The position numbers were made by a program, and so were the translations under genes. This document shows, piece after piece, positions 1-64,000 of a DNA stretch of 64,000 nt. Each line of letters starts with the position of its first letter. The first letter of the stretch is position 1. The notes under the pieces are model-generated. The model was given only the letters and a program-made list of their open reading frames with translations. It did no database searches and had not been told where the DNA came from. Source of the stretch: Paramarasmius palmivorus (Eukaryota > Basidiomycota > Agaricomycetes > Agaricales > Marasmiaceae); NCBI GenBank assembly GCA_037176845.1, contig JAYKXP010000019.1, positions 558,001 to 622,000 on the forward strand. Direction: 5' to 3'.

Positions 1-545
1 TCCCATCTACGCTACTTCATAGTCAACCGAACGCTCAATACTACATGATATGCACCAGGGAAAAGTGCCAAGTCAAGACGCACCAGCTATCGTTCCCTTG
101 CTGTTCATAGGAACAGCATCGTATACAGATGTGCGCGTTTCCCTTCTCGGACTGTTGGTGTGTACCTTATTCTCGTCCTAGTAGTCCAAATCATCAAACA
201 ACCGAGCTAGATAGCACTACATCATTGAGAGCTCTTTGCCGTCAAAGTGCAACTCGATGGACATTCCGCCCAAACGCTTCGTCGATGGGTTTGTCGCTAT
301 CGTTGAGCTTTAGGTGGGGAAATGCATTCACGCACGATGCTATGTACAGCCTCTAGGACAGCATCAGATCAGGGGAAGCGGGAAGCGGGAAGAGATAGTT
401 GGGAGATAGTCCAAGAATCAAGATTGCGAGCTGCCAACGGTAATATGCTGTTGATCATCACTGCGTGACGTGTATTCTAATATACTTCATCGGGATCACG
501 ATGCCTCTACATAAAAGGCTCGCTCTTGTGGTGAGCAAAAGCCTG
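1..545. other. Left edge, no supported gene
   Basis: No open frame here can be joined into a convincing gene, and none matches the 7-TM genes that follow. It may hold the decayed 3' end of another member of that family, but nothing decisive is visible. Confidence 0.3.
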
Positions 546-1957
546 ATGGCCTCTCCTGACCCTGACGTTGATCCCTCTCAATTTGAGAATGTGACTTCTC
601 TGAGACATGTTATAACCAACCCAATAGCAACCCTTTCCGTACGTTCGCATCGCTCTAGTGTTGGTCTACTCATGTTTTGACTGCCACAGGCCTCGCTTTT
701 CGTCTACGGTGAGTGGGACATTGGCTTCTACATAAATCAACTTGAGTAGGACTGACCATTCAAAAAAATTTAAGGTCTATATGTTATGATTTTTGGCCGC
801 GCAATGTATCTATTTCGCCGCAAAGCGCAGAGCTGCCACGTCCTTCATAGGGCGGGTATAATCGCGTTATTCATACTCGTTACTTTCGGCGTTGTTCTTG
901 ACACAGTCGTGGCCACTCGGGAATCTGTGATCATGTTCACCACAATAAGGACCGGTGATTTTGCATTGCTAGAAGACTATGGTCAAAATGACGCAGTGAT
1001 CAAGTTCAGCAAGTACGAGTTCTGTTCTGTTCTGTTATGTGTATTGAACGCCGTCTTTCCAGCCCGTCAATGAACTTTCTTTCCGTTATTGTCAAGTGGG
1101 TCACATTCCTCTATCCTCTAAAACGCTCTTATGTAGCTGCAGTTTCGTAGCAGACTCCATGTTGGTAAGGGAACGGCCTGAGACTCGCATCTTCTTCTAA
1201 AGTGGGGGCATAAGATACACAGGTGCTACGCGGTTTGGGATTATCGAAAACGGGTTGCTATACCATTGATATTTGCGGCACTATGCACGACTGGTAAGTA
1301 CATCCTACAAAGATCTTATCGTTCAAAGACATCTGATCTCTTGGTAGCACTGGGCACTACCAGTGTAATTGTCATGGCTGTCGCAATAGCCGACACAAGT
1401 AAAGAAGCTAATCAACGATTATATACGAATAGCCATATAGTTTTTGCTGGTTATGCTTTCTTCAACGTTGCAGTGAACCTCTGCATTACGCTAACGACCG
1501 GTAAGTGTATTTCCGCGTTTTTTTGAAGGCATATGGATTTACATTGAAATCTATAGGCGGAAGAATTTGGTGGACATTCAATGTAATTCAGAAGATGGTC
1601 GAACCTGGCCTCGGTCAAGGGCCTTGGCAAGGCTACAAGAAAGTCATAGCTATCATGTACGTCCAGCCTCCAACGGAATCTACGGCTGGCTGAACCACTT
1701 TCTAGTTTAGAGTCGGGTGCTATTTATCCGGTAACGGTTCTCGCGTATTCCGCCATTGATCATACAGTTGTACCCAGAGGTACAGAGGTAGCGGCGATCA
1801 ACCTGTTGCCACTTGTGCTTCTCGCTGCTGTAGGTCTATAGTTTGGTGCGTCCAGTTGAAATGGACTAACAGCAGCTCGGACTAGGGAATTGCGCCAACT
1901 CTGATCATCGTCCGTGCTAAGAGGCTTGACACGGACAACCCCTCGAGATATCAATAA
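546..1957 (+). CDS. 7-TM agaric membrane protein, copy 1
   Basis: Ten exons splice into 310 residues: 546-638, 690-708, 775-1012, 1063-1095, 1143-1164, 1215-1293, 1348-1500, 1557-1656, 1706-1829 and 1886-1957. All junctions keep frame, including a 19-base and a 22-base microexon. The product has about seven hydrophobic segments and family landmarks: ADSML, then RCYAVW, then a VNL..TLTTG segment, an LESG.IYPV segment, and APTLIIVRAK just before the C-terminus. The family is common and expanded in mushroom genomes with no agreed function; a receptor- or transporter-like role is only a guess. The next gene downstream and the gene at 51092-52655 share the same architecture. The start is the ATG giving MASPDPD, right before the first membrane segment. 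Confidence 0.75.
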
Positions 1958-2486
1958 TTCAACTAACGGCAGAGAATCATTGGTGCGTGTTTCTTCGTGG
2001 AATCCATGCGTCACTGAACTCAAATGCACTCGTAGTGTTATATGGGCTTGTCCTAGCTACTTCAATATCCAACACCTTCGTGCGTGCTGATGTTGGTGCA
2101 GACTTGTCTGAGTGCTCGGGTGGAAATGCCAAACTAGCTCACAGCACGTCAACTATCGGATTCGTAAGGCCAGGAACTCACGTCGCCAAGAACCCATTTT
2201 CCCTGTACCGCTCGCAAGCTGCAATTGAGTCTTGACGTTATCTTGACAGGTTATACTTCGCGCCAATTCTAACAAGTTGTCAACATCGTCCTTTCTCGAC
2301 CCAGTTGCACTCTCGGTCTTACCTGGTAACGATTGAATAACTTGAACTTGCGGGAGTGCGATTGTCAGACACCGGGCAACTTCACCCGCTGCCGTTAAGT
2401 ATGTGCGAGAAGTCATGTCATCAGAACACTCCTTTACCAAAGGTCGTCCGTGTATATAAGGCTTTCCGCAAACTCCCATCCAAACC
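1958..2486. other. Intergenic between two tandem 7-TM genes
   Basis: About 530 bases between copy 1 and copy 2. It presumably holds the terminator of copy 1 and the promoter of copy 2. No TATA box or repeat was convincing. Confidence 0.3.
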
Positions 2487-3182
2487 ATGGTACCCTCTCG
2501 CCCTGGACTTGGCGGGCTAGAGACTGAGCTCGAGGACCTCCTTTCTGCCCAATATGTTGTGGGGAATCCAATCGTGTCGCTTTCCGTAATATATTCCCTC
2601 TACAGTGTGATTCCATTTCTCACCCTTTTGCCAACAGGTTATATTCTTTCTCTATGGTGAGTCGAGGGATCAAGTATTGAAGTTTTCTGACTCTACCATT
2701 TCAGGTTTCTACATTATGTTGTTTGGATATTCAGTTCATATTTTCCATCGACCAACGTCGAGTTGTCATTCTCTTCACAAGGCTGGGATAATCGTATTAT
2801 TCGTTCTCGCAACACTGGGGATCATAAACAAGACATTCGTGACCATCCGAAGATCGATAATGGACTATGTTGCAATACAGAACCATGATTACACGCCTTT
2901 AGCGAGAGACGACCAGGATGACATTTTGGTCCGGTTCCACGAGTGAGTACTCCTATATTCTTTGATACGGGCTGTAACATTCATCTCCGACTTCGCTGAA
3001 GCCCATTTATGCATCTTCTATTCCTCCTGGCAAAGCAAGTCTAAGTTTTTGAGTCGTATATATTCACGAGTCTCACGAGCAGTTTTAGCCTTGCAACAGA
3101 CTCCATGCTCGTACGTCGAATTTGCGTAACCTTTACGACGACCTAACGTATCGTTATTCAGATTCACAGATGCTATGTTATA
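2487..3182 (+). pseudogene. 7-TM protein copy 2, 5' part (gene split by insertions)
   Basis: Starts at ATG 2487 (MVPSRPGLG). Exons 2487-2585, 2638-2656 and 2705-2942 match copy 1 exon for exon, with the same phases and the same 19-base microexon. A short exon near 2997 apparently ends in a GC-AG donor. The reading then runs through ATDSML and IHRCYVI and stops at a TA dinucleotide at 3181-3182, where a MITE begins. After the MITE, 3739-3752 carries the next few codons (WGFR). The rest of the gene resumes at 25473, beyond the large element. Removing both insertions gives a continuous frame, so the gene was intact before they arrived. It cannot now make a full-length protein unless about 22 kb is removed. 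Confidence 0.75.
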
Positions 3183-3738
3183 CAGGCATTTACCGGCCAA
3201 CGGGACACCATCAGTCACCGGGACAAATCACTCTCCTCAACCCACATCCCATCCCTCCCTCTCCAAAAAATTATCATACGTAGATGAATGTATATAGCAT
3301 ACTGTCTTGCAATATGAAGGCAATAGGATGACTCAAAAAAATTGTAGAAAATCAATAGTGGTCTGAAAAGGGGTGTTATGCTGCTCCCTTCCCCAACTTG
3401 CATATTTTCTTCAAATTTTGATCATCTAGAATATTCTTGTACACATGGATTGAATTTTGCGGCTCTCATTTGACGAGAGGTGTAGAGGATAGTGGTACAC
3501 TGTAGAACACCAGCCAAAGTGAGCCACATTTTTGGCGCGGAAAGGCCACGTGGTTTTGTCCGGAATACTAGATTTTCATCCAGCGCAACAAAACTACACC
3601 TTCCTCTAGCATAAAAAATATTATTTTCCAGTAATGTAATGTTGAGCAATCTATGAATGTTATGTACAATTTGTTTCATGAAAAAGAGCGTTGTAGATCG
3701 ACCCCTGGACTTTTGTCCCGTTGGCCGGTAAATGCCTG
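3183..3738. mobile_element. MITE-like element, 556 bp, 25-bp perfect TIRs, TA target
   Basis: Positions 3183-3207 (starting CAGGCATTTACCGG) are the exact reverse complement of 3714-3738. A TA dinucleotide flanks each end (3181-3182 and 3739-3740). Excising the element with one TA restores the host codons GTT ATA TGG GG. No internal frame looks like a transposase, so it is non-autonomous. TA flanks suggest a Tc1/mariner-type mobiliser, which is inference. It sits only two bases from the flank repeat of the large element. Confidence 0.75.
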
Positions 3739-3741
3739 TAT

Positions 3742-3752
3742 GGGGTTTCCGG
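3742..3752. repeat. Left candidate target-site duplication of the large element
   Basis: The 11-mer GGGGTTTCCGG is host coding sequence, and recurs exactly at 25473-25483. KDZ-type elements usually give shorter duplications, so the true duplication may be a part of it. Weaker similarity extends about 10 bases further out (GCCTGTAT on the left, GCCTGCCCC on the right). Confidence 0.6.
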
Positions 3753-3766
3753 ATAACCGTCTACTG

Positions 3767-3881
3767 CATAGCCCGCTACGACGTTCGCGCCCGACGTTTC
3801 CCCGAGTCGCGCCGGTCCACATTTGTATTCGAGCCCGTCAAAGGGTCTTAAAATAGAAGTCATGATTTTATAGCACGTGCC
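3767..3881. repeat. Left terminal inverted repeat of the large element
   Basis: 115 bases starting CATAGCCCGCTACGACG and ending CACGTGCC. They are the reverse complement of 25341-25455 with about 6 mismatches by eye. The inner end carries the palindrome CACGTG. Confidence 0.85.
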
Positions 3882-4860
3882 CTAAACGTTTAAACCCTGA
3901 CGCCTGAATTATAGTTTGTTGACAAGTTCTCCAGCACTACCTGGACTATACTCCCTGTCAGTGGTTCCGTTACACTGCTCCCCTTTCAGGACACTTGGTC
4001 AGCTACTCAAAACCGCTGGGTTACTACAGGGTGATATTTGAGTGTTCTGAGGGACAAACAGAAGCTGGAGGATACTCCGATAGAGAGTATGACAATTGGA
4101 TGTAGTGGGCCAAGATGAGTAGTTCTATGACACTATCCAGATTTCACCGCTAACGGGCAGTTTCTGGACACCTTTCAGTCGACACATGTCTCGAGAAGTT
4201 CATTTACACCACTCCCGCAATCAGATACACTCAGAAGTGCACAGAAACCACTGCTTGGGGTTCCGTATGCCGAATCGTTTCTAAGCACCACTCAGTTCGG
4301 CCTTCTGATCCGGGCGACGACTGGTGCCAGTGCACTGTACAATCGCATCAGATCAAGTAAGTGGTCATCTTGCACCATTCGGAGGTTCTTACAAGCTTCA
4401 GTCGCGTTCATTACCAAAAAGTGCCCACCCCGAACTATTGAGCCGGTCCGCTTGTAGGAAACCTGCATGCACCGACGATACCTTTGCTCATGAGTCGTCA
4501 GGCAATGTTTATGTACCTTGCTGGCTTTGGTGAGCTCTCCACATTGCTAATAACCTATCTGTTCCTAGCGGTTCTCAGGAACTACTCATTGATCAACCAG
4601 GTTTAATAGTTTTTGCACACCGCCCATCGTTCCGGCAGCCATCACTAGTGCATGAGCACTACTCCCTTCTCCATACTTGAAGAGTAGTTTAGCAAAACCT
4701 CTCGGAGTTTTTGATGATTTGGCTGGCTTCCTCGCGCTACTCGGCGCTTATCATCTTCAATGGTTCATTCACACTATTCGGTCTTTCATCAAATGTCAAT
4801 AGTGTATTTGCACTACTCCATCTCCGGTCCTATGTGAGTGGTTTTTCCACACCTTCGATG
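3882..4860. repeat. Left subterminal array of a 22-bp dyad motif
   Basis: About ten copies of an imperfect dyad: 7-bp arm, 8-base loop, 7-bp arm, consensus GARTRGT-N8-ACYAYTC. Good copies are at 3959-3980, 4117-4138, 4232-4253, 4758-4779, 4797-4818 and 4836-4857. In most left copies the loop ends in AC, the complement of the loop start seen on the right. No gene is visible in the array. These are candidate transposase binding sites. Confidence 0.65.
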
Positions 4861-4915
4861 GTGTCTCTTATCATGATCTTTCTGCCTTTCTCACGCAGGC
4901 TTTCTTTCTTTCCCG

Positions 4916-5730
4916 ATGTTGTCCCCTCTTCGTTTCCCCCCCCAAAACTTTGGATCCGCTCGGGCCTGTGCCAACTGCATGCAGAGGCTTAATGACGATC
5001 AACGCAAACGCTGTGGTGGATGCGAGAGTGTTTCTTACTGTGTATGTATCCCTAGCTATCTTGAAAAATGAACTGACGGTGTCTGCAGAGCAGAGAATGC
5101 CAGAGAGCACACTGGCATATACATAGAGACAACTGTGCTCCCAACGATTATGCCTGGGCTGACGTTCCCGATCACGACAAGCCTCTTGTCAGCGCCGCCA
5201 GGAAATTCCTAAATCGACACTTGCACCCATTAACCCACATGACCAGCAAACTCTTCCAGCAGCACATCGTAGAACTCCCCGGCAATCGTGGATCGTCCGA
5301 CACCGCGTTTTTTGACACCTGGAAGGAAACATCCCGTGCATTTGGCCTCCTAGTGCGTCTACAAGAAAAACCCGACACCACCCGTCAAAATCCCTCTAGT
5401 GGTGACGTCTTCTACGTGCCACTCAGTGCTCAGCTGGTCCCGCTAGACCTCGTTCCTGGAAACCAATCCAAGCGCCTTTCATTGATCAACAAGAACGAGC
5501 GTGCGGACGGGTTTGTCGGTGCCTTTGTCGTAGCTGCCGACATCCTTGCCAAAGATGGAACCCCATGCCGCATCATTACCGCTACCATGTCTGTCGGTTC
5601 AGTTCACCTCTTTCGTCGTTTCCGTGTTGCCAATGATGCGGAAGGCGAATTGGCTGCAACCCGACAGCAGCGGATGCGTAGTGCCTTTTCCACTCCAACT
5701 GGTTCTACTGCAGATCTAAGCTCTGCTTGA
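4916..5730 (+). CDS. MYND zinc-finger protein (candidate cargo gene)
   Basis: Exon 1 is 4916-5041 and exon 2 is 5089-5730; the GTATGT...CTGCAG intron keeps frame and the product is 255 residues. An N-terminal MYND finger (about residues 18-58) shows the spacing C-x2-C, then CGGC, then SYCSREC, then AHW.IH...C, all ligands present. MYND fingers bind proline-rich peptides or pair with catalytic domains; none such follows. The remaining 190 residues are an unrecognised globular stretch without membrane segments. The start gives MLSPLRFPPQ, 18 residues before the first cysteine. Many free-standing MYND proteins are expanded in agarics. The gene lies inside the large element and probably represents captured host DNA, but could be a resident element gene. 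Confidence 0.75.
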
Positions 5731-6146
5731 ACGACCAATTCGTTTCTGGATTCTCGTAGGTGCTAGTTCCTGTCACATGAAAACTGCCTTGCTGAATAGA
5801 TTGCGTCAGAAATCGTACATCCAATGTCGGAAACCTGGCAGTCTGTTTAGGTAGAAAAAAATGTATATCTCCCATGTCGAATACACGTGTTTCCCTCATC
5901 TGTCTAGTGCATAAAAACCAGTCGCAAAAATTGAGAACCTTACGTTTCGTGTCTTCTATCAGCTCTGTTCCCTTGGTAACTTCCTACCCGCTATTCGCCG
6001 ATATCACTGATACACTCCGTCCTGGCCTTGTAGATACAAAGTCTCTCTGTATGAGGTGGAGAGAATGGGGTATGTATTCATGAGCGAATAGATAGACAGA
6101 AACAATTATTATCTATAATGACATCCGAGATATGAAGTAACTTGGA
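5731..6146. other. Intergenic, convergent MYND and F-box-like genes
   Basis: 416 bases between two 3' ends. No gene, repeat or structured RNA seen. Confidence 0.3.
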
Positions 6147-7264
6147 CTACCAAGTGATTGAGAACCCATAGAACTCGACGAACATCTGCCTGTCCACAGA
6201 AAGAGACTTCCGAAAGTTCTTCCAGCGCTCCTCAACCTTTTTCTCTGCAATCTCCCAGACTGATTGATAGCAAACATCTGGTTTCTCTACCCAAACCAGT
6301 AAGTCGGTCACATGGTCACGACGCCAGTCCCCAACAGGAAACATGGCCTTTAGATCCGTTGACAGCTCGCTGTACTGCTCCTGGATGAGAAATATGACCG
6401 ATGGGTGTACGCTGCAGCGTACAATTCCTTCCAACTCAAATGGTATCCCATCCGCATCGAGAACCTCGAGAACCACCACCTGAATCGCAGGGGGAACCGC
6501 AAGGGACAGTATGCTTTCGTCGATTTGCGTTTGCGTAGCAGTTGACCCATAGGAAAGGTAAAGATGGGTGACGCTGGTAAGCCAGGTAAAATCCTGGTGT
6601 GTGATCGTCACTGCATCCATGGAACACCAGACGTCATATACCAGGCGAAGCTTCCGGAGTGCTGGAAATATGGCGTTCAACGCATCCGCCTCCTCGTCAG
6701 ACGTGGGATAGAATAATTCGACTGGAAGAATGAGTTCGTGAAGTCGGTCATAATCCTGATCCAGCAACGTTTCCTTCAAATTAGGTATCGGTTCGTATGT
6801 CGACACTGAAAGTCGAGTGATGAATGGTGCAAGACGAGTAAGAAGCGTCTTTAACGGTAGGAGGTCTTTTTCGGACATGGCTGTTTTTCTGGACGGTGGC
6901 CAAGCATCGCGCTCCTTGAGATAGTCCGGAGGAAATGCCCCATCGCAAACTGTTGGCCATGGTGATAGTTGGAAGCCGAAGCAAATCCAGACGGTTCGCA
7001 CGTAGCGAGCAAGGTAGGGGTACAGGATGAGGGTACGGTTCAGAGACCGCAAACTTTTTGACCTTGTGAACATAATTTCGCGATAGAATGTGCTGTACAG
7101 CCTGGTAATCTTCAGTCCTAGGTACTCATACGACAGAAATGAACAACGCACAAGACATTCCATCCTTTACGAATCAACAGAATGCGTGTATTCCTCCGGC
7201 TCCCCTCTTCGCGAAGTACGCCCGTGAGGATCTTGCCCCAAACGTCTGCGGGGAGCTGCACCAT
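6147..7264 (-). CDS. F-box/LRR-like protein with a doubtful 5' join
   Basis: A 338-codon frame (stop at 6147) has regularly spaced leucine- and hydrophobic-rich segments typical of agaric F-box proteins, including a YPYLARYVRTVWI segment. An F-box-like start (MVQLPADVWGKIL) lies just upstream at 7264 in another frame. The two can be joined by a 53-base GT-AG intron (about 7118-7170), or the copy carries a 1-base frameshift near 7165; the first drops residues that resemble the family. An extra 5' exon starting at 7380 is possible. F-box proteins link targets to SCF ubiquitin ligases through Skp1, and the C-terminal part would recognise substrate. It lies inside the large element and ends toward the MYND gene. 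Possibly a pseudogene. Confidence 0.5.
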
Positions 7265-7526
7265 CAGGGAAAGACGACTAGAGCAGAAACTTTGGGGCGA
7301 GCTTACATGTAATTTTTGACTGGTGTAGGAGCACTATTGGCATCCAGTGGTGCAGCTGCACTTGCTGGGGTCTGATCCATCTCGCTTGCTGTCGTTTGGA
7401 GGCGTTTGAAAAGTATTCGACCTCTGTTGTTGACCGGCGTCGACGCAGGATAGAGAAAAAATAGTTGTATTAACGTGAGAGTTCTAGTACGTGGACAATG
7501 TAATTACGTCTTCAAACATCCAATGT
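7265..7526. other. Short spacer between F-box-like and orphan genes
   Basis: Holds the possible first exon of the F-box-like gene (7307-7380, minus strand) and the 3' flank of the orphan gene. Nothing else is seen. Confidence 0.25.
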
Positions 7527-10500
7527 TCAATCATCAACCTCCACATACCCAGTTGTGTTCTTGCGTGTTGCAGTGACCAAGGTACGTCCGTCTTCAGCTT
7601 CAGCGTCCACATTCTGAGTGCTGATGATGCGGAAGTTTGCCAATTTCTGCATGATCCTCGCTGCTTGCCTGTTCAATCGGTCTTCTTCCGTCACCTTCAC
7701 ATACTGCCAATGACCCAACACATTCTTCATCTCGTAGTCGAACATCTCCAAAATGTCAAGGTGACTTTCCTGCTCAAAAGCCCGGATCAAAAACTCGCGA
7801 GTACGTGTTGGCGGCTTTGTTTGCTTCCATCCCTCCCAGATGTCCAAAACTGGGGAGTAGATCTGCTGCGTCTTCCAGAGGTAGAAACCTTTGATGGCGT
7901 GGACCGCGGAGCACCCACAATGAAGATACCCTGCCACCAAGTGGGAGCGCGAAACCTTCTTCGTCGGTTCCCCTGTGACGCCGTGAACCTTCAAGTGAAC
8001 CTCCTCTTCTTGTTCCCGTAACATGAGGATCTTCTTTCTCTTCTTGTCGTCCGTGATGCGCTCGAGCATTTCGTCGAAGTTCAGCAGCTCATTGACTTGT
8101 ATGTTGGCGCTCTCCTTTCCGTAAACCAACTGAAGTAATTTCTGGACCCACAGCGGCGTCCGTTCGGCGTCATCTGCCTTCCCAGAATTCTTGTCATTGA
8201 AGTGGTGAGTTATACATCGTACCATCTTCTCGCGGGTTGTCAGGAGAACTAAAGTCAACTCTGGACAGATGTTTCCACATTCCACCAAATTGCCGGCATT
8301 AGCACGAGCCCAGGTGCGAAGGGCATACGGGATGTGTTGGTCGTCAGGGGAGTTTGCGTTGGGGATGAATTTGGTGTGAATTAGTCGGTGTAGAGCATCT
8401 ATTATATTGTCAGTTTACATCTCATTCCTCTGATGTGAGTGTTACTTACTTCCCATTCTTGTATTCCAGGCTTGCAACGCTAGAGGATCCTATCAATAAC
8501 AACACTATTTCCTTTCCGGCACTGTACTCACATTCATTCTCTCGTCTTGTATACTTCTGGTCCTCCTCATCGGATGAATTGACTCGTCCTGACGTTGCAA
8601 TATCATCATCGTCATCGTCATCGCCATGCGCATCCATGAATGCCTCTTCCAGAGCTATATTGCGGCCTCCCTTAGCTGAAACGTAAAATGTCAGTTCACT
8701 TTCGACGCTGGACCTAAATCAACACCGACGTTTCGTATTTTTCTTCCCTTTTCCTTTCCCCTCCTCATCTTTCATTCCTTCTCGTTTACACCAACGAGTG
8801 AATATGGCAAGCGAATCAAGTTTGGGTTCAAGAATGAACTCTGAGCTTGTGCTCCCAGCAGCAGCCTGCGAGGATGAGCCACCGGATGAGCCACCTTGGT
8901 GATTCTCCCAAAGATTGAGGTCAGGCAGTGTGTCCTCAGGCTGCTTGGGTGCAACCTGTTCTCCATTTTGGTTGTATCCGCCACAGTACGAGGTTCCTCC
9001 AGCCGCCATGTGCGAGCTTCCATGTGCTCCAAGGGTCCCTGGAATCTGGGGACGTGGGTGCTCATTAAATCCGCCGTCAACGCTCATCATGGCCTCCATT
9101 GAAGGCTGGGATGGACCCGTGTTCGTGTTAGTGGGATCCGTCATGGGCCCATTCCACCATACGCTACCGCTGGACGGAATCTGTGTACCAGATACATGTC
9201 TGTTACTGAATTCGGCGGAGCTGGAGGCACCGAAAGGCAGGAGCCCACTGTTTATTGTGCCGCCAGCGTCGCCACCATACCTCTCGCATCCACCCAAGTC
9301 CGACATAGCATAACTACCATACTGCTCGCTAAAGCTAGCCTGACCTTGCGAGCATCGTGACTCCACTGGTCTCTCGGTATCCTGTTGGTCAGGAAGCGCT
9401 GTCTGCACACCGGGAATCGGTAGCTCCGGGACGTGCTCCTCCATTGGATCCACGTCGGCATGGCGCTCGTGAGAAATGATGTCTCCGCTGTCATTCGGCA
9501 ACTCCGGAGGTCTGGTTTTCCCTTCAGTGTCCTTCTCCACCGCATGTTCCTCTTCAGCACTTTCCCCTTCGTGTATAGTGTGAAGTTGTGCGCTCTGGGT
9601 CCGTGTGGTGGCAGGGTGCTCTTTCCCTTGACTGGAAACCAATGAAGTCTGGAGTGATGAGGTCATTTCTTCTGAAGCATGCGTGTTGGGCTGTTCAAGT
9701 GAAGTGCGCTGGGTCTGTGTGTTGGTAATATCTTCTGCCTCCTGAATAGGTATCTTAGACGCCTCCTGGTTCCCAGAAGTGGTAGTCCCAGATCCTATTT
9801 CACCATCAGTTCTTACTTTATCATCATCCACAGAACACATACCTTGACCCCGAGAAGCCTCGTCGCCATCATGAATATTCTCTCCTTCTACTTGAATCAT
9901 ATTATTCCCAACAACTATCTTCATCAGCACTGCAGCGTCCTCCGTACGTGGAGTTTCTGGCGGCTTAGATGCATCCACTACATGCTCCGAGTTCAACTTT
10001 GGTTGGGCAGGTTCCTCTGTCGGCGTCAGCGCTTGATTAGGCGCCAGACTTGTTTCTCCTGCACTCTCTTGCGCCGAAGCTTGCTGAGAAGTCTTCCTAC
10101 TGGCGGGATGAGTTGACTTCGGCACCTTTCCAGTGGGTTTCGCTGGTGCCAGTGTTGCATTTGCACCCGTCAACACCTCACGCTTCTGCTGTTGAACTCG
10201 GGTGGAGCGGCGGGTACCTGGCCTCGTCGGCTCTGACAATATTGCGTTCAGCTTATATCCTGCATACATGAATCCCAACTGGCAATGCTCACCCTCGTCT
10301 TTTCCCTTTGCCTTCTTTGGTACCCCATTATCCAGTCTTTTGTTGGCCTTTCTCTTGTTGGGCATGATAGGCTCTGTGATAGCCGTTCAGATCAAACACT
10401 TGACGCACGATACTCTAACCACACACCATCATTGTCCGAAAGCTCTGTTAGCGCTGAATCCGATCCGTCCAAGTCGACGTAGTCATTCGACTGACTTCTT

Positions 10501-11042
10501 GTGGCAGGTTGGCGTGGAACCACGGTCGTCTCAGGAACACGGGTTTCTTCCGCAGGTAGAGCTGGTGGGAGAATATGGTGAGATGTGCGCTACATTGACC
10601 AAAAAAAAACACAAACTTACGCTTGTTCAGTTCCACTTCTTGCAGTTCCTTTCGCCGTGTTTTCTCCTCTGAATCTGCTGCTTTCAGTGCCTCGGAAAGT
10701 TCGCTCTTTCGGTGTTGAAGGTCTTTTTTGGCCTGTTCTTCTTCGAGCGTGCGCTTCTTCTTTCCATTCACCTTCTTCAGCTGCTCTTTGAGGCGTCGAT
10801 CAGTAGCCCGTATCTCATTTGCATTTTTTCGAGCAGCGTTCCATGCAGTGAATGCCTGTGAATGGGCTGTCGTAACACAGGTGAGCATCGTTGACCTAAC
10901 TGATATGTGTCGCTTACCCTGATCGTATTCTTGTGCATTCCGGTCTAAAAATATATGTTGTAAGTCACCGTAATTTGTTTAAAAAGTTTTTCTGCATACA
11001 TTGATATTTTCCTGTCGTTGTAGGAGGCTCTGAAGCCGACAT
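7527..11042 (-). CDS. 1046-residue orphan protein of the large element
   Basis: Eight exons on the minus strand join in frame: 11000-11042, 10918-10944, 10621-10866, 10427-10561, 8730-10373, 8532-8675, 8450-8479 and 7527-8398. The N-terminal 115 residues are a highly charged coiled coil rich in K, E and R. A lysine-rich, nuclear-localisation-like stretch (PNKRKANKR...PKKAKGK) follows. The 548-codon middle exon is low complexity and rich in T, S, E, Q, G and P. An aspartate run (seven D) precedes a more globular 330-residue C-terminal half with LRTWARANAGN and CGNICPELT segments. I recognise no domain. Four internal junctions with stop codons in the unspliced frames, all phase-compatible, argue for a real and intact gene. 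One donor (GTCGGT) is weak. A nuclear accessory protein is a guess from charge alone. Confidence 0.6.
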
Positions 11043-11524
11043 GAGAGGAGAGAAGTGATAAGGGTTGTTCCACGATCCCTCAGGCTCCTCCGCTTGATTC
11101 CGGTAGCCGCGTGCCCAATATTTGATGGTCCAAAACAATCTCATACTCACTGTGGGTTGGTAATGTTATATTTTTCCCTCATTTTGGTCATTACTTGCAC
11201 CCCGACATATTTTTTTTACACGAGAAATTTATTTGTGACGAACCCTACTCGTGTGACGAACCCTTGGCCTATGGGGCGAGTCGGCGACACAGGCCAGATA
11301 AACATAGCCACATGATCACGACCATGGTCTCTGGACTGGAGGACTTGAGTCTCTGGGGTGTGCCTCTCTTTTTCACCCTTCTCTTGTTCATCCCCCGTCT
11401 CTTTCCTACTGATTTCTTCGACACTCTAATGGGTATGCCACTAATTTTTTGTTCTTTCTTCCTCCTTTCTCATCCTTTTTATTCAGTCGGCTTCGATTCA
11501 GAACCTTCGACAAGCAAAGCAACA
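11043..11524. other. Divergent promoter region of two element genes
   Basis: 482 bases between the divergent starts of the orphan gene (minus) and the hybrid-binding gene (plus). The plus-strand frame stays open upstream from 11195, so an earlier start for the plus gene cannot be excluded. No TATA box is convincing. Confidence 0.3.
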
Positions 11525-12190
11525 ATGGACCGTGGCCCCAAGAGTGCAGCAACAACGCCCACGATGACGAGCAAGTCCAAGAGTCCCTCGAAGCCTCAAC
11601 TAACTGCCGCCGATGAAGACGACGAATATGATAAATACAATTTATCGGCTGAGATTACGCAAGGTATGCTCAGCATTTGTCACATCGCAGTACACTCATT
11701 GTATCCCAGCCATGATCGATGCCTGCGTGCAGGTAGAAAAAGATTATGAAGCATACCAAGCAGCAAAGCGTCAGGTTCCAGTTAGTCGGGCAAAATTGGA
11801 TCAGGTTATTGGTATGCAGCGCTTTTTTTTCGTTCTTCCTCTGCCTCTAACCGCCACATCTGATAACAGATGCATTTGATCGACTATGGGACAAAGAGTC
11901 CCAAAGGCCTTCAACCTCTGGTACCACCGCACCTCTCCCACCGCACTCTGCAGCGCCACCAGCTCCCAGGACACCTGTATCATCCCCACCAAGTAGCCAA
12001 GCTCGCACAGTTCCGCCATTGACTCCGACAAAGACGACTCTTCCACCGCACTCTGCAGCGCCAGAATCTCCCAGGAAGCCCTTATCGTCACCACCAAACA
12101 GCCAAACTCGCACAGTTCTACCTTCGACACCGACAAAGACGCCGTTACGTGGCTCTCAGCCACCTCCCGTGACACCACTAAAGGAATACC

Positions 12191-12554
12191 TGTTGGAATT
12201 CTAAATATAGATGTCACTTGACAAGTTATTTTCACTTTATTCCGCCTATGCCACAGTTACTAAGAAAGCAGATATACATAGAACAGTTACTTTGACCCAC
12301 TTGTACCAACATCTACTGACAGTTACTGACACTGACTGTGCAGTTATTTCTAGTTCACTTAGTATCTATTATCGTACCTTTGGGATTATCTTTTATCCCT
12401 ACTCATGTATAAAAGCTAGACAGAAAACCTACATACAATATTGAATCACATCAGTTCATCTTGTGTTCTCTCAACCCCTCTGGTCACCAGCTATCGTTTA
12501 TTCGCGCTTACCTGCGCTATCGCTGCTAACAGAGTTCAATCTAAAACTCTGACA
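12191..12554 (+). repeat. 5' LTR with TATA box
   Basis: 364 bp, TG...CA ends. A TATAAAA box is at 12408-12414, a likely promoter for the element RNA. The sequence straight after it (GGTTATGGGCCC) is where a primer-binding site should be, but the matching tRNA is not clear. Confidence 0.9.
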
Positions 12555-12738
12555 GGTTATGGGCCCCGGTCTATAAACCTTAGCCGAACCAGAGTAATAC
12601 CGATTTCATATTGGTATAGTGGCGAGTTTGGGACGCCGTAATATCCCCAAGGAACAAAGAACCAAGATCATACATCGAGTGGCGAGCAGGGACGCCGGAA
12701 TATCCCCTACCCAAAGCAAAGGACTATTGGACTAGTGT
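12555..12738 (+). repeat. Retroelement leader with a duplicated 28-base segment
   Basis: The leader holds two close copies (starting 12619 and 12679, 60 bases apart) of a segment reading GTGGCGAG..GGGACGCCG.AATATCCCC. Paired copies in the untranslated leader may have a packaging or dimerisation role; this is inference. Confidence 0.5.
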
Positions 12739-15085
12739 ATGTCCGATAGAGGTAGCCGTTATCAATCCAGAAGCGGTACCCCAGTACAAGGAATTTTCGA
12801 TCCAGAACAAATATTACGAGGATCTAGGAACCCTAGCAGGAATCCTAGCAGGACACCTACACCAGTAGGAAGAAGAACAGGCAGTCCATCGGGACAGCAA
12901 CAGATTATTCCCAGCATTTGGGACATCAGATTCAAAGGATACAGAATCTGGTGAAGAAGAGATCGAACTTGGTGAAGAGTTTGATCAGGAAACCGAACTT
13001 GCTGAAGAGTTCGAAAAAGGATTAGGATTTGCTGAAGAATCCGATAAAGAAGAACAGGACCTAGAACAGGAACAAGAGCAGGACAAAGAAGACTCAGAAC
13101 AGGAATCAGAAGCTGATACTGATAAACCTGTATCTGACGAAGACAAAGGAACACCTGCCGACGAAGAGAAGGACGATCCACCAGAATCGCCCAGCATAGG
13201 TCCCAAACCGAAACCGAGAAAACCATCTCCCAAGAGACCACAAAAGGAAGAATCATTTGATTCAGACGAAGAAGACGATATGGCGTCAAAAGCGATTAAG
13301 GCATTCGATAAAGTGCCGGAACTCAAGCATGATGGATCGAATTGGTCCATGTGGTCAACAAGGGTAGAAAGAGCTACCAGATCAGTTGGATACAAGAAAT
13401 ATCTGGAGAATGAACCAGAAAAGGACAACGACAAGGAGGCAGATGCAGACGCAGATCTGTTAAATGCCATTATAGGAAAACTCCCGGATACGATATTCAG
13501 GAGATACAAGTCAACGGAATTATCTCATAAACTATGGGAAGGATTAAAGAAGGATTACGACACGAAGAATCCTTTTACGGAAGCACATTTGGAACGAAAA
13601 CTCTACACCGCAACCTGTACCGACATTTCCAAGGTCAACAAGCACATTGATGATCTACTCGAGATCAGAAATGAATTGGAAGGATTGAAGATCAAAGTTT
13701 CGGATGATCAATTCAAGAACGCCCTCATAGCTTCAGTGCCAAACTCACTGACTGCAACAATCACTGCACTGGTTACTGTTTGTAAACAGAACCAGGAGGA
13801 TTTGACAGTTGATTCACTCATCGCTGCAATTCGAGCAGAAGCTAGTGGACAGACATTACGGAAACATCCAGAACGGGAAAAAGTTCATTATTCCCGAGAT
13901 CATTCCAACAATAGAGGCCGAGGATTTAATAGCCGAGGAAAAGGCCGGAGACAATTTAATGATCGACAGGGCGGAGATAACAGAGATCGGAAGGAAATCA
14001 CATGCTTCAGATGTCAAGGAAAAGGGCATATCGCTGCAGGATGTCGTTCAAAGCCAAAGTCCAGGAAATCAGATGATGAATCTGAGGAATCAGATAAATC
14101 TGAAGAAGACAAGCCAGACAAACCATGGAGAAAGGCAAAGGAAAAGAATCACAGTGCAAATGAAAGTGCTGTGAGAGCTGTAGAAAAGGAAATATGGGAA
14201 GAAGGCACATGGTTAGCAAGGGAAATAAGGGCCGTAGAAGAATTTGTGCCATTCACTGAATGGACATATGAAGAAGAAGAACCCACAAATCCCATGTCGA
14301 CAGAGACAAACCTGGAGCCATATCCCAAGGAAAGGAAAGAAACAGCATACATGGCCGTGGAAATGCACACCACGATGGCCACAATGGTCGATTTACAGAA
14401 CCCGATTGATAGCAAAGCAATCATATGCAGAGAAAACCGAATGGATTCTCAACAACGCCGTCAAGAAGGCTATATGGGACAACCAAAGAATCAACCACAG
14501 ACAACTACAGAGACCAAGGACCATGAAATTCATGGAGGACAGACATTCAAGGAACACCATTGTTGCCAAATATGTCACCAATTTATCCAGCACATACTTA
14601 TGGGGGAGAAATTGCATCCAGAATGGCTGATGAAAGTCATAGGACAGAAGGATGAAACAAAGGAAAATACCCCAAGGGATGGAGAAATGGAACAGGAAAA
14701 TGGAACAGACCAGACATTGGCACACAAGGAGGACAAGACAGATCCAGAAAGTCTTGAACCATTGCAGATATCACTCGTCGAGGGGGAGCACAAAAACTCG
14801 ATCAACGACATTTCAGAACAAGTCGCCGAGATGAATCGCAATGCAGGAAACAGGTCACAGAAGGAAAAACAAGTTGGACCTAAACAACTTGTAAACGTCA
14901 ATCCAACAGGAGAATATTCAGGAACGGTCAAAGAAGCAGAAGTGGAACCACCATATCACCAATACTACCACCGACAAAAGATTAAACACCGAGATCAACA
15001 GAACACAGAACATCGCCACCGGATCACACATAGGAATCACCGAACAGAACACACGAACAAAGAATTAGAGTCAAACCCCGGATAA
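12739..15085 (+). CDS. gag: Copia gag-like polyprotein, enzyme-less
   Basis: The main frame starts at ATG 13280 (MASKAIKAF) and ends at 15085, 601 residues. It shows the UBN2/Copia gag fold (about residues 10-185: GSNWSMWSTRVE, LWEGLKKDYD, then NALIASVP), and a CCHC zinc knuckle CFRCQGKGHIAAGC at about residues 242-255. After residue 280 it becomes low complexity and runs to within 30 bases of the 3' LTR, where intact elements would carry integrase and reverse transcriptase. An upstream frame 12739-12954 (MSDRGSRYQSRSGTP) plus a shift to the second frame (open from 12869) would add an acidic N-terminus; the shift is one base and no known slippery heptamer is in the overlap, so an indel is likely. 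Gag alone can form particles that use a partner's enzymes. Confidence 0.75.
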
Positions 15086-15103
15086 TTCCATCATCCAAGG
15101 TTT

Positions 15104-15112
15104 GAGGGGGAG
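15104..15112 (+). other. Polypurine tract
   Basis: GAGGGGGAG directly abuts the 3' LTR, the expected plus-strand primer position. Confidence 0.7.
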
Positions 15113-15476
15113 TGTTGGAATTCTAAATATAGATGTCACTTGACAAGTTATTTTCACTTTATTCCGCCTATGCCACAGTTACTAAGAAAGCAGATATACA
15201 TAGAACAGTTACTTTGACCCACTTGTACCAACATCTACTGACAGTTACTGACACTGACTGTGCAGTTATTTCTAGTTCACTTAGTATCTATTATCGTACC
15301 TTTGGGATTATCTTTTATCCCTACTCATGTATAAAAGCTAGACAGAAAACCTACATACAATATTGAATCACATCAGTTCATCTTGTGTTCTCTCAACCCC
15401 TCTGGTCACCAGCTATCGTTTATTCGCGCTTACCTGCGCTATCGCTGCTAACAGAGTTCAATCTAAAACTCTGACA
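15113..15476 (+). repeat. 3' LTR
   Basis: Same 364 bp as the 5' LTR with no difference seen. TATAAAA lies at 15330-15336 and might drive the downstream host exons. Confidence 0.9.
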
Positions 15477-16130
15477 ATACCGTCCGTTCACTACAGGAAC
15501 ACCCGGCACTACTGTTCGTCTCGCCGATTTTCATCCCAGAAGCTCGTTGCCCAGCCCTGCTAGACGTTGTTATGTGGTGTATGTTGGGTCCAATGGCGCC
15601 AGTGGAGTGTATGAAAGCTTGTCGGTGTTTATTTAATTTTGATGTGTCAGTCGCTCATACGTTGAGTTTATAGAGACGAAGCCTACGCTGTATCGGGCGG
15701 GAAGGCCAACAAACAAGGACTCATTAAGCGCTTCAATGACATCGATTTGGCGACTCGGTGCTATGATGATTGTTGCCGCTACGATTTATTCAAGCTGCTG
15801 TCTCTGCCTTGGGAAGTAAATGAACATTTTGTGGTTATTGTGGGAGTGGTACCCGGCGTGTACACTGGAAGGTTTGCTCATCACTTATATCGTCTGATTG
15901 ACAACTGACGGTCTTCACTAGAGGTCAGTTGATGAAGTGTGGGCTCCGGTGGAGGGGTGGAGAGGTGATCAGAGTCCTGGGTACAGAGGCAGAGGCTCAA
16001 GCTTATTTTGAATATCAAGACCATATTGGGACCACTGCTGTACTCCCGAGCTTCGTACCGGACGACTTCTGAGAGTAGTACATGTCGGACACTGTTCATA
16101 TCGAAACGATGTATTGATTTTCATTCCATC

Positions 16131-16229
16131 TATGTATTGGCTTATCGTTTGCTCTAAATACTGTGAAATATATACCTCTCCAGTCCAGCTATGTATCGAC
16201 TCACCATTTGTCCTAAGTACTATGAAATA
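16131..16229 (+). repeat. Imperfect 59-base tandem duplication
   Basis: Two neighbouring copies read TATGTAT.G.CT.A...TTG..CTAA.TACT.TGAAATA, starting at 16131 and 16190, between the hybrid-binding gene and the next element gene. Confidence 0.45.
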
Positions 16230-16480
16230 CGGTGAGCTCTCTTACCCAACGTTCAAAACGAGTGATCATATGCAACTGCGAAGCATTGTACAGGACAAAG
16301 GACATGGTTGCTCGTTTACAAATTTGGCCGTTAAAATCATAATCCCAGGCCCTACAAACTGGCTTGGTTTGGAGCGAATTGAAAAGGTTAGGAAAACTCA
16401 TGCTGAGGATGTGCAATGGAGTTGAAGCACTATAGCGAGTTGCCGCGTCTTCAACACCAACGTTTCCTTTCCTTACCGAA

Positions 16481-17326
16481 ATGCCTCGTACAAAAAAATA
16501 CAAGACCAAGAAGGACCTTGCAACAGCTAATCGACAAAAAGTGGCAAGACATTATGCGAAGTATTCTACGACCAATGCTACAGGCTCGACGATTCACTCA
16601 GACTCGATCTATAGAAACCGGGAGCGTATTCTTACACAGAAGAAAGAGGCTCGCACTCGGGCTCTCTTGAAAGCGCAGACTGAACACAAGAAGGAAGAGT
16701 ACGAGACTTTGGATTCACGATGATATTAGTATACTGACTATTGCTCACATATTTTCAGAATCGAGATGCGGAAACGTCGTAAGGAGTCACACTGGAAAGA
16801 GCTACAGCGAGACATGAAGATGCACCATGACTCTAAGTACGTCAGAGAAGTCTGTATGATCCTTCTTTGCTCATCGACACCCAGGGATCCTCTCGACCAT
16901 ATTCGTACGCTCTACCGTGGACTAGACAGGCATACAAATCGGGCTCCCAGCATTTTTGTCGAGAACGCCTGCCGTCATTACCTTCAATTCAAACAAAGCA
17001 CTGCACACAACTTGGCCTTTCAATGCCCTATTCGTAACGCCCATATTTCTATATCCAACCTATTACGAGGGACCCAGTTATTCTCAGAGCGGCTACTGAG
17101 AGACTATGGATGCACAGATTACTTTAAACAAGCAGAGTCATTTGCTCGAAGGCTGCGCCTGATCATCTACTGTATCGATGATATCGAAGGGTTTCTCCTT
17201 GACGAGGATGCGGATTTAGGAAAGGCTTACGAGCGCAACGAGTTGAAAGTTCAAAACCCCCAGGTGAAGAAATGGGTTGATGGCGAAGAGGATGTTCCAG
17301 AGACACTGCCTGATTGGCTAGCTTAA
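16481..17326 (+). CDS. Small basic-N-terminus protein A of the large element
   Basis: Exons 16481-16698, 16759-16836 and 16885-17326 join in frame to 245 residues. The start MPRTKKYKTKK is followed by a strongly basic segment (ANRQKVARHYAKY, later YRNRERILTQKKEARTRALL) that resembles the basic region of bZIP-like proteins. Lysine- and arginine-rich helices continue to about residue 100. The rest is helical, leucine-rich, and ends in an acidic tail (DGEEDVP). No named domain is recognised. Families of this look are multi-copy in agarics. A DNA- or RNA-binding accessory role is inferred from the basic segment. Gene B follows in the same direction 177 bases later and shares the opening pattern MxRT..., ANR....Y. 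Confidence 0.6.
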
Positions 17327-17503
17327 TATATTCACTTTGGCTGTATACTACCCAGAGAGCAAAATCTTCTTTGTATTCAGCGATATTGAGTATCGTTCAT
17401 TACATTCAGTGCTCACCGGGATGATCGTGCAATTTTCCGATGGTGGTCGAACAACGGCGGAAATCGTCCTCAATGTGACATGTGACAATCGTTTTTCTCC
17501 ATT

Positions 17504-18293
17504 ATGGCCAGAACAGTCGCGGAGCGCAAAGCTGCAAACAGGTTAGCTGCTGCCAATTACCGGAAGAAGTAGGTCTTTGAAACCCTCTGAATTGACTAAG
17601 AATAATCATCACAGCTGGCAGGAATCTAGAGCTTACAAGGGAAAGGGCCCGAGAAAGAATGCGCCAAAGGCGGTTTCTCAAACGGTGTGTTAACTCCAGT
17701 CTTTGTAACACTCTGCTCATTGCGCAATAGGAGCAAGTGCGAAAGATGGTTCGATGACAATGGCATGACTAGGTGCGGTTACTTTTAGGGAAATAAGCAG
17801 CCTGCTCACTATCTCGCAGGAGCCGTCAAGATGAACAGGCCAAAGACGACAAAATGAAACCCCCTTTCCCCCCTCGTTATCGCAAGCAGGAAGCCCATAT
17901 AGGAGAGGAAATACCAGAAGAAGACGAAACGGAAGACAATGTTCAAGGAGAAGAAATGCAGGATGATCAGCGTCGACGTCCTTTTGACGTTCGTCAAACG
18001 CCAAAGGAGAGGCTTTTCTTCGAGTGCGTCGTAGCTTTGAATATGGTTCAGACACTAACATTTAATCAATCAGACCTCACCGCCTCTGGGACGAGTTTTA
18101 TTTTTCGATACAGAATGTGTACAGAGCTTTTCGTACCCTTACAGAATCCAGTAGCCAAGATACATGCCATGATCTATTTCGCGAAATGGTCATGATGGCA
18201 ACTCATGGCGAGGGACACCAGCACCGCAGCAGCTTACTGCACCATTTTTGGCCAGAGGGGAACCTTAATGGAATCGGACCAGCGAAGGGATAA
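17504..18293 (+). CDS. Small basic-N-terminus protein B of the large element
   Basis: Five exons (17504-17568, 17622-17684, 17731-17772, 17820-18023 and 18074-18293) give 197 residues in frame. The N-terminal 60 residues are almost all basic (MARTVAERKAANRLAAANY, then RERARERMRQRRFLKR). An acidic linker (about residues 90-115) and a C-terminal helical part (LWDEFYFSIQNVYRAF) follow, ending FWPEGNLNGIGPAKG. No known domain. Likely sister of gene A by layout, not by alignable sequence beyond the first segment. All five splice phases agree, so the frame looks intact. Confidence 0.6.
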
Positions 18294-18494
18294 TCCGGTG
18301 ACACAGGTCCCTCCTGCGTTGTCTTGTTACTGCATCATTACCCTCACGTAGCACCTCTTGTCTTATGTACCCGAAGGAATCACATTTCAAAGTCAGAGCC
18401 GTAGTACAAAACAACCTCAATTATTACATAGGTAAGGAAAGTAGAATAGCATTTGTGATTAGAGAAAACTATAGAGGGACATCAAAGTGTAATT

Positions 18495-20091
18495 CTACTG
18501 AGTATTGGGTAACTGTAGATCAGTGTTCGGTACGAGTCCATCTAGCATACTGAGAAGATTGTCCTGACCCGCTTCGCTAAGAGCACACCTCAGGCCTCTC
18601 AGTACCCGTGTCTGCTGCTCCTGTCGCTGAGACAGCGCGTCTAGGTCAGCAAGAGCATTAGCAACAGCGGACCTGGCCTCCTCTGCCTCCCGACGTGCCT
18701 TGGCAGCTTGATATTCAGCAGACGCTACATCTCGTCGACGGGCAGCAATAAGCGAAGTATAAATATCCTCCGTGAGATCATAAAGCTGATCCAAGCTCTG
18801 TGCTGCTTCGTCGCGAAACGGCTTGGAGACATAATTCACAAAACCATGTCGTGCACTAGGGAGCTGACTTGTGATCATTAGATATGCTCCCGTTTCGTCA
18901 CAGAGTTCTTCGCACTGTGGAGATGTAAGGAGATAGAATGAAGGATGTATTAGTCGACGTACACGGTTCACAATGCCTGACAGCTTCTCATCAAAGCGCT
19001 TTTGAACAGATCCCTTAGTTAAAGGCTTCTTGCGAGCGCGGACACGAGGTATCTCTGTGAAGGAGGTTAGTGTGACGTTATGAAGCAGTTCTTGAACGTA
19101 CGCCAGGTTTCAGCACCTTTGAAGGCGCCATGCACAAAGCCAAATGGTGCGTTGGAACGTGACACTCGAATGCGGGGACGAGGCTGACTCGCAGAACCAA
19201 CTGATGAACTTGGTGTAGGAGTGTTTGATGGGCTGGGCAAAGTTTCGGCCGCAGTCATTCCCCTCGGAGCGGAAATTGAATTTCCATCCATGGTGAAAAG
19301 GCGACGGGGATGCTGAGGCGTGAAAGGGGAAGATCCCCGACTTGCAATGGTGCGAGAAAGAGGAGACGAGTCAGCGGTGTAAAGTCCACTCCGAAAAAAG
19401 GCTATCAATGTTGTCAGCACATCCAAAGGACCGGTCAAATCTAGTCATACGAACCAGCACCCGAGGTAGTGCTGCTGGATGCCGATGGTGGAACAACAGG
19501 ATCAAGGGCAGCGGGCCTTACGGGGGTACCTGTTTCATTTTCCAGGGCCGGGTCAAGCGCGAAAGGTTGTGCGTGAGATGCTGCAGGAAACGATGAGGAC
19601 GCTGAAGGTTTCAAACTTAGCTAAGAAACACTGAAGAAATGGTCCACATACCAGGTTCAGAATCCCGTTGATCACCAGAGGGTACCTCTAGAAGTTCACT
19701 CTCTCTATCGTCAAGAGTAGGAGTAGGCGGCAAGTGGTCGTCGGGAGTTGAATTTGGCTTATTGAAGTGTCAGTAAAGAACAGAGTCATGGACACTTGGC
19801 ACGTACCATACTGACTGGCACAGGTGGGGACTGTACGTTTGTGACCGAGTCCTTCTGCGGTATGGGATTGAGTATGAAAGAGGTCACAATCCAGTGAAGA
19901 CTTACCTTGGTTTTTTGTCGTCCTTTTCTAGCTGAGGCACTGTGAAGAGGGCAGTCCTTCTGCAGAGTTTTGCCTCCACATTTCTGACAAAGACGCGGCG
20001 CTCGTTGTTTCTTCGACTTTTCCAAGTCGAGCCTTCGCGGTGAAGGCTGAGATTTGCGAGGAGAACGGCGTTGAGGAGACGAGGAGACCAT
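18495..20091 (-). CDS. Coiled-coil partner gene, divergent from the KDZ gene
   Basis: Minus-strand exons begin at 20091 (MVSSSPQRRSPRKS). The first (19906-20091) has a small cysteine motif, C-x2-C then C (RLCQKCGGKTLQKDC). Middle exons (19807-19854, about 19652-19757, about 19440-19620) are serine/proline/threonine-rich linkers; the join near 19650 needs a weak donor (about 19690) to keep frame and is uncertain. The exon near 19104-19391 leads to the last exon, with stop at 18495: a conserved-looking domain (HPSFYLLTSP, CDETGAYLM) and a C-terminal alanine/glutamate coiled coil. The start is 86 bases from the oppositely oriented KDZ gene, so the two are probably co-expressed. Function unknown. 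Confidence 0.5.
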
Positions 20092-20177
20092 GATGTTGGT
20101 AACCGACAGAAAGGAATCTCATTGGAAAAATTGCACGGACCTTTATAGTGTTGCGAGATTAGTCAGCAAACAGAAAG
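20092..20177. promoter_or_regulatory. 86-bp shared bidirectional promoter
   Basis: Only 86 bases separate the two divergent start codons, so both genes must use promoter signals here or within each other's coding region. No TATA box is clear. Confidence 0.4.
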
Positions 20178-23100
20178 ATGCTACCCCCACTACTCGACGA
20201 AGATGGTCCACACAAGCGTCGCGGATTACCTGCTCTTCCGCCCACAGATCCAAGGAGACCTTTCAACTATCCAGGGCACCACTTGCGGGATGAAGAGAAA
20301 CGGAGAAGTCCCAAAAAGAGAGTGACTGCACATAAACGGCGCAGTGGAGCGGGTAGCAGCACTACACGAAAACGTCACAAAGGTTCAGTGCCGTTTAATG
20401 CAATAGCTGACCACGAAAGCGGACTATCTGAAGGGCTGGGGTACGATGAAGAAATGACCATGGGTGGAGGCGCTGAGATACTGCCAGCGGATTCGGACGT
20501 AGACGAGGACTTTGAATCCTACATCAGACTAGTTGAGTCACGATGTGTAGGGTTCATTAGGATAAGCCAAGCGGTCTATGTGGTACAAGGGTGGAATGTA
20601 AAGGAACGAATGGCCGCGGTGAGTACTGTTATAGAAAGTACGGCGACAAATGCTCATGCAACGTGGACAGGAGACTTGGTATCATATGCAGGTCCAGCAC
20701 ATTGGTGACGATATAAGCCTGGCTTGTATGTGTCCCCAAGGTGGCTTTTCCGACAAGCCATGCATCCACATGCAGTACTATACGGAGTTTCGAGATGAAA
20801 GATTCCGTGAAGAAGAGGATCTGCCATTTCGAGGTCAGTGTCGAGCAAAGAGGTGTAAGATTGAACTAACACTTTTATAGAGGGTAAAACAATTATGTTC
20901 TGGAGGGAGCAGATTGGCTTTGAGCAGGAGTTGTGGCTCACACGATTCTCAGTTCGAGGCCATTCCGAAGCTTTGTCGAATCGAGCGATTGTGACGTATG
21001 AAGGGCTGGACGATGGTTTCGGTAGCTGGCGTTGTTCGAAGGATAAGTCAGCTTGCTCCCATATTCCGGCTGCACGCAAATTCTTTGGTCAAATCTTTGG
21101 TCGTGAAGGCGATATTGACGAGACGCCAGTCACTGTTAACAATGGTCCCACGGAAGCTGAAGAGGAGGATTATGTTGGTAAGTAACCTGGATCGATGACT
21201 CGAGTGCGATAATCTGATGCGGCATATTAGTGGATGATGGTGTGGGTTTAGAGCGGGCCATATCTCACCTGCCAATTATGCCTCCACCATGGGCAATGTT
21301 ACCTACAGACCACGTTCATTACATCCGCACACCTGTCGATCTGATTTACCCTGACACGATTGAAATACGGAATCGGAATTGCGGCAGTCTATGTCAACAT
21401 GAAGCCGCATACGACACGGAACGACCACTGGTGGTTAAAGAGTGCACAATATACACTCTCACTGGCACCAGAGTCGCACAGATCGAGCTCCAACAATGCG
21501 CACACTGCCCTACGCGGCGACACTGTTACGTTGGACCTGATCCCCGAGACATTGGGCTGTTTAATTTCAACAATTCTGTGCTATTTTCGCACGAACTTGT
21601 TGACGAATACACCAGTCGGTTCTCTAGCAGTGTTACACCCTTTTCTGCGTTTATCCAGGCGATGAGCAGGGTATATGAACGTCGTGGGTGCCACTTTGTG
21701 AAAGAAGACTTGTTTCGTTCGGTTTGGTTTGCCTACGTGAGCATCCAAGATCTGCGCGGGGACATGTTCTGCAACCGATGTGGGGCTGCACCAGAAAATG
21801 TGATATGGGATGGAATGACGCTGTCGTTCAGCAAAAAACATCTAAATGACTCGCTAAAGCCGCCAACAGTCGTGACCGAAGATTCCCCTGCTCGGCTACG
21901 GAAGTATCACAAGCAACTTGCCTGGATGCCCATGCCATCCAAGGTGCTGGGATCGTTTAGAAGGCGGGTACTGGCGTGGCTGCGCAAAGGAAAGAGAAGG
22001 GCACCACAGGAAGAGGAAAGTGACGAAGAGCAGCCTACTCCCGCTGGACCAACAAATAACTTTTATAGTGAGCTGCTTTCAATCGCAGCGACCTTTACGG
22101 GGGTATCACCAAGCCTGGGGACCTTGTTTCTTCGGGTTTTTGGGGAGTTGAACAATAACGGTGGCATGGATAGGTCCTTGCGACGATGGTATTCCATGTT
22201 TTTTGAGCAGGTATGTGGATATACAAGAGTTTCCATGAGTGTTATTGACGTCTGTCCGGCAGCTGGTCGCAGAGGAACCCGCGGTGCAGATGGTCAACGA
22301 GGCGGCGCTGGATCGTTTGACGGAGTTTATACGATGTCCATCACATAAAACTGCATCCACGCTTCTCGACATTCCAGCGCTGATGAGGGTGGTAGAGAAG
22401 GAACTGCAAGGTCGAGATAGGTGTCCAGGTGACCTGCTTGGTGTTTGCCAGTGGATGCAGACGAGAGTGAGTGTGGTACTGGGCGAGTTAAAGAGCGGGG
22501 GCCTTGCGACACTTCCGCTACTTCAAGCTCAGCGTAACGACGTAGATGAATGGAAAGCGGTGAGTCATGATATGATTCGAGTTGAGTGTCCTAACGACCA
22601 TGGTGCAGACAGGAAGTTGCTATGGAATGCAACAGATACGGGCGAGGCCTTCGTATCCGTTACTGAAGGGGGACGGTGCTCCAGACAAAGGAGACCAGCG
22701 AGGCGACAAATGTTCCAAATACTACTCGACGTACGGTGAACGGAGGTTGACAGGTGGCATTATGTGTGCGTGGTGCACACATAGCATTTGCTACGGATTC
22801 CATTGCATACCCAAAGGGGAGGGCAGGAACGATGTCTTTTCCGCTATGGTGACAAGATGGCCACAGGCACCCAAACGGGTGATATACGATTTTGCCTGCA
22901 CTCTGGGCCCTTATTGCATGACACGAGAGCCCGAATTCTTTGGGAAGACACAGTTTCTGGTAGATGGCTTTCATGCTAAAGGGCACTCCAAATGCTCTAC
23001 GGCATCGTTCCTGTCCACGTACACCGAGGTCAACGCCAATCTCTCTCGGCTGAACTCCAGCGCAGCGGAATGCGGGAATAGCGGGTTGGGAAGAATTCGA

Positions 23101-23196
23101 AAGGCGGTCAGCTATATGAGGCAAAACCGCGCAATACTGTACACGAAGGTGTTCTTGTCGATATGGAACCGATTACGGATGAGGAAAGATAGGTGA
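20178..23196 (+). CDS. KDZ-type transposase-like protein with SWIM and CxC cysteine clusters
   Basis: Six exons (20178-20618, 20692-20833, 20881-21177, 21231-22210, 22263-22559 and 22609-23196) give 914 residues. The N-terminus is basic and disordered. At about residues 159-173 lies a SWIM-type finger, C-x-C-x9-C-x-H (ACMCPQGGFSDKPCIH). Cysteine clusters follow: C344, C348, C383, C386 and C392, and MFCNRCGAAPENVIWDG near 480. The last exon carries the signature of the CxC5/CxC6-associated KDZ class: GGIMCAWCTHSICYGFHCIP, GRNDVFSAMVTRWP, YDFACTLGPYCMTREP, VDGFHAKGHSKCS, NSSAAECGNSGLGRIRK. The family is a lineage of fungal DNA transposases. Just before the SWIM finger, an extra CSC segment (20640-20680) lies in a different frame within the first intron; homologous proteins might include it, so a frameshift is possible there. 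Position near the right terminus fits a transposase. Confidence 0.7.
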
Positions 23197-25340
23197 ATAT
23201 ATTGAAATCAGTTGAGCGGCAAAGCTGTTATTTTGTGACCAAGCGGTTGACATCAACTATCCACGCTTTCGCGAGGCAGGAAGATGGAAGGGGTGGGATT
23301 TCTGATTGCAGGTAGCACCTAGACACGAAAAGAGTCAGAAGAGATTCTGAGTCGTGCTCATAAACTACACACTGGAGAAGGATATCAGGGTAGTGTAGGA
23401 AAACCACCAAAACTTGGAGCAGAGACAAATAGTGTAGGTAAACTATTCAGGATACCTCGTGATGGAATGGTGCCCATAAACCAGAGAGATGGATCGAGGT
23501 AGCGAGTGGTGCAGGTAAACTATCCGGGATGCCTCGTGATGGAATGGTGCCCATAAACCAGAGAAATGAGCCGGGGTAATGGGTAGTGTCGGTAAACCAT
23601 TCGGGATGCTTTATGATGGAATGAATGATCCCCGTCAACCGGAGAAATGGATCGCAGTGGCAAGTGGTGTCGATAAACCTTGCCACAAGACCACTGCCTG
23701 AGGGGTGCGCGAACATGACTGATACCTAGGGAACAGAAAGCGAGCAGTTCAGACAAATGGTAAGGAATAGTGATGAAATACTCACGAATGACAGGGAACT
23801 AGTAGGTGTAACGTTGAAATTCCTGATTGCGGATAGCACCTAGACGTGAACAAAGTTAGAAGAGGTTCTGAGTAGTGCTCATGAACTACATACCAAAGAA
23901 GGGGATTAGAGTAGTGCAAGCAAACCACTAAAACTCGGGGGAGAGAGGAATAGTGCAAGGGAACTATTCAGGATACCTCGTGATGGAATAGTGCCTATAA
24001 ACCAGAGAGATGGATCGAGGTAGCGAGTAGTGCAGGTAAACTATCTGGGATGCCTCGTGATGGAATGGTGCCCAGAAACCAGAGAAATGAGCCGGGGTCA
24101 TGGGTGGTGTCGTTAAACCGCTCATCGCAACACTGCCTACGTGGTGCGAGAACACGTGCCCGGTACCCGAGTAAAGGAGAGCCAGCGATTCATGAGTTAC
24201 CAGAAAGGGGAAGAGGTGAACTGTACGAGACCAAGAGAAGACAGGTGAATGGCGAAATCACAAATGAAGTGACGGGTGGTGTCTATAGACTATTCACTGC
24301 GAAGGGGTCATTAGAATAAGACCTGAGAAGCGGTAAATCAGATCACGTTGGGAACCGTGCTAAAAAACCACTCACCGATATCGGAAAGGGGAGCAGTGCA
24401 AAATCACCGCCAAGAACCGCCAAGGAGAGGAATGGTGCTAATGAACCGTTCGAGATGGGTTGCACGGAATACAAGACTCAACAGAGCACCGTCAGAACAA
24501 TGCCATGAAACCAGCGAAGCGAGACCTGAGGAAATTGTTCGAACAGTGGAAGTATGGGGAGGTGCCTATAAGCCAGCAAATCAGACAAACCCAGGAGCAG
24601 TTTCAAGACACCACTCACCAACGGCGGAGATGTTGGAGTGGTGTGCAACAACCACGCGGTGATACGGAACCGTGCAGAAGAACCATTCGGAATGAGACAT
24701 GTCTGGATAGCGCGCATTGCCATGTGTAGTGAGCCCTAGGAATATTGGTGGTTTGTAAAGCTGTCAAAGCAAGTATTTTGTAGACCAACTTACCTCTACG
24801 AGCCGATAGAACGCGACGACGCCGCTGGTTTTGAGCTTTGTAGACGGATTCGACTGGGTGGTGCTAGGGGACTGCTCATTCGCCGCATGAAGCTCAGTAG
24901 TCCATGTACACTTCAGAGCTCGGATACCGGAGTAGTATGGTGGAACTTCTCGGTAAAGAAGTGGTTGAACAGTGTCTAAAAACCACCAATTACCGGGGAT
25001 CATTCGAATAGTGCGACAAAACTACTCACCTTAGGACACAGAAATCTTCACATACTTGCTCATCCACCTATCCCCAAGCACCTCTAGGGCCGCCTTCGAA
25101 CCACCTCCAGTTGTCCGACCCAATATCGAACCAGATATGACCCAATAATAGGTCCCTATCCAACGTTTGGCCGCTGGCTGGGTCCTTGCATTGAGTAGTG
25201 CTATGGCACCTCCGTGTCGCTTTTCGGGTGTCAAGAGCCAGTGGTGTTATAAAACCACTGAGAAATCGTGTGAGTGGTGCTGAGGAACTTGTGGGTAAAC
25301 TCTACGTAGCAGGTAAGAAAATTATTCCGTTACACTTTGC
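23197..25340. repeat. Right subterminal array of 22-bp dyads, with longer tandem repeats
   Basis: Over twenty copies of a dyad with 7-bp arms and an 8-base loop, usually starting GY and ending AA. Perfect-arm copies: 23948-23969 (arms GAATAGT/ACTATTC) and 25239-25260 (CAGTGGT/ACCACTG); a near-perfect one is 25006-25027. Nested in the array is a 77-bp tandem repeat (copies from about 23447, 23524 and 23601), itself within a roughly 521-bp direct duplication (about 23285-23600 against 23810-24120). No gene is supported in this 2.1 kb. Confidence 0.7.
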
Positions 25341-25455
25341 GGCACGTGCGACTAAATCATGACTTCTATTTTAGGACCCTTTGACGGGCTCGAATACAAA
25401 TGTGGACCGGCGCGACTCGGGAAAATGTCGGGCGCGAACGTCGTAGCGGGCTATG
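25341..25455. repeat. Right terminal inverted repeat of the large element
   Basis: Reverse complement of 3767-3881 with about 6 mismatches over 115 bases. Starts GGCACGTGCG and ends GCGGGCTATG. Confidence 0.85.
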
Positions 25456-25472
25456 TACTTAACGCCTGCCCC

Positions 25473-25483
25473 GGGGTTTCCGG
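25473..25483. repeat. Right candidate target-site duplication of the large element
   Basis: GGGGTTTCCGG, identical to 3742-3752, and directly followed by the resumed host codons (RRWVALPF). Confidence 0.6.
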
Positions 25484-26184
25484 CGATGGGTTGCGCTTCC
25501 ATTCATCTGTGCGACATTGGTCACCAGTGGTATGCAAGCAGCTCTTTGTGCTGCTTTGCGTTCTCAGTCACAATCTCGTTGCAGTACTTGGCCTTGTAAG
25601 CATAGTCACAGTGTTCCTCGAAACAAGCGGTACAAATGACGTACCGGGCTGCGGGCGGACGCTCTTTTCTACTTATATTTTCATCAATATCGGGGTGAAC
25701 CTCGTACTTACCCTGGTAACCGGTACGCAATTAATACTCTTTTTTCCGACGCCGTTTTCACAGAATGATAGGTGGAAGGTTCTGTTGGCTCTGTAATCAA
25801 ATAAAAAATATCGCGGAACCTGATCTAAACCTTACTCAGTGGGCACACTGGAGAAAATGCAGGAAAGCTCTAGCTCTCATGTAAGTCGGTAATCCCCTTT
25901 CTTGTGTAGGAACTAGAAGGCTCTTCAGTCTGGAATCTGGCGTTCTCTACCCAGTTGTGGTGGTCATCTATGTTGCAGTTGACCTCAAGGAATCAAGACA
26001 AGCAGCGATAGACCTATTACCCGTTGCTATTTTAGTCGCAGTGAGTTTGACTTTTATGTCCTGAACGAGGCTGACGACCATTTAGGGTATCGCTCCTACG
26101 CTCATCATTGTCCGGGCCAAAATGGGAAGCGCGTTTGAGCAAACAATTCGAATAGTAGACAGCAGATTACAGTACAATTCCTAA
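25473..26184 (+). pseudogene. 7-TM protein copy 2, 3' part
   Basis: Continues the split gene: GFRRWVALPFICATLVT, intron 25535-25590, VLGLVSIVTVFLE...VNLVLTLVTG, intron to about 25770, then RFCWLCNQIKN...KALAL, LESGVLYPVVVV and GIAPTLIIVRAK, stopping at 26184. Each block matches copy 1 in order and intron position. Stops do not interrupt the spliced frame, so disruption is recent or purely by insertion. Whether a shortened transcript is made from a promoter inside the element is unknown. Confidence 0.75.
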
Positions 26185-26282
26185 TTTACACGCTGGACTA
26201 TTGATTATCAACGCAATGTACAGTAAGATACATAGAATACGACCAGTCTCCCAAAGTCTGCAGACGCCCAACAAAAATGTAA

Positions 26283-29200
26283 TCAGAAATCAAAGGCATT
26301 GCTCCTCCAGCCCTCAGGCTCTCTTCTCCTTGGAGGTTCGACAATCGAATATCTCACTCGTTTCTCCTTCACGGTCTCTTTCTTTTGTACATGGTTTACG
26401 CCGATCGCAACACCTTCAACAGCTTCCATCACAGCCTTGCTTCGCTCTTGCGCAGCCGCAATGCCTGCCTCTGCTGTCTCTCGGGCATCGTTCGCGACCT
26501 TGATTGCTCCCTCTCGAACACCCTCAGTGACACCTTCCACCACTTCATCCGCTGTTGGCAGTTCGGGTTCTGCATGACGCGGCAAGAGTTGTGGCACAGG
26601 GCCAACTGTTACTTCCATATTGTCATTTCCGTTGTCTTCAGGTATGGTCACCTTCACACCCTTTAGGTTCACGTCCACTTCAGTGTTGGGTTGCTCCCCA
26701 TTGGAAGCCCCAAACTGGCGTAAAACATCCACAAATGACTCGTACCAGTCTGCCAAGGTAGGTGTCGGTGTCTTGTCTTCGTTCTCCGCCTCTTTAGCAT
26801 CGAGCTTTGTTTGAGCTTTGCGATGTGCCGCGATCCATATATCTGTCATGACCTTCGCAGAACCCTCGATTCCGATCTTCAGAACATCACCCAAGAAAAC
26901 CTCTATCTTCCTCCGTGCCCAATAAGATGACACCAGGTAAATGATCCATAGAGTAGGGTTCACAAGCAACGCTGTGACGATGGGGTGCCGTTGAGAGTGT
27001 GCGATATTTGGATGCACCGCGAGCGTTATGGCTGAACTCGGTAGGCGAACCTGAATGTTTTCGGCCTGGATCTCCAGCGCCCGACTACTAGATCCACTGA
27101 AGGAATCATAGTCGACCTGAAGCTCCATGTCTATCTGTGCCCCTGACTCTTCATCCTGCCCCAGTGCGAAATCTAAATCTAGATTAGCAACGCCTTCATC
27201 TTCGTAGCCCAATATACGCAGAAGCGTGTATTTAACATAGAAAGCGATGTTGTCCAGTTCCAATGTTAGAGACCGCGACCGAGTGGAACGCGGGTAATAA
27301 GTGGAAGTGAGAAGGCCATCGATCGAGACGCGTATGCGATCCATCGCCTGAACTTGTGTTGTCCGGGTTTGTGTGGTATCAGCGAGAAGAGGTGTTCGTT
27401 CATCCACTGCTACCGCTTCCTCCACTGCACCAAAGTCAACCCTTGTTTCCGACCATCTCTTCACAAGTATACTCCTCGGTGTAAGGAGATCTGCCAACGT
27501 TCCCCTAGTCCTTTCGACCTCGTCACTCTCACCATCCTCTCGGTAGGCCTGCACCTCCCCACCCGAGTTCACGGACAACGCACTCGAACTCAACGATTGA
27601 GATTGCGACATCGAGCTTTCATCTGGGCTAAGCATCGATGCTCTACGACCCCACCAATACTCCTCTTCATAAGCCTCGTGATCACCCTCGTCTTGGTCGA
27701 GGAAGATAGTCATTCCGCGTGGATCTACTACTCCTTCAACACTAGGTGATTTGAACTCGACCCTAGGAAGCGGTAGAGGTACCGGGACACCCGAATCGGC
27801 CTTGAATGTTGAAGAAAGTACGCTTCCGACGACACGTGGAATGACAAACCCGATGATGTCTGTCCATAAGGTATAGAATACATCTTGAGCTTTGGATTTG
27901 CCTTGGTGAACGGTTTCGCCAACATCATTGGCGAACTGGGCGATGTACTTCTGAATGTAGATTTCCAACCCTTGAAGGGTGCGTATAAGACGAAGAGTGA
28001 CGTGATCGTTTTCCAGAGCGTGGATGACTGTTGAAGTCTCTCTGACGAGGATGTCGAGGTTTGATTGTAGGTGGGTAGGTATAGGTGAATCATGTGAAGA
28101 ATCCTTGTTGGGTTGGGTACGCCGCTGGCTGGAGATTGTGATACTATTCCATTCCCTCAGTAACCCGCGGACATCCTTGATCATGGGCGCTTCTCCTGAC
28201 ATCTCTACCTCACCCTTCAGTACACCAGCATACGAGGCTCCAAACGAAGACGGAGTCGCTGAAAAGGGTGTATCGCTCGGACTCCGTGGTGGAGATATGA
28301 GATACACCTCCGGATCCTCGTAGAGGCTCTTCCTGACCACATTGTCTAGAGAAGACAGGAAGGACCGAAGTTGCAGAAGCTCGTCATCATCCACCTTGCT
28401 CTTTACCCCTTCCTCAACCTGATCGATACTCTGTGCGAAGGAAGCTTGCATATCAGAGACAACACCACCAAACGCGTTGATTAGTGGATCAAGAGATCTT
28501 CCACCAGCAAGACGTTCGATGAGAGCTTTCACGTCGGAAAGTATGTTGTCCAGAAGCACCTCTGCTCTAGACTTGGGAGGCGAGGTTGTAGATGCAGGTA
28601 TAGGTGGCGGGCGCAGGGAAGTAGGCAAATTTGGGGTGATTTCAATAGGAGTGGGGGAATTAGGGACAGGTGCAGTTAGCCCGAGGGGTCTGGTTGAGGG
28701 AGAAGAAGGGGATTGTAAGGGAGAGGTCGATAAAGGTGAATTATGGATGGAAGAAACACCACGATGAGCGCGCTCGAAATACTTTTCACATAGTGTGAGG
28801 ATTGTACGGAGCGCGGCTAGATGTTCAGGGTTCTTGTGCGCTTCGACGAGAATGTCGCGAATGGAGTTGATAGCTATTGTAGCCTTATCCGCGACATGCT
28901 GCTGCTCCATCTCTCTCTGCTTGCCTTTATCCGACCTTGGCCGGGGCTTGTCAAGCTCCACTTGGCGTATCTCGTTCACGGTACTCCCAACAGCATCCTT
29001 GACCTCCTCCAGGCCACTAGCGTTACTAGGCTGAGCGTCTGCTACGGCATTAGCCACACGGTCTGCAGCTTTTTCTATGCTCTGAGCGACCATTTCAACC
29101 CCTTCCGCGGCGTTTTCTACACCTTGCGCAATCGTCTCTGCCGCTTCTGCGACATGCTCGACGTCCCGGGCAAGGTGACCAAGCACCTGACGTGTCAAAA

Positions 29201-29794
29201 GGATGAGATTGCTGACAAGAAGACGGAATGTCGCCGACGTGATAAGTAGTTGGATGAGTGACTCGGTGGAGGTTACAAGTGCTGCGATATCGCTGGAGAC
29301 CTCTTGAGCAGATACTTCAACGTGGGTCTCTGTGCTCAATTGCGACGAAGGAATAAGGGTTCGTAGTTGGCGGATGTTGTAGACAATGTTCTGGATCTTA
29401 TTATCGTCTTCAATAAGTGATCAGCAACAGTATATTCGGGGATTATGAAGTATGACCTACAATTCTTATCTTCCCCAAACTCAATCAATGCCTTCCCCAG
29501 TTCTCTCAAACTCCCGACGACACCTCTGCCTGCTACGCTCAGCTTTCGACTTCTACTCTCCCTCAATAGTTCCGACCTCAAAACTTTCTTCACGAGTACC
29601 TCTAGCTGATCCTGCGAGGGTAGTTTTCCCGCCTTGAGCGCATCCACGCATTCCAGCGCCTTACGCGTCCGAGATGCCCAATATCCTTGCCTGTCTTGCT
29701 TCTGATGGAGAAGCGGCTCCCGTTCGTTATCGTATCCGTAGAAGTCCCTAGCATGCCTTCTACGGCGACGAAAGCAAGAGGTACATATGCCCAT
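26283..29794 (-). CDS. HAM1-like protein (DUF5923/HAM1 domains)
   Basis: Two exons (29461-29794 and 26283-29407) with a 53-base intron give 1152 residues. The start MGICTSCFRRRRR has cysteines next to a basic run, a plausible acylated membrane anchor. A HAM1-type N-terminal domain follows (residues about 30-160: LKAGKLPSQDQLEVLVKK...), then alanine/glutamate-rich amphipathic helices, S/P-rich linkers, a middle beta-rich part (DNIAFYVKYTLLRILGYEDEGVANLDL...), and the NPTLWIIYLVSSYWARRK segment of the HAM1 C-terminal domain. The family is fungal and found in filamentous species; lipid-binding or membrane tethering is suggested but unproven. Length fits the family. The intron acceptor (TTGAAG) is ordinary. 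Confidence 0.75.
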
Positions 29795-31454
29795 GATGGA
29801 ATGGCATTCGAGGTAAGAGCAGAGGGAGAGAAGGGGGCATTTCGTGACGACAGTTGTCGTCGTGTGAGGTCATCAGAGTTGTCGGGAGCGGCGGCATCGG
29901 CGGATAGTATCCAAATATGGCAATCAACTCCGTCACTCCCGAGTTCGGGACTTCGGTCGAACTGTCCGACAAGGCGCTATTGCTGAAGCGCTCAAGAAAC
30001 AGTCTTGCTTCCCATGAATCCCTTCGAAGAAATGAAAAAGTAAAACTTTCACGCTCACTACAACGGTCGTGAAGTTTTCATACATGTCCTGCACGCTTCA
30101 AAGAATCAAGATAGCCTGAGATACGCCTATCCAGCTCTACATAGTACATCGTTGTCTGATTTGCTGTTTGCATGACTAGCCGCATAGATTATGCGGGAGT
30201 GTTCCTTCGGAAGTGGGCAGGAAAGACGTCGACGGTCGTATGTAGAGTTCGAACTGGGCCTGTACATATTGTTATGGGTGAAAAACCAAATGCGATTAGT
30301 AAACGTTGTAAATGTTACTAACTGGTACACGCTCAATCCCCTCGCGAAAAAAAAAGCTAGAGCGACGATCAGGTCTTCAAACTTTGACGAGAGAAAATGT
30401 CAGAGACCTGTCATTCGCAAGAGGGTGACACTAGAAGAATAATGGATTCCAGCTGTTTTCCCGTAACTTCCAGTCCGTGGGCTACCCGGATTATACGCCT
30501 CTAGTTCGCTCCGGTGAGTGATGGTGATAGTTCATCCCACTGACACAAATGCAAAAACAGGGAGTGATTCCGTCCATGAATCCTGTGCCTCTTCTGTCTG
30601 GATTGCTGGGTGAAGGTCACAGAAGACGAGGGATACTGGTGGTTCGGAGGAAAGGAGATACGAGCGTCTATGGCGAGTCACAGCGGAAGTTTCTTGTGTC
30701 TCAACCACCATCAACAAATCCTTCATGTGTGCTTAAATCAGGCTCAACCCACCAGTCATGGTTCTTGAACAGCAACATATCGAATAAGACCGTATATTCA
30801 AGAGAATTGGCTCAAGTTTTTCGTCCTAGGTGCGTAATCAGCATTGTACACGACACGCAGGTTTGCTTATCATAACTATTCTTATTCGGCAGGACACATG
30901 CCCCGAAATTGAATGGGCCATGGAGAGTCTCTTGTTCTTCTTCGTTCGGAACCCTCTTGCCGTCGACGTTCATGCGGTGGAATGCCCAGTTGACCAGTGC
31001 CGGAGTCACTGAGCCAGTATTATCCCCGGAACACGGCTTTCGCGTCATGATCTAGCAACGACTCAACGCCAGATCATTCCAAAATTTCAACATCGTTGCC
31101 CAGGATGGCCGGCTCTGAAGTTTCAGAGAGACGATTTCTCTCAGTATTCCGTTGGTGTCCGTGCATTTGACACTAGCCGAGCATCCGATGCGACACCTTG
31201 CGGATGATCCAGCACAGCACAAGGTACGACGCCTTCTTCTTCCATGGCAATTCATTGATTGACATTCGGTGTAATCAGAAGTTCGCAATGCACAAGGTTG
31301 ATTTGTCGAGCTTGACATATCTAGGACCTACTGTATAAAAGAAGGTACACATACTGTTCTAAGAAGTATCAAACCTAATTCTTCTTGCTCAGGTCAAGAA
31401 ACTAATCAGATATAAGAGCCTAATCGTCGCCATCTTTTGTCTACCAGTCAATAC
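29795..31454. other. 1.66 kb without a supported gene
   Basis: A minus-strand frame at 31052-31318 is cysteine-rich but basic, with no signal peptide or splicing support; another at 30532-30726 is equally weak. A decayed gene is possible. The right end holds the promoter of the next gene. Confidence 0.3.
31334..31340 (+). promoter_or_regulatory. TATA box of the lyase gene
   Basis: TATAAAA, 121 bases before ATG 31455. Confidence 0.5.
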
Positions 31455-32499
31455 ATGCAGCTCAAACTATCAGTCTTCGCTCTCTTTGTCTCTCTAGCCT
31501 CTGTGTGTTCCTTTTTCACTCCACCGCAGCCACAAAGCTGACCTCCTACGCCTTTCTCAGGTCAACGCAGCAGCATTATCTGCTAGACAGTCGAGCTCAG
31601 TGTCCATATCATCGCTCCTCCCTCCGAGTAACCTCAAATCTAAATGGACAACACTCCCCGGTCAACCTAATGCACTCCCCCTCGATGATTCTACCCTTCG
31701 TCCGCAGAAGGTTCTTACCGCCCTTCCGCACCCATATGTCACCGCTCCTGATGGCAAAACAAAAGCCATGAAAGCCCACTTCCCCAAAGGTTCATACACC
31801 TTCTCCCATGAACCCCAAGGCGGTCTGTCCTTCTACGCCCCCGGCCCATCAAGCGTCAACCTCGAAACAGCCAAAGAAGCCTGGTTTGGCTACTCTGTCT
31901 TCTTTGACGAAGGCTTTGGCTTCCAAAAGGGCGGCAAACTCCCCGGGTTGTATGGTGGCGACACAGCCGATGGATCTGTTTCCTGCTCTGGCGGCAGAAA
32001 AGACACAACTTGTTTCTCGGTTCGATTGATGTGGCGCACGGGCGGAGCTGGTGAACTATATGTTTATCTTCCGCCGTCGTCCGTAGATCCCAAATTCGCG
32101 CCGAATGACAAATTGTGCGATATACCGAATTCGCATTGTAATGATGCATTCGGTACGTCGGTGGCGAGGGGAGCGTTCACGTTCAAGGCGGGACAGTGGA
32201 ATACCATTAGTCAGAGGGTCAAGTTGAACGATGCTGGCAAGGCAAATGGGGAGTTGGAGTTGTTCTTTGAAGGAAAGAGCGTTATCTCTGGGAAAGGGTT
32301 GATGATTAGAGGTGATGGAAAGGGCAAGATTCGTGGTATTCAGATGCAGACATTCTTCGGTGGTGAGTCTTCCGTTTCTCAACGTGTTCAGTTTCTGGAA
32401 CTGATCACGAATACAGGCTCCGATGAATCCTGGGCGTCACCGAAGGATCAGGATTTGTACTTCGCTCATTTCTCTGCGGGTATTTCGCAGACTCTGTAA
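31455..32499 (+). CDS. Secreted PL14-like polysaccharide lyase
   Basis: Exons 31455-31502, 31561-32362 and 32417-32499 make 310 residues. A signal peptide (MQLKLSVFALFVSLASVNAAA) is cut before a short S-rich spacer. The body has the beta-jelly-roll look of the alginate-lyase-like PL14/family found in fungi: EAWFGYSVFFDEGFGFQKGG, KLPGLYGG, FSVRLMWR, GQWNTISQRVKLN, IRGIQMQTFFGG and KDQDLYFAHFSAG. Such enzymes cleave uronic-acid polysaccharides by beta-elimination outside the cell. Exact substrate cannot be told. The first intron splits the signal peptide from the mature protein. Confidence 0.8.
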
Positions 32500-32655
32500 C
32501 AATCAGCGCTGAGCTGACGCCTTAATACTAAATTATTTCTTTACAATGGTATGGGGAATGAATATTGCATCAAAGCATGTAATGTAGATAACGCGAACAG
32601 ATATGAGTTGACGTGTTCATCACAGCGAGGTATCATAATTCCTCCGACCAAAACA

Positions 32656-33032
32656 CTACTCCTTCAACTGTATTGACTGTGCAGCAGCCCATTTCCGCAA
32701 CACCTCGCTTTTAGAAAAGTCGAGGCAGATTTGACTCCATCTGAATGCGTAGTGACATCGTACGCTGTCGTTGAGGTGGGGCCACATATCAAGGGCCTTT
32801 TGTTGTCTGACAAGGAAGTAATAATTAGAACCTATATCTCAGCAAATGAGAATGAGACGTACGCATCTGGTCCATCGAGTACAAATGCAAGGTAGTGCAG
32901 TCCGAAATCGTGTATCATTGTCTCGATGGAAGAGTAGTCTGCCGACGACATGGTTTGTTGGATACGTTTTTGGATACGTTTGGATGTGCTGGTGGTCGAG
33001 GGATTCGCGATCAGCTTAAATACCATTTTCAA
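32656..33032 (-). CDS. Small orphan protein, 106 residues
   Basis: Two exons (32863-33032 and 32656-32806) join in frame. The product (MKMVFKLIANPST... through HDFGLHYLAFVLDGPDAQ, ending QSIQLKE) is helical and charged without signal peptide, membrane segment or known domain. The good GTACGT donor and the shared frame support reality; a later ATG (MVFKL) is an equal start. Confidence 0.45.
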
Positions 33033-34495
33033 GGTGGCTTTGGCATGAGTCAGAGTATAATGCTTTGATGCTTTGTTTTATTCGATGACAGCCGTTCCAT
33101 TGGCCGATGACTCTGTTAAATGCACGTCAATCCATGAACAATGCTTGAAGGTATAGAACACGCACATTGCAACACCATTTACACTTCAATGACATTCATG
33201 AATACATGAAAGTAGATCCCTTTGTCCATTCAAGCACACTTGAATGTGCTGTATGTAGGTCAACGTCAAGCCCAAACACGAGGCTAAATGAATGCGAATT
33301 TGAGCCTTCTGCAATAGAATCAAAGATTTCAGAAACATACCATTCCTAGTAATTGACTAGCGATATCGTCAGCGAAGCCCGAGGTCCATGAGAACGAGAT
33401 CATGGAAGACAGGAAGAAAGCCGCGCTACTGCTCGGCTACTGCCTACAAAGCCTACATATCTTTCTCTGGTCCTCCATCGTCACAGGTTCAACGGTTCAA
33501 TCCCAGTTTCAGGCATGTCAAGCCCTACATGGAATGAGCCCAACATTTTACCTATCGGACACGTAGTAGAGCACGGAGCAAAATTTTCGGTGAAAGGTGC
33601 GTTTCTAAATTCTGACCTATCGTTCCAGGCTGACATCAGGCATGTATCATCCACGTAGGGAACGACTCAACCTTCTCAGCGAGATTTTTGTTACAAATTG
33701 AACGTGTATTAGGATCTCGGTGTAGTACCGGGAGGAGGAAAAAAAGTGAACCAGAAGCGGACTAGCTCTCTACCCCGAATCGAAGCACAACATTAGAAGA
33801 CCGTGGTTCGCCAGGATAACCCAAATGAAAGACACCTGAAATCATGGTCAACCTACTGCACGAACGAAAGGGCAACGTTAATTTGGGCAGGCGAATTCGC
33901 CAGGTAGATATAGACCCCTCGCCAAGTTCGTGTTCTTCTGATGTTCTCGATGTCTAGCTCTAATGAACCTCTGGACATAGACGTGTTCCTGTCGAGTTTC
34001 CACTCTCAAAAAGGTGGTGCGACAATTTTGGAGAAGGATGGCTCTCCAGAGATGGAAACGCACAATTGCGAGTTCTGGATTCACCAACTTGAACGGCACA
34101 TGGAGTGCCAATTGCATCCAAAGACGCGTTTATGTCCTTCTCGCCGGTTCGGTATGCTAGGAAAACACATTGGTAGTCGAAGATGCTGCCGTTTCCTATG
34201 TTTCAACTACCTTCGAAGTTGAATGTCTAAGATGTCACCGGCTCTTTGTCCTCTCCCCGTGCCCCAAGTTCTTCTCTTCCCATTATACCCCAAGACTATA
34301 CGCTGCTCTTGCATGCAATACGTGGGCAACGGTGGCGGGACAGGTTTACAGAGGAAGTTCGGAGATATCGTAGGCCACGATTCTCACAGTCCATTGTTCT
34401 CCCAATTCTGCAATGCCACTCGAAGGCCACGACTTGGCATTGGTTCAAAAACCAGTGGCATTGTTCCTTTGATCATCTTTTTCTCCTTCACCGTC
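33033..34495. other. 1.46 kb without a firm gene
   Basis: A frame from 33941 (MFSMSSSNEPLDIDVFLSSF) with histidines and cysteines (ETHNCEFWIHQLERHMECQLH) could be a small zinc-finger-like exon related to the next gene, but no splice join was convincing. Confidence 0.3.
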
Positions 34496-36431
34496 ATGTC
34501 CACCATTCCTTCCGCGAAGGAAAGTACAATTCAAGCTGGTTCACATACTACGCGTTCTAGCGATGTATTGTAAGTTCTTATTCTGCTTTTCAATCATTGA
34601 TTTGACTCAACCAATGTTTTAGGTGTGAACGCGATCCCACTCGTAACTCTGAAACCGAGCTGAGCGCCCCCCTCGCCGGAGAAAGCAAAGGTCGAGACAT
34701 CGAGATGGCAAAGCCGGAGCTGGCATCCAGGCGTGCAAGATCATTGTCTACAACTTCCAATTCCGCAAGGAAAAGCTCTAACGGGGCTGAGGTGTCCGCT
34801 GTAGCGTCGGGAAAGGAAAACTCAGTACCACCTCCAGGAAATGGCTTGGACCACAGGTCAGCTTCTCGGTTTTCTCGATGCCTTATTATCGCTAACAGTT
34901 AGACTAGTGTCACGCAATTCGAGGTCAATCATCGAATTGTAGGCCGTCCAACGTTTGAACTGTCGTCCCGTGAATTGCCTAAATTCAGGAAGACAAAGAG
35001 CGAAACACCGACTTCTTCACCTACCAAATCCAGTGAGATATCGATAATACCGCCGCCGCAACCACCACCTGTCTGTCCGGCTCCTGGTACAAACTCCAGT
35101 CGTACTGGGAAAATTTCCTCAGCCAACGTAGACCGCAAATGTGAAGCGGTGCCATCTACGCCTCCCACCAGAGCCTGGGAATCGTCCTCTCGGCGTACCG
35201 TACAGTTCTCGACTGCTCGAACCCAATCTTCGACTATTTCCTGTCGAGGTGTACCCTCGAGTGCCGTTTCCAGTGTTCACGGATCTTCCTCAGACAATGT
35301 CCTGCGACGGCAAAGCGTCTTTCCTCCGGCTCAAAGTCAATGCAGCTCACAGCGTCCATTCTACCTGGCACGTACTAAAAGGTCGAACGCTGCCTCCGAA
35401 ACTACCCCACGCGGCACAGCTCCAAGGCGCAAGAAAGTGTCGCCCCATTCCCCAGCTAGCCAAACCATCACAGCAGCTTTGACATCCTCCTCTCAACGTT
35501 ATGGACAGTCAGCTCCGAGTGACCCGCCTCATGCTGAGTCGAGTTCTCGCCGTCATGCACCACCAGGCAAGTGCTCAAGCACTCGTCCATCTGTCCCAGC
35601 TGCAGGACAGCAGCGAGCTAGTGTTCTACCTCCGACCCAGAGTCGAACCGATAGGGATAAACACACTACTCATCCCCAGCATCCTACCCCCAAGCTCAAC
35701 GGAGCTCGCAATGCTCTTTCAGCAAATACTCCTGCTCATCAGCCCCGAATTCCTACCACTACTCCCACAAGTCAACGCTCGCGGCCTTTGCCCTCCAGGT
35801 GCATTCCCATGCCAAAGCCGATATCCCAGCTACCACCTATTGCCTCTGCTATCGCCTCAAAGATTGCCTCGTCCGCCAAAGCTGCGATCGCTACACCAGC
35901 GTTTCAACAAAGCCCTTTTGAGCTTACTCCATATCACCGAATGACTGCAAAAGACTTCCCAAAGTTCAAAAAGGTGAAATTGGATGCAGAGTCGGCTACC
36001 GGTGCTGGAGACCCCCTGGTCGCGACCAACAGGCCTCAGCCGGACACGAGCGATATTCGGTGAGCTTCGTGTTCGTTTTTGTAAAGCGTATTTCTCATAC
36101 TAACCCCTGTAGTAGGCCAATAGCCAGCTCCTCCAAACCATCGCCTCAAGTCGGCTCTAAGAGACCTCGTGAAGATGACGAGGATGACGGAATCGAGAGA
36201 ATCTATTGTCCATGGATCCTCGATTCTGGCGAACACTGTAGCCGGGAACACCATACGGGAAAGGGGTTGATCACACACATCATGTGTGAGCATTTTGAGA
36301 AAGTTGACGGGATAGATAAGACGGAGTGTAGATACGATGGATGCGGCGCAATGGTTAGGAATTTGAGGCAACATCTACAGACTACGAAGGGACACTCGGG
36401 TTTAGCTCACTTGTTGGGGTTGAAAAATTAG
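34496..36431 (+). CDS. C2H2-like zinc-finger protein with long S/P/T-rich region
   Basis: Exons 34496-34569, 34623-34856, 34908-36059 and 36113-36431 join in frame to 592 residues. The first 480 residues are disordered and rich in S, T, P, Q and R. The last 100 carry two atypical zinc-finger-like modules: CPWILDSGEHCSR...H...H and CRYDGCGAMVRNLRQHLQ...H. A stretch KRPRE just before could serve nuclear entry. A transcription-factor-like role is likely from layout; no target is known. The gene at 39243-40250 has similar C-terminal modules, suggesting an old local duplication. The start MSTIPSAKES is chosen because upstream codons of the same frame read as low-quality sequence. Confidence 0.6.
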
Positions 36432-39242
36432 GAACGACTTATACTGGGGTGCCTATTAGGACCAGGATCATTACTGTTCCATTTTGCCTCCGAACATTTA
36501 CATATCCCGCATTCACGGAGTTTTGTATCTATCTATCTGTTGTTGTATTATTAGGATAACACGCTCTTCTAGAACTATGTCGTGTTGCAGAGTCTCGGAA
36601 CACGATGTGATAACAGAAAACTCGACAAATGTGGAGTTCCTTGCGGAGAAGACTTCATTACTTTCGCACCCGCTTCCGCCGAGTGCCCTCGAGTGCCCCG
36701 CATTGGCACCGCATAAATGATTTAGAGTGTTCGGTCTCCAGTGTATTAGGCGGATGCTCCCGGTGATTGGCATGATGCGTGCCTCGTGCACACCCGCGTT
36801 GCTCGTGGATTTGAGGAATTAGAACGACATTTCCCATCACCAAAATGTCGGTTCGACGATTGGGGACCTTTGGGGACTGGGCAAACTGCGTCGCAAGGTA
36901 CAAAGACCATGCACTCGTGCCGATCTAGATGTATTGGGTGTGGACACCATGAGGTAAAAACTTGAACGATTACTTCAATTTGCAATGTGACCATTTTGAC
37001 TGTCAAGTACCACCAAACCAGTTGCAGGCAAAATGATTCAAGTTCCCAGAAGTCGTGTTCGAGATGCTGTAGTTGGTGAGGACTCAATATTCAATTGTCA
37101 ATACACTTTATTATGACACACGCATTCGATCGATTCCCAAGCCTTGCAGCGTATACAGACACTCCGGAGGTAGACAGAAAATGAGTCGATATAGTACGAA
37201 TCGGAAGCAAAGAGGGTAATGTACTCTCTTGTTAGTATTGACTCTTGGCCAGCCAGAATTCGCGAGTTGATCAATGCGATTTGGACTCAGCAAGGATTCA
37301 ATAAGTATCGGCAATACGCGGATGATTGGTTCACTCACTTGTGGCTCAGATTACAGGTTGAACGATTACGCTGCAGAGCTACTGTGAACTCCTAGCCTGT
37401 GAATACGTTAACCGCTGTACCCAAGCATTTGAGTGTGCGTGAGTACACACATCGCGGTCACTTGGCAAGCTGCGCCAGCGTGAGAATTTTTAGTTTCCTT
37501 TTTACAAGCGAAAATATCCGATTTTGATCTCTCACCCTCGACTTGTCCTGCACGTTGGCCTTAGCTTTCAGCATTTCTCGATGACGATACACCATGTAGC
37601 GCTCTACTTCTCGAAACGTTCCGAAATTGTACGTGATTCTTGATTTCTATAGATCCTTCAAGAGATCGGTCTCCGACCTGGGGTACTCTCGGACTGCGGA
37701 CATATTAGATTGGAGAGGTCGGGGCTCACCTTTGAATCGGCGGAAAAGGATGTCAGGATCACGGAAAAGGAAGATGAAGAAAACAAAAGTGTTATGGGGT
37801 GAGTCTGGAAGCCCTGTCTTCAACGACCAACCGCATAATCTGACTTCAAGGGAGGTCCTAACGTTACTCCGGTGTAAAGAGAGCAAATCCGGACATGTAT
37901 GTTGGAAGAAGATGCATGTCAGGATAGTGGGATGATATCGGGATGGTGGTCTATAATGGTACATTGTGAGCTTTCTTTAGGCGCGTCTAGTTGGAGTTTT
38001 GTTGACCCCAGTAATAAAGCGATGTTCGGCGCTCACCACTTGGAGACTGGACACAAGTTGTGAAGCTATTATAGGACTTCTTTCCGCACTTTTCCGAGTT
38101 GAATTGGGTATTACTCGAAAACACGAGCGTCTTGTCGACTTCTCCAATTCGCTTTCGGGTTCTGCAGAAGGTGACGGGGAGCCTCGGCAGTTTCGCAAAT
38201 GGGCCCGGTTGTGTTTCAAGGGTATCTAGCCACGAAGTGCAAATCGTCACCCTGTCGAACTTCATATTCTCGACCTTGTGGTATAGTGATCATCTGTCAC
38301 TTCCGAACCTTACTCTAACATTTCATTTTTCCCATCCTTCAAGTTTTCCGAGGCGACAAATGGTCCCGAATTGACCCTGCGATCCACCACCTAGTCCGTG
38401 AAAGAAAGAATGAACGGGTTCATTTTGAACAGGAAAACGTTTTTTCTCCTCAAGTTCCGACCTCGATCGCAGGGCCTTTTGAAGAGGGTCCTGCATCCTA
38501 CCGTTACAATCTCACCATTGGCCTCGGTAACCGAGGCCAGCTATGTGCAATACGATACCCCATCGCCTTCAAATAGCGCCGCTGAAACCCAATCTCTCCG
38601 CGCAAAAAAGCTTGGCGTTGCCCAGATCTGTTGATGGGGTTCTTGGGAAATTTCATTCAGTCACTGACACATTCGGGATCTTCGCAACCTTTAGTTGGAT
38701 TTACTTTTTCTGGATCGACGAGGTACGTTACAACATGCATTTTTCATAGCACTATGTCAATCCCTCTCCAACAGTGCTTCTCCCGAGCCCTCCGGAACCA
38801 CCCACTACCATACCAACTCATAAGACACGCAGCCGCTCTTCCGAGCACATTGAATCGAGTTCCCGCACTACCTCCTAGGGCCGCAAAGATTGAGGATTTA
38901 TGATACGTACGACCTTGGCATGTTCGGGTACTATTGTTTACTCTCCCACTCTCAGGACGTCTTCCCATACCGCTGTCGATGCCAGTTATCAGATTCGGAA
39001 TCAGCAGCCTGAGTAAGCGCATATTGTCCCCAAAACCTGTGACGCAGTTCTGACCATCACATAGTTCTCGCGACGTTCAGCAGGATCACTTGAATGTGAT
39101 CTCAGGCCCGAACACTCCCATCTCGCCATCTGTACCCCACCTGCAGCCTTTTAGATTCTGGAACTTGCCGCCTGCTATTAACTCGCCACCACCACTCAAA
39201 CGACAACGTCTGCGAACTTATACCCCCAAGACCCAGCGCCAC
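36432..39242. other. 2.8 kb between two zinc-finger genes; weak coding remnants only
   Basis: Between 36580 and 37050 are fragments such as CRFDDWG and VARGFEELERHF that recall the neighbouring zinc-finger modules, out of frame and broken. A frame at about 38344-38577 (FRGDKWSRIDPAIHHLVRE...YRYNLTIGLGNRGQLC) looks protein-like but has no start or splice partner. A short frame 38754-38903 is undecidable. Confidence 0.35.
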
Positions 39243-40250
39243 ATGAGCGACCCTTACCAGTATCCCAGTGGCAATAACGACAGTCAGCTATACAACACTC
39301 CTTACCTGACAGATAGATATGGTCGCCCCATTGCTCCAGGATACGCAAGGCCTATGTTGGTCAATACCGGATACCCCGACCAGTCACAAGCTTATGGAGC
39401 TTATTCCCCGCAAACAGCACTTCCACCTGTCACAATGTATCCTCATGCCCCGACCCCACAGCCCTATCCAGAACAACACTTATACACATCGAATCAATTC
39501 CAACAACCTTTCGTACCGCCGGTACCAGACCACCGACAATCACAGCTCATAGCATGGTCAGGATCGTTGCACGATCGAGAGTACCCTAATTCGGGGTCCA
39601 GCACTCCCAGCAGCACCCTTAGTGCTGGTCCTCCCTTCCAGGAAAGCGGACGGAAGCGGAAGCTAGAAGATCACCGATATGTTGCCGCTCAACCTTCACC
39701 TTCTCTACCGCCACCTCCGCAGGTTCACGTACCACCTCCTAGCGCCGTTATCCCCCCAGCCGAACGACCACCGCCCCAGCTCTGTCGTTACCTAGTCCCT
39801 GGTCTCAAACCAGGCACCTATGTCGAATGCGGTGCCATGCTTAGCTTTGATAGTGAACTTCCCAAACACATCATGATGCATGTCAAACGACATCCACACC
39901 CCGAAACACTGGCCGCAGCGCGCGCAGTATGGCGTGAGGCGCATCCAAATGTTCCGTTCCCGAAGCCAAGTCCTAATAATATCGAAACGTACACGGATGA
40001 AGATGGGAAGGTGTTGTGTCATTGGAAAGGGTGCGAGGGTGCCAAAAATGGGAGAATCAAACCAGAATCGATGAAGAGGCATGTGAAAAGGCATTTGGGT
40101 TGGGGGAGTGTGAAGTGCAAAGGATGTAAGGTGACATTTTCGAGGATTGATGCGTATCACAGGCACATCAATACGCTGGGGTATGAGAGGTGTAAGGAGG
40201 CGGATAGGGAGCCTAGAGACGATGAGGAGAGTGATAACGAGAGCGGATAG
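39243..40250 (+). CDS. C2H2-like zinc-finger protein, intron-free
   Basis: 335 residues from ATG 39243 (MSDPYQYPSGNN). The N-terminal 190 residues are Y/Q/P-rich, like an activation domain. A basic GRKRKLEDHR site follows, then a C-terminal block with fingers: CRYLVPG...YVECGAMLSF...HIMMH, LCHWKGCEG...MKRHVKRH and VKCKGCKVTFSRIDAYHRH. Layout fits a fungal regulatory DNA-binding protein. The acidic tail (DDEESDNESG) ends it. The same frame is open upstream to 39090, but without an ATG. Confidence 0.7.
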   Translation: MSDPYQYPSGNNDSQLYNTPYLTDRYGRPIAPGYARPMLVNTGYPDQSQAYGAYSPQTALPPVTMYPHAPTPQPYPEQHLYTSNQFQQPFVPPVPDHRQSQLIAWSGSLHDREYPNSGSSTPSSTLSAGPPFQESGRKRKLEDHRYVAAQPSPSLPPPPQVHVPPPSAVIPPAERPPPQLCRYLVPGLKPGTYVECGAMLSFDSELPKHIMMHVKRHPHPETLAAARAVWREAHPNVPFPKPSPNNIETYTDEDGKVLCHWKGCEGAKNGRIKPESMKRHVKRHLGWGSVKCKGCKVTFSRIDAYHRHINTLGYERCKEADREPRDDEESDNESG

Positions 40251-40691
40251 GACATCAGCATCGTGCATCCTAAGGATTATCGCAGCGTTCAACACTACTG
40301 TACACTTCAGGTTATCAGCACATGGAATGTATTCCTAGTGATCCACTTATATATGTATCGTTGGCCATTGTTGTATTGCATGTTTAGTTGATTTTATTAG
40401 ATCGACTATATATTCCAAGAAATAGCGCAACGCGCGACGTGGGGGCATCTAGGATGGAGCGCGAGAAATACTGGATACAGTGGTTAAATGAGACGAGAAC
40501 TGAATGAAGAGGGCCAAAAGTGAGTTGATTTTGGTCTCCAGAAAGATGAATGGTGCGGGTATTGAGGGGTGTCTCTTTGTCTATGTATCTATAATGTTGC
40601 AACAATTTCTAAGGAGTTAGTACATATTTCTTCTATTTGAGGAGTTTGGAGACTGGCGCGCTCAAGCGACATTACCTGGACAAAGAGGAAA
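40251..40691. other. Intergenic, convergent genes
   Basis: 440 bases between the 3' ends of the zinc-finger gene and the peroxiredoxin gene. Nothing further seen. Confidence 0.3.
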
Positions 40692-41605
40692 TTACTCAGT
40701 ACGTTGTCGCTTCTTAGCTGAACCGAGAGAAGCATCTTCACCAGTGCTGCCGAAGTACTCGAGGGATGACTTGGGGTCTGCCTTGATAGTCTTTCCGCCT
40801 TCGGACCAGTTGGCAGGGCAAACTTCGCCATGCTTATCCTATAATAGAATACATTGAGAAAGGTTCACGGACTGTTTTCAAAGGAAAAGCACGTACGGTG
40901 AATTGGAACGCCTTAACCAGACGAATGGTCTCCTCTACCGAGCGACCGACGGGAAGATCATTGACGGTGATTTGCCTGAACGCGGGTCCGATGAGTACCA
41001 TAACAGTGATCGTCAAGGAGCTTAATCACCTCAGAATTCCTTTGGGGTCGATGATGAAGAGACCACGAAGAGCGATACCCTGGTCTTCGAGGAGAACACC
41101 GTAGTCACGAGAGATAGACATGCTACGGTCAGCAATCAAAGGGAGCTTGAGGTTGGGGCCTAGACCGCCCTCCTTGCGAGGTTGGTTTGCCCAAGCGAAG
41201 TGAGAGTATTGAGAGTCGGTGGAGACGCCTTTGGGTAGTTTTCAAGTTAAAAATACGCCAAATATTCCGGATAATGTGCTGAGCCTCACCGAGGACAACC
41301 GTGTCGAGCTTCTGGAACTCCTCCAAAGCATCGTTGAAAGCAAGAATTTCAGTAGGACAGACAAAGGTGAAGTCCCTAGAAGTTCCATCAAAGTCGGCAC
41401 GGAAATTCCCCAAAAAATTGTCCTCACATTGGGTAGAAGAAAAGGACGACCCTGTAACCACCACTCAGCATTCATGCCTATGAGAAATGATAAGAACGAC
41501 GCACCATTTGCCCAAGTAATCCGACAAAGAAACGTCCTGGAAAAGGCCATCGACGACAGCGGTGGCCTTGAAGCCAGGAGCAGGACGCTGAACGAGAGCA
41601 ACCAT
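40692..41605 (-). CDS. 2-Cys peroxiredoxin (thioredoxin peroxidase)
   Basis: Six exons (41505-41605, 41428-41451, 41290-41375, 41030-41228, 40897-40975 and 40692-40838) give 211 residues, including a 24-base microexon. The start is [12 protein letters not shown]. The peroxidatic cysteine lies in FTFVCPTE (Cys48) and the resolving one in GEVCPANW (Cys170), so it is a typical 2-Cys enzyme that reduces hydrogen peroxide and alkyl peroxides using thioredoxin. Other landmarks: [23 protein letters not shown] and [12 protein letters not shown]. It lacks signal peptides and should act in the cytosol. Basidiomycete Tsa1/PRDX orthology is clear; an exact symbol is not assigned. Confidence 0.92.
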
Positions 41606-42905
41606 TTCAGAAATGAGGTTCAAGCAGTAGAACTGTAGTGATGGTAGAGAGGAGACGTGGCGATAATTTCGACGGCAAATTTTTTTTATCTTCGCGTTCT
41701 TTGGCCGTGTTTGGGCGCTTCCAGATCCTTCACTAGTCCCGATAAGGCAGGGAGCATCACTCAGCTCGTCACGCAGTGTCACGTGGGTATGACCCTCCTT
41801 GTCGTTATCCTCATCGTTTCCGCTCTCCGTGCTGCTTGTTTTGGTATGTCTATAGCATCTATGAGCCTTCTTAGGTCTGAAGTTTGTGATTTTATAGAAA
41901 TTCAGGAGTCTGGGATGACTCTGAGGTCTCGACACTTCCAGGTTCTTCATGTTAAGCGCTAGACACGAGTCATTTTGATGACCTTCTGGTCACGTCTTGA
42001 CTCTTGAGATGATTAATTTTGCCTTCAAAAATGATGCAAGCTCCTCTACGGTCGGACCATCATACATTCAGAAAGCTTGTGGTCACGAACTACATTAGCA
42101 ATACGATACATGGGACAACTTTCAGCTTCATCGGTTGTCGTCGGATTCGGGCTGATGGTCAAGTTAGGCCGATATTGCGTATCATCGCTATCTCGCCAAG
42201 GACCCGGCGGTAGTCTAGACTACCCTCCTATATCGACCCTTCCTCGACCTTCCATGATCGCCTTGACTCGAGCAAGATTCTGTTCAGAAGCGCTGGTAGT
42301 ACCTTATGGTACCACAGAGAGGATACGGCCTCAAGGAGCAGACTAGTGAATTCATTGTTGGTCTGGCATCATAAAGCAAGAGCTGATAGATTTCGTGCAG
42401 TACCTTTCTTGGACTACTGCACGCCAGCCGCACTATATACAGGTATCGCACTCGTCATGTGAAGTGCACGAGGTCGCGTTCACCTGATCCCCAAGACAGC
42501 CACTCAAATTCTCTTTTCTCTCTCCACACGTTGAAAACACGAGTTCCCTTCCCAACAAGCACTGGGTGGCTTTATTTCTTTCTCCTTCTTCATTTCACAA
42601 CCGATCATCACGACGGCCACGGCCGTCTTCAGAATCCCGAAAAAGAGATATCCTCTTTGACGTGTTGCGTCGATCTATGAAGCGCCCAAAATTCCTTTAA
42701 TTGGAAATACCTGGGACAATGGACGAGGCCTCGCTGCTTGAATCAACAATGGTCGCGTATGAGCGATGAAACCATCTCCAAGTTTCTCTTTCAATTTCCA
42801 GTGTGGCCGATTCTGACTCTTGGGCCGCCTTCGAGTATATAGTCATTGGGCTTTCGAGGATGGGCATCATTCCACATCCAACTACGCCTCCGCTCGCTGA
42901 CTATA
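41606..42905. other. 1.3 kb between divergent peroxiredoxin and SET genes
   Basis: Holds both promoters. No TATA box or further gene was convincing; frames at 42019-42680 show no splicing logic. Confidence 0.3.
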
Positions 42906-44162
42906 ATGCCCTCGACATCTACCGCATCACGTTCGCGTTCCAACTCGCGTACTTCTCGTAGACGCAGGTCGTCTGCCGGACTTACCCTTCCTCTCCAGCA
43001 AATCAAGCTGAACGGTATCTCAACGTCTCAGCGTTCCCCAACCCGAGTTAAAACCCCTCACAAAGTCTCCTTCGCGAGCCCTATCCAAGATGTTCACGCC
43101 ATTCCCGAAAGCCCCGGTGGTCCTCGCATTAACTACATCAGATTCGACGATAGTGCCTACACCACTACGTTCTTCGATTTCCCTGTGCCGGTGGTGAACG
43201 CTGGCGCACCCAAGCACCCTCCTTTCTACCAGATCACACATTCTAGCAACGGACTTGGGATGATTACGACGCAGGACATCCCCAGAGGCGGCGTTATCCT
43301 TGTCGAGCGACCAGTTTTGGTAGCTCTCACTTCTGCCTTGGGGTGTCTGAAGCTGGATCTTCTTGATCCCAAATTGCAGAAGGCTGTCATGAGTCTCACG
43401 TCGCCCAATGGGACGTTCGAGGAAATCATGAGGACCAATTCCTTCCAGGTCCAGGTAACTACGCAGGATAAAGAGGAAAAGAAGTGCTTCGGATTGTTTA
43501 TGGACATGGCTAGGGTCAATCACAGGTATGCGCTCTCTTCGACGTCTTCTATGATGCCTTGTTCTGACATTCATTACTACAGCTGTGGACCAAATGCTCT
43601 CTGGCACTGGAATCCTGCCACCTTTACCCTCACTCTTGAAGCCGTTCGTCCGATCGCCGCCAATAACGAAATCACTATTCCCTATATCGACTGTCTCCAG
43701 CCACGTTCTGCCCGTCGGCACCAGCTCCAAATCACCTACGGCTTTGAGTGTCGATGCAGCTTTTGCGACATTCACTGGAGCTCACCTTCTTCGATGCTCT
43801 ACTCCTCCGACTCTGCACGTCTCGAGTTGTCCCAGTTCTGGGATAAGCTTCCACTATTTGAGGCATGGTGTAAAGACAGAGCAGCAGGCGACGAGGATCT
43901 AGTCAAAATGCATATCCGTGCACTGGAGCTGAGAGAAAAGGAAGGTGTGCAGGGTTTCTGTTACAAGAAACACATCGACGCAATTGCGATGTGTTATGGC
44001 GCGTTGGAAGACGTTGAAGGGTTTAGGGTGTGGACCGATAGGGCGAGGAAGCTGAGGATTGCTAACGGTGATTTTGCCAGTCTCAAAGTGATGGAGAGAT
44101 GGTTGGAAGATCCGAGAAGCTTTCCCGCGTGGGGGATGAGGAGAAACGGGGTGAAGGATTGA
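42906..44162 (+). CDS. SET-domain protein
   Basis: Exons 42906-43525 and 43583-44162 give 399 residues. The N-terminal 90 residues are basic and S/R-rich (SRSRSNSRTSRRRRSS). The SET domain runs from about 100 (GLGMITTQDIPRGGVILVERP) through NHSCGPNALW, which is formed across the intron, to the post-SET-like FECRCSFC. In the family, NHSC forms the lysine methyltransferase active-site fold. The C-terminal 120 residues are helical, similar to the SMYD-like tail of fungal SET proteins. A lysine methyltransferase is likely; substrate unknown. An earlier ATG in frame is absent. Confidence 0.8.
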   Translation: MPSTSTASRSRSNSRTSRRRRSSAGLTLPLQQIKLNGISTSQRSPTRVKTPHKVSFASPIQDVHAIPESPGGPRINYIRFDDSAYTTTFFDFPVPVVNAGAPKHPPFYQITHSSNGLGMITTQDIPRGGVILVERPVLVALTSALGCLKLDLLDPKLQKAVMSLTSPNGTFEEIMRTNSFQVQVTTQDKEEKKCFGLFMDMARVNHRYALSSTSSMMPCSDIHYYSCGPNALWHWNPATFTLTLEAVRPIAANNEITIPYIDCLQPRSARRHQLQITYGFECRCSFCDIHWSSPSSMLYSSDSARLELSQFWDKLPLFEAWCKDRAAGDEDLVKMHIRALELREKEGVQGFCYKKHIDAIAMCYGALEDVEGFRVWTDRARKLRIANGDFASLKVMERWLEDPRSFPAWGMRRNGVKD

Positions 44163-44529
44163 GTGACGCGGGCCGCATCCTCGAATTGCATTCAAATATC
44201 TATCATCAAGTTGTATCGATCAGCATATTCCTGTAGTGTAGTTATTTAAAACTAGGTAGAGTAGTTTATGTAGGTAGCTTGTAACGTAGTTTAAAGACTA
44301 GTATTGATTATCGAGCCTTACTCATCGGATTCATCCTTCGATCGCCATATATGTTGCTCATGTCGCACGAATATAAAGGGATGTTATTGGGTTGAGTCAA
44401 ACGAGAATAAGAACAAGGAAAGGACCATGTTGCGGCGAGAAGGTTACACAAAACGATCGAAGTATTCTAGCAACTATAGCGCTCGAGTATTAAGGCACTC
44501 TCTCCTCCACCAAATTTCCGACCAACGGT
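44163..44529. other. Intergenic, convergent genes
   Basis: 367 bases after the SET gene. No feature seen. Confidence 0.3.
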
Positions 44530-45171
44530 CTACACAGCAAAGTTGAAGAATTGGTTCGCTCCGCCATCGCATGGTCTCAGCAAGGGTAGCTGTGCCTCTG
44601 CCCCGGCTTCCAAGCATAAATCATTTCCATTCGAGACAAGAGGTTTGATGGTGCATTTTCCGGCCACATTGCGATGAGGGCCGTGGAAAGGATCACCATC
44701 GCAAGTCTGGCAACTCATGGTCCAGACTTGGTCGCTGCAGAGCACAGTCAGTACCGAGCTAAGCTGTCTTTGTCGTAACTTACGGTGCTGGGGCAGAACC
44801 TCTCGGAAGGGTAATAGCGACGGTCTCCTCGTTTTGCTGACTTAGGTATCCGCCGGTGGTTCTACACGGCTGAGATTAGTAGCGGGTTGCGAGAAGGACG
44901 TCCAAAGCACATACGTGAAAGTATATTCATTTTCGTTGTATTTCATCAAATACCATGAGAAAATTGACGAGGATCCGTCAATTTGATAAAATCCATTGGC
45001 ACCGCTCCAGGCGAGTTCAGGCGTGCCATACTCGACGGGTCGAAAGTTGGGGTAGCAAACATCCTGTGTCTCTCTGGAATGCGGGGCGACTAGTGTAGGA
45101 GCGGCTGAGACAAGGGTAATGAGGATCAAAGAGGCCAAGACGGTGAAGGTAGATGATTTGTTGGAGAACAT
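44530..45171 (-). CDS. Secreted ricin-B-like protein
   Basis: Exons 44915-45171, 44784-44861 and 44530-44734 join to 179 residues. A signal peptide (MFSNKSSTFTVLASLILITLVSAA) is followed by a beta-trefoil-like chain with QxW-type spacing: YTFTTTGGYL, QVWTMSCQTC, NDLCLEAG and the closing LRPCDGGANQFFNF. The fold usually binds carbohydrate. Four to six cysteines fit extracellular disulfides. The second junction uses the inner AG of a CCGTGTAG acceptor to keep frame. Role unknown: lectin-like, carbohydrate-binding or defensive. Confidence 0.65.
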
Positions 45172-45556
45172 TATCAGAGAACAGTTCGCTGGAGATGGAG
45201 GAGATTCTGGTACGCTTTTTATATACCTTTCATTGAAGCGATTGATTCGGTCCGTTGGAGATTCATGGCACCGCAGAGTTTCCGATTCAAATGTTTCGTC
45301 TTGCATTTAGGTGTTTGGAGGCCCGCAAAGAACTCCTTTGGCATGTCTGACAGCCAATTACCCGAGATTCCAGATGTATGGTGATGTGCACCTGCATGGC
45401 TGCCAGTAACGAGGAAGGTTATTATTGTGTTATTAAATTATTCTACGATAAACCATTCAGTAAGGAGCGTAGCGGAGATAGCGAAATGAAAACATAAGAT
45501 GATCCGCCTGCTATTTCCATACAGTCCCATTGATCGTCCATGTGCTATCTGTATCA
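45172..45556. other. Spacer upstream of the ricin-B-like gene
   Basis: 385 bases between two minus-strand genes. Only the TATA box noted is visible. Confidence 0.3.
45215..45227 (-). promoter_or_regulatory. TATA box of the ricin-B-like gene
   Basis: On the minus strand, GGTATATAAAAAG sits about 45 bases before the ATG at 45171, in promoter position for a short leader. Confidence 0.45.
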
Positions 45557-47112
45557 TCAAATTATAGTCCAAAGTCCCATTAGGACCGTCCCCGCAAGCC
45601 ACCACCATTCAATCGCAGCTCTCCTTGAGGCGTTGATACCAATGCTTCCAGCAGCTACCCACTCCTTCCATGCACTCTCCATCATCAGCACAAAAGCCTG
45701 AGCCTCTGGGCTTTGTTTTCCTTGTACTGCATACCAATGCGGGTTCACTACAGGATCCACCCAGCCATCTGAGGTGAAATGTACAAGGCTGGAGTTGCTG
45801 TTTCCAGCAACGCAAGACAAAGCCTTGCGACTTCGTTCGGCGTAAGGTATCCAGTGGCTCTCAGTTCCATCGGAAAGGAGCGATAGCCGGTATGCAGAAG
45901 CTGCGAGCAGAGCAGTAGAGGCGGCATCATGGAAGGTGGATTGGTTGTCAGCATAATTAGTGAAGAGGGAGATGGAATCCTGAGGAAAGGTATTTTGAGC
46001 AAGGTGTGATAACAAAATGCCGACGATGCTCACGATATGCCCATACATCGCCCCAATAATCTCTTGGCTCCAGTCTAGCAGGTCGCCTTGCTCGTCTCTA
46101 AACTCGTCAGAGTATGGAGAGTGCTTGATTGTCGCTAAGACGCGGAGCATGCCATGCGCTGCCCAGCCATTTCCTGTCGTTCCAAGTGTGAGTGCTCGCT
46201 AGGCAGCTGCTTAAGGAAAGTTGGCGTACCACTTGACCAAAACCCTTCGTCGTTCGAGGGCTGACCGTTCCTTCCGGATCCTAACAAGACATGCCTCCAT
46301 AGCCCTTTCGTCTTTCCTCTAGAATCGTTTACGAGGTAAGCTCGGTAGAGTCTGATTTGTGTGTGTGCGTCCCGAATGAGGGTCAAGTTTGAGGACAACA
46401 CACCGTATAGCGCGAGGAATGGAGGAACCATCGAGACGTAATCCGACCTTTGATAGGATGTCAGTACACGCTGTACACAATGAAGAGAAACTCACCATAA
46501 CTGCACCTCTGCAACTCTGTGTGAAATCGCACCGTCGGATGTCTTCGGTACCTTCGTGTACAGGAAGTCTAGTTGGTCTTGGGCAACTTGCATGTAAGCT
46601 GTACCATTCCCATCCAGGTTGAAGTAGGCAGCGAGTAATACGCCCTGTCCAATCGATACTGGGTCGGCGCTCGAGGCATCTGAAATTAACGGTTGCGGAC
46701 CCGTTAACGTTCTGGTTGCGTTGGAGGAAGCCCCTGTGGTGGTGGTTGTTGCATTGAGACCAAAGTTGGAAGTAGTCCGGTTAGCCACGACTATTCGGAC
46801 GATGGACATGACCTCCCCAAGCGAAGCAGGAACTGAAGCTTGAGACGGAAAAGGGATCGAGACAGGTTGTGGGTATGTCGTGAGTACGCTGTAATCGGGA
46901 GAGTCGAATTCCAGGAGAGCTTGAATACGAGTACCTATTTCCCAGCTAGGTCTCAGTCAGTATATATCTAAATCATTGAAGATGGAAGGCAAGCACCTGA
47001 GAAGCGCCCCTTCTCCCAATCGTGTCTTCACATCCTGCAGGACTGTGTCAGGGAGCTCTTGTCCTACAACGCTCGCAATCCATGAGCACCAAGCCAACCA
47101 GAGGAGCAGCAT
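45557..47112 (-). CDS. Secreted GH105/GH88-like glycosyl hydrolase
   Basis: Exons 46997-47112, 46496-46945, 46230-46447 and 45557-46173 join in frame to 466 residues. A signal peptide (MLLLWLAWCSWIASVVGQ) opens it. The body has the six-hairpin look: a WSDYVSMVPPFLALYGV active-site segment, FWSSGNGWAAHGMLRVLA, and a C-terminal GWVDPVVNPHWYAVQGKQSPEAQAF stretch. The family removes unsaturated uronic residues from pectic oligosaccharides, complementing lyases such as the one at 31455. The C-terminus is a hydrophobic stretch after small residues (WWWLAGTVLMGLWTII), consistent with a GPI signal or tail anchor. NGT and NAS sites suggest glycosylation. Confidence 0.75.
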
Positions 47113-49512
47113 TGACCACAGGGAAAAAGGAAGGAAGTAGAATGATACAGTCAGCAGTTTTGATCCCGCTCCACGTTCGTTTGAAGATCGCGGTCGACGA
47201 ATTTGGTTTAGCCGGAAGCCGAAGCGTGCCTTGATAATTGGGATGAGCAGTTCACCCGGGCTGAGAGGGCGTGGCGAAGCTCTGGAACAGCCTCTGAGCC
47301 GATGCCAGGTACAATTCGCCTTCTAGTTTCAAGATTGGCTTGGAGGAGGAGGTCGTTCGAGAGAAACCCTGCCCACAAGAATGCAGCATTTTAAACAGTC
47401 TGGCATACTGCATCTAGAAGCTCAGTCTGAGATGGTGAATGACTAAAAATGAGGGAGGTGTCTGGTGCTATTTTCGTCTGAAGCTAGCCATCAAACGGGC
47501 TGCCTGTTAGCGTGCCTCCAAATCATTCCTGGTCTAGCCTAGCTGAGTTGAGTAGATAGAACCGTAGAAACGAATGCTGGACCACGTACAACCACCAAGA
47601 GATTCCCGGGCATGAAGTGAAACCCTAGTCTCTGAATTTTTCGCTTTCACCCTTTGGTGCGGCGAACGGGAACATGGCGATCCAGAGCGTTAAACTCCTC
47701 TCTTCCGGTTCGTGAGATGTGCCAACTACGTCCATTGATGTTGCACTGTTATAGAAGGTTTTTGTTGACAGCACCCATCGCAGAGGATATCCACGTACAG
47801 TAACAGTCGTCCTCTCCGCCCATCCAGCGCTGTATGTTCCGAGTATGGAAGAACCTCGCGACAGCTCGCACCATTCGTCTTCCCAACCCCCATACTCCCC
47901 GTTCGTAGCCCCTTTACAAGTCCTGGAGTCTTCGCGAATGGTCGTGGTTGTGGAATACTGTTTTTGAAGACGAAGACATTCTGTGATTGTAACTAGGGTC
48001 CACGCTCAACCTTGAGGCCTTGACTCTGAGGGTTGAACCTTGTTGCAGATTCTTCTAATGCGCTCTGGAGTTCTAGCTATACCCTAATGAAGAACAGTCT
48101 GTCACAGAAATTGAACAAAGAGTAGAGTGTACATACCGGAGTAATCCCAAAGCACCCATTGTTCCCTTTCCTCTCCATCTCCTTGAATTATCTCTTGATC
48201 ATCCTCTCTGTCACTTGATGTAGTGTCTCTTCAAAAGGACCCGAAATTGCACATTTTTCATGTAGATTGGGCATGGCGGCCAGAGTTTGAGGAAACTGAG
48301 CCTTGTCGTAACATGGTGGTAATAGATCAAGATGTGTTGGCGATGGCAAGCGTTCGTTCCCATGAATTCGTGGGCCAGACAAGATTTTTTGCACATATTA
48401 CAGCTTATCAAGATACACATCGATACAGACGAAATAAAATAGACGCAATCCGAAGTCCACCATTATCCTCCGTCCCTTTCCCTCATTCTCGAAGCCCTTT
48501 TTAATCCTGCCTCTGTATTCGCCATTGCCCATTCCGGATCCTGGTTCCCAATTCCTGCTCTCCTCAAGCCCGACGTACAACTATTCTTCTATATCCCGCC
48601 CGCACTGGGGCTTCGAAGAGATACACATTCCGCAGTATACTTTTGAAAATTATTGCCGAGCCCTCGACTCTGAGCAGGTCAACGGAATCGTTTCGCATAG
48701 ATGTTAATGAGGAGCAGATAGCCCACAAACGGGCGAAGGTGTATAGCGAAGGGTGATGTGAAGGATAGAGGGGAGAAATGAATGGGAACAGGATGAGAAC
48801 TAGAGCATTTGTAGAAACATACGTCAGGCTCTCATCGCTATACTCGTAGATAAGACCGAAGGGCACTCACCAGAAAGAGGAGAAATAGCGAACAAAGATG
48901 GAATAAAGGGGTATGGGAAGAGGGAAAGGAAGTGGTGAGTGATGAAGGTGTCCGGTGCGTCCGGACCTACCTGCGAGTAGCTAGAAAAGCGTCAGTGAGC
49001 GTCCAAGCGTCCACATATAAGACAAAACGAGAAATCAAAGTCCATTCATATCGAGTAAAATCGTCCGACGAAGTCCCAACTGTAGGAGAGGAAAGGAAAA
49101 GAAAAAAACAAAAAAAGAAAAAGGCGTCCGAGGGTTCATAACAGAGGTCCGTCCGCATTGAGTGAGATCGTCCAACAAAAGCACCGATACCAGAAGAATG
49201 AATACGTCCATGAGCGTCCGTCAAAGTCCCAACACCAGCGAAAAAGAGGTAAAGCGTCCAAGCGTCCATAAGCAAAGAAGTCCAATTAGCGAGTAAAATC
49301 GTCCATACAAAGTCCCGGTAAGAAAAGAAAATGTCCAAGTGTCCATAGATAAGAAAGTCCAGAGTCTGTCCGCATCGAGTAGAGTCGAGTCGTCCGTAAA
49401 GCCCAGATCAAACCAGAGAAACCGTAAAGAATAACGAAACGAGAAGAAAAGAACATGAACCCAAAACCAAAACATAACCAACAGGAAACCGAACCGACGA
49501 GAAACAGGATAC
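47113..49512. other. 2.4 kb without a supported gene
   Basis: Frames here are short and unspliced. The right part (about 48930-49405) is a GTCC-rich degenerate repeat zone, listed separately. Confidence 0.35.
48930..49405. repeat. GTCC-rich degenerate microrepeat zone
   Basis: Short words such as GCGTCC, AAGTCC and CGTCCAAGCGTCC recur roughly every 10-20 bases on the plus strand, between A-rich spacers; one longer phrase, CGAGTAAAATCGTCC, appears twice (from 49054 and about 49289). The pattern is neither a clean tandem array nor a coding frame. Confidence 0.45.
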
Positions 49513-50391
49513 TTAGACCAGGATCATTCCTATGTGCACTTTCCTCATATCAAACTCCTTGACCTTGGGAGATCCTACTAAACAAGCGTCAGTATGAGAA
49601 AGTGAATGAGCCACTCGACGACTTACGCCTTGGTGAGAACCTCGCCATTTCCAATCCTTCTTCCGGGATCGTAAACAATCTCCTTCTAGCAAACCTGGCC
49701 GTCTTGAACATCGTCGAGGTACTGAGTCGTCGATTATGCCTCTTGGGCCTTCGGGAGCCACACGTCGAGGGTAAGCCAATTCCGAGTCCACCGATTGTCG
49801 CTTTCTTCGAGCTGGCCTTGTTTGCCTCGAGCTTGTTGTCCGTGGCTAGAATCTTATTCACAGAGCCGGTCGCTGTGTTCGTCAGTGCGGGTCGTCCTAA
49901 GCCAAGAGCACTATAGCTTTTCGTTTTATTCTTGGCGGGGATGTCCGTATCACCATGTTTTGAGACCGTATTCGTGTTCATATGCGTCTCCGTGGACATC
50001 TTCGTGTTCGTCTTCAAAGTCACCGAGTTGCTAATTGAAGGTCTCCCGAGCCCAATGTTGCCATATCTGTCGAAACTAGTCCCATGCGACCCGCACGCAG
50101 GACCGTCAGCAGCAGGGGTGTTCGAAGTAGCCGATTTGCGTTGCAACTCACGCTCTGCCAGCATCGCCTTTTGCTCATCCGTGAGGTATTTCCTGATGCT
50201 CTCTGGCATCTGCGAAAGAATCGTCAGCAGAGTGTTAAAAAATTGACTGAAATACAAACCTCTGTCTTGATGGAGTAGCACGGGCGTCGAAATTGGCCGG
50301 AGAACGAGATATTGAGAAGAGAGCGATCCAGGGGAGAGAGTGAGGACGAGGAATTGAAAATAAGGGAAGAAACAGAATATTCGTAGGCCAT
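49513..50391 (-). CDS. Orphan protein with repeated G-L-G-R-P motifs
   Basis: Exons 50260-50391, 49627-50209 and 49513-49577 join to 259 residues. The start gives MAYEYSVSSLIF. After a short hydrophilic helix (PESIRKYLTDEQKAMLAERE) the chain is low complexity with three similar motifs about 60 residues apart (IGLGRPSISN, LGLGRPALTN, GLGIGLPST) and ends in FSPRLGSPKVKEF and VHIGMILV. No domain is recognised. The ends of exon 2 and exon 3 use a strong GTAAGT donor, so the last 20 residues are supported by splicing. Confidence 0.55.
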
Positions 50392-51091
50392 AATGGTAAC
50401 TAAAAACGTCCAAAGTGTAGGTACAAGAGCTAGGTAAGGTCTAGAGTGCTGTATGTGAAATAGGGGTCTTAACCAGTAAAACCGCTACAAATTCGACGAG
50501 TTCGGTACGTAGATCAAGCGAATAGATCGTAAAAATGTCGTAGAGTCAACTAAACGACGCTATGTACTGTGTTTGAACGAGAAACGAATAAAGTTACGAA
50601 AGGCAAAAGGGGATGGTAGTGGTCCAAAGTCAAGGGAAGTACAGGTCTGCAGTGTGACATGTGATTCTTGATCAGCGCCCGGCGGAGCCCGAAATTTTGA
50701 ATCTCCGCCAACGCTTCCCTTTACGCGTCAAGCGACAGCTTGTTATCTCACCACCAACAGCCAGTCCACCGGAGTTGTTCTTCCAAGAGATATAGTTCTA
50801 CGGCAACACTGGAAATACATAGCATAGACAATACAAACTAGGTGTGTGCTAATTACATTCGTGTATTTCAACTATACTCACGTTCGAATTTCAAGTTGGC
50901 GATTGTGAGAAGTTTCCTTCGATGAGGGTACACTTCTTCTAGAGAGCAAGATACCTCTACTTCTATAATTACACTTTGTGGTCAGTTGCTCTTTCGTCTT
51001 CATCAGATGGATTGATCCTCGGATGCTATTGAGCCTGTGCGTATATATACCTACAGGTCGAAGACTCCAATTAGTGTTCATCATAGCCAAA
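50392..51091. other. 700 bases upstream of two divergent genes
   Basis: Between the orphan (minus) and the third 7-TM gene (plus). No clear regulatory motif. Confidence 0.3.
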
Positions 51092-52655
51092 TGGCAGATG
51101 CGGAATTCTCAGCTTCATCGCTCAAAGCGTACTCAGTTACTCTTGCGGTAAGAGTCTATCAATTCTCATGATCAGCGCGAGGAATCGATTCTTATTCACC
51201 TCTAGGTGCATTACCTACTTTATGGTAATTCATGAGAGAAGTTGTTTTCCATTTCACTTCCTGACTTTATCGTAACCACAGGTGGATACGCTATCCTTTT
51301 TGCGCTATGCATCAATATACTCGTCACACGCAAGACCCATCAATACATCATACACTGCATTGCCCTAGCTATGTTGTTTTTGCTAGCTACCATCAGTGTG
51401 GTGGTGAACACCACGTTCTGCTTTGAGAACTTTACTATGATGGCTAGCAATGAACACCCGCCCGACGAAAGATTTCTTGAACGGTTTGTTCCTATATTTT
51501 CACACAAGGATAGGCTCGTAATTTGGTCTGCAGGTACAACATAGGTCGGGTTATACTCATATTTCTTGCAAAGTACGCTCACCAATTTTACGACTCGGAA
51601 CACACGTCTGATGATGGCAAATACAGCTTGACAACAGATTCTATGATGGTGACCAATAGTTTTGTTGCAAAGTTCGAACAGTGCTTAGTATTATCACAGC
51701 TCTGGCGATGCTATATCGTATGGGCAAGACGCCTTAAGGTGATATTGATTCCTGGATTCATTAGCCTGGCAAATCACGGTAAGTCGTTGCACAGTACTCG
51801 ATCTTCATTTTACAATGTTTTATCTGTTGCTAGTATTGGGCATCGCTCTTCTCGCTCGCTTCGGTGGGGGAGCATCTGTAGATGTTCAACGCAATTCTAG
51901 TGGCTTCATGACATTCGACGATGGCGATGATTTCCGTAGTTCTGCTGCTCTTGATCTCAACAGTGCCTTCATCGTGTGCACTGCGATCTCAAATTTGCTT
52001 TTGACCGCAATGCTAGGTACATTCCTTTTCGTTTTTAAATGAGGAGATTCTTATACACGATCAGCCGGCAGAATATTTTGGGTCAGCCGTCAAGCGTCAA
52101 TGTTCCTGAGCCCCGAGGTGAAATCAATGTACAGGACGATCATTGCCGCAACGTTCGAAATCTTCTTTCACGCTACTTCGTCTGCTGACCACGGGATGCA
52201 GACTAGAATCAGGTGTGATATACCCCGTCGCGCTGGTTCTTTACGTGTCTGGTATGCTTGCAATTTCCCTGAACCTGCTCTTCACTCCTGAACACCGAGT
52301 CGCTTTTAACACATGGGAAGCGATCTCTTTCATGTTACAAAATACCCTCAACCAGTTCGCAGTAAGTCTCTCCTTAAAGCTTGAGTTAGCAAGCCTTAAT
52401 ATGTGATATGTCAAATAGGGAATAGCGCAGACGATGATCATCATACGAGTCGGTCTTGGAAAGAGCATCGAGAGTGTAGACAGCACGAGTTCCGCATTTC
52501 CGACTACCACCGTCTCCAGACACCAGGATGCAGTCTACGATATCTCCGAGTCCCCAAGGGCTCAGAGTCCATCAGTGCCCTCGGCTGAACTTGTTTTGGG
52601 ATGCCCTGAAGACAAGGCAAGAGTGGAAACCATTGGCTCTACAGCACTGGTATAA
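51092..52655 (+). CDS. 7-TM agaric membrane protein, copy 3
   Basis: The start MADAEFSASSL gives several exons whose order repeats copies 1 and 2: a short exon (VHYLLYG), a long one (GYAILFALCINILVTRKTHQ), microexons around TTDSMM, RCYIVWARRLKVILIPGF, then NSAFIVCTAISNLLLTAMLAGRIFW, LESGVIYPVALVLYV and IAQTMIIIRVGLG. The C-terminal tail is long, S/P-rich and acidic, unlike the other two copies. Probable intact 7-TM protein of unknown role. Exon borders near 51560-51720 are not fixed. Confidence 0.65.
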
Positions 52656-53513
52656 AAGCCCATCTCAATTGACTTACAGTGTTCAGAAATTCTGGAATCT
52701 GAAAGGCTGGCACTTGTTCCTTACAATTCACCGTGTGATTCCCCTTATCCTCCTTATTGTGACTCACCGTCGTCGACTGCGGGATAACTCACCTCTACCT
52801 CGGTGCGCCCAGACTCTTCGACATTGTATTTCTTATTGTGAAAACAATGCACTCGGCATCCCGATATTTGTACATGAATGATGCTGTTACGTACCTGAAG
52901 AGCAAAACGCGACTATTGAAGGATGTCTTTTCCTCCTTCTGCAAGGGTAGATGCGGCTCTAACGCCTCGGCACACCGTTTATCACTTAGGTAGTCGAATT
53001 TCCGTTCAGAATTCGCGTCGAAATTGTGCTTTGAGCGGGGGTGAGAGGCAACGTGCTTGTCTCGTGACCGTGTTAACTTCCATATTCGGCAAGGTTATTG
53101 TCTTCCCTGCCTTTTGTTCTCGCCCATCATCATCGTGTCAACCGTGCCAACGTCGTAATGCGTTGTATTCTCGCCGAAGATGGATAGTATATAAGAAAGC
53201 TATAAGCTCGGAGTGCTCACCATCCAGTTCTCACTGACGAGCTCGACGTATTCACTTCACGCTTTCTGCATCTCAATTTCTGTTCTTCATCCTCTGCATC
53301 ATCTTTCTCTGCCAGTGCATCATCTTATCTCATTGCTCACAAATCTTTGTATCAGAACAACATCTACTGTGTAAGTCCAGAATAACTGGCCCGAACTATT
53401 CTCGTGCTGATCTCGTCCTTTCTAGATCCATACGTTATCCACCAAGAATATCTCCACTCTAATAACTGCAACGAACAAGCTACCATTCATATATCCTCAT
53501 AAATTCATCCCCA
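52656..53513. other. 860-bp spacer upstream of the BTG-like gene
   Basis: No gene is supported. A TATATAA box near 53187 and a C/T-rich stretch after it fit a promoter and leader for the next gene. Confidence 0.4.
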
Positions 53514-54842
53514 ATGGCCGACTCCTTTAAGCCTTGCCAGACTCTCGTCCAACTCACGAATTTCCTTACACGCCCTCTTCTCAGGGCCTATCCCGTTACC
53601 ACTGTAATCCACCTTCAGCTGGCGCTTCAGCGTCACTTCCAAGCCCCGTCATTCTTCGCTGGCTCGGCTATCCAAACCCCATTCACTCTACTCCTCTCAC
53701 GAAACACTCTTCCCCCCGCGCCTATCTTTGCTGCGTCCCTCACGTCGGGCGTTCAGTGGAGTGACTGGATTCGTCTGCTTACTTGTGGAATCAATCACGA
53801 CGTCTGTATTTTTGTCATGGAAGGCCTAATTCAGGCTCAGGTCGGAACATTGCAAACCGTTGATGGAGGAGCCAAAATCCAGGGAAATACTGTCACTGTT
53901 TGGGCGGCCTCCGAATCAGGGACAGTTTCCACTCCGATGTTAGGACTGGACCGCAGTAAAACGGTTGCGAAGCTGCGAGCGGCACTCGATTCCGTTCGAT
54001 CCAGATCTCGTGGTCTCGGCACCCTTGCTCACAATGTTACTTCCCATAAAATCACTACCACTCCCAGTATCATTTTTTCCCCACCCACTGCTACTCTCTC
54101 CGTCAAATCCACTCCGCGAGTGGTTGTTTCCACAGAAGACGCTGGGCTGTCGGACTCAGACTCGGACTTGGAGGATTCGGATTCTGACGCGGGCTCGGTC
54201 ATTTCTTCCACAAGTTCGCGACTCTCAGCATTTTCATCAGCGGAGTCAGTTACATCTATAGCCACTTCGATATCTTCAGCCTCATCCGACAAACTCGAGG
54301 TTCCTACCATATCATTAATTTCTGTGATGGCGAACTCGAAAGATTCCTCACCTTCTACCCCCAACACCGCCACTCCTTCTACTTCGTCACAGTCTCAATC
54401 GACGAGCCAACAACCTGCCCCTTCATCTTCCCAAAATCAACAATCGACAACCAACGTAAAGTCGACGCGTTCGGACGGCGAACGTCTCAATGTAGTCGTC
54501 GATCATAACAAGAACGACATCACCCGCTATACGTATGCTGGTGGGCAGACAGGTGTTATCACAGGCGGAGTTATGCTTGGACCAAGTTCCAAATCAGCTC
54601 TCACACCACCTTCTAGTGCGAATTCGCCTGTGAGCCCTGGACGTTTATCGCCATTCAAAGGCTCTGGGTTTTCTTTCCCAGGAGCAGGGGGAGTAGGTTC
54701 AGGAGAGATGGTTACTAGTGCCAAGTCGGCTCTGGTTACTCGCGGGAAGGGGTCGTATAATGCGGGGAATGGCCAACTGAAAGGTGCCAAGACGCATAAG
54801 CGTGGATCAGACTCAGCTGATTGGAGGACAAAGGCTCAATAG
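53514..54842 (+). CDS. BTG/Tob-like anti-proliferative domain protein
   Basis: 442 residues from ATG 53514 (MADSFKPCQTLVQ), intron-free. Residues 10-125 match the fungal version of the anti-proliferative fold: LTNFLTRPLLRAYPVTTV, LPPAPIFAASLTSGVQW (66-82), SDWIRLL, then a beta segment ending at TVTVWAA. The rest is disordered: an acidic serine block (DSDSDLEDSDSDAGS), S/Q-rich runs, and a basic tail. In animals BTG/Tob bind the Caf1 deadenylase and slow the cell cycle; in fungi the partner is inferred only. Weaker alternative: unrelated orphan with similar motif. Confidence 0.6.
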   Translation: MADSFKPCQTLVQLTNFLTRPLLRAYPVTTVIHLQLALQRHFQAPSFFAGSAIQTPFTLLLSRNTLPPAPIFAASLTSGVQWSDWIRLLTCGINHDVCIFVMEGLIQAQVGTLQTVDGGAKIQGNTVTVWAASESGTVSTPMLGLDRSKTVAKLRAALDSVRSRSRGLGTLAHNVTSHKITTTPSIIFSPPTATLSVKSTPRVVVSTEDAGLSDSDSDLEDSDSDAGSVISSTSSRLSAFSSAESVTSIATSISSASSDKLEVPTISLISVMANSKDSSPSTPNTATPSTSSQSQSTSQQPAPSSSQNQQSTTNVKSTRSDGERLNVVVDHNKNDITRYTYAGGQTGVITGGVMLGPSSKSALTPPSSANSPVSPGRLSPFKGSGFSFPGAGGVGSGEMVTSAKSALVTRGKGSYNAGNGQLKGAKTHKRGSDSADWRTKAQ

Positions 54843-56407
54843 AGTCGGGGAAGGATAGACTATGTACGATAGGCATTTCTGGGGTTCCTCGAATGGATGG
54901 GAATTTGCTTAGAGCGCTGGCGGCTGCGGGATACAGTAGACTGGGACGGAGTCCCTCCAAGCTATAATAGGAGCGTAATCATTTCTGTAAATGTGTATTA
55001 TAGTATGAATCCTTTGTCTTGATGGCAATTTTACTACGCTGTGTCGTGCATTTGGTGTCGCGTGAACCAGCGTGATGTTCGTCATTGATACTAATATAAC
55101 TTATGAACGACTCGGTTTTCTGATCATCGATTCAACAGCTTTGAACAGGAGATCTGCCGTATCCACGCCGAGCTCGAGGCTTAATTAACGGGTCCCATGT
55201 TGTTGGCTCCCATCGTCCCTCGCCCCTGGTTACTATCGACATCATCTATACAGAGAGATTTCCCCGACTCTTTTGTGATCTCCGACTTTCACGTTTCCTG
55301 TCACATCCTAATTAGCGCCTTTTTGTGGCTGCAACGCCCTTCAACGCCAAGGTTTGCGGATGCTCAGGTGTCCAACTGTCGCGCGACACTAAGAATGCGA
55401 ATATTAGCGAATATTACGGTTTTAGCAACATCCATGTGCACATACACGTAGAAGGAAGTCGTTAAGTACTAACGGGGTGTACATACTCGTTGTCCTGCAC
55501 CCTTGTTGCCATTGTCGGTAGAGGCCTGAGTTCTGATATTGTCGAAAGAAAACTAGAACTACTGAGTTTCTCCGACAGGCGTGAGATGGGAAGGGCCGTC
55601 CGTACCGCAGGGCTTCCGACAAGCACTGGCAGTGGCAGTTGTGGTATGTATGCGCATCCCGCCGAAACCGGCCTGCAAGGTGGATCGCCTGTTTGAATGA
55701 GGCGTCAACAGGAATTTAGCAAGTCATAGAAGCATCAAGACGGCAGAAAACTCTGATGAGACTCAGGGCTGAGCTAGCAGAATATTCGGTATGCCGACCT
55801 ACTCATGAGGTCTGAATTTCCGCAAGAACAGGGAGTCCATCTCCGCATAGGCAACAAATGCATACGAACTGGGAAAGCAGGTAGTTCGCCGTGGCCTGGA
55901 AACGCGCAGCTAGAGGCTCTGATCGTCGTTGTGTCGTAACGGCTCCGCTTCCCCGCATGAGAACAAGAATTTTAGTGCTGCGCAGGTATCGAGGTAACAG
56001 CCTGAAGTCGAAGACCTAGGTTGCATTCAGTGGGCAAATCAGGAAAGAAACCCGCAAATTATAAGCACGTCACGGTAGCCTGGAGAGGAGCCATTCAGAA
56101 TCAATGCACTAGAAGAGTGTCCCGGGGTTTGATGAAATCGAAGGAAGCGTGAGTCCATGATTAAAGAGTATCTAAGGCAAAATCTCCAGCGGATAGTCTG
56201 GAGAAGCGGCGAGAACGAATCAGAGGAAGGCAGAATCCAAAATAGGCGCTTGGATACGTAGACGCCAGAACCATACAGGACCAAATAAACGAAGAAAATT
56301 TTCCCATTCCGTGCTTCACCTTCTTGTCTTCTTCGTTCATCCTACCTCTGGTCTCTTCAGTGGAAATGGTAAGCACGGGCCAAACTTGTATTTTTTCTTT
56401 CTTTTCT

Positions 56408-57080
56408 ATGATGTTTGAGGCATTTGGCTTTAGTACAATTGTTCGTGCGGTGCAGAAACCTAACTCAGCTACCTTCGGGCGCAGCCCGCTTTTTCTGACC
56501 TATTTCTTCCTTTCGCTACTTGGCCTATAATTCGAGATGCTCATTAACCGTTCTTATAGGGCCAGGATCGCGGAAATTTGTCTCTTCGTTTGCACGCTAG
56601 TAGTCGATGTTCGAGGATGGCACTGCTACCGGATTGGTGCATGGTGAGTCAACGTTCATGCGTCGGTCATCCATTCCTTGTCCCCTCCAAGAATGATGTT
56701 TGAGGCATTTGGCTTTAGTGCGTTTCGACGTACGGTGCAGAAACCTAACTCAGCTACCTTCGGGCACAGCCCGCTTTTTCTGACCTATCTCTTCCTTTTA
56801 CTACTTGACATATCGTTCGAGATGCTCATTACCTGTTCTTGTAGGGTCAGGATCGCGGAGAACACCAATCTTGATGTCACGTCAACGTTTAGTCGGAGCA
56901 ACCAGTGTTCGAGGATGGAGCTGCCGATGAGGGCATGGTGAGCCAATGTCCTTGCGTCGGTCATCCCTTCCTTTCCCAAGAATGATGTTTGAGGCATTTG
57001 GCTTTAGTGCGTTTCGGCGTACGGTGCAGAAACCTATCTCAGCTACCTTCGGGCACAGCCCGCTTTTCTGACACTTTTCT
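56408..57080 (+). repeat. Three direct copies of a roughly 287-bp unit with GC hairpin
   Basis: Copies start at 56408, 56693 and 56982 (periods 285 and 289), each opening ATGATGTTTGAGGCATTTGG. All keep a short hairpin, CGGGC-NCA-GCCCG, followed by CTTTT (five T in the first two copies, four in the third). Copies 1 and 2 also share AGGATCGCGGA. The third is shorter. The reading frame MMFEAFGF is open in each copy but has no splice support. Confidence 0.65.
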
Positions 57081-57812
57081 TTTGCACTTTGCTTCGCTCG
57101 ATTCCCACAATACTGACCACTTGCGCCTTTCAGACCTTTTTTGCTACCGGTCATTATTTGCACCTCATCCTGCTGATAACACGCCATATGACACTCTCAG
57201 GCAACAACGCCCATATCGACGTTGACTGGTTGGAGATGTCATGAAGGACAAGGGCAGAGACTTGCCTCAGGTGAGATCATATTCCCATGGTTCAACCTTC
57301 CACGTGCTAACATTGACCCTAGGTCGGAGCCCTTAATATTGAAACTTGAAGATTCCACTCTCGTGCTGTGAATATATACTTAGAGGCATAGCCCTACTTA
57401 CATCATCCGAGGCTGGTATGTACTAGTACGTTTCAGTTCGTTGTGCCTCTGTACGACTGTAACAGATACGATACTCCAATTCAATGTGTTGTTACCATAA
57501 CTATCCGCAAGCCTCCCAAGGTTATGGCAAATGATGATTCTGCATTAGCAGGGAAAGCGACCAATGCAGAGCGAGCCCTGGAAAACGGATAAGCTTCCCG
57601 CAATGAAGCTCTTTCGAAGGGTCCCAATGGCAACGGAGTGGTGCCACGTTTTTTTTTTTTTTGCAAGTTCCATTCAAAGCGGCTAACTGTGTAGGTCCTC
57701 GCTTGAAGCTTCAATATTCAACGGGCATTCCCATGATCTCATGTGAGCGTCATTTGTCTTTTGGAAGCGGGGATTTGTACGTTCACAAAGGGCCAGTGGC
57801 ACAATGCAAAGG

Positions 57813-57820
57813 TATAAAAA
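57813..57820 (+). promoter_or_regulatory. TATA box of the Con-6 gene
   Basis: TATAAAAA, 91 bases before ATG 57904. Confidence 0.55.
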
Positions 57821-57903
57821 GGCTGCGCGTCTCCTCGACTCTTCACAGAACTTGACCCACAAATCCTAACTACCTCTTCACTTCCTGCTCTCAATCACCG
57901 ACC

Positions 57904-58460
57904 ATGTCCTCTGCCACTGGTGAGCCCTATCCTCTCAGTGCTTGTTGAGCCCTCACTGACTAGTTTTACAGAACAACACGAAGCCAACGTTGCTCGCGGT
58001 CTCAAAGCCGCCATTCACAACCCCCGTGTCTCCGACGAAGCCAAGGAACATGCTCAAGAACGTTTGGAAGAGATGGGTGTTGCTGTCGAGACTACAACTA
58101 CTAACACCGAGAACGACAAGCATACCAATCACGTCTTGGGTGGCTTCAAGGCAACACTGTCTAGTATGTTCTAAAACCCAGTACTGTTGCATGTACTGAT
58201 TCACTATGATAGATCCAACCACCTCTGACGAAGCCAAGGCACATGCTCGTGAAGTTCTCGAGAAAGCTGGCGCTCTTCCGGACACCAATGACGACGAACA
58301 TGAGAAACGCGTCCTCGCAGGCTACAAGGCTGCTTTGCACAGTGCGTATGGTCGTGTCATGCAAAGTATTACCATCTGAACGACCCTTTCAGACCCTAAT
58401 GTCTCCGAAGAGGCTAAGGAGAATGCGCAGAAGGTTCTTCAGGAACACGACGCTCTCTGA
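57904..58460 (+). CDS. Con-6 family protein, three repeats
   Basis: Exons 57904-57919, 57972-58163, 58213-58341 and 58393-58460 make 134 residues. Three copies of the Con-6 motif appear: NVARGLKAAIHNPRVSDEAK, HVLGGFKATLSNPTTSDEAK and RVLAGYKAALHNPNVSEEAK. The last two introns cut at the same place in their repeats (before NP), so the gene grew by exon duplication. Con-6 proteins are small, hydrophilic, made in conidia and under stress or light in fungi; molecular role unknown. A strong TATA box fits inducible, high expression. Confidence 0.9.
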
Positions 58461-58745
58461 TACATTGCGGCGCGAGGCAACTACTTTCTTGGAATTGTAC
58501 ATTACATCGATTGTATAGTAGCATTACCAATGGTTGAATAATCTGCTCGTAGACATGAACATGTGGGATGCTAGTACTAGGAGCTATAGGGAACTGAAGG
58601 CATGCGGGCGTCGCATTGTAGAACTGCAAATTCCACGAAAACTGGGTCTGTTCTGCAGAGTTCTAGTCGGGGCAGGTATACAACCATCGTCTACGCGGAA
58701 GTAGTCAGCCCGGTTTTACTGCCAGCGAGGATCATATTCTGTCCA

Positions 58746-60363
58746 TCACAAGGAACACCCTCGAAGGTGACATACAGTTTCCAAACGTTGGCGACCGTCC
58801 GGAGAGATGAGCCTGGATGCGTTTTTGACAGCTGAGCGAAGCTGAACCACGAGATCTAGTCAAGGATAAGCAGCCGAGTAGTGATAAAACCATGAAATAC
58901 GACTTACAATCATCTAAATCTCCGCTGTACATCTCCAGAAGGTATATGATGATGTCTATTGTCGAAGGCGGTAGTGTCGGTCCATGGGGTGAGTATCGAG
59001 AATCATCCAGGTACAATTGCGCAGAGACGGAATTGACGATCCGAATACAGCCCTCCAGACAATATCGTATCCTAGCGTTGCTCGGGGCGTATCGCCGAAA
59101 TAGAAGGCAGGTTATGTCAATGATATCCTTCTTAGCCGTTATGTCCATAATCTCTCCGCTAGCGGCATCGAGGAAACTTTCCAAAACGTCGACGGATATC
59201 ACGGCTGTAGAGGTCGTCGATGAGCTGGTATCAGCCATTCCTTTCTCAGCGTCAGAGTTTGTATCCACACGGCTGGCCCTTTGTCTGGCAGTGATCAAGA
59301 AGGGCACTAGATCCCTCAATGTCCTGACTGCCGTCTCCACATCCAGTTCCCTGAGACAATCCGCAAATACGCCGCTCGGCGTAAAGGCATACATCCAACC
59401 CATCGTCTTCTGCATTCCATGCTCGTACAACTCTCCATCACAATACTTCAGATCGTACATTCCCCATCCCAGGGACTGAATGTACCGAACGATAGCATCT
59501 AAGCCTCGTATGAAGGAAAAACCACGTCCGCTAGGTATCGCACGGTTGAGGATCAACAGGATAGGTGTGGCTATCCTGATGATGATCCAACCGAGGGGTG
59601 TCTTGTATGGGCATTGCCAGGGAAGGTAACGAGCCGATTTGTCGAACACCCAGGTCAAGATGAGAAGCAATGGCGCAAGCGTCGTTGTGATGATGAGGAA
59701 CGCGAGGCACACCATGACGGCCACCAGGACAACCATAGCCACAAAGCGATGGATATCCCATAGCATCTTCGCGACGCCGATAAAGAAAAGTGCGGTAGCC
59801 ACTTGGAGAAGGAGGGGAATTGAGGCAATGAGCTCGGGAACACCCCATGCATGGAGGCCTTCGTGGCGGGATTGGCGAACAGCGAGCATCTGACGTGAAT
59901 TAAGATGGGCAGGGTATTCACGTTGGTACTCTCGCATCCATTGCTTGCAAAGAATGCTGAGATGTGCGGCCGCAAGGCTCAAAATGAGGCTGAGAAAATA
60001 AAAGACGTTGACTTGAACGGACGATGATATCGCGATGAATTCGCTTTGCTGGGAAGGTTGAGGGAATGGAGTGGAAGGAGACGCCAGTTGCTGGGATATT
60101 TGGCGAAGTAGGCTAACCATATCTTCCTGGGGGTCTGGCTGGAGGGTTTTGTACGATTCTACAGCAAAAGCTGTCACTACTGCAGAGAAAAGACCGGACT
60201 TTTGAACGGTAAGTACCTCAGTCATGAAACCTGGAGCAGACAGACGCACAAAAACGAGTAGTGCATCGATATCCTTCTCCCATCTTGCACAAAGTCCAGC
60301 ATCAAAAGCTCCAGCAATATCGACACATCTTCTGAATGTCGTTGCAGCATCGCTCAGGTCCAT
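58746..60363 (-). CDS. DUF6535 membrane protein
   Basis: From ATG 60363 (MDLSDAATTF) with two introns it gives about 504 residues. The first intron is 51 bases, divisible by three and stop-free, so it hides in the open frame; removing it gives the family core LLVFSGLFSAVVTAF. A second GTAAGT...ACTAG intron near 58910-58860 replaces the C-terminus with LVVQLRSAVKNASRLI and ends at 58746. Four membrane segments follow the family order (FYFLSLILSLAAAHLSILCKQW, IPLLLQVATALFFIGVAKML, VLVAVMVCLAFLIITTTLAPLL and the GWIIIRIATPILL region). DUF6535 is basidiomycete-specific, multi-copy and of unknown role. Confidence 0.75.
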
Positions 60364-60874
60364 GTCTTCGTCCTGAGCGTGGAGCTTATGGTGAAAAGGG
60401 TCTCCTGAAATCCACGACTTTGAGCTGGTCGAAGGCTGCTGGCATTTCTTTTCTCCTGGTTGACCATCTCGCTGTAATAAAATGTCGTTCTACAAGACAG
60501 GTTCGGAATCAAGTTGCTTGTGGGACCTAGATATGCCTTGCTCACCGACTGCATTTCTGCTCCCTGTAATGAGGGCTCCAAGAATAGGTACACCAAGGCC
60601 CAAGCTGAACCATGGTATATATGAGGAATAAATGAATTAAAGTCGAGAGAAGCAGTGTTGGATGATGGTTACAATCAAGTTACAATCAGAAAGTGAACGC
60701 TATCGGGTATCTAGCGAAAACCCGCAGTCAGGGGCATGAATCCAATCACAAATTTCTTGAATAGAGTTGTATACAATGATGATTGAACTAGTATGAATGA
60801 TACGGTACTAAGTAATGATACAAAAACGCAGCGTCCAGCCCCAAGTACTTCGAAATGATAGTATCCGAACCTAA
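60364..60874. other. Spacer between two minus-strand genes
   Basis: 510 bases. An upstream in-frame extension (FHHKLHAQDED) exists before the DUF6535 start, but no ATG joins it. Nothing else seen. Confidence 0.3.
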
Positions 60875-62412
60875 TCAAGCCGTGGAAGTTTGCTAAAGAC
60901 ATGGATGAGTCAACCGATACCATAGTTGATACATGAAAACACACGCACCTTTAAGACTGCCACAAGTTTCTTCATCGCCTCTGCGGCTGCCGCTTCCTTA
61001 AGGTAGCTCGCAGTCTTAGTCTCCATTTCCACACCCTTTGCAACATCAGCAAGATCATATTGACCTATCATCGGAACATTGAAGCGCCAGTACACCTTCC
61101 TATGGATAGACGGAAAATTAGTCCAATATCATTGGCGAAAAGAGATCTGCACGTACTTGTAAGGGCTGTGGGTCATACGAACGTGCGCTTGTTCCGAATT
61201 AGAGGCGACGTTCGCAAGGTATGTCGTGAGGTTCTCGAGGCGGTTTGAAGCATCTATACCCAGGAACGGCATGAGGAACCGTGTAATCAACGGAATGAGT
61301 ATGTATTACCTTCTACTCGCTTCTCGATGAGCCCAGTAAGCACCCCTCCAGTGGGATCGAGCGGATTATACTTGACTGGGAATTCGACTTTGGGAACCTT
61401 GTCAATAAGCCCAGTAAAGACTCCAGCAGTAGGATCGAGAGGGTTAGGTGTTCGAGGCATGCTTGGGAAACTCGGAATGCTCGGAAGATTGAAACCACCA
61501 AAGCTGAGGAAGTTGGCTCCCATGATACCGTAAGCTTCGGAGTTCGGAATACTATTTCAGAATGCAAATAAGTCACAGAATTCGGTGAAGCAATTGCAAG
61601 AACATACACAGGATTCAAACGAATTTCAGCCTGAGATGGGCTCGCCGAGTACGCCGTATCGTTCAACCCTGTGCCTAGAGAAACGATGACACCTATACCA
61701 CGGTTGATCCATTCTGGTATCATCGCAACTTCTCTGATAGCGACTTCCGTTGGGTTATTGAACCCCGCACCTCCAGCATCAGCGAACGTGGTACCATCGA
61801 CAGTGATAGGGTCGAAATATGTCGGGGCTGCCGAGGTAGCTCGGGCTGCTTGGACAGCAGTCCACGAGTATGTCTTGGAAGTGGGAGGTGGACATCCTTC
61901 TGTGTCGGCGTACGTTCGGAGAAGAATGGCATCGTCACAGACCCTTTGGTTAATCGTTGTAGTAACAGCTGTCTATAGTCCTTGATCAGTATTCTTGACC
62001 TCGAGAGTAGCAGTGAGACCTAACATACCCTCACTGTTCCTGGTAAAAGAAGCGACTGGTCGCCCAAAATGTCCCTGTAGAAACCTTCTAGCTTCCGTGT
62101 ATCATAGCGCGATGTACCCTTCAGAACGTAATCGATGTTGCCCTTGTCATTCACAAAGATCTTGGTCCCAAGTTCAAGATATTTCGCTCTTGCTTCTTCG
62201 ACGGAGAGACCCAAACGACCAACGAGGAGAGCGATGAGCCCACCAGTGGAAGTGCCAATGATAAAATCGAAAACTTCGCAAGGCTTTGGTACCTTTCCAG
62301 TGGAATCAGCAAGGCTCTTCATGAGCTCGTTGAGGATCGCTAGCGACGAGATACCGCGGTAACCTCCGCCATCGAGAGAGAGAATTCGGAGTGGTCGCTG
62401 TGATTGAGACAT
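60875..62412 (-). CDS. Patatin-like phospholipase
   Basis: Six exons (62029-62412, 61608-61972, 61310-61551, 61157-61253, 60949-61099 and 60875-60892) join in frame to 418 residues. Motifs: the oxyanion loop DGGGYRG (14-20), nucleophile GTSTGG with Ser55, and the dyad aspartate in DAGGAGFNNP near 193. Patatins hydrolyse acyl groups of phospholipids and galactolipids with a Ser-Asp dyad. A C-terminal part holds two near-identical stretches (NPLDPTAGVFTGLI and NPLDPTGGVLTGLI), an amphipathic repeat outside the catalytic fold. No signal peptide, so likely cytosolic or membrane-surface. The last exon is only 18 bases and ends QTSTA. Confidence 0.85.
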
Positions 62413-63591
62413 GAGAAGCTAGTAGCTTTGGGGAATGAGTTCTATGGACGCACCAAAAACCGTTATATATCCCAAATACTGTTCCTGAAACTGGGTGGCG
62501 TTCTGCCCTGGATGAGCCTTTTGCGAAGCGTTGGCAGACAACGACGTCGCCTAGGGTTTCGGCGTGCCAAATCTCCCGAGCTTGCAACCTCGAGCGTTCC
62601 TGCAGCAACATATTCCCCCTTTCAACAATGACTCTGGACCTGTTTGTGACATTGAGAATGGTTTTCAGGTCGGCTGGTATCAAACATTATGCAGGGTCCC
62701 GGTCAGCTTGGGGTTGGCAGCTCCTGGGTGGATTCGATGCTCAAAGTCTGCGAAGGAAATGAGACCAATAGCCAGTCCGAGTGTTTGAAATCGCACCATA
62801 GGTAGTATCGTTCAGCTAGTGCACCAATAGAGCCAAGATAGAGCACTCGCGACTCGGAGCGATGAGTACTGTTCGATGTCAAAATCAAAACTGCCGCAAA
62901 TCCGGGTCAGGCGTGTCGCGTCACCTATTTTCCCATGCATTGGCACTCTTTCATCAGCTCTCCCACGTCGCCGTCGACTCATTCTCGCAACTGGTAACCC
63001 AACGCGATGCCTCAATCATCTTCTGGTCAGAACATTCTTTTTCTTGGTAAATAATCTGGAGACTGAAACGGCTTCAGGTTGCAGGTATACCCCATCGTAT
63101 GGAAGCCTCGCTAACAAGTTGTTGCCAGCCGCTTACTAGTTAACGATCGTACTTTTCCTTTTCGAGCTTTCGGTCAATGCATTCGGATACAGAAAGAACC
63201 CTAAAGACTAGTCTGTATTCTTTTGGCCGCGATCATTATGGAACCCAGACCACCGGAGTCAAGCACTCGTTTCAACACCTCCTCCTCCTCCTCCATTTTA
63301 CTGTCCGTCTCTCCTGCTTTCTGTTGCAGCAAATGCCTACGTGATGACTCATGCCAGTCTTCATGATATTCTGCTGTGAGCTATTGGCGTCAGACAGAAG
63401 AACGAGCTCAGGCCTGTCGCCGCCTTACAGACCCCACTTCGGTATCCGGAAATTGAAATGTACATTGAATAGAGATGAAATTGGTATCGAGACTGGACCT
63501 TTGATACCCCGACGTATCATATGATTCCGTATTCAAATGTAACTCAAAAGACGAGCGAAAAGCAGCTTATCGCCTTCCAGCTCTTTTCAAG
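62413..63591. other. 1.2 kb between divergent patatin and rhodopsin-like genes
   Basis: No gene or repeat supported. It should hold both promoters. Confidence 0.3.
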
Positions 63592-64000
63592 ATGGCAGTA
63601 CCCGAACCAACATTGCCTCAGCTACGAGGTGCGCTCTTCTACGCGCAAACGCATGACTCGACGCTGATAATTTCATTCATTCTAGCCGCAGCCATCGCAG
63701 GCGCGACTATCGCTATCCTGGCGACATCCTTTCGCCTGTATCTCCGTGCCAAGCGTCGCAGTTTTTGGTGGGATGATGCTTGGGCTTTCATGTCAATGGT
63801 CGCAATCGTTGTAATGTTGACAGGGATGCTAATATTCACCTCCCCTCCTGGCAAGTCACACTTTCTTTTGACATAGAATCCCGCTGACGCGTTGGGGTCT
63901 CAGATGCACACCCCTATCACACAAAAATCGCTGCCTACTACATGTTCGACAATGGATTTTATGGCGTCATCTGGTGTGCTCGCATATCCATGGTTCTGAC
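63592..64000 (+). CDS. Fungal rhodopsin-like integral membrane protein, 5' part
   Basis: Begins MAVPEPTLPQLR. First exon 63592-63850 encodes two membrane segments (IISFILAAAIAGATIAILAT and AFMSMVAIVVMLTGMLIF) around the landmark FRLYLR..RRSFWWDDAW. The next junction is a GC-AG intron (donor G|GCAAGT at 63851-63856, acceptor TCTCAG ending 63903) restoring frame as SPPDAHPYHTKIAAYYMFD. The gene runs off the window after about 118 residues. The SAT4/rhodopsin-fungi family is seven-pass and of uncertain function. The WWDDAW box is the best marker. Confidence 0.7.

Follow-up and report, generated by a model that had tools for sequence, protein, structure and literature searches.

A likely family of ~20-kb multi-gene KDZ transposons with a candidate array-binding partner protein in Paramarasmius palmivorus

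Does a stretch of more than 21 kb in the genome of Paramarasmius palmivorus, in which a transposase is accompanied by a series of other genes, move as one unit, and do those genes belong to it or travel with it by chance? The stretch lies within a 64,000-nucleotide segment of contig JAYKXP010000019.1 (hereafter the window; Table 1), which a first-pass annotation had read as holding a single cargo-carrying mobile unit. The best explanation, to which we assign a probability of about 80%, is a multi-gene cut-and-paste KDZ transposon, belonging to a ~20-kb P. palmivorus family and equipped with a probably array-binding partner and modular accessory genes.

Table 1. Features of the element and its ends, in window positions
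Feature	Position	Strand	Details and basis
Left TSD GGGGTTTC	3742..3749		exact 8-bp match to 25473-25480
Whole element	3750..25472		21,723 bp; ends set by TSD and by recurrence of termini at other copies
Left TIR	3758..3886	+	129 nt; related TIRs at C10, C188, C287
Left subterminal array, ACCACT-type sites	3887..4949		ACCACT 5.0 per kb in 3750-4949
MYND-finger gene	4916..5730	+	255-aa model, one intron 5042-5088; zf-MYND 42.1 bits
F-box-like gene (label by eye)	6147..7333	-	exon ORFs 7121-7333, 6147-7166; 78% aa to C10, C188
Orphan gene	7527..11144	-	~900-1100 aa depending on start; gene model and alignment
D/HBD segment, one gene by inference	11298..16072	+	pieces colinear with C10 and C188
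Nested gag-only Copia-type LTR element	12191..15476	+	LTRs 12191-12554/15113-15476, 100% identical
Basic protein gene	16481..17326	+	261-aa model, intron 16699-16758; gene model
Conserved stretch, possible further small gene	17504..18290		short ORF matches in C10, C188
Partner gene VNI00_006439	18495..20091	-	432 aa; P0002 exons read in window; NCBI annotation
Divergent intergenic region, partner/transposase start codons	20092..20177		86 bp
CxC4-KDZ transposase	20178..23196	+	921-aa open model, six exons; gene model and Pfam profiles
Right subterminal array and diverged tandem repeats	23298..25335		repeats 23298-24119; ACCACT 5.1 per kb in last 2150 bp
Right TIR	25336..25464	-	129 nt, inverted partner of 3758-3886
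Right TSD GGGGTTTC	25473..25480		exact 8-bp match to left copy

The two TIR arms are 91% complementary over 129 nt and 94.8% over the 115-bp portion that had been proposed as the TIR, and they form the sole inverted pair of at least 30 nt in the part of the window searched (positions 1-30000, seed 14). The flank repeat reported earlier is present, and its 11 bp (GGGGTTTCCGG) are best read as the 8-bp TSD followed by CGG. Because CGG belongs to the terminus CGGATAACCG, which recurs at the copies C10 and C188, the element starts at 3750 and not at 3753 as first placed; the terminus that recurs on the right is GGGGCAGG. An 8-bp TSD was found in six of the eight units examined (the window copy, C10, C280, C313, C8 and C9, where it is 8 or 9 bp), and outside the window the repeats are exact 8-bp ones at C10, C280, C313 and C8. 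Among these eight units C223 and C103 had no exact TSD, and the left TIR of C188 was not found within the stretch examined. ACCACT/AGTGGT sites occur at 5.0 and 5.1 per kb at the two ends versus 0.5 inside, the motif having been picked without a chance control; of the dyad arrays described earlier for both ends, it is this density that stands. The ends of C280 and C103 show no enrichment of ACCACT itself, and in the few elements compared the dominant subterminal motifs vary by subfamily.

The insertion site provides a view of the host sequence. When the flanks are joined minus one TSD copy, they read VWGF/RRWVALPFICATLVTSG, identical at 11 of 21 positions to a paralogue in the left flank, and this alignment scores 59 versus 47 for the highest-scoring unrelated alignment of that comparison. 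Other exons in the right flank align to the paralogue with higher scores, 75 and 96. The idea that collapsing the repeat restores a host frame is upheld as far as the resemblance to the paralogue goes, with modest support across the junction, because only four residues derive from the left side; the length of the joined ORF alone shows nothing. On this reading, the window copy seems to have split a host exon. An empty-site allele, proposed earlier as a check, was sought in this single assembly and none was found.

The transposase (introns at 20619-20670, 20834-20880, 21178-21230, 22211-22262 and 22560-22608) contains a CxC4 cysteine cluster (PF18717, 142 bits) that adjoins the catalytic core. 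The KDZ profile (PF18758) matches the window exon at 26.5 bits (E 6.3e-06), just below the curated cut-off of 26.6, and the whole 921-aa model at 22.8 bits; in the homologous small element C313 it reaches 37.1 bits. The earlier identification of a KDZ-like transposase holds, and the element combines the features of the KDZ superfamily, namely a KDZ domain, a cysteine cluster, and TIRs with an 8-bp TSD. Kyakuja as described in the excerpt of PMC12730594 has 7-bp TSDs, CA..TG termini and no TIRs, in contrast to the 8-bp TSD, the GGGGCAGG/CGGATAACCG termini and the TIRs of the window element, and the CACTA termini and 3-bp TSD of CACTA/EnSpm elements are absent here. A TET+ KDZ transposon was also rejected: no TET/JBP dioxygenase gene has a match above cut-off in this genome, and the two rows obtained with the profile (23.9 bits versus a cut-off of 34.9) both lie on C207, where none of the 66 KDZ rows is found. 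The captain of Starships is a tyrosine recombinase, DUF3435. No such Pfam match was found in the element ORFs scanned, and the TIRs, TSD and KDZ domain speak for a class other than Starship.

Eight genes had been counted inside the element. About seven plus an LTR element are found: the NCBI annotation has a single gene, VNI00_006439 (here called the partner), where "small basic" (19789-20118) and "coiled-coil" (18498-19444) pieces had been told apart. Two further labels lack profile support: neither the "F-box" gene, which has an LPADVW motif by eye, nor the "hybrid-binding" D/HBD segment, which looks RNase H1-N-like by eye, has a Pfam match at E<=10. The D/HBD gene appears, from its colinear pieces, to be interrupted by the gag-only LTR element (5-bp flanks ATACC, gag ORF 12869-15085), which has no counterpart in the C10 copy. 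C..HH and CGC motifs mark a conserved domain at the C-terminus of the orphan (7530-8414). The basic gene (omega 0.04-0.08) likely retains a second, unspliced intron in its model, and its C10 counterpart has one in-frame stop, which may be intron. The MYND gene is 67% identical in amino acids to its C10 copy (omega 0.19), and positions 17504-17690 are 77% identical to C10 in nucleotides.

Recurrence elsewhere in the genome, together with the TIRs and TSD, supports a single mobile unit. A second TIR pair at C10 (264954-286589, 21.6 kb, TSD GCCAATGG) encloses the same gene set in matching order and on matching strands, as had been suggested for a check, and the compared flanks of the window copy and C10 show no match beyond the element. 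The exact window subfamily has a low copy number, consisting of the window copy, C10, C188 and the fragments C287 and C348. Three further TIR units at C280 (20.6 kb, TSD GTTTTTTG), C223 (19.2 kb) and C103 (20.8 kb, with a decayed transposase) keep partner, orphan and transposase in order and strand, and C280 and C103 additionally have the F-box-like gene. Three KDZ elements of 5.5-6.2 kb are without the accessory set, so that small one-gene KDZ elements exist as well.

The partner is the most closely tied of these genes. Genome-wide, 42 of its 44 matches are at KDZ loci, every one on the strand opposite to the KDZ gene and at a mean offset of -4.17 kb (upstream; sd 0.29); by chance 0.07 of 44 would be expected in that slot and 1.2 of 44 within -25 to +10 kb of KDZ. 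A linked partner is present at 42 of the 55 KDZ loci. The protein comprises a basic N-terminus with a zinc-knuckle-like motif (based on the motif and a weak profile similarity, E 0.42), a middle alpha-beta domain, and a long coiled coil whose heptad pattern was matched in 9 of 5000 shuffles and which is predicted as a 77-residue helix (pLDDT about 90). The 15 partner proteins found come from a single species and are annotated as hypothetical proteins. The partner diverges fast and the KDZ catalytic core slowly: between the window and C10 the KDZ exon is 98% and the partner C-terminal exon 78% identical, and between the window and C280 the values are 79% and 36%. Similarity to the window in the partner and in KDZ shows a weak rank correlation (Spearman 0.23, p=0.15, n=41), and the case for long co-inheritance therefore rests on position, not trees.

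TNPA of CACTA elements binds subterminal arrays and acts in end pairing or promoter control. Judged from its sequence, the partner is probably repeat-binding too, and it is plausible that partner and orphan are part of one mobilisation system. We propose that the KDZ transposase would cut at the GGGGCAGG/CGGATAACCG termini and insert with an 8-bp stagger, while a partner oligomer would bind the family-specific subterminal arrays and, in TNPA-like fashion, pair the ends or control the 86-bp promoter region that it shares with the transposase. The other accessory genes (orphan, F-box-like, MYND, basic and HBD-like) would be modular components that vary between subfamilies, at least one accessory block having presumably recombined between copies; our guess is that modulation of host silencing or of protein turnover is a likelier role for them than catalysis of transposition. 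The strongest competitor, which we nevertheless regard as unlikely, is that the partner and other accessory proteins are mainly anti-silencing factors of the VANC or TET/JBP kind and do not pair ends. The divergence of the partner and the subfamily-specific noncoding repeats recall VANC/VANDAL (excerpt of PMC10398659), and TET/JBP is the KDZ passenger known from the literature (excerpt of PMC12730594); that gene is without a match over cut-off here. The profile search found no enzymatic or chromatin domain above any cut-off in the partner, and its position at the transposase start also fits a transposition cofactor.

The remaining genes are linked to KDZ to different degrees. The orphan has 34 of its 37 rows at KDZ loci (27 of 55 loci), the F-box-like gene 18 of 36 matches (18 of 55 loci), the MYND gene 7 of 13 (7 of 55 loci) and the basic gene 10 of 40, so that 18, 6 and 30 matches of the last three lie away from KDZ; 9 of 12 HBD-like matches do so too, and HBD-like and basic matches form pairs at C31 and C12, some 1.5 kb from each other and with no KDZ match nearby. 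These distributions, and the existence of one-gene elements, would suit an ordinary one-gene KDZ transposon with chance-captured host genes as Pack-MULE-like cargo. Such an origin is nonetheless improbable for the set as a whole: partner and orphan are nearly confined to KDZ loci and hold place and strand though the KDZ cores of the subfamilies differ by 20-30%, and the tested genes are under purifying selection (omega 0.01-0.31) across dS mostly >1. The proposed capture of the MYND and F-box-like genes has a mixed standing, because they are conserved between copies (omega 0.19-0.27) yet often found away from KDZ. Dozens of copies show accessory genes tied to the transposase, a point on which the first reading is supported. 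Since dozens of relatives genome-wide have parts of the set, the data suggest that some of the extra genes are the transposon's own and not incidental cargo. A segmentally duplicated host gene cluster that gained KDZ and TIRs later would agree with the low copy number of the exact subfamily and the single-species origin of the partner proteins, but is made highly improbable by the exact 8-bp duplications that border the TIRs of the window copy, C10 and C280, by the lack of any match between the window copy and C10 in the compared flanks and by the apparent interruption of a host exon.

Should partner and orphan be transposon proteins, genomes of this kind have been credited with too many host genes, and KDZ would offer a testable example of a transposon whose DNA-reading partner evolves along with it. 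The element is a variant within the known KDZ superfamily; no description of a KDZ transposon with a divergently transcribed partner and modular accessory genes was found in the literature searched, the sources cited here being excerpts. Starships, as described there, are likewise large fungal elements with accessory genes, but they have a tyrosine-recombinase captain and occur in Pezizomycotina, whereas the window element has a KDZ transposase and TIRs and belongs to Agaricomycetes. VANDAL elements are of Mutator type and the window element is KDZ; loss of silent marks is an activity of VANC, while the window partner is known from sequence. The two would share a fast-diverging element protein matched to the noncoding repeats of its own subfamily, VANC inducing the loss of silent marks (PMC10398659). 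About half of the DNA elements of Marasmius oreades, a relative, are KDZ and Plavaka (PMC8290104). Cryptococcus KDZ1-3 resemble the window element in having a KDZ transposase with a cysteine cluster, TIRs (139-241 bp) and TSDs (8 bp; 4-8 bp in KDZ2 and KDZ3), but are 9.2-11 kb with a KDZ/CxC1 transposase described, as against CxC4, 21.7 kb and accessory genes here (PMC12810828). TET/JBP-bearing Kyakuja, Dileera and Zisupton likewise combine a KDZ transposase with a putative element-serving passenger, which is the TET/JBP dioxygenase that has no match over cut-off in this genome (PMC12730594). Fish F-box/CxC7 genes join an F-box to a KDZ-derived cysteine cluster in one fused protein (PMC12062965), whereas the gene labelled F-box-like by eye and the transposase gene are separate here within one element. 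CACTA elements (En/Spm; soybean Tgmt, 20.5 kb), for which the TNPA parallel is discussed, are similar in their ~20-kb size, in a transposase accompanied by a second, DNA-binding function (predicted for the partner here) and in subterminal repeats that diverge between subfamilies, and differ in their CACTA termini, 3-bp TSD and transposase from the window element with its 8-bp TSD and KDZ (PMC2613891). We tentatively suggest, at somewhat less than even odds, that Agaricales harbour a lineage of ~20-kb multi-component KDZ transposons, with a conserved transposase, a divergently transcribed and rapidly co-diversifying zinc-knuckle/coiled-coil partner that would read the subterminal arrays of its subfamily, and a swappable host-managing module, convergent with CACTA TNPA/TNPD and VANDAL/VANC.

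The TIR pair of the window element is real and is the sole one detected in the first 30 kb. A search of the genome with the left TIR returned six rows, representing the window pair, a second pair on contig C10 (contig labels also name the copies located there) and, on C188 and C287, one end each. Comparison of copies revealed two unlike termini, GGGGCAGG and CGGATAACCG. The first-pass annotation had proposed, as a check, to look for the same gene set between matching TIRs elsewhere, and C10 carries it with the order and strands of the window element: MYND(+), F-box-like(-), orphan(-), D/HBD(+), basic(+), partner(-), and transposase(+). The F-box and hybrid-binding (HBD) names, assigned by eye, both fail profile tests. 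Pieces longer than 150 bp are about 69-78% identical in nucleotide sequence between the two copies. C188 has this set minus MYND, which was not found in the stretch compared. C280 contains MYND, F-box-like, orphan, partner, and transposase; C103 contains F-box-like, orphan, partner, and a decayed transposase; and C223 contains orphan, partner, and transposase. Similarity to the small elements C313 (5.8 kb), C8 (5.5 kb), and C9 (6.2 kb) is limited to the transposase.

Positions of elements and other features, with target site duplications and dominant subterminal 7-mers (element ends with a TSD were set by the recurring termini)
Feature	Contig	Position	TSD	7-mers
Window element	window	3750-25472	GGGGTTTC	ACTACTC/ACCACTC (lower density)
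C10 element	C10	264954-286589	GCCAATGG	ACTACTC/AGTAGTG
C188 element	C188			ACTACTC/AGTAGTG
C280 element	C280	7587-28194	GTTTTTTG	ATAGTGC
C223 element	C223	within 28949-55949		CAGAACC
F-box-like/orphan block	C188	57.6-61.6 kb		
HBD-like/basic pair	C31	328603-330379		
HBD-like/basic pair	C12	882616-884420		
Partner gene	window	18495-20091		
Copia-type LTR element	window	12191-15476		
Host gene pieces	window	900-2300; 25481-26300		
562-bp unit (inverted ends)	window	3180-3741 (3180-3207/3714-3741)		
HAM1_N ORF	window	26283-29420		

Relative to gene order, the termini of the window and C10 elements are in swapped positions; by eye and from the known ends only, C280, C188, and C287 are oriented like C10, and C103 like the window element. 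The swap is consistent with recombination between inverted TIRs, which would flip the interior. The TIRs differ in length between copies, with 129 bp for the window element, 931 bp (99.1% identical) for C10, 1.5 kb (97.4%) for C280, and 2.0 kb for C223. Because its 1980-bp TIRs are 99.95% identical, the C223 element would be young or recently homogenised, yet no exact TSD was found at its ends, nor at those of C103. The left part of C223 contains a different ORF (507 aa) with no Pfam match.

Genome-wide, 55 KDZ loci were used from 66 rows, leaving out 11 fragments, second pieces or weak rows; 44/45 partner, 13/15 MYND, and 40/41 basic rows were used, and all rows of the remaining families. Only the best candidates were scored in the search, and the linkage counts are lower bounds. 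The partner lies near KDZ in 42 of 44 matches, always on the opposite strand (42/42) and at a mean of -4.17 kb (sd 0.29). Its N-terminal exon is near KDZ in 6/6. The orphan is near KDZ in 34 of 37 rows (27/55 loci; opposite strand 34/34). The corresponding fractions are 18/36 for F-box-like, 7/13 for MYND, 10/40 for basic (one of them 19 kb away), and 3/12 for HBD-like. Several accessory families are thus also found away from KDZ loci. This counts against reading the region as a multi-gene KDZ transposon, as do the missing exact TSDs of C223 and C103, the two unsupported domain names, and the negative results given below for an empty site, for matches outside the species, and for the rank correlation. 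Seventeen loci have partner, orphan, and F-box-like, nine partner and orphan, 16 partner only, and one F-box-like and orphan. The 12 with none of these include the three small elements as well as C302 and C37, which are no more than 4.6 kb from a contig start. Module order is not fixed, since C27 and C252 have F-box-like immediately downstream of KDZ, and C343, C21, C141, and C27 have MYND downstream. HBD-like and basic are also paired, with like order and spacing and no KDZ match nearby, on C31 and C12, possibly as a separate two-gene module, mobile or captured.

Nei-Gojobori dN/dS of the window element against C10 and C188 was 0.011 for the KDZ exon (C10), 0.11 for the CxC4 cysteine cluster, and 0.13-0.31 for other transposase exons. 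Values were 0.03-0.12 for partner exons, 0.04-0.08 for basic, 0.16 for orphan, 0.19 for MYND (C10 only), and 0.26-0.27 for F-box-like. dS was about 0.8 to >4, except in F-box-like (0.45). Two comparisons, HBD exon 2 and the KDZ exon with C188, were saturated in dS and gave no ratio. The C10 basic exon has one in-frame stop, which may be an unspliced intron. A 3.9-kb F-box-like/orphan block is 96% identical between C188 and C10 within a background of 72-84%, a sign of exchange between elements by recombination or gene conversion.

The nested LTR element (3286 bp) has 100% identical LTRs of 364 bp, a gag ORF, and flanks of ATACC; the one long ORF scanned showed no pol domain. It is a very recent, non-autonomous (TR-GAG-like), gag-only insertion. 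It seems to split the D/HBD gene of the window copy, and in C10 an open frame continues across the matching position.

Fused at a single TSD copy, the flanks read VWGF/RRWVALPFICATLVTSG and align without gaps to the left-flank paralogue (11/21 identical; the score of 59 compares with 47 for the top unrelated alignment there). The claim that collapsing the flank repeat restores a host frame thus has modest support across the junction, with just four residues lying on its left. Because further right-flank parts also match this paralogue (scores 75 and 96), the insertion probably broke an exon of a duplicated, by eye membrane-protein-like host gene. Of its two paralogous pieces, the right copy is apparently the interrupted one. 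No empty-site allele was found in this assembly. A unit of 562 bp directly adjoins the left TSD; with its perfect inverted ends of 28 bp, it looks like a MITE in the same host gene. Right of the element, a host ORF matches the HAM1_N domain (E 2.7e-13).

The partner gene matches VNI00_006439 of Paramarasmius palmivorus (Marasmiaceae) exon by exon, and the start codons of partner and transposase are 86 bp apart on opposite strands. In the NCBI model, a single gene, a basic N-terminus (19 K+R vs 3 D+E in residues 1-62) and a C-x2-C...C zinc-knuckle-like motif, weakly similar by profile to a CCHC protein (E 0.42), are joined to an alpha-beta domain in the middle and a long coiled coil. Subterminal regions contain short repeats whose dominant 7-mers vary by subfamily; the signal is weak in C103.

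Limited searches gave no matches outside P. palmivorus. The KDZ literature compared, in the portions covered (PMC12730594, PMC12810828, PMC8290104, PMC7641404, PMC6431247, PMC9297572, PMC12062965), includes KDZ transposases with cysteine clusters, TET/JBP passengers, and fish F-box/CxC7 fusion genes. Within those portions, none of the literature matches listed describes a multi-gene KDZ element of this type, for which priority is not claimed; the words KDZ and Zisupton are absent from the giant-transposon review (PMC6431247). Between copies the partner diverges fast and the KDZ core slowly; the rank correlation of their similarities to the window was not significant. The difference in rate between partner and core resembles CACTA elements, whose transposases and repeat-binding proteins show a slow-core/fast-binder pattern in the part of PMC2613891 covered, and mainly because of this likeness we infer that the partner may serve as a repeat-binding protein of the transposon.
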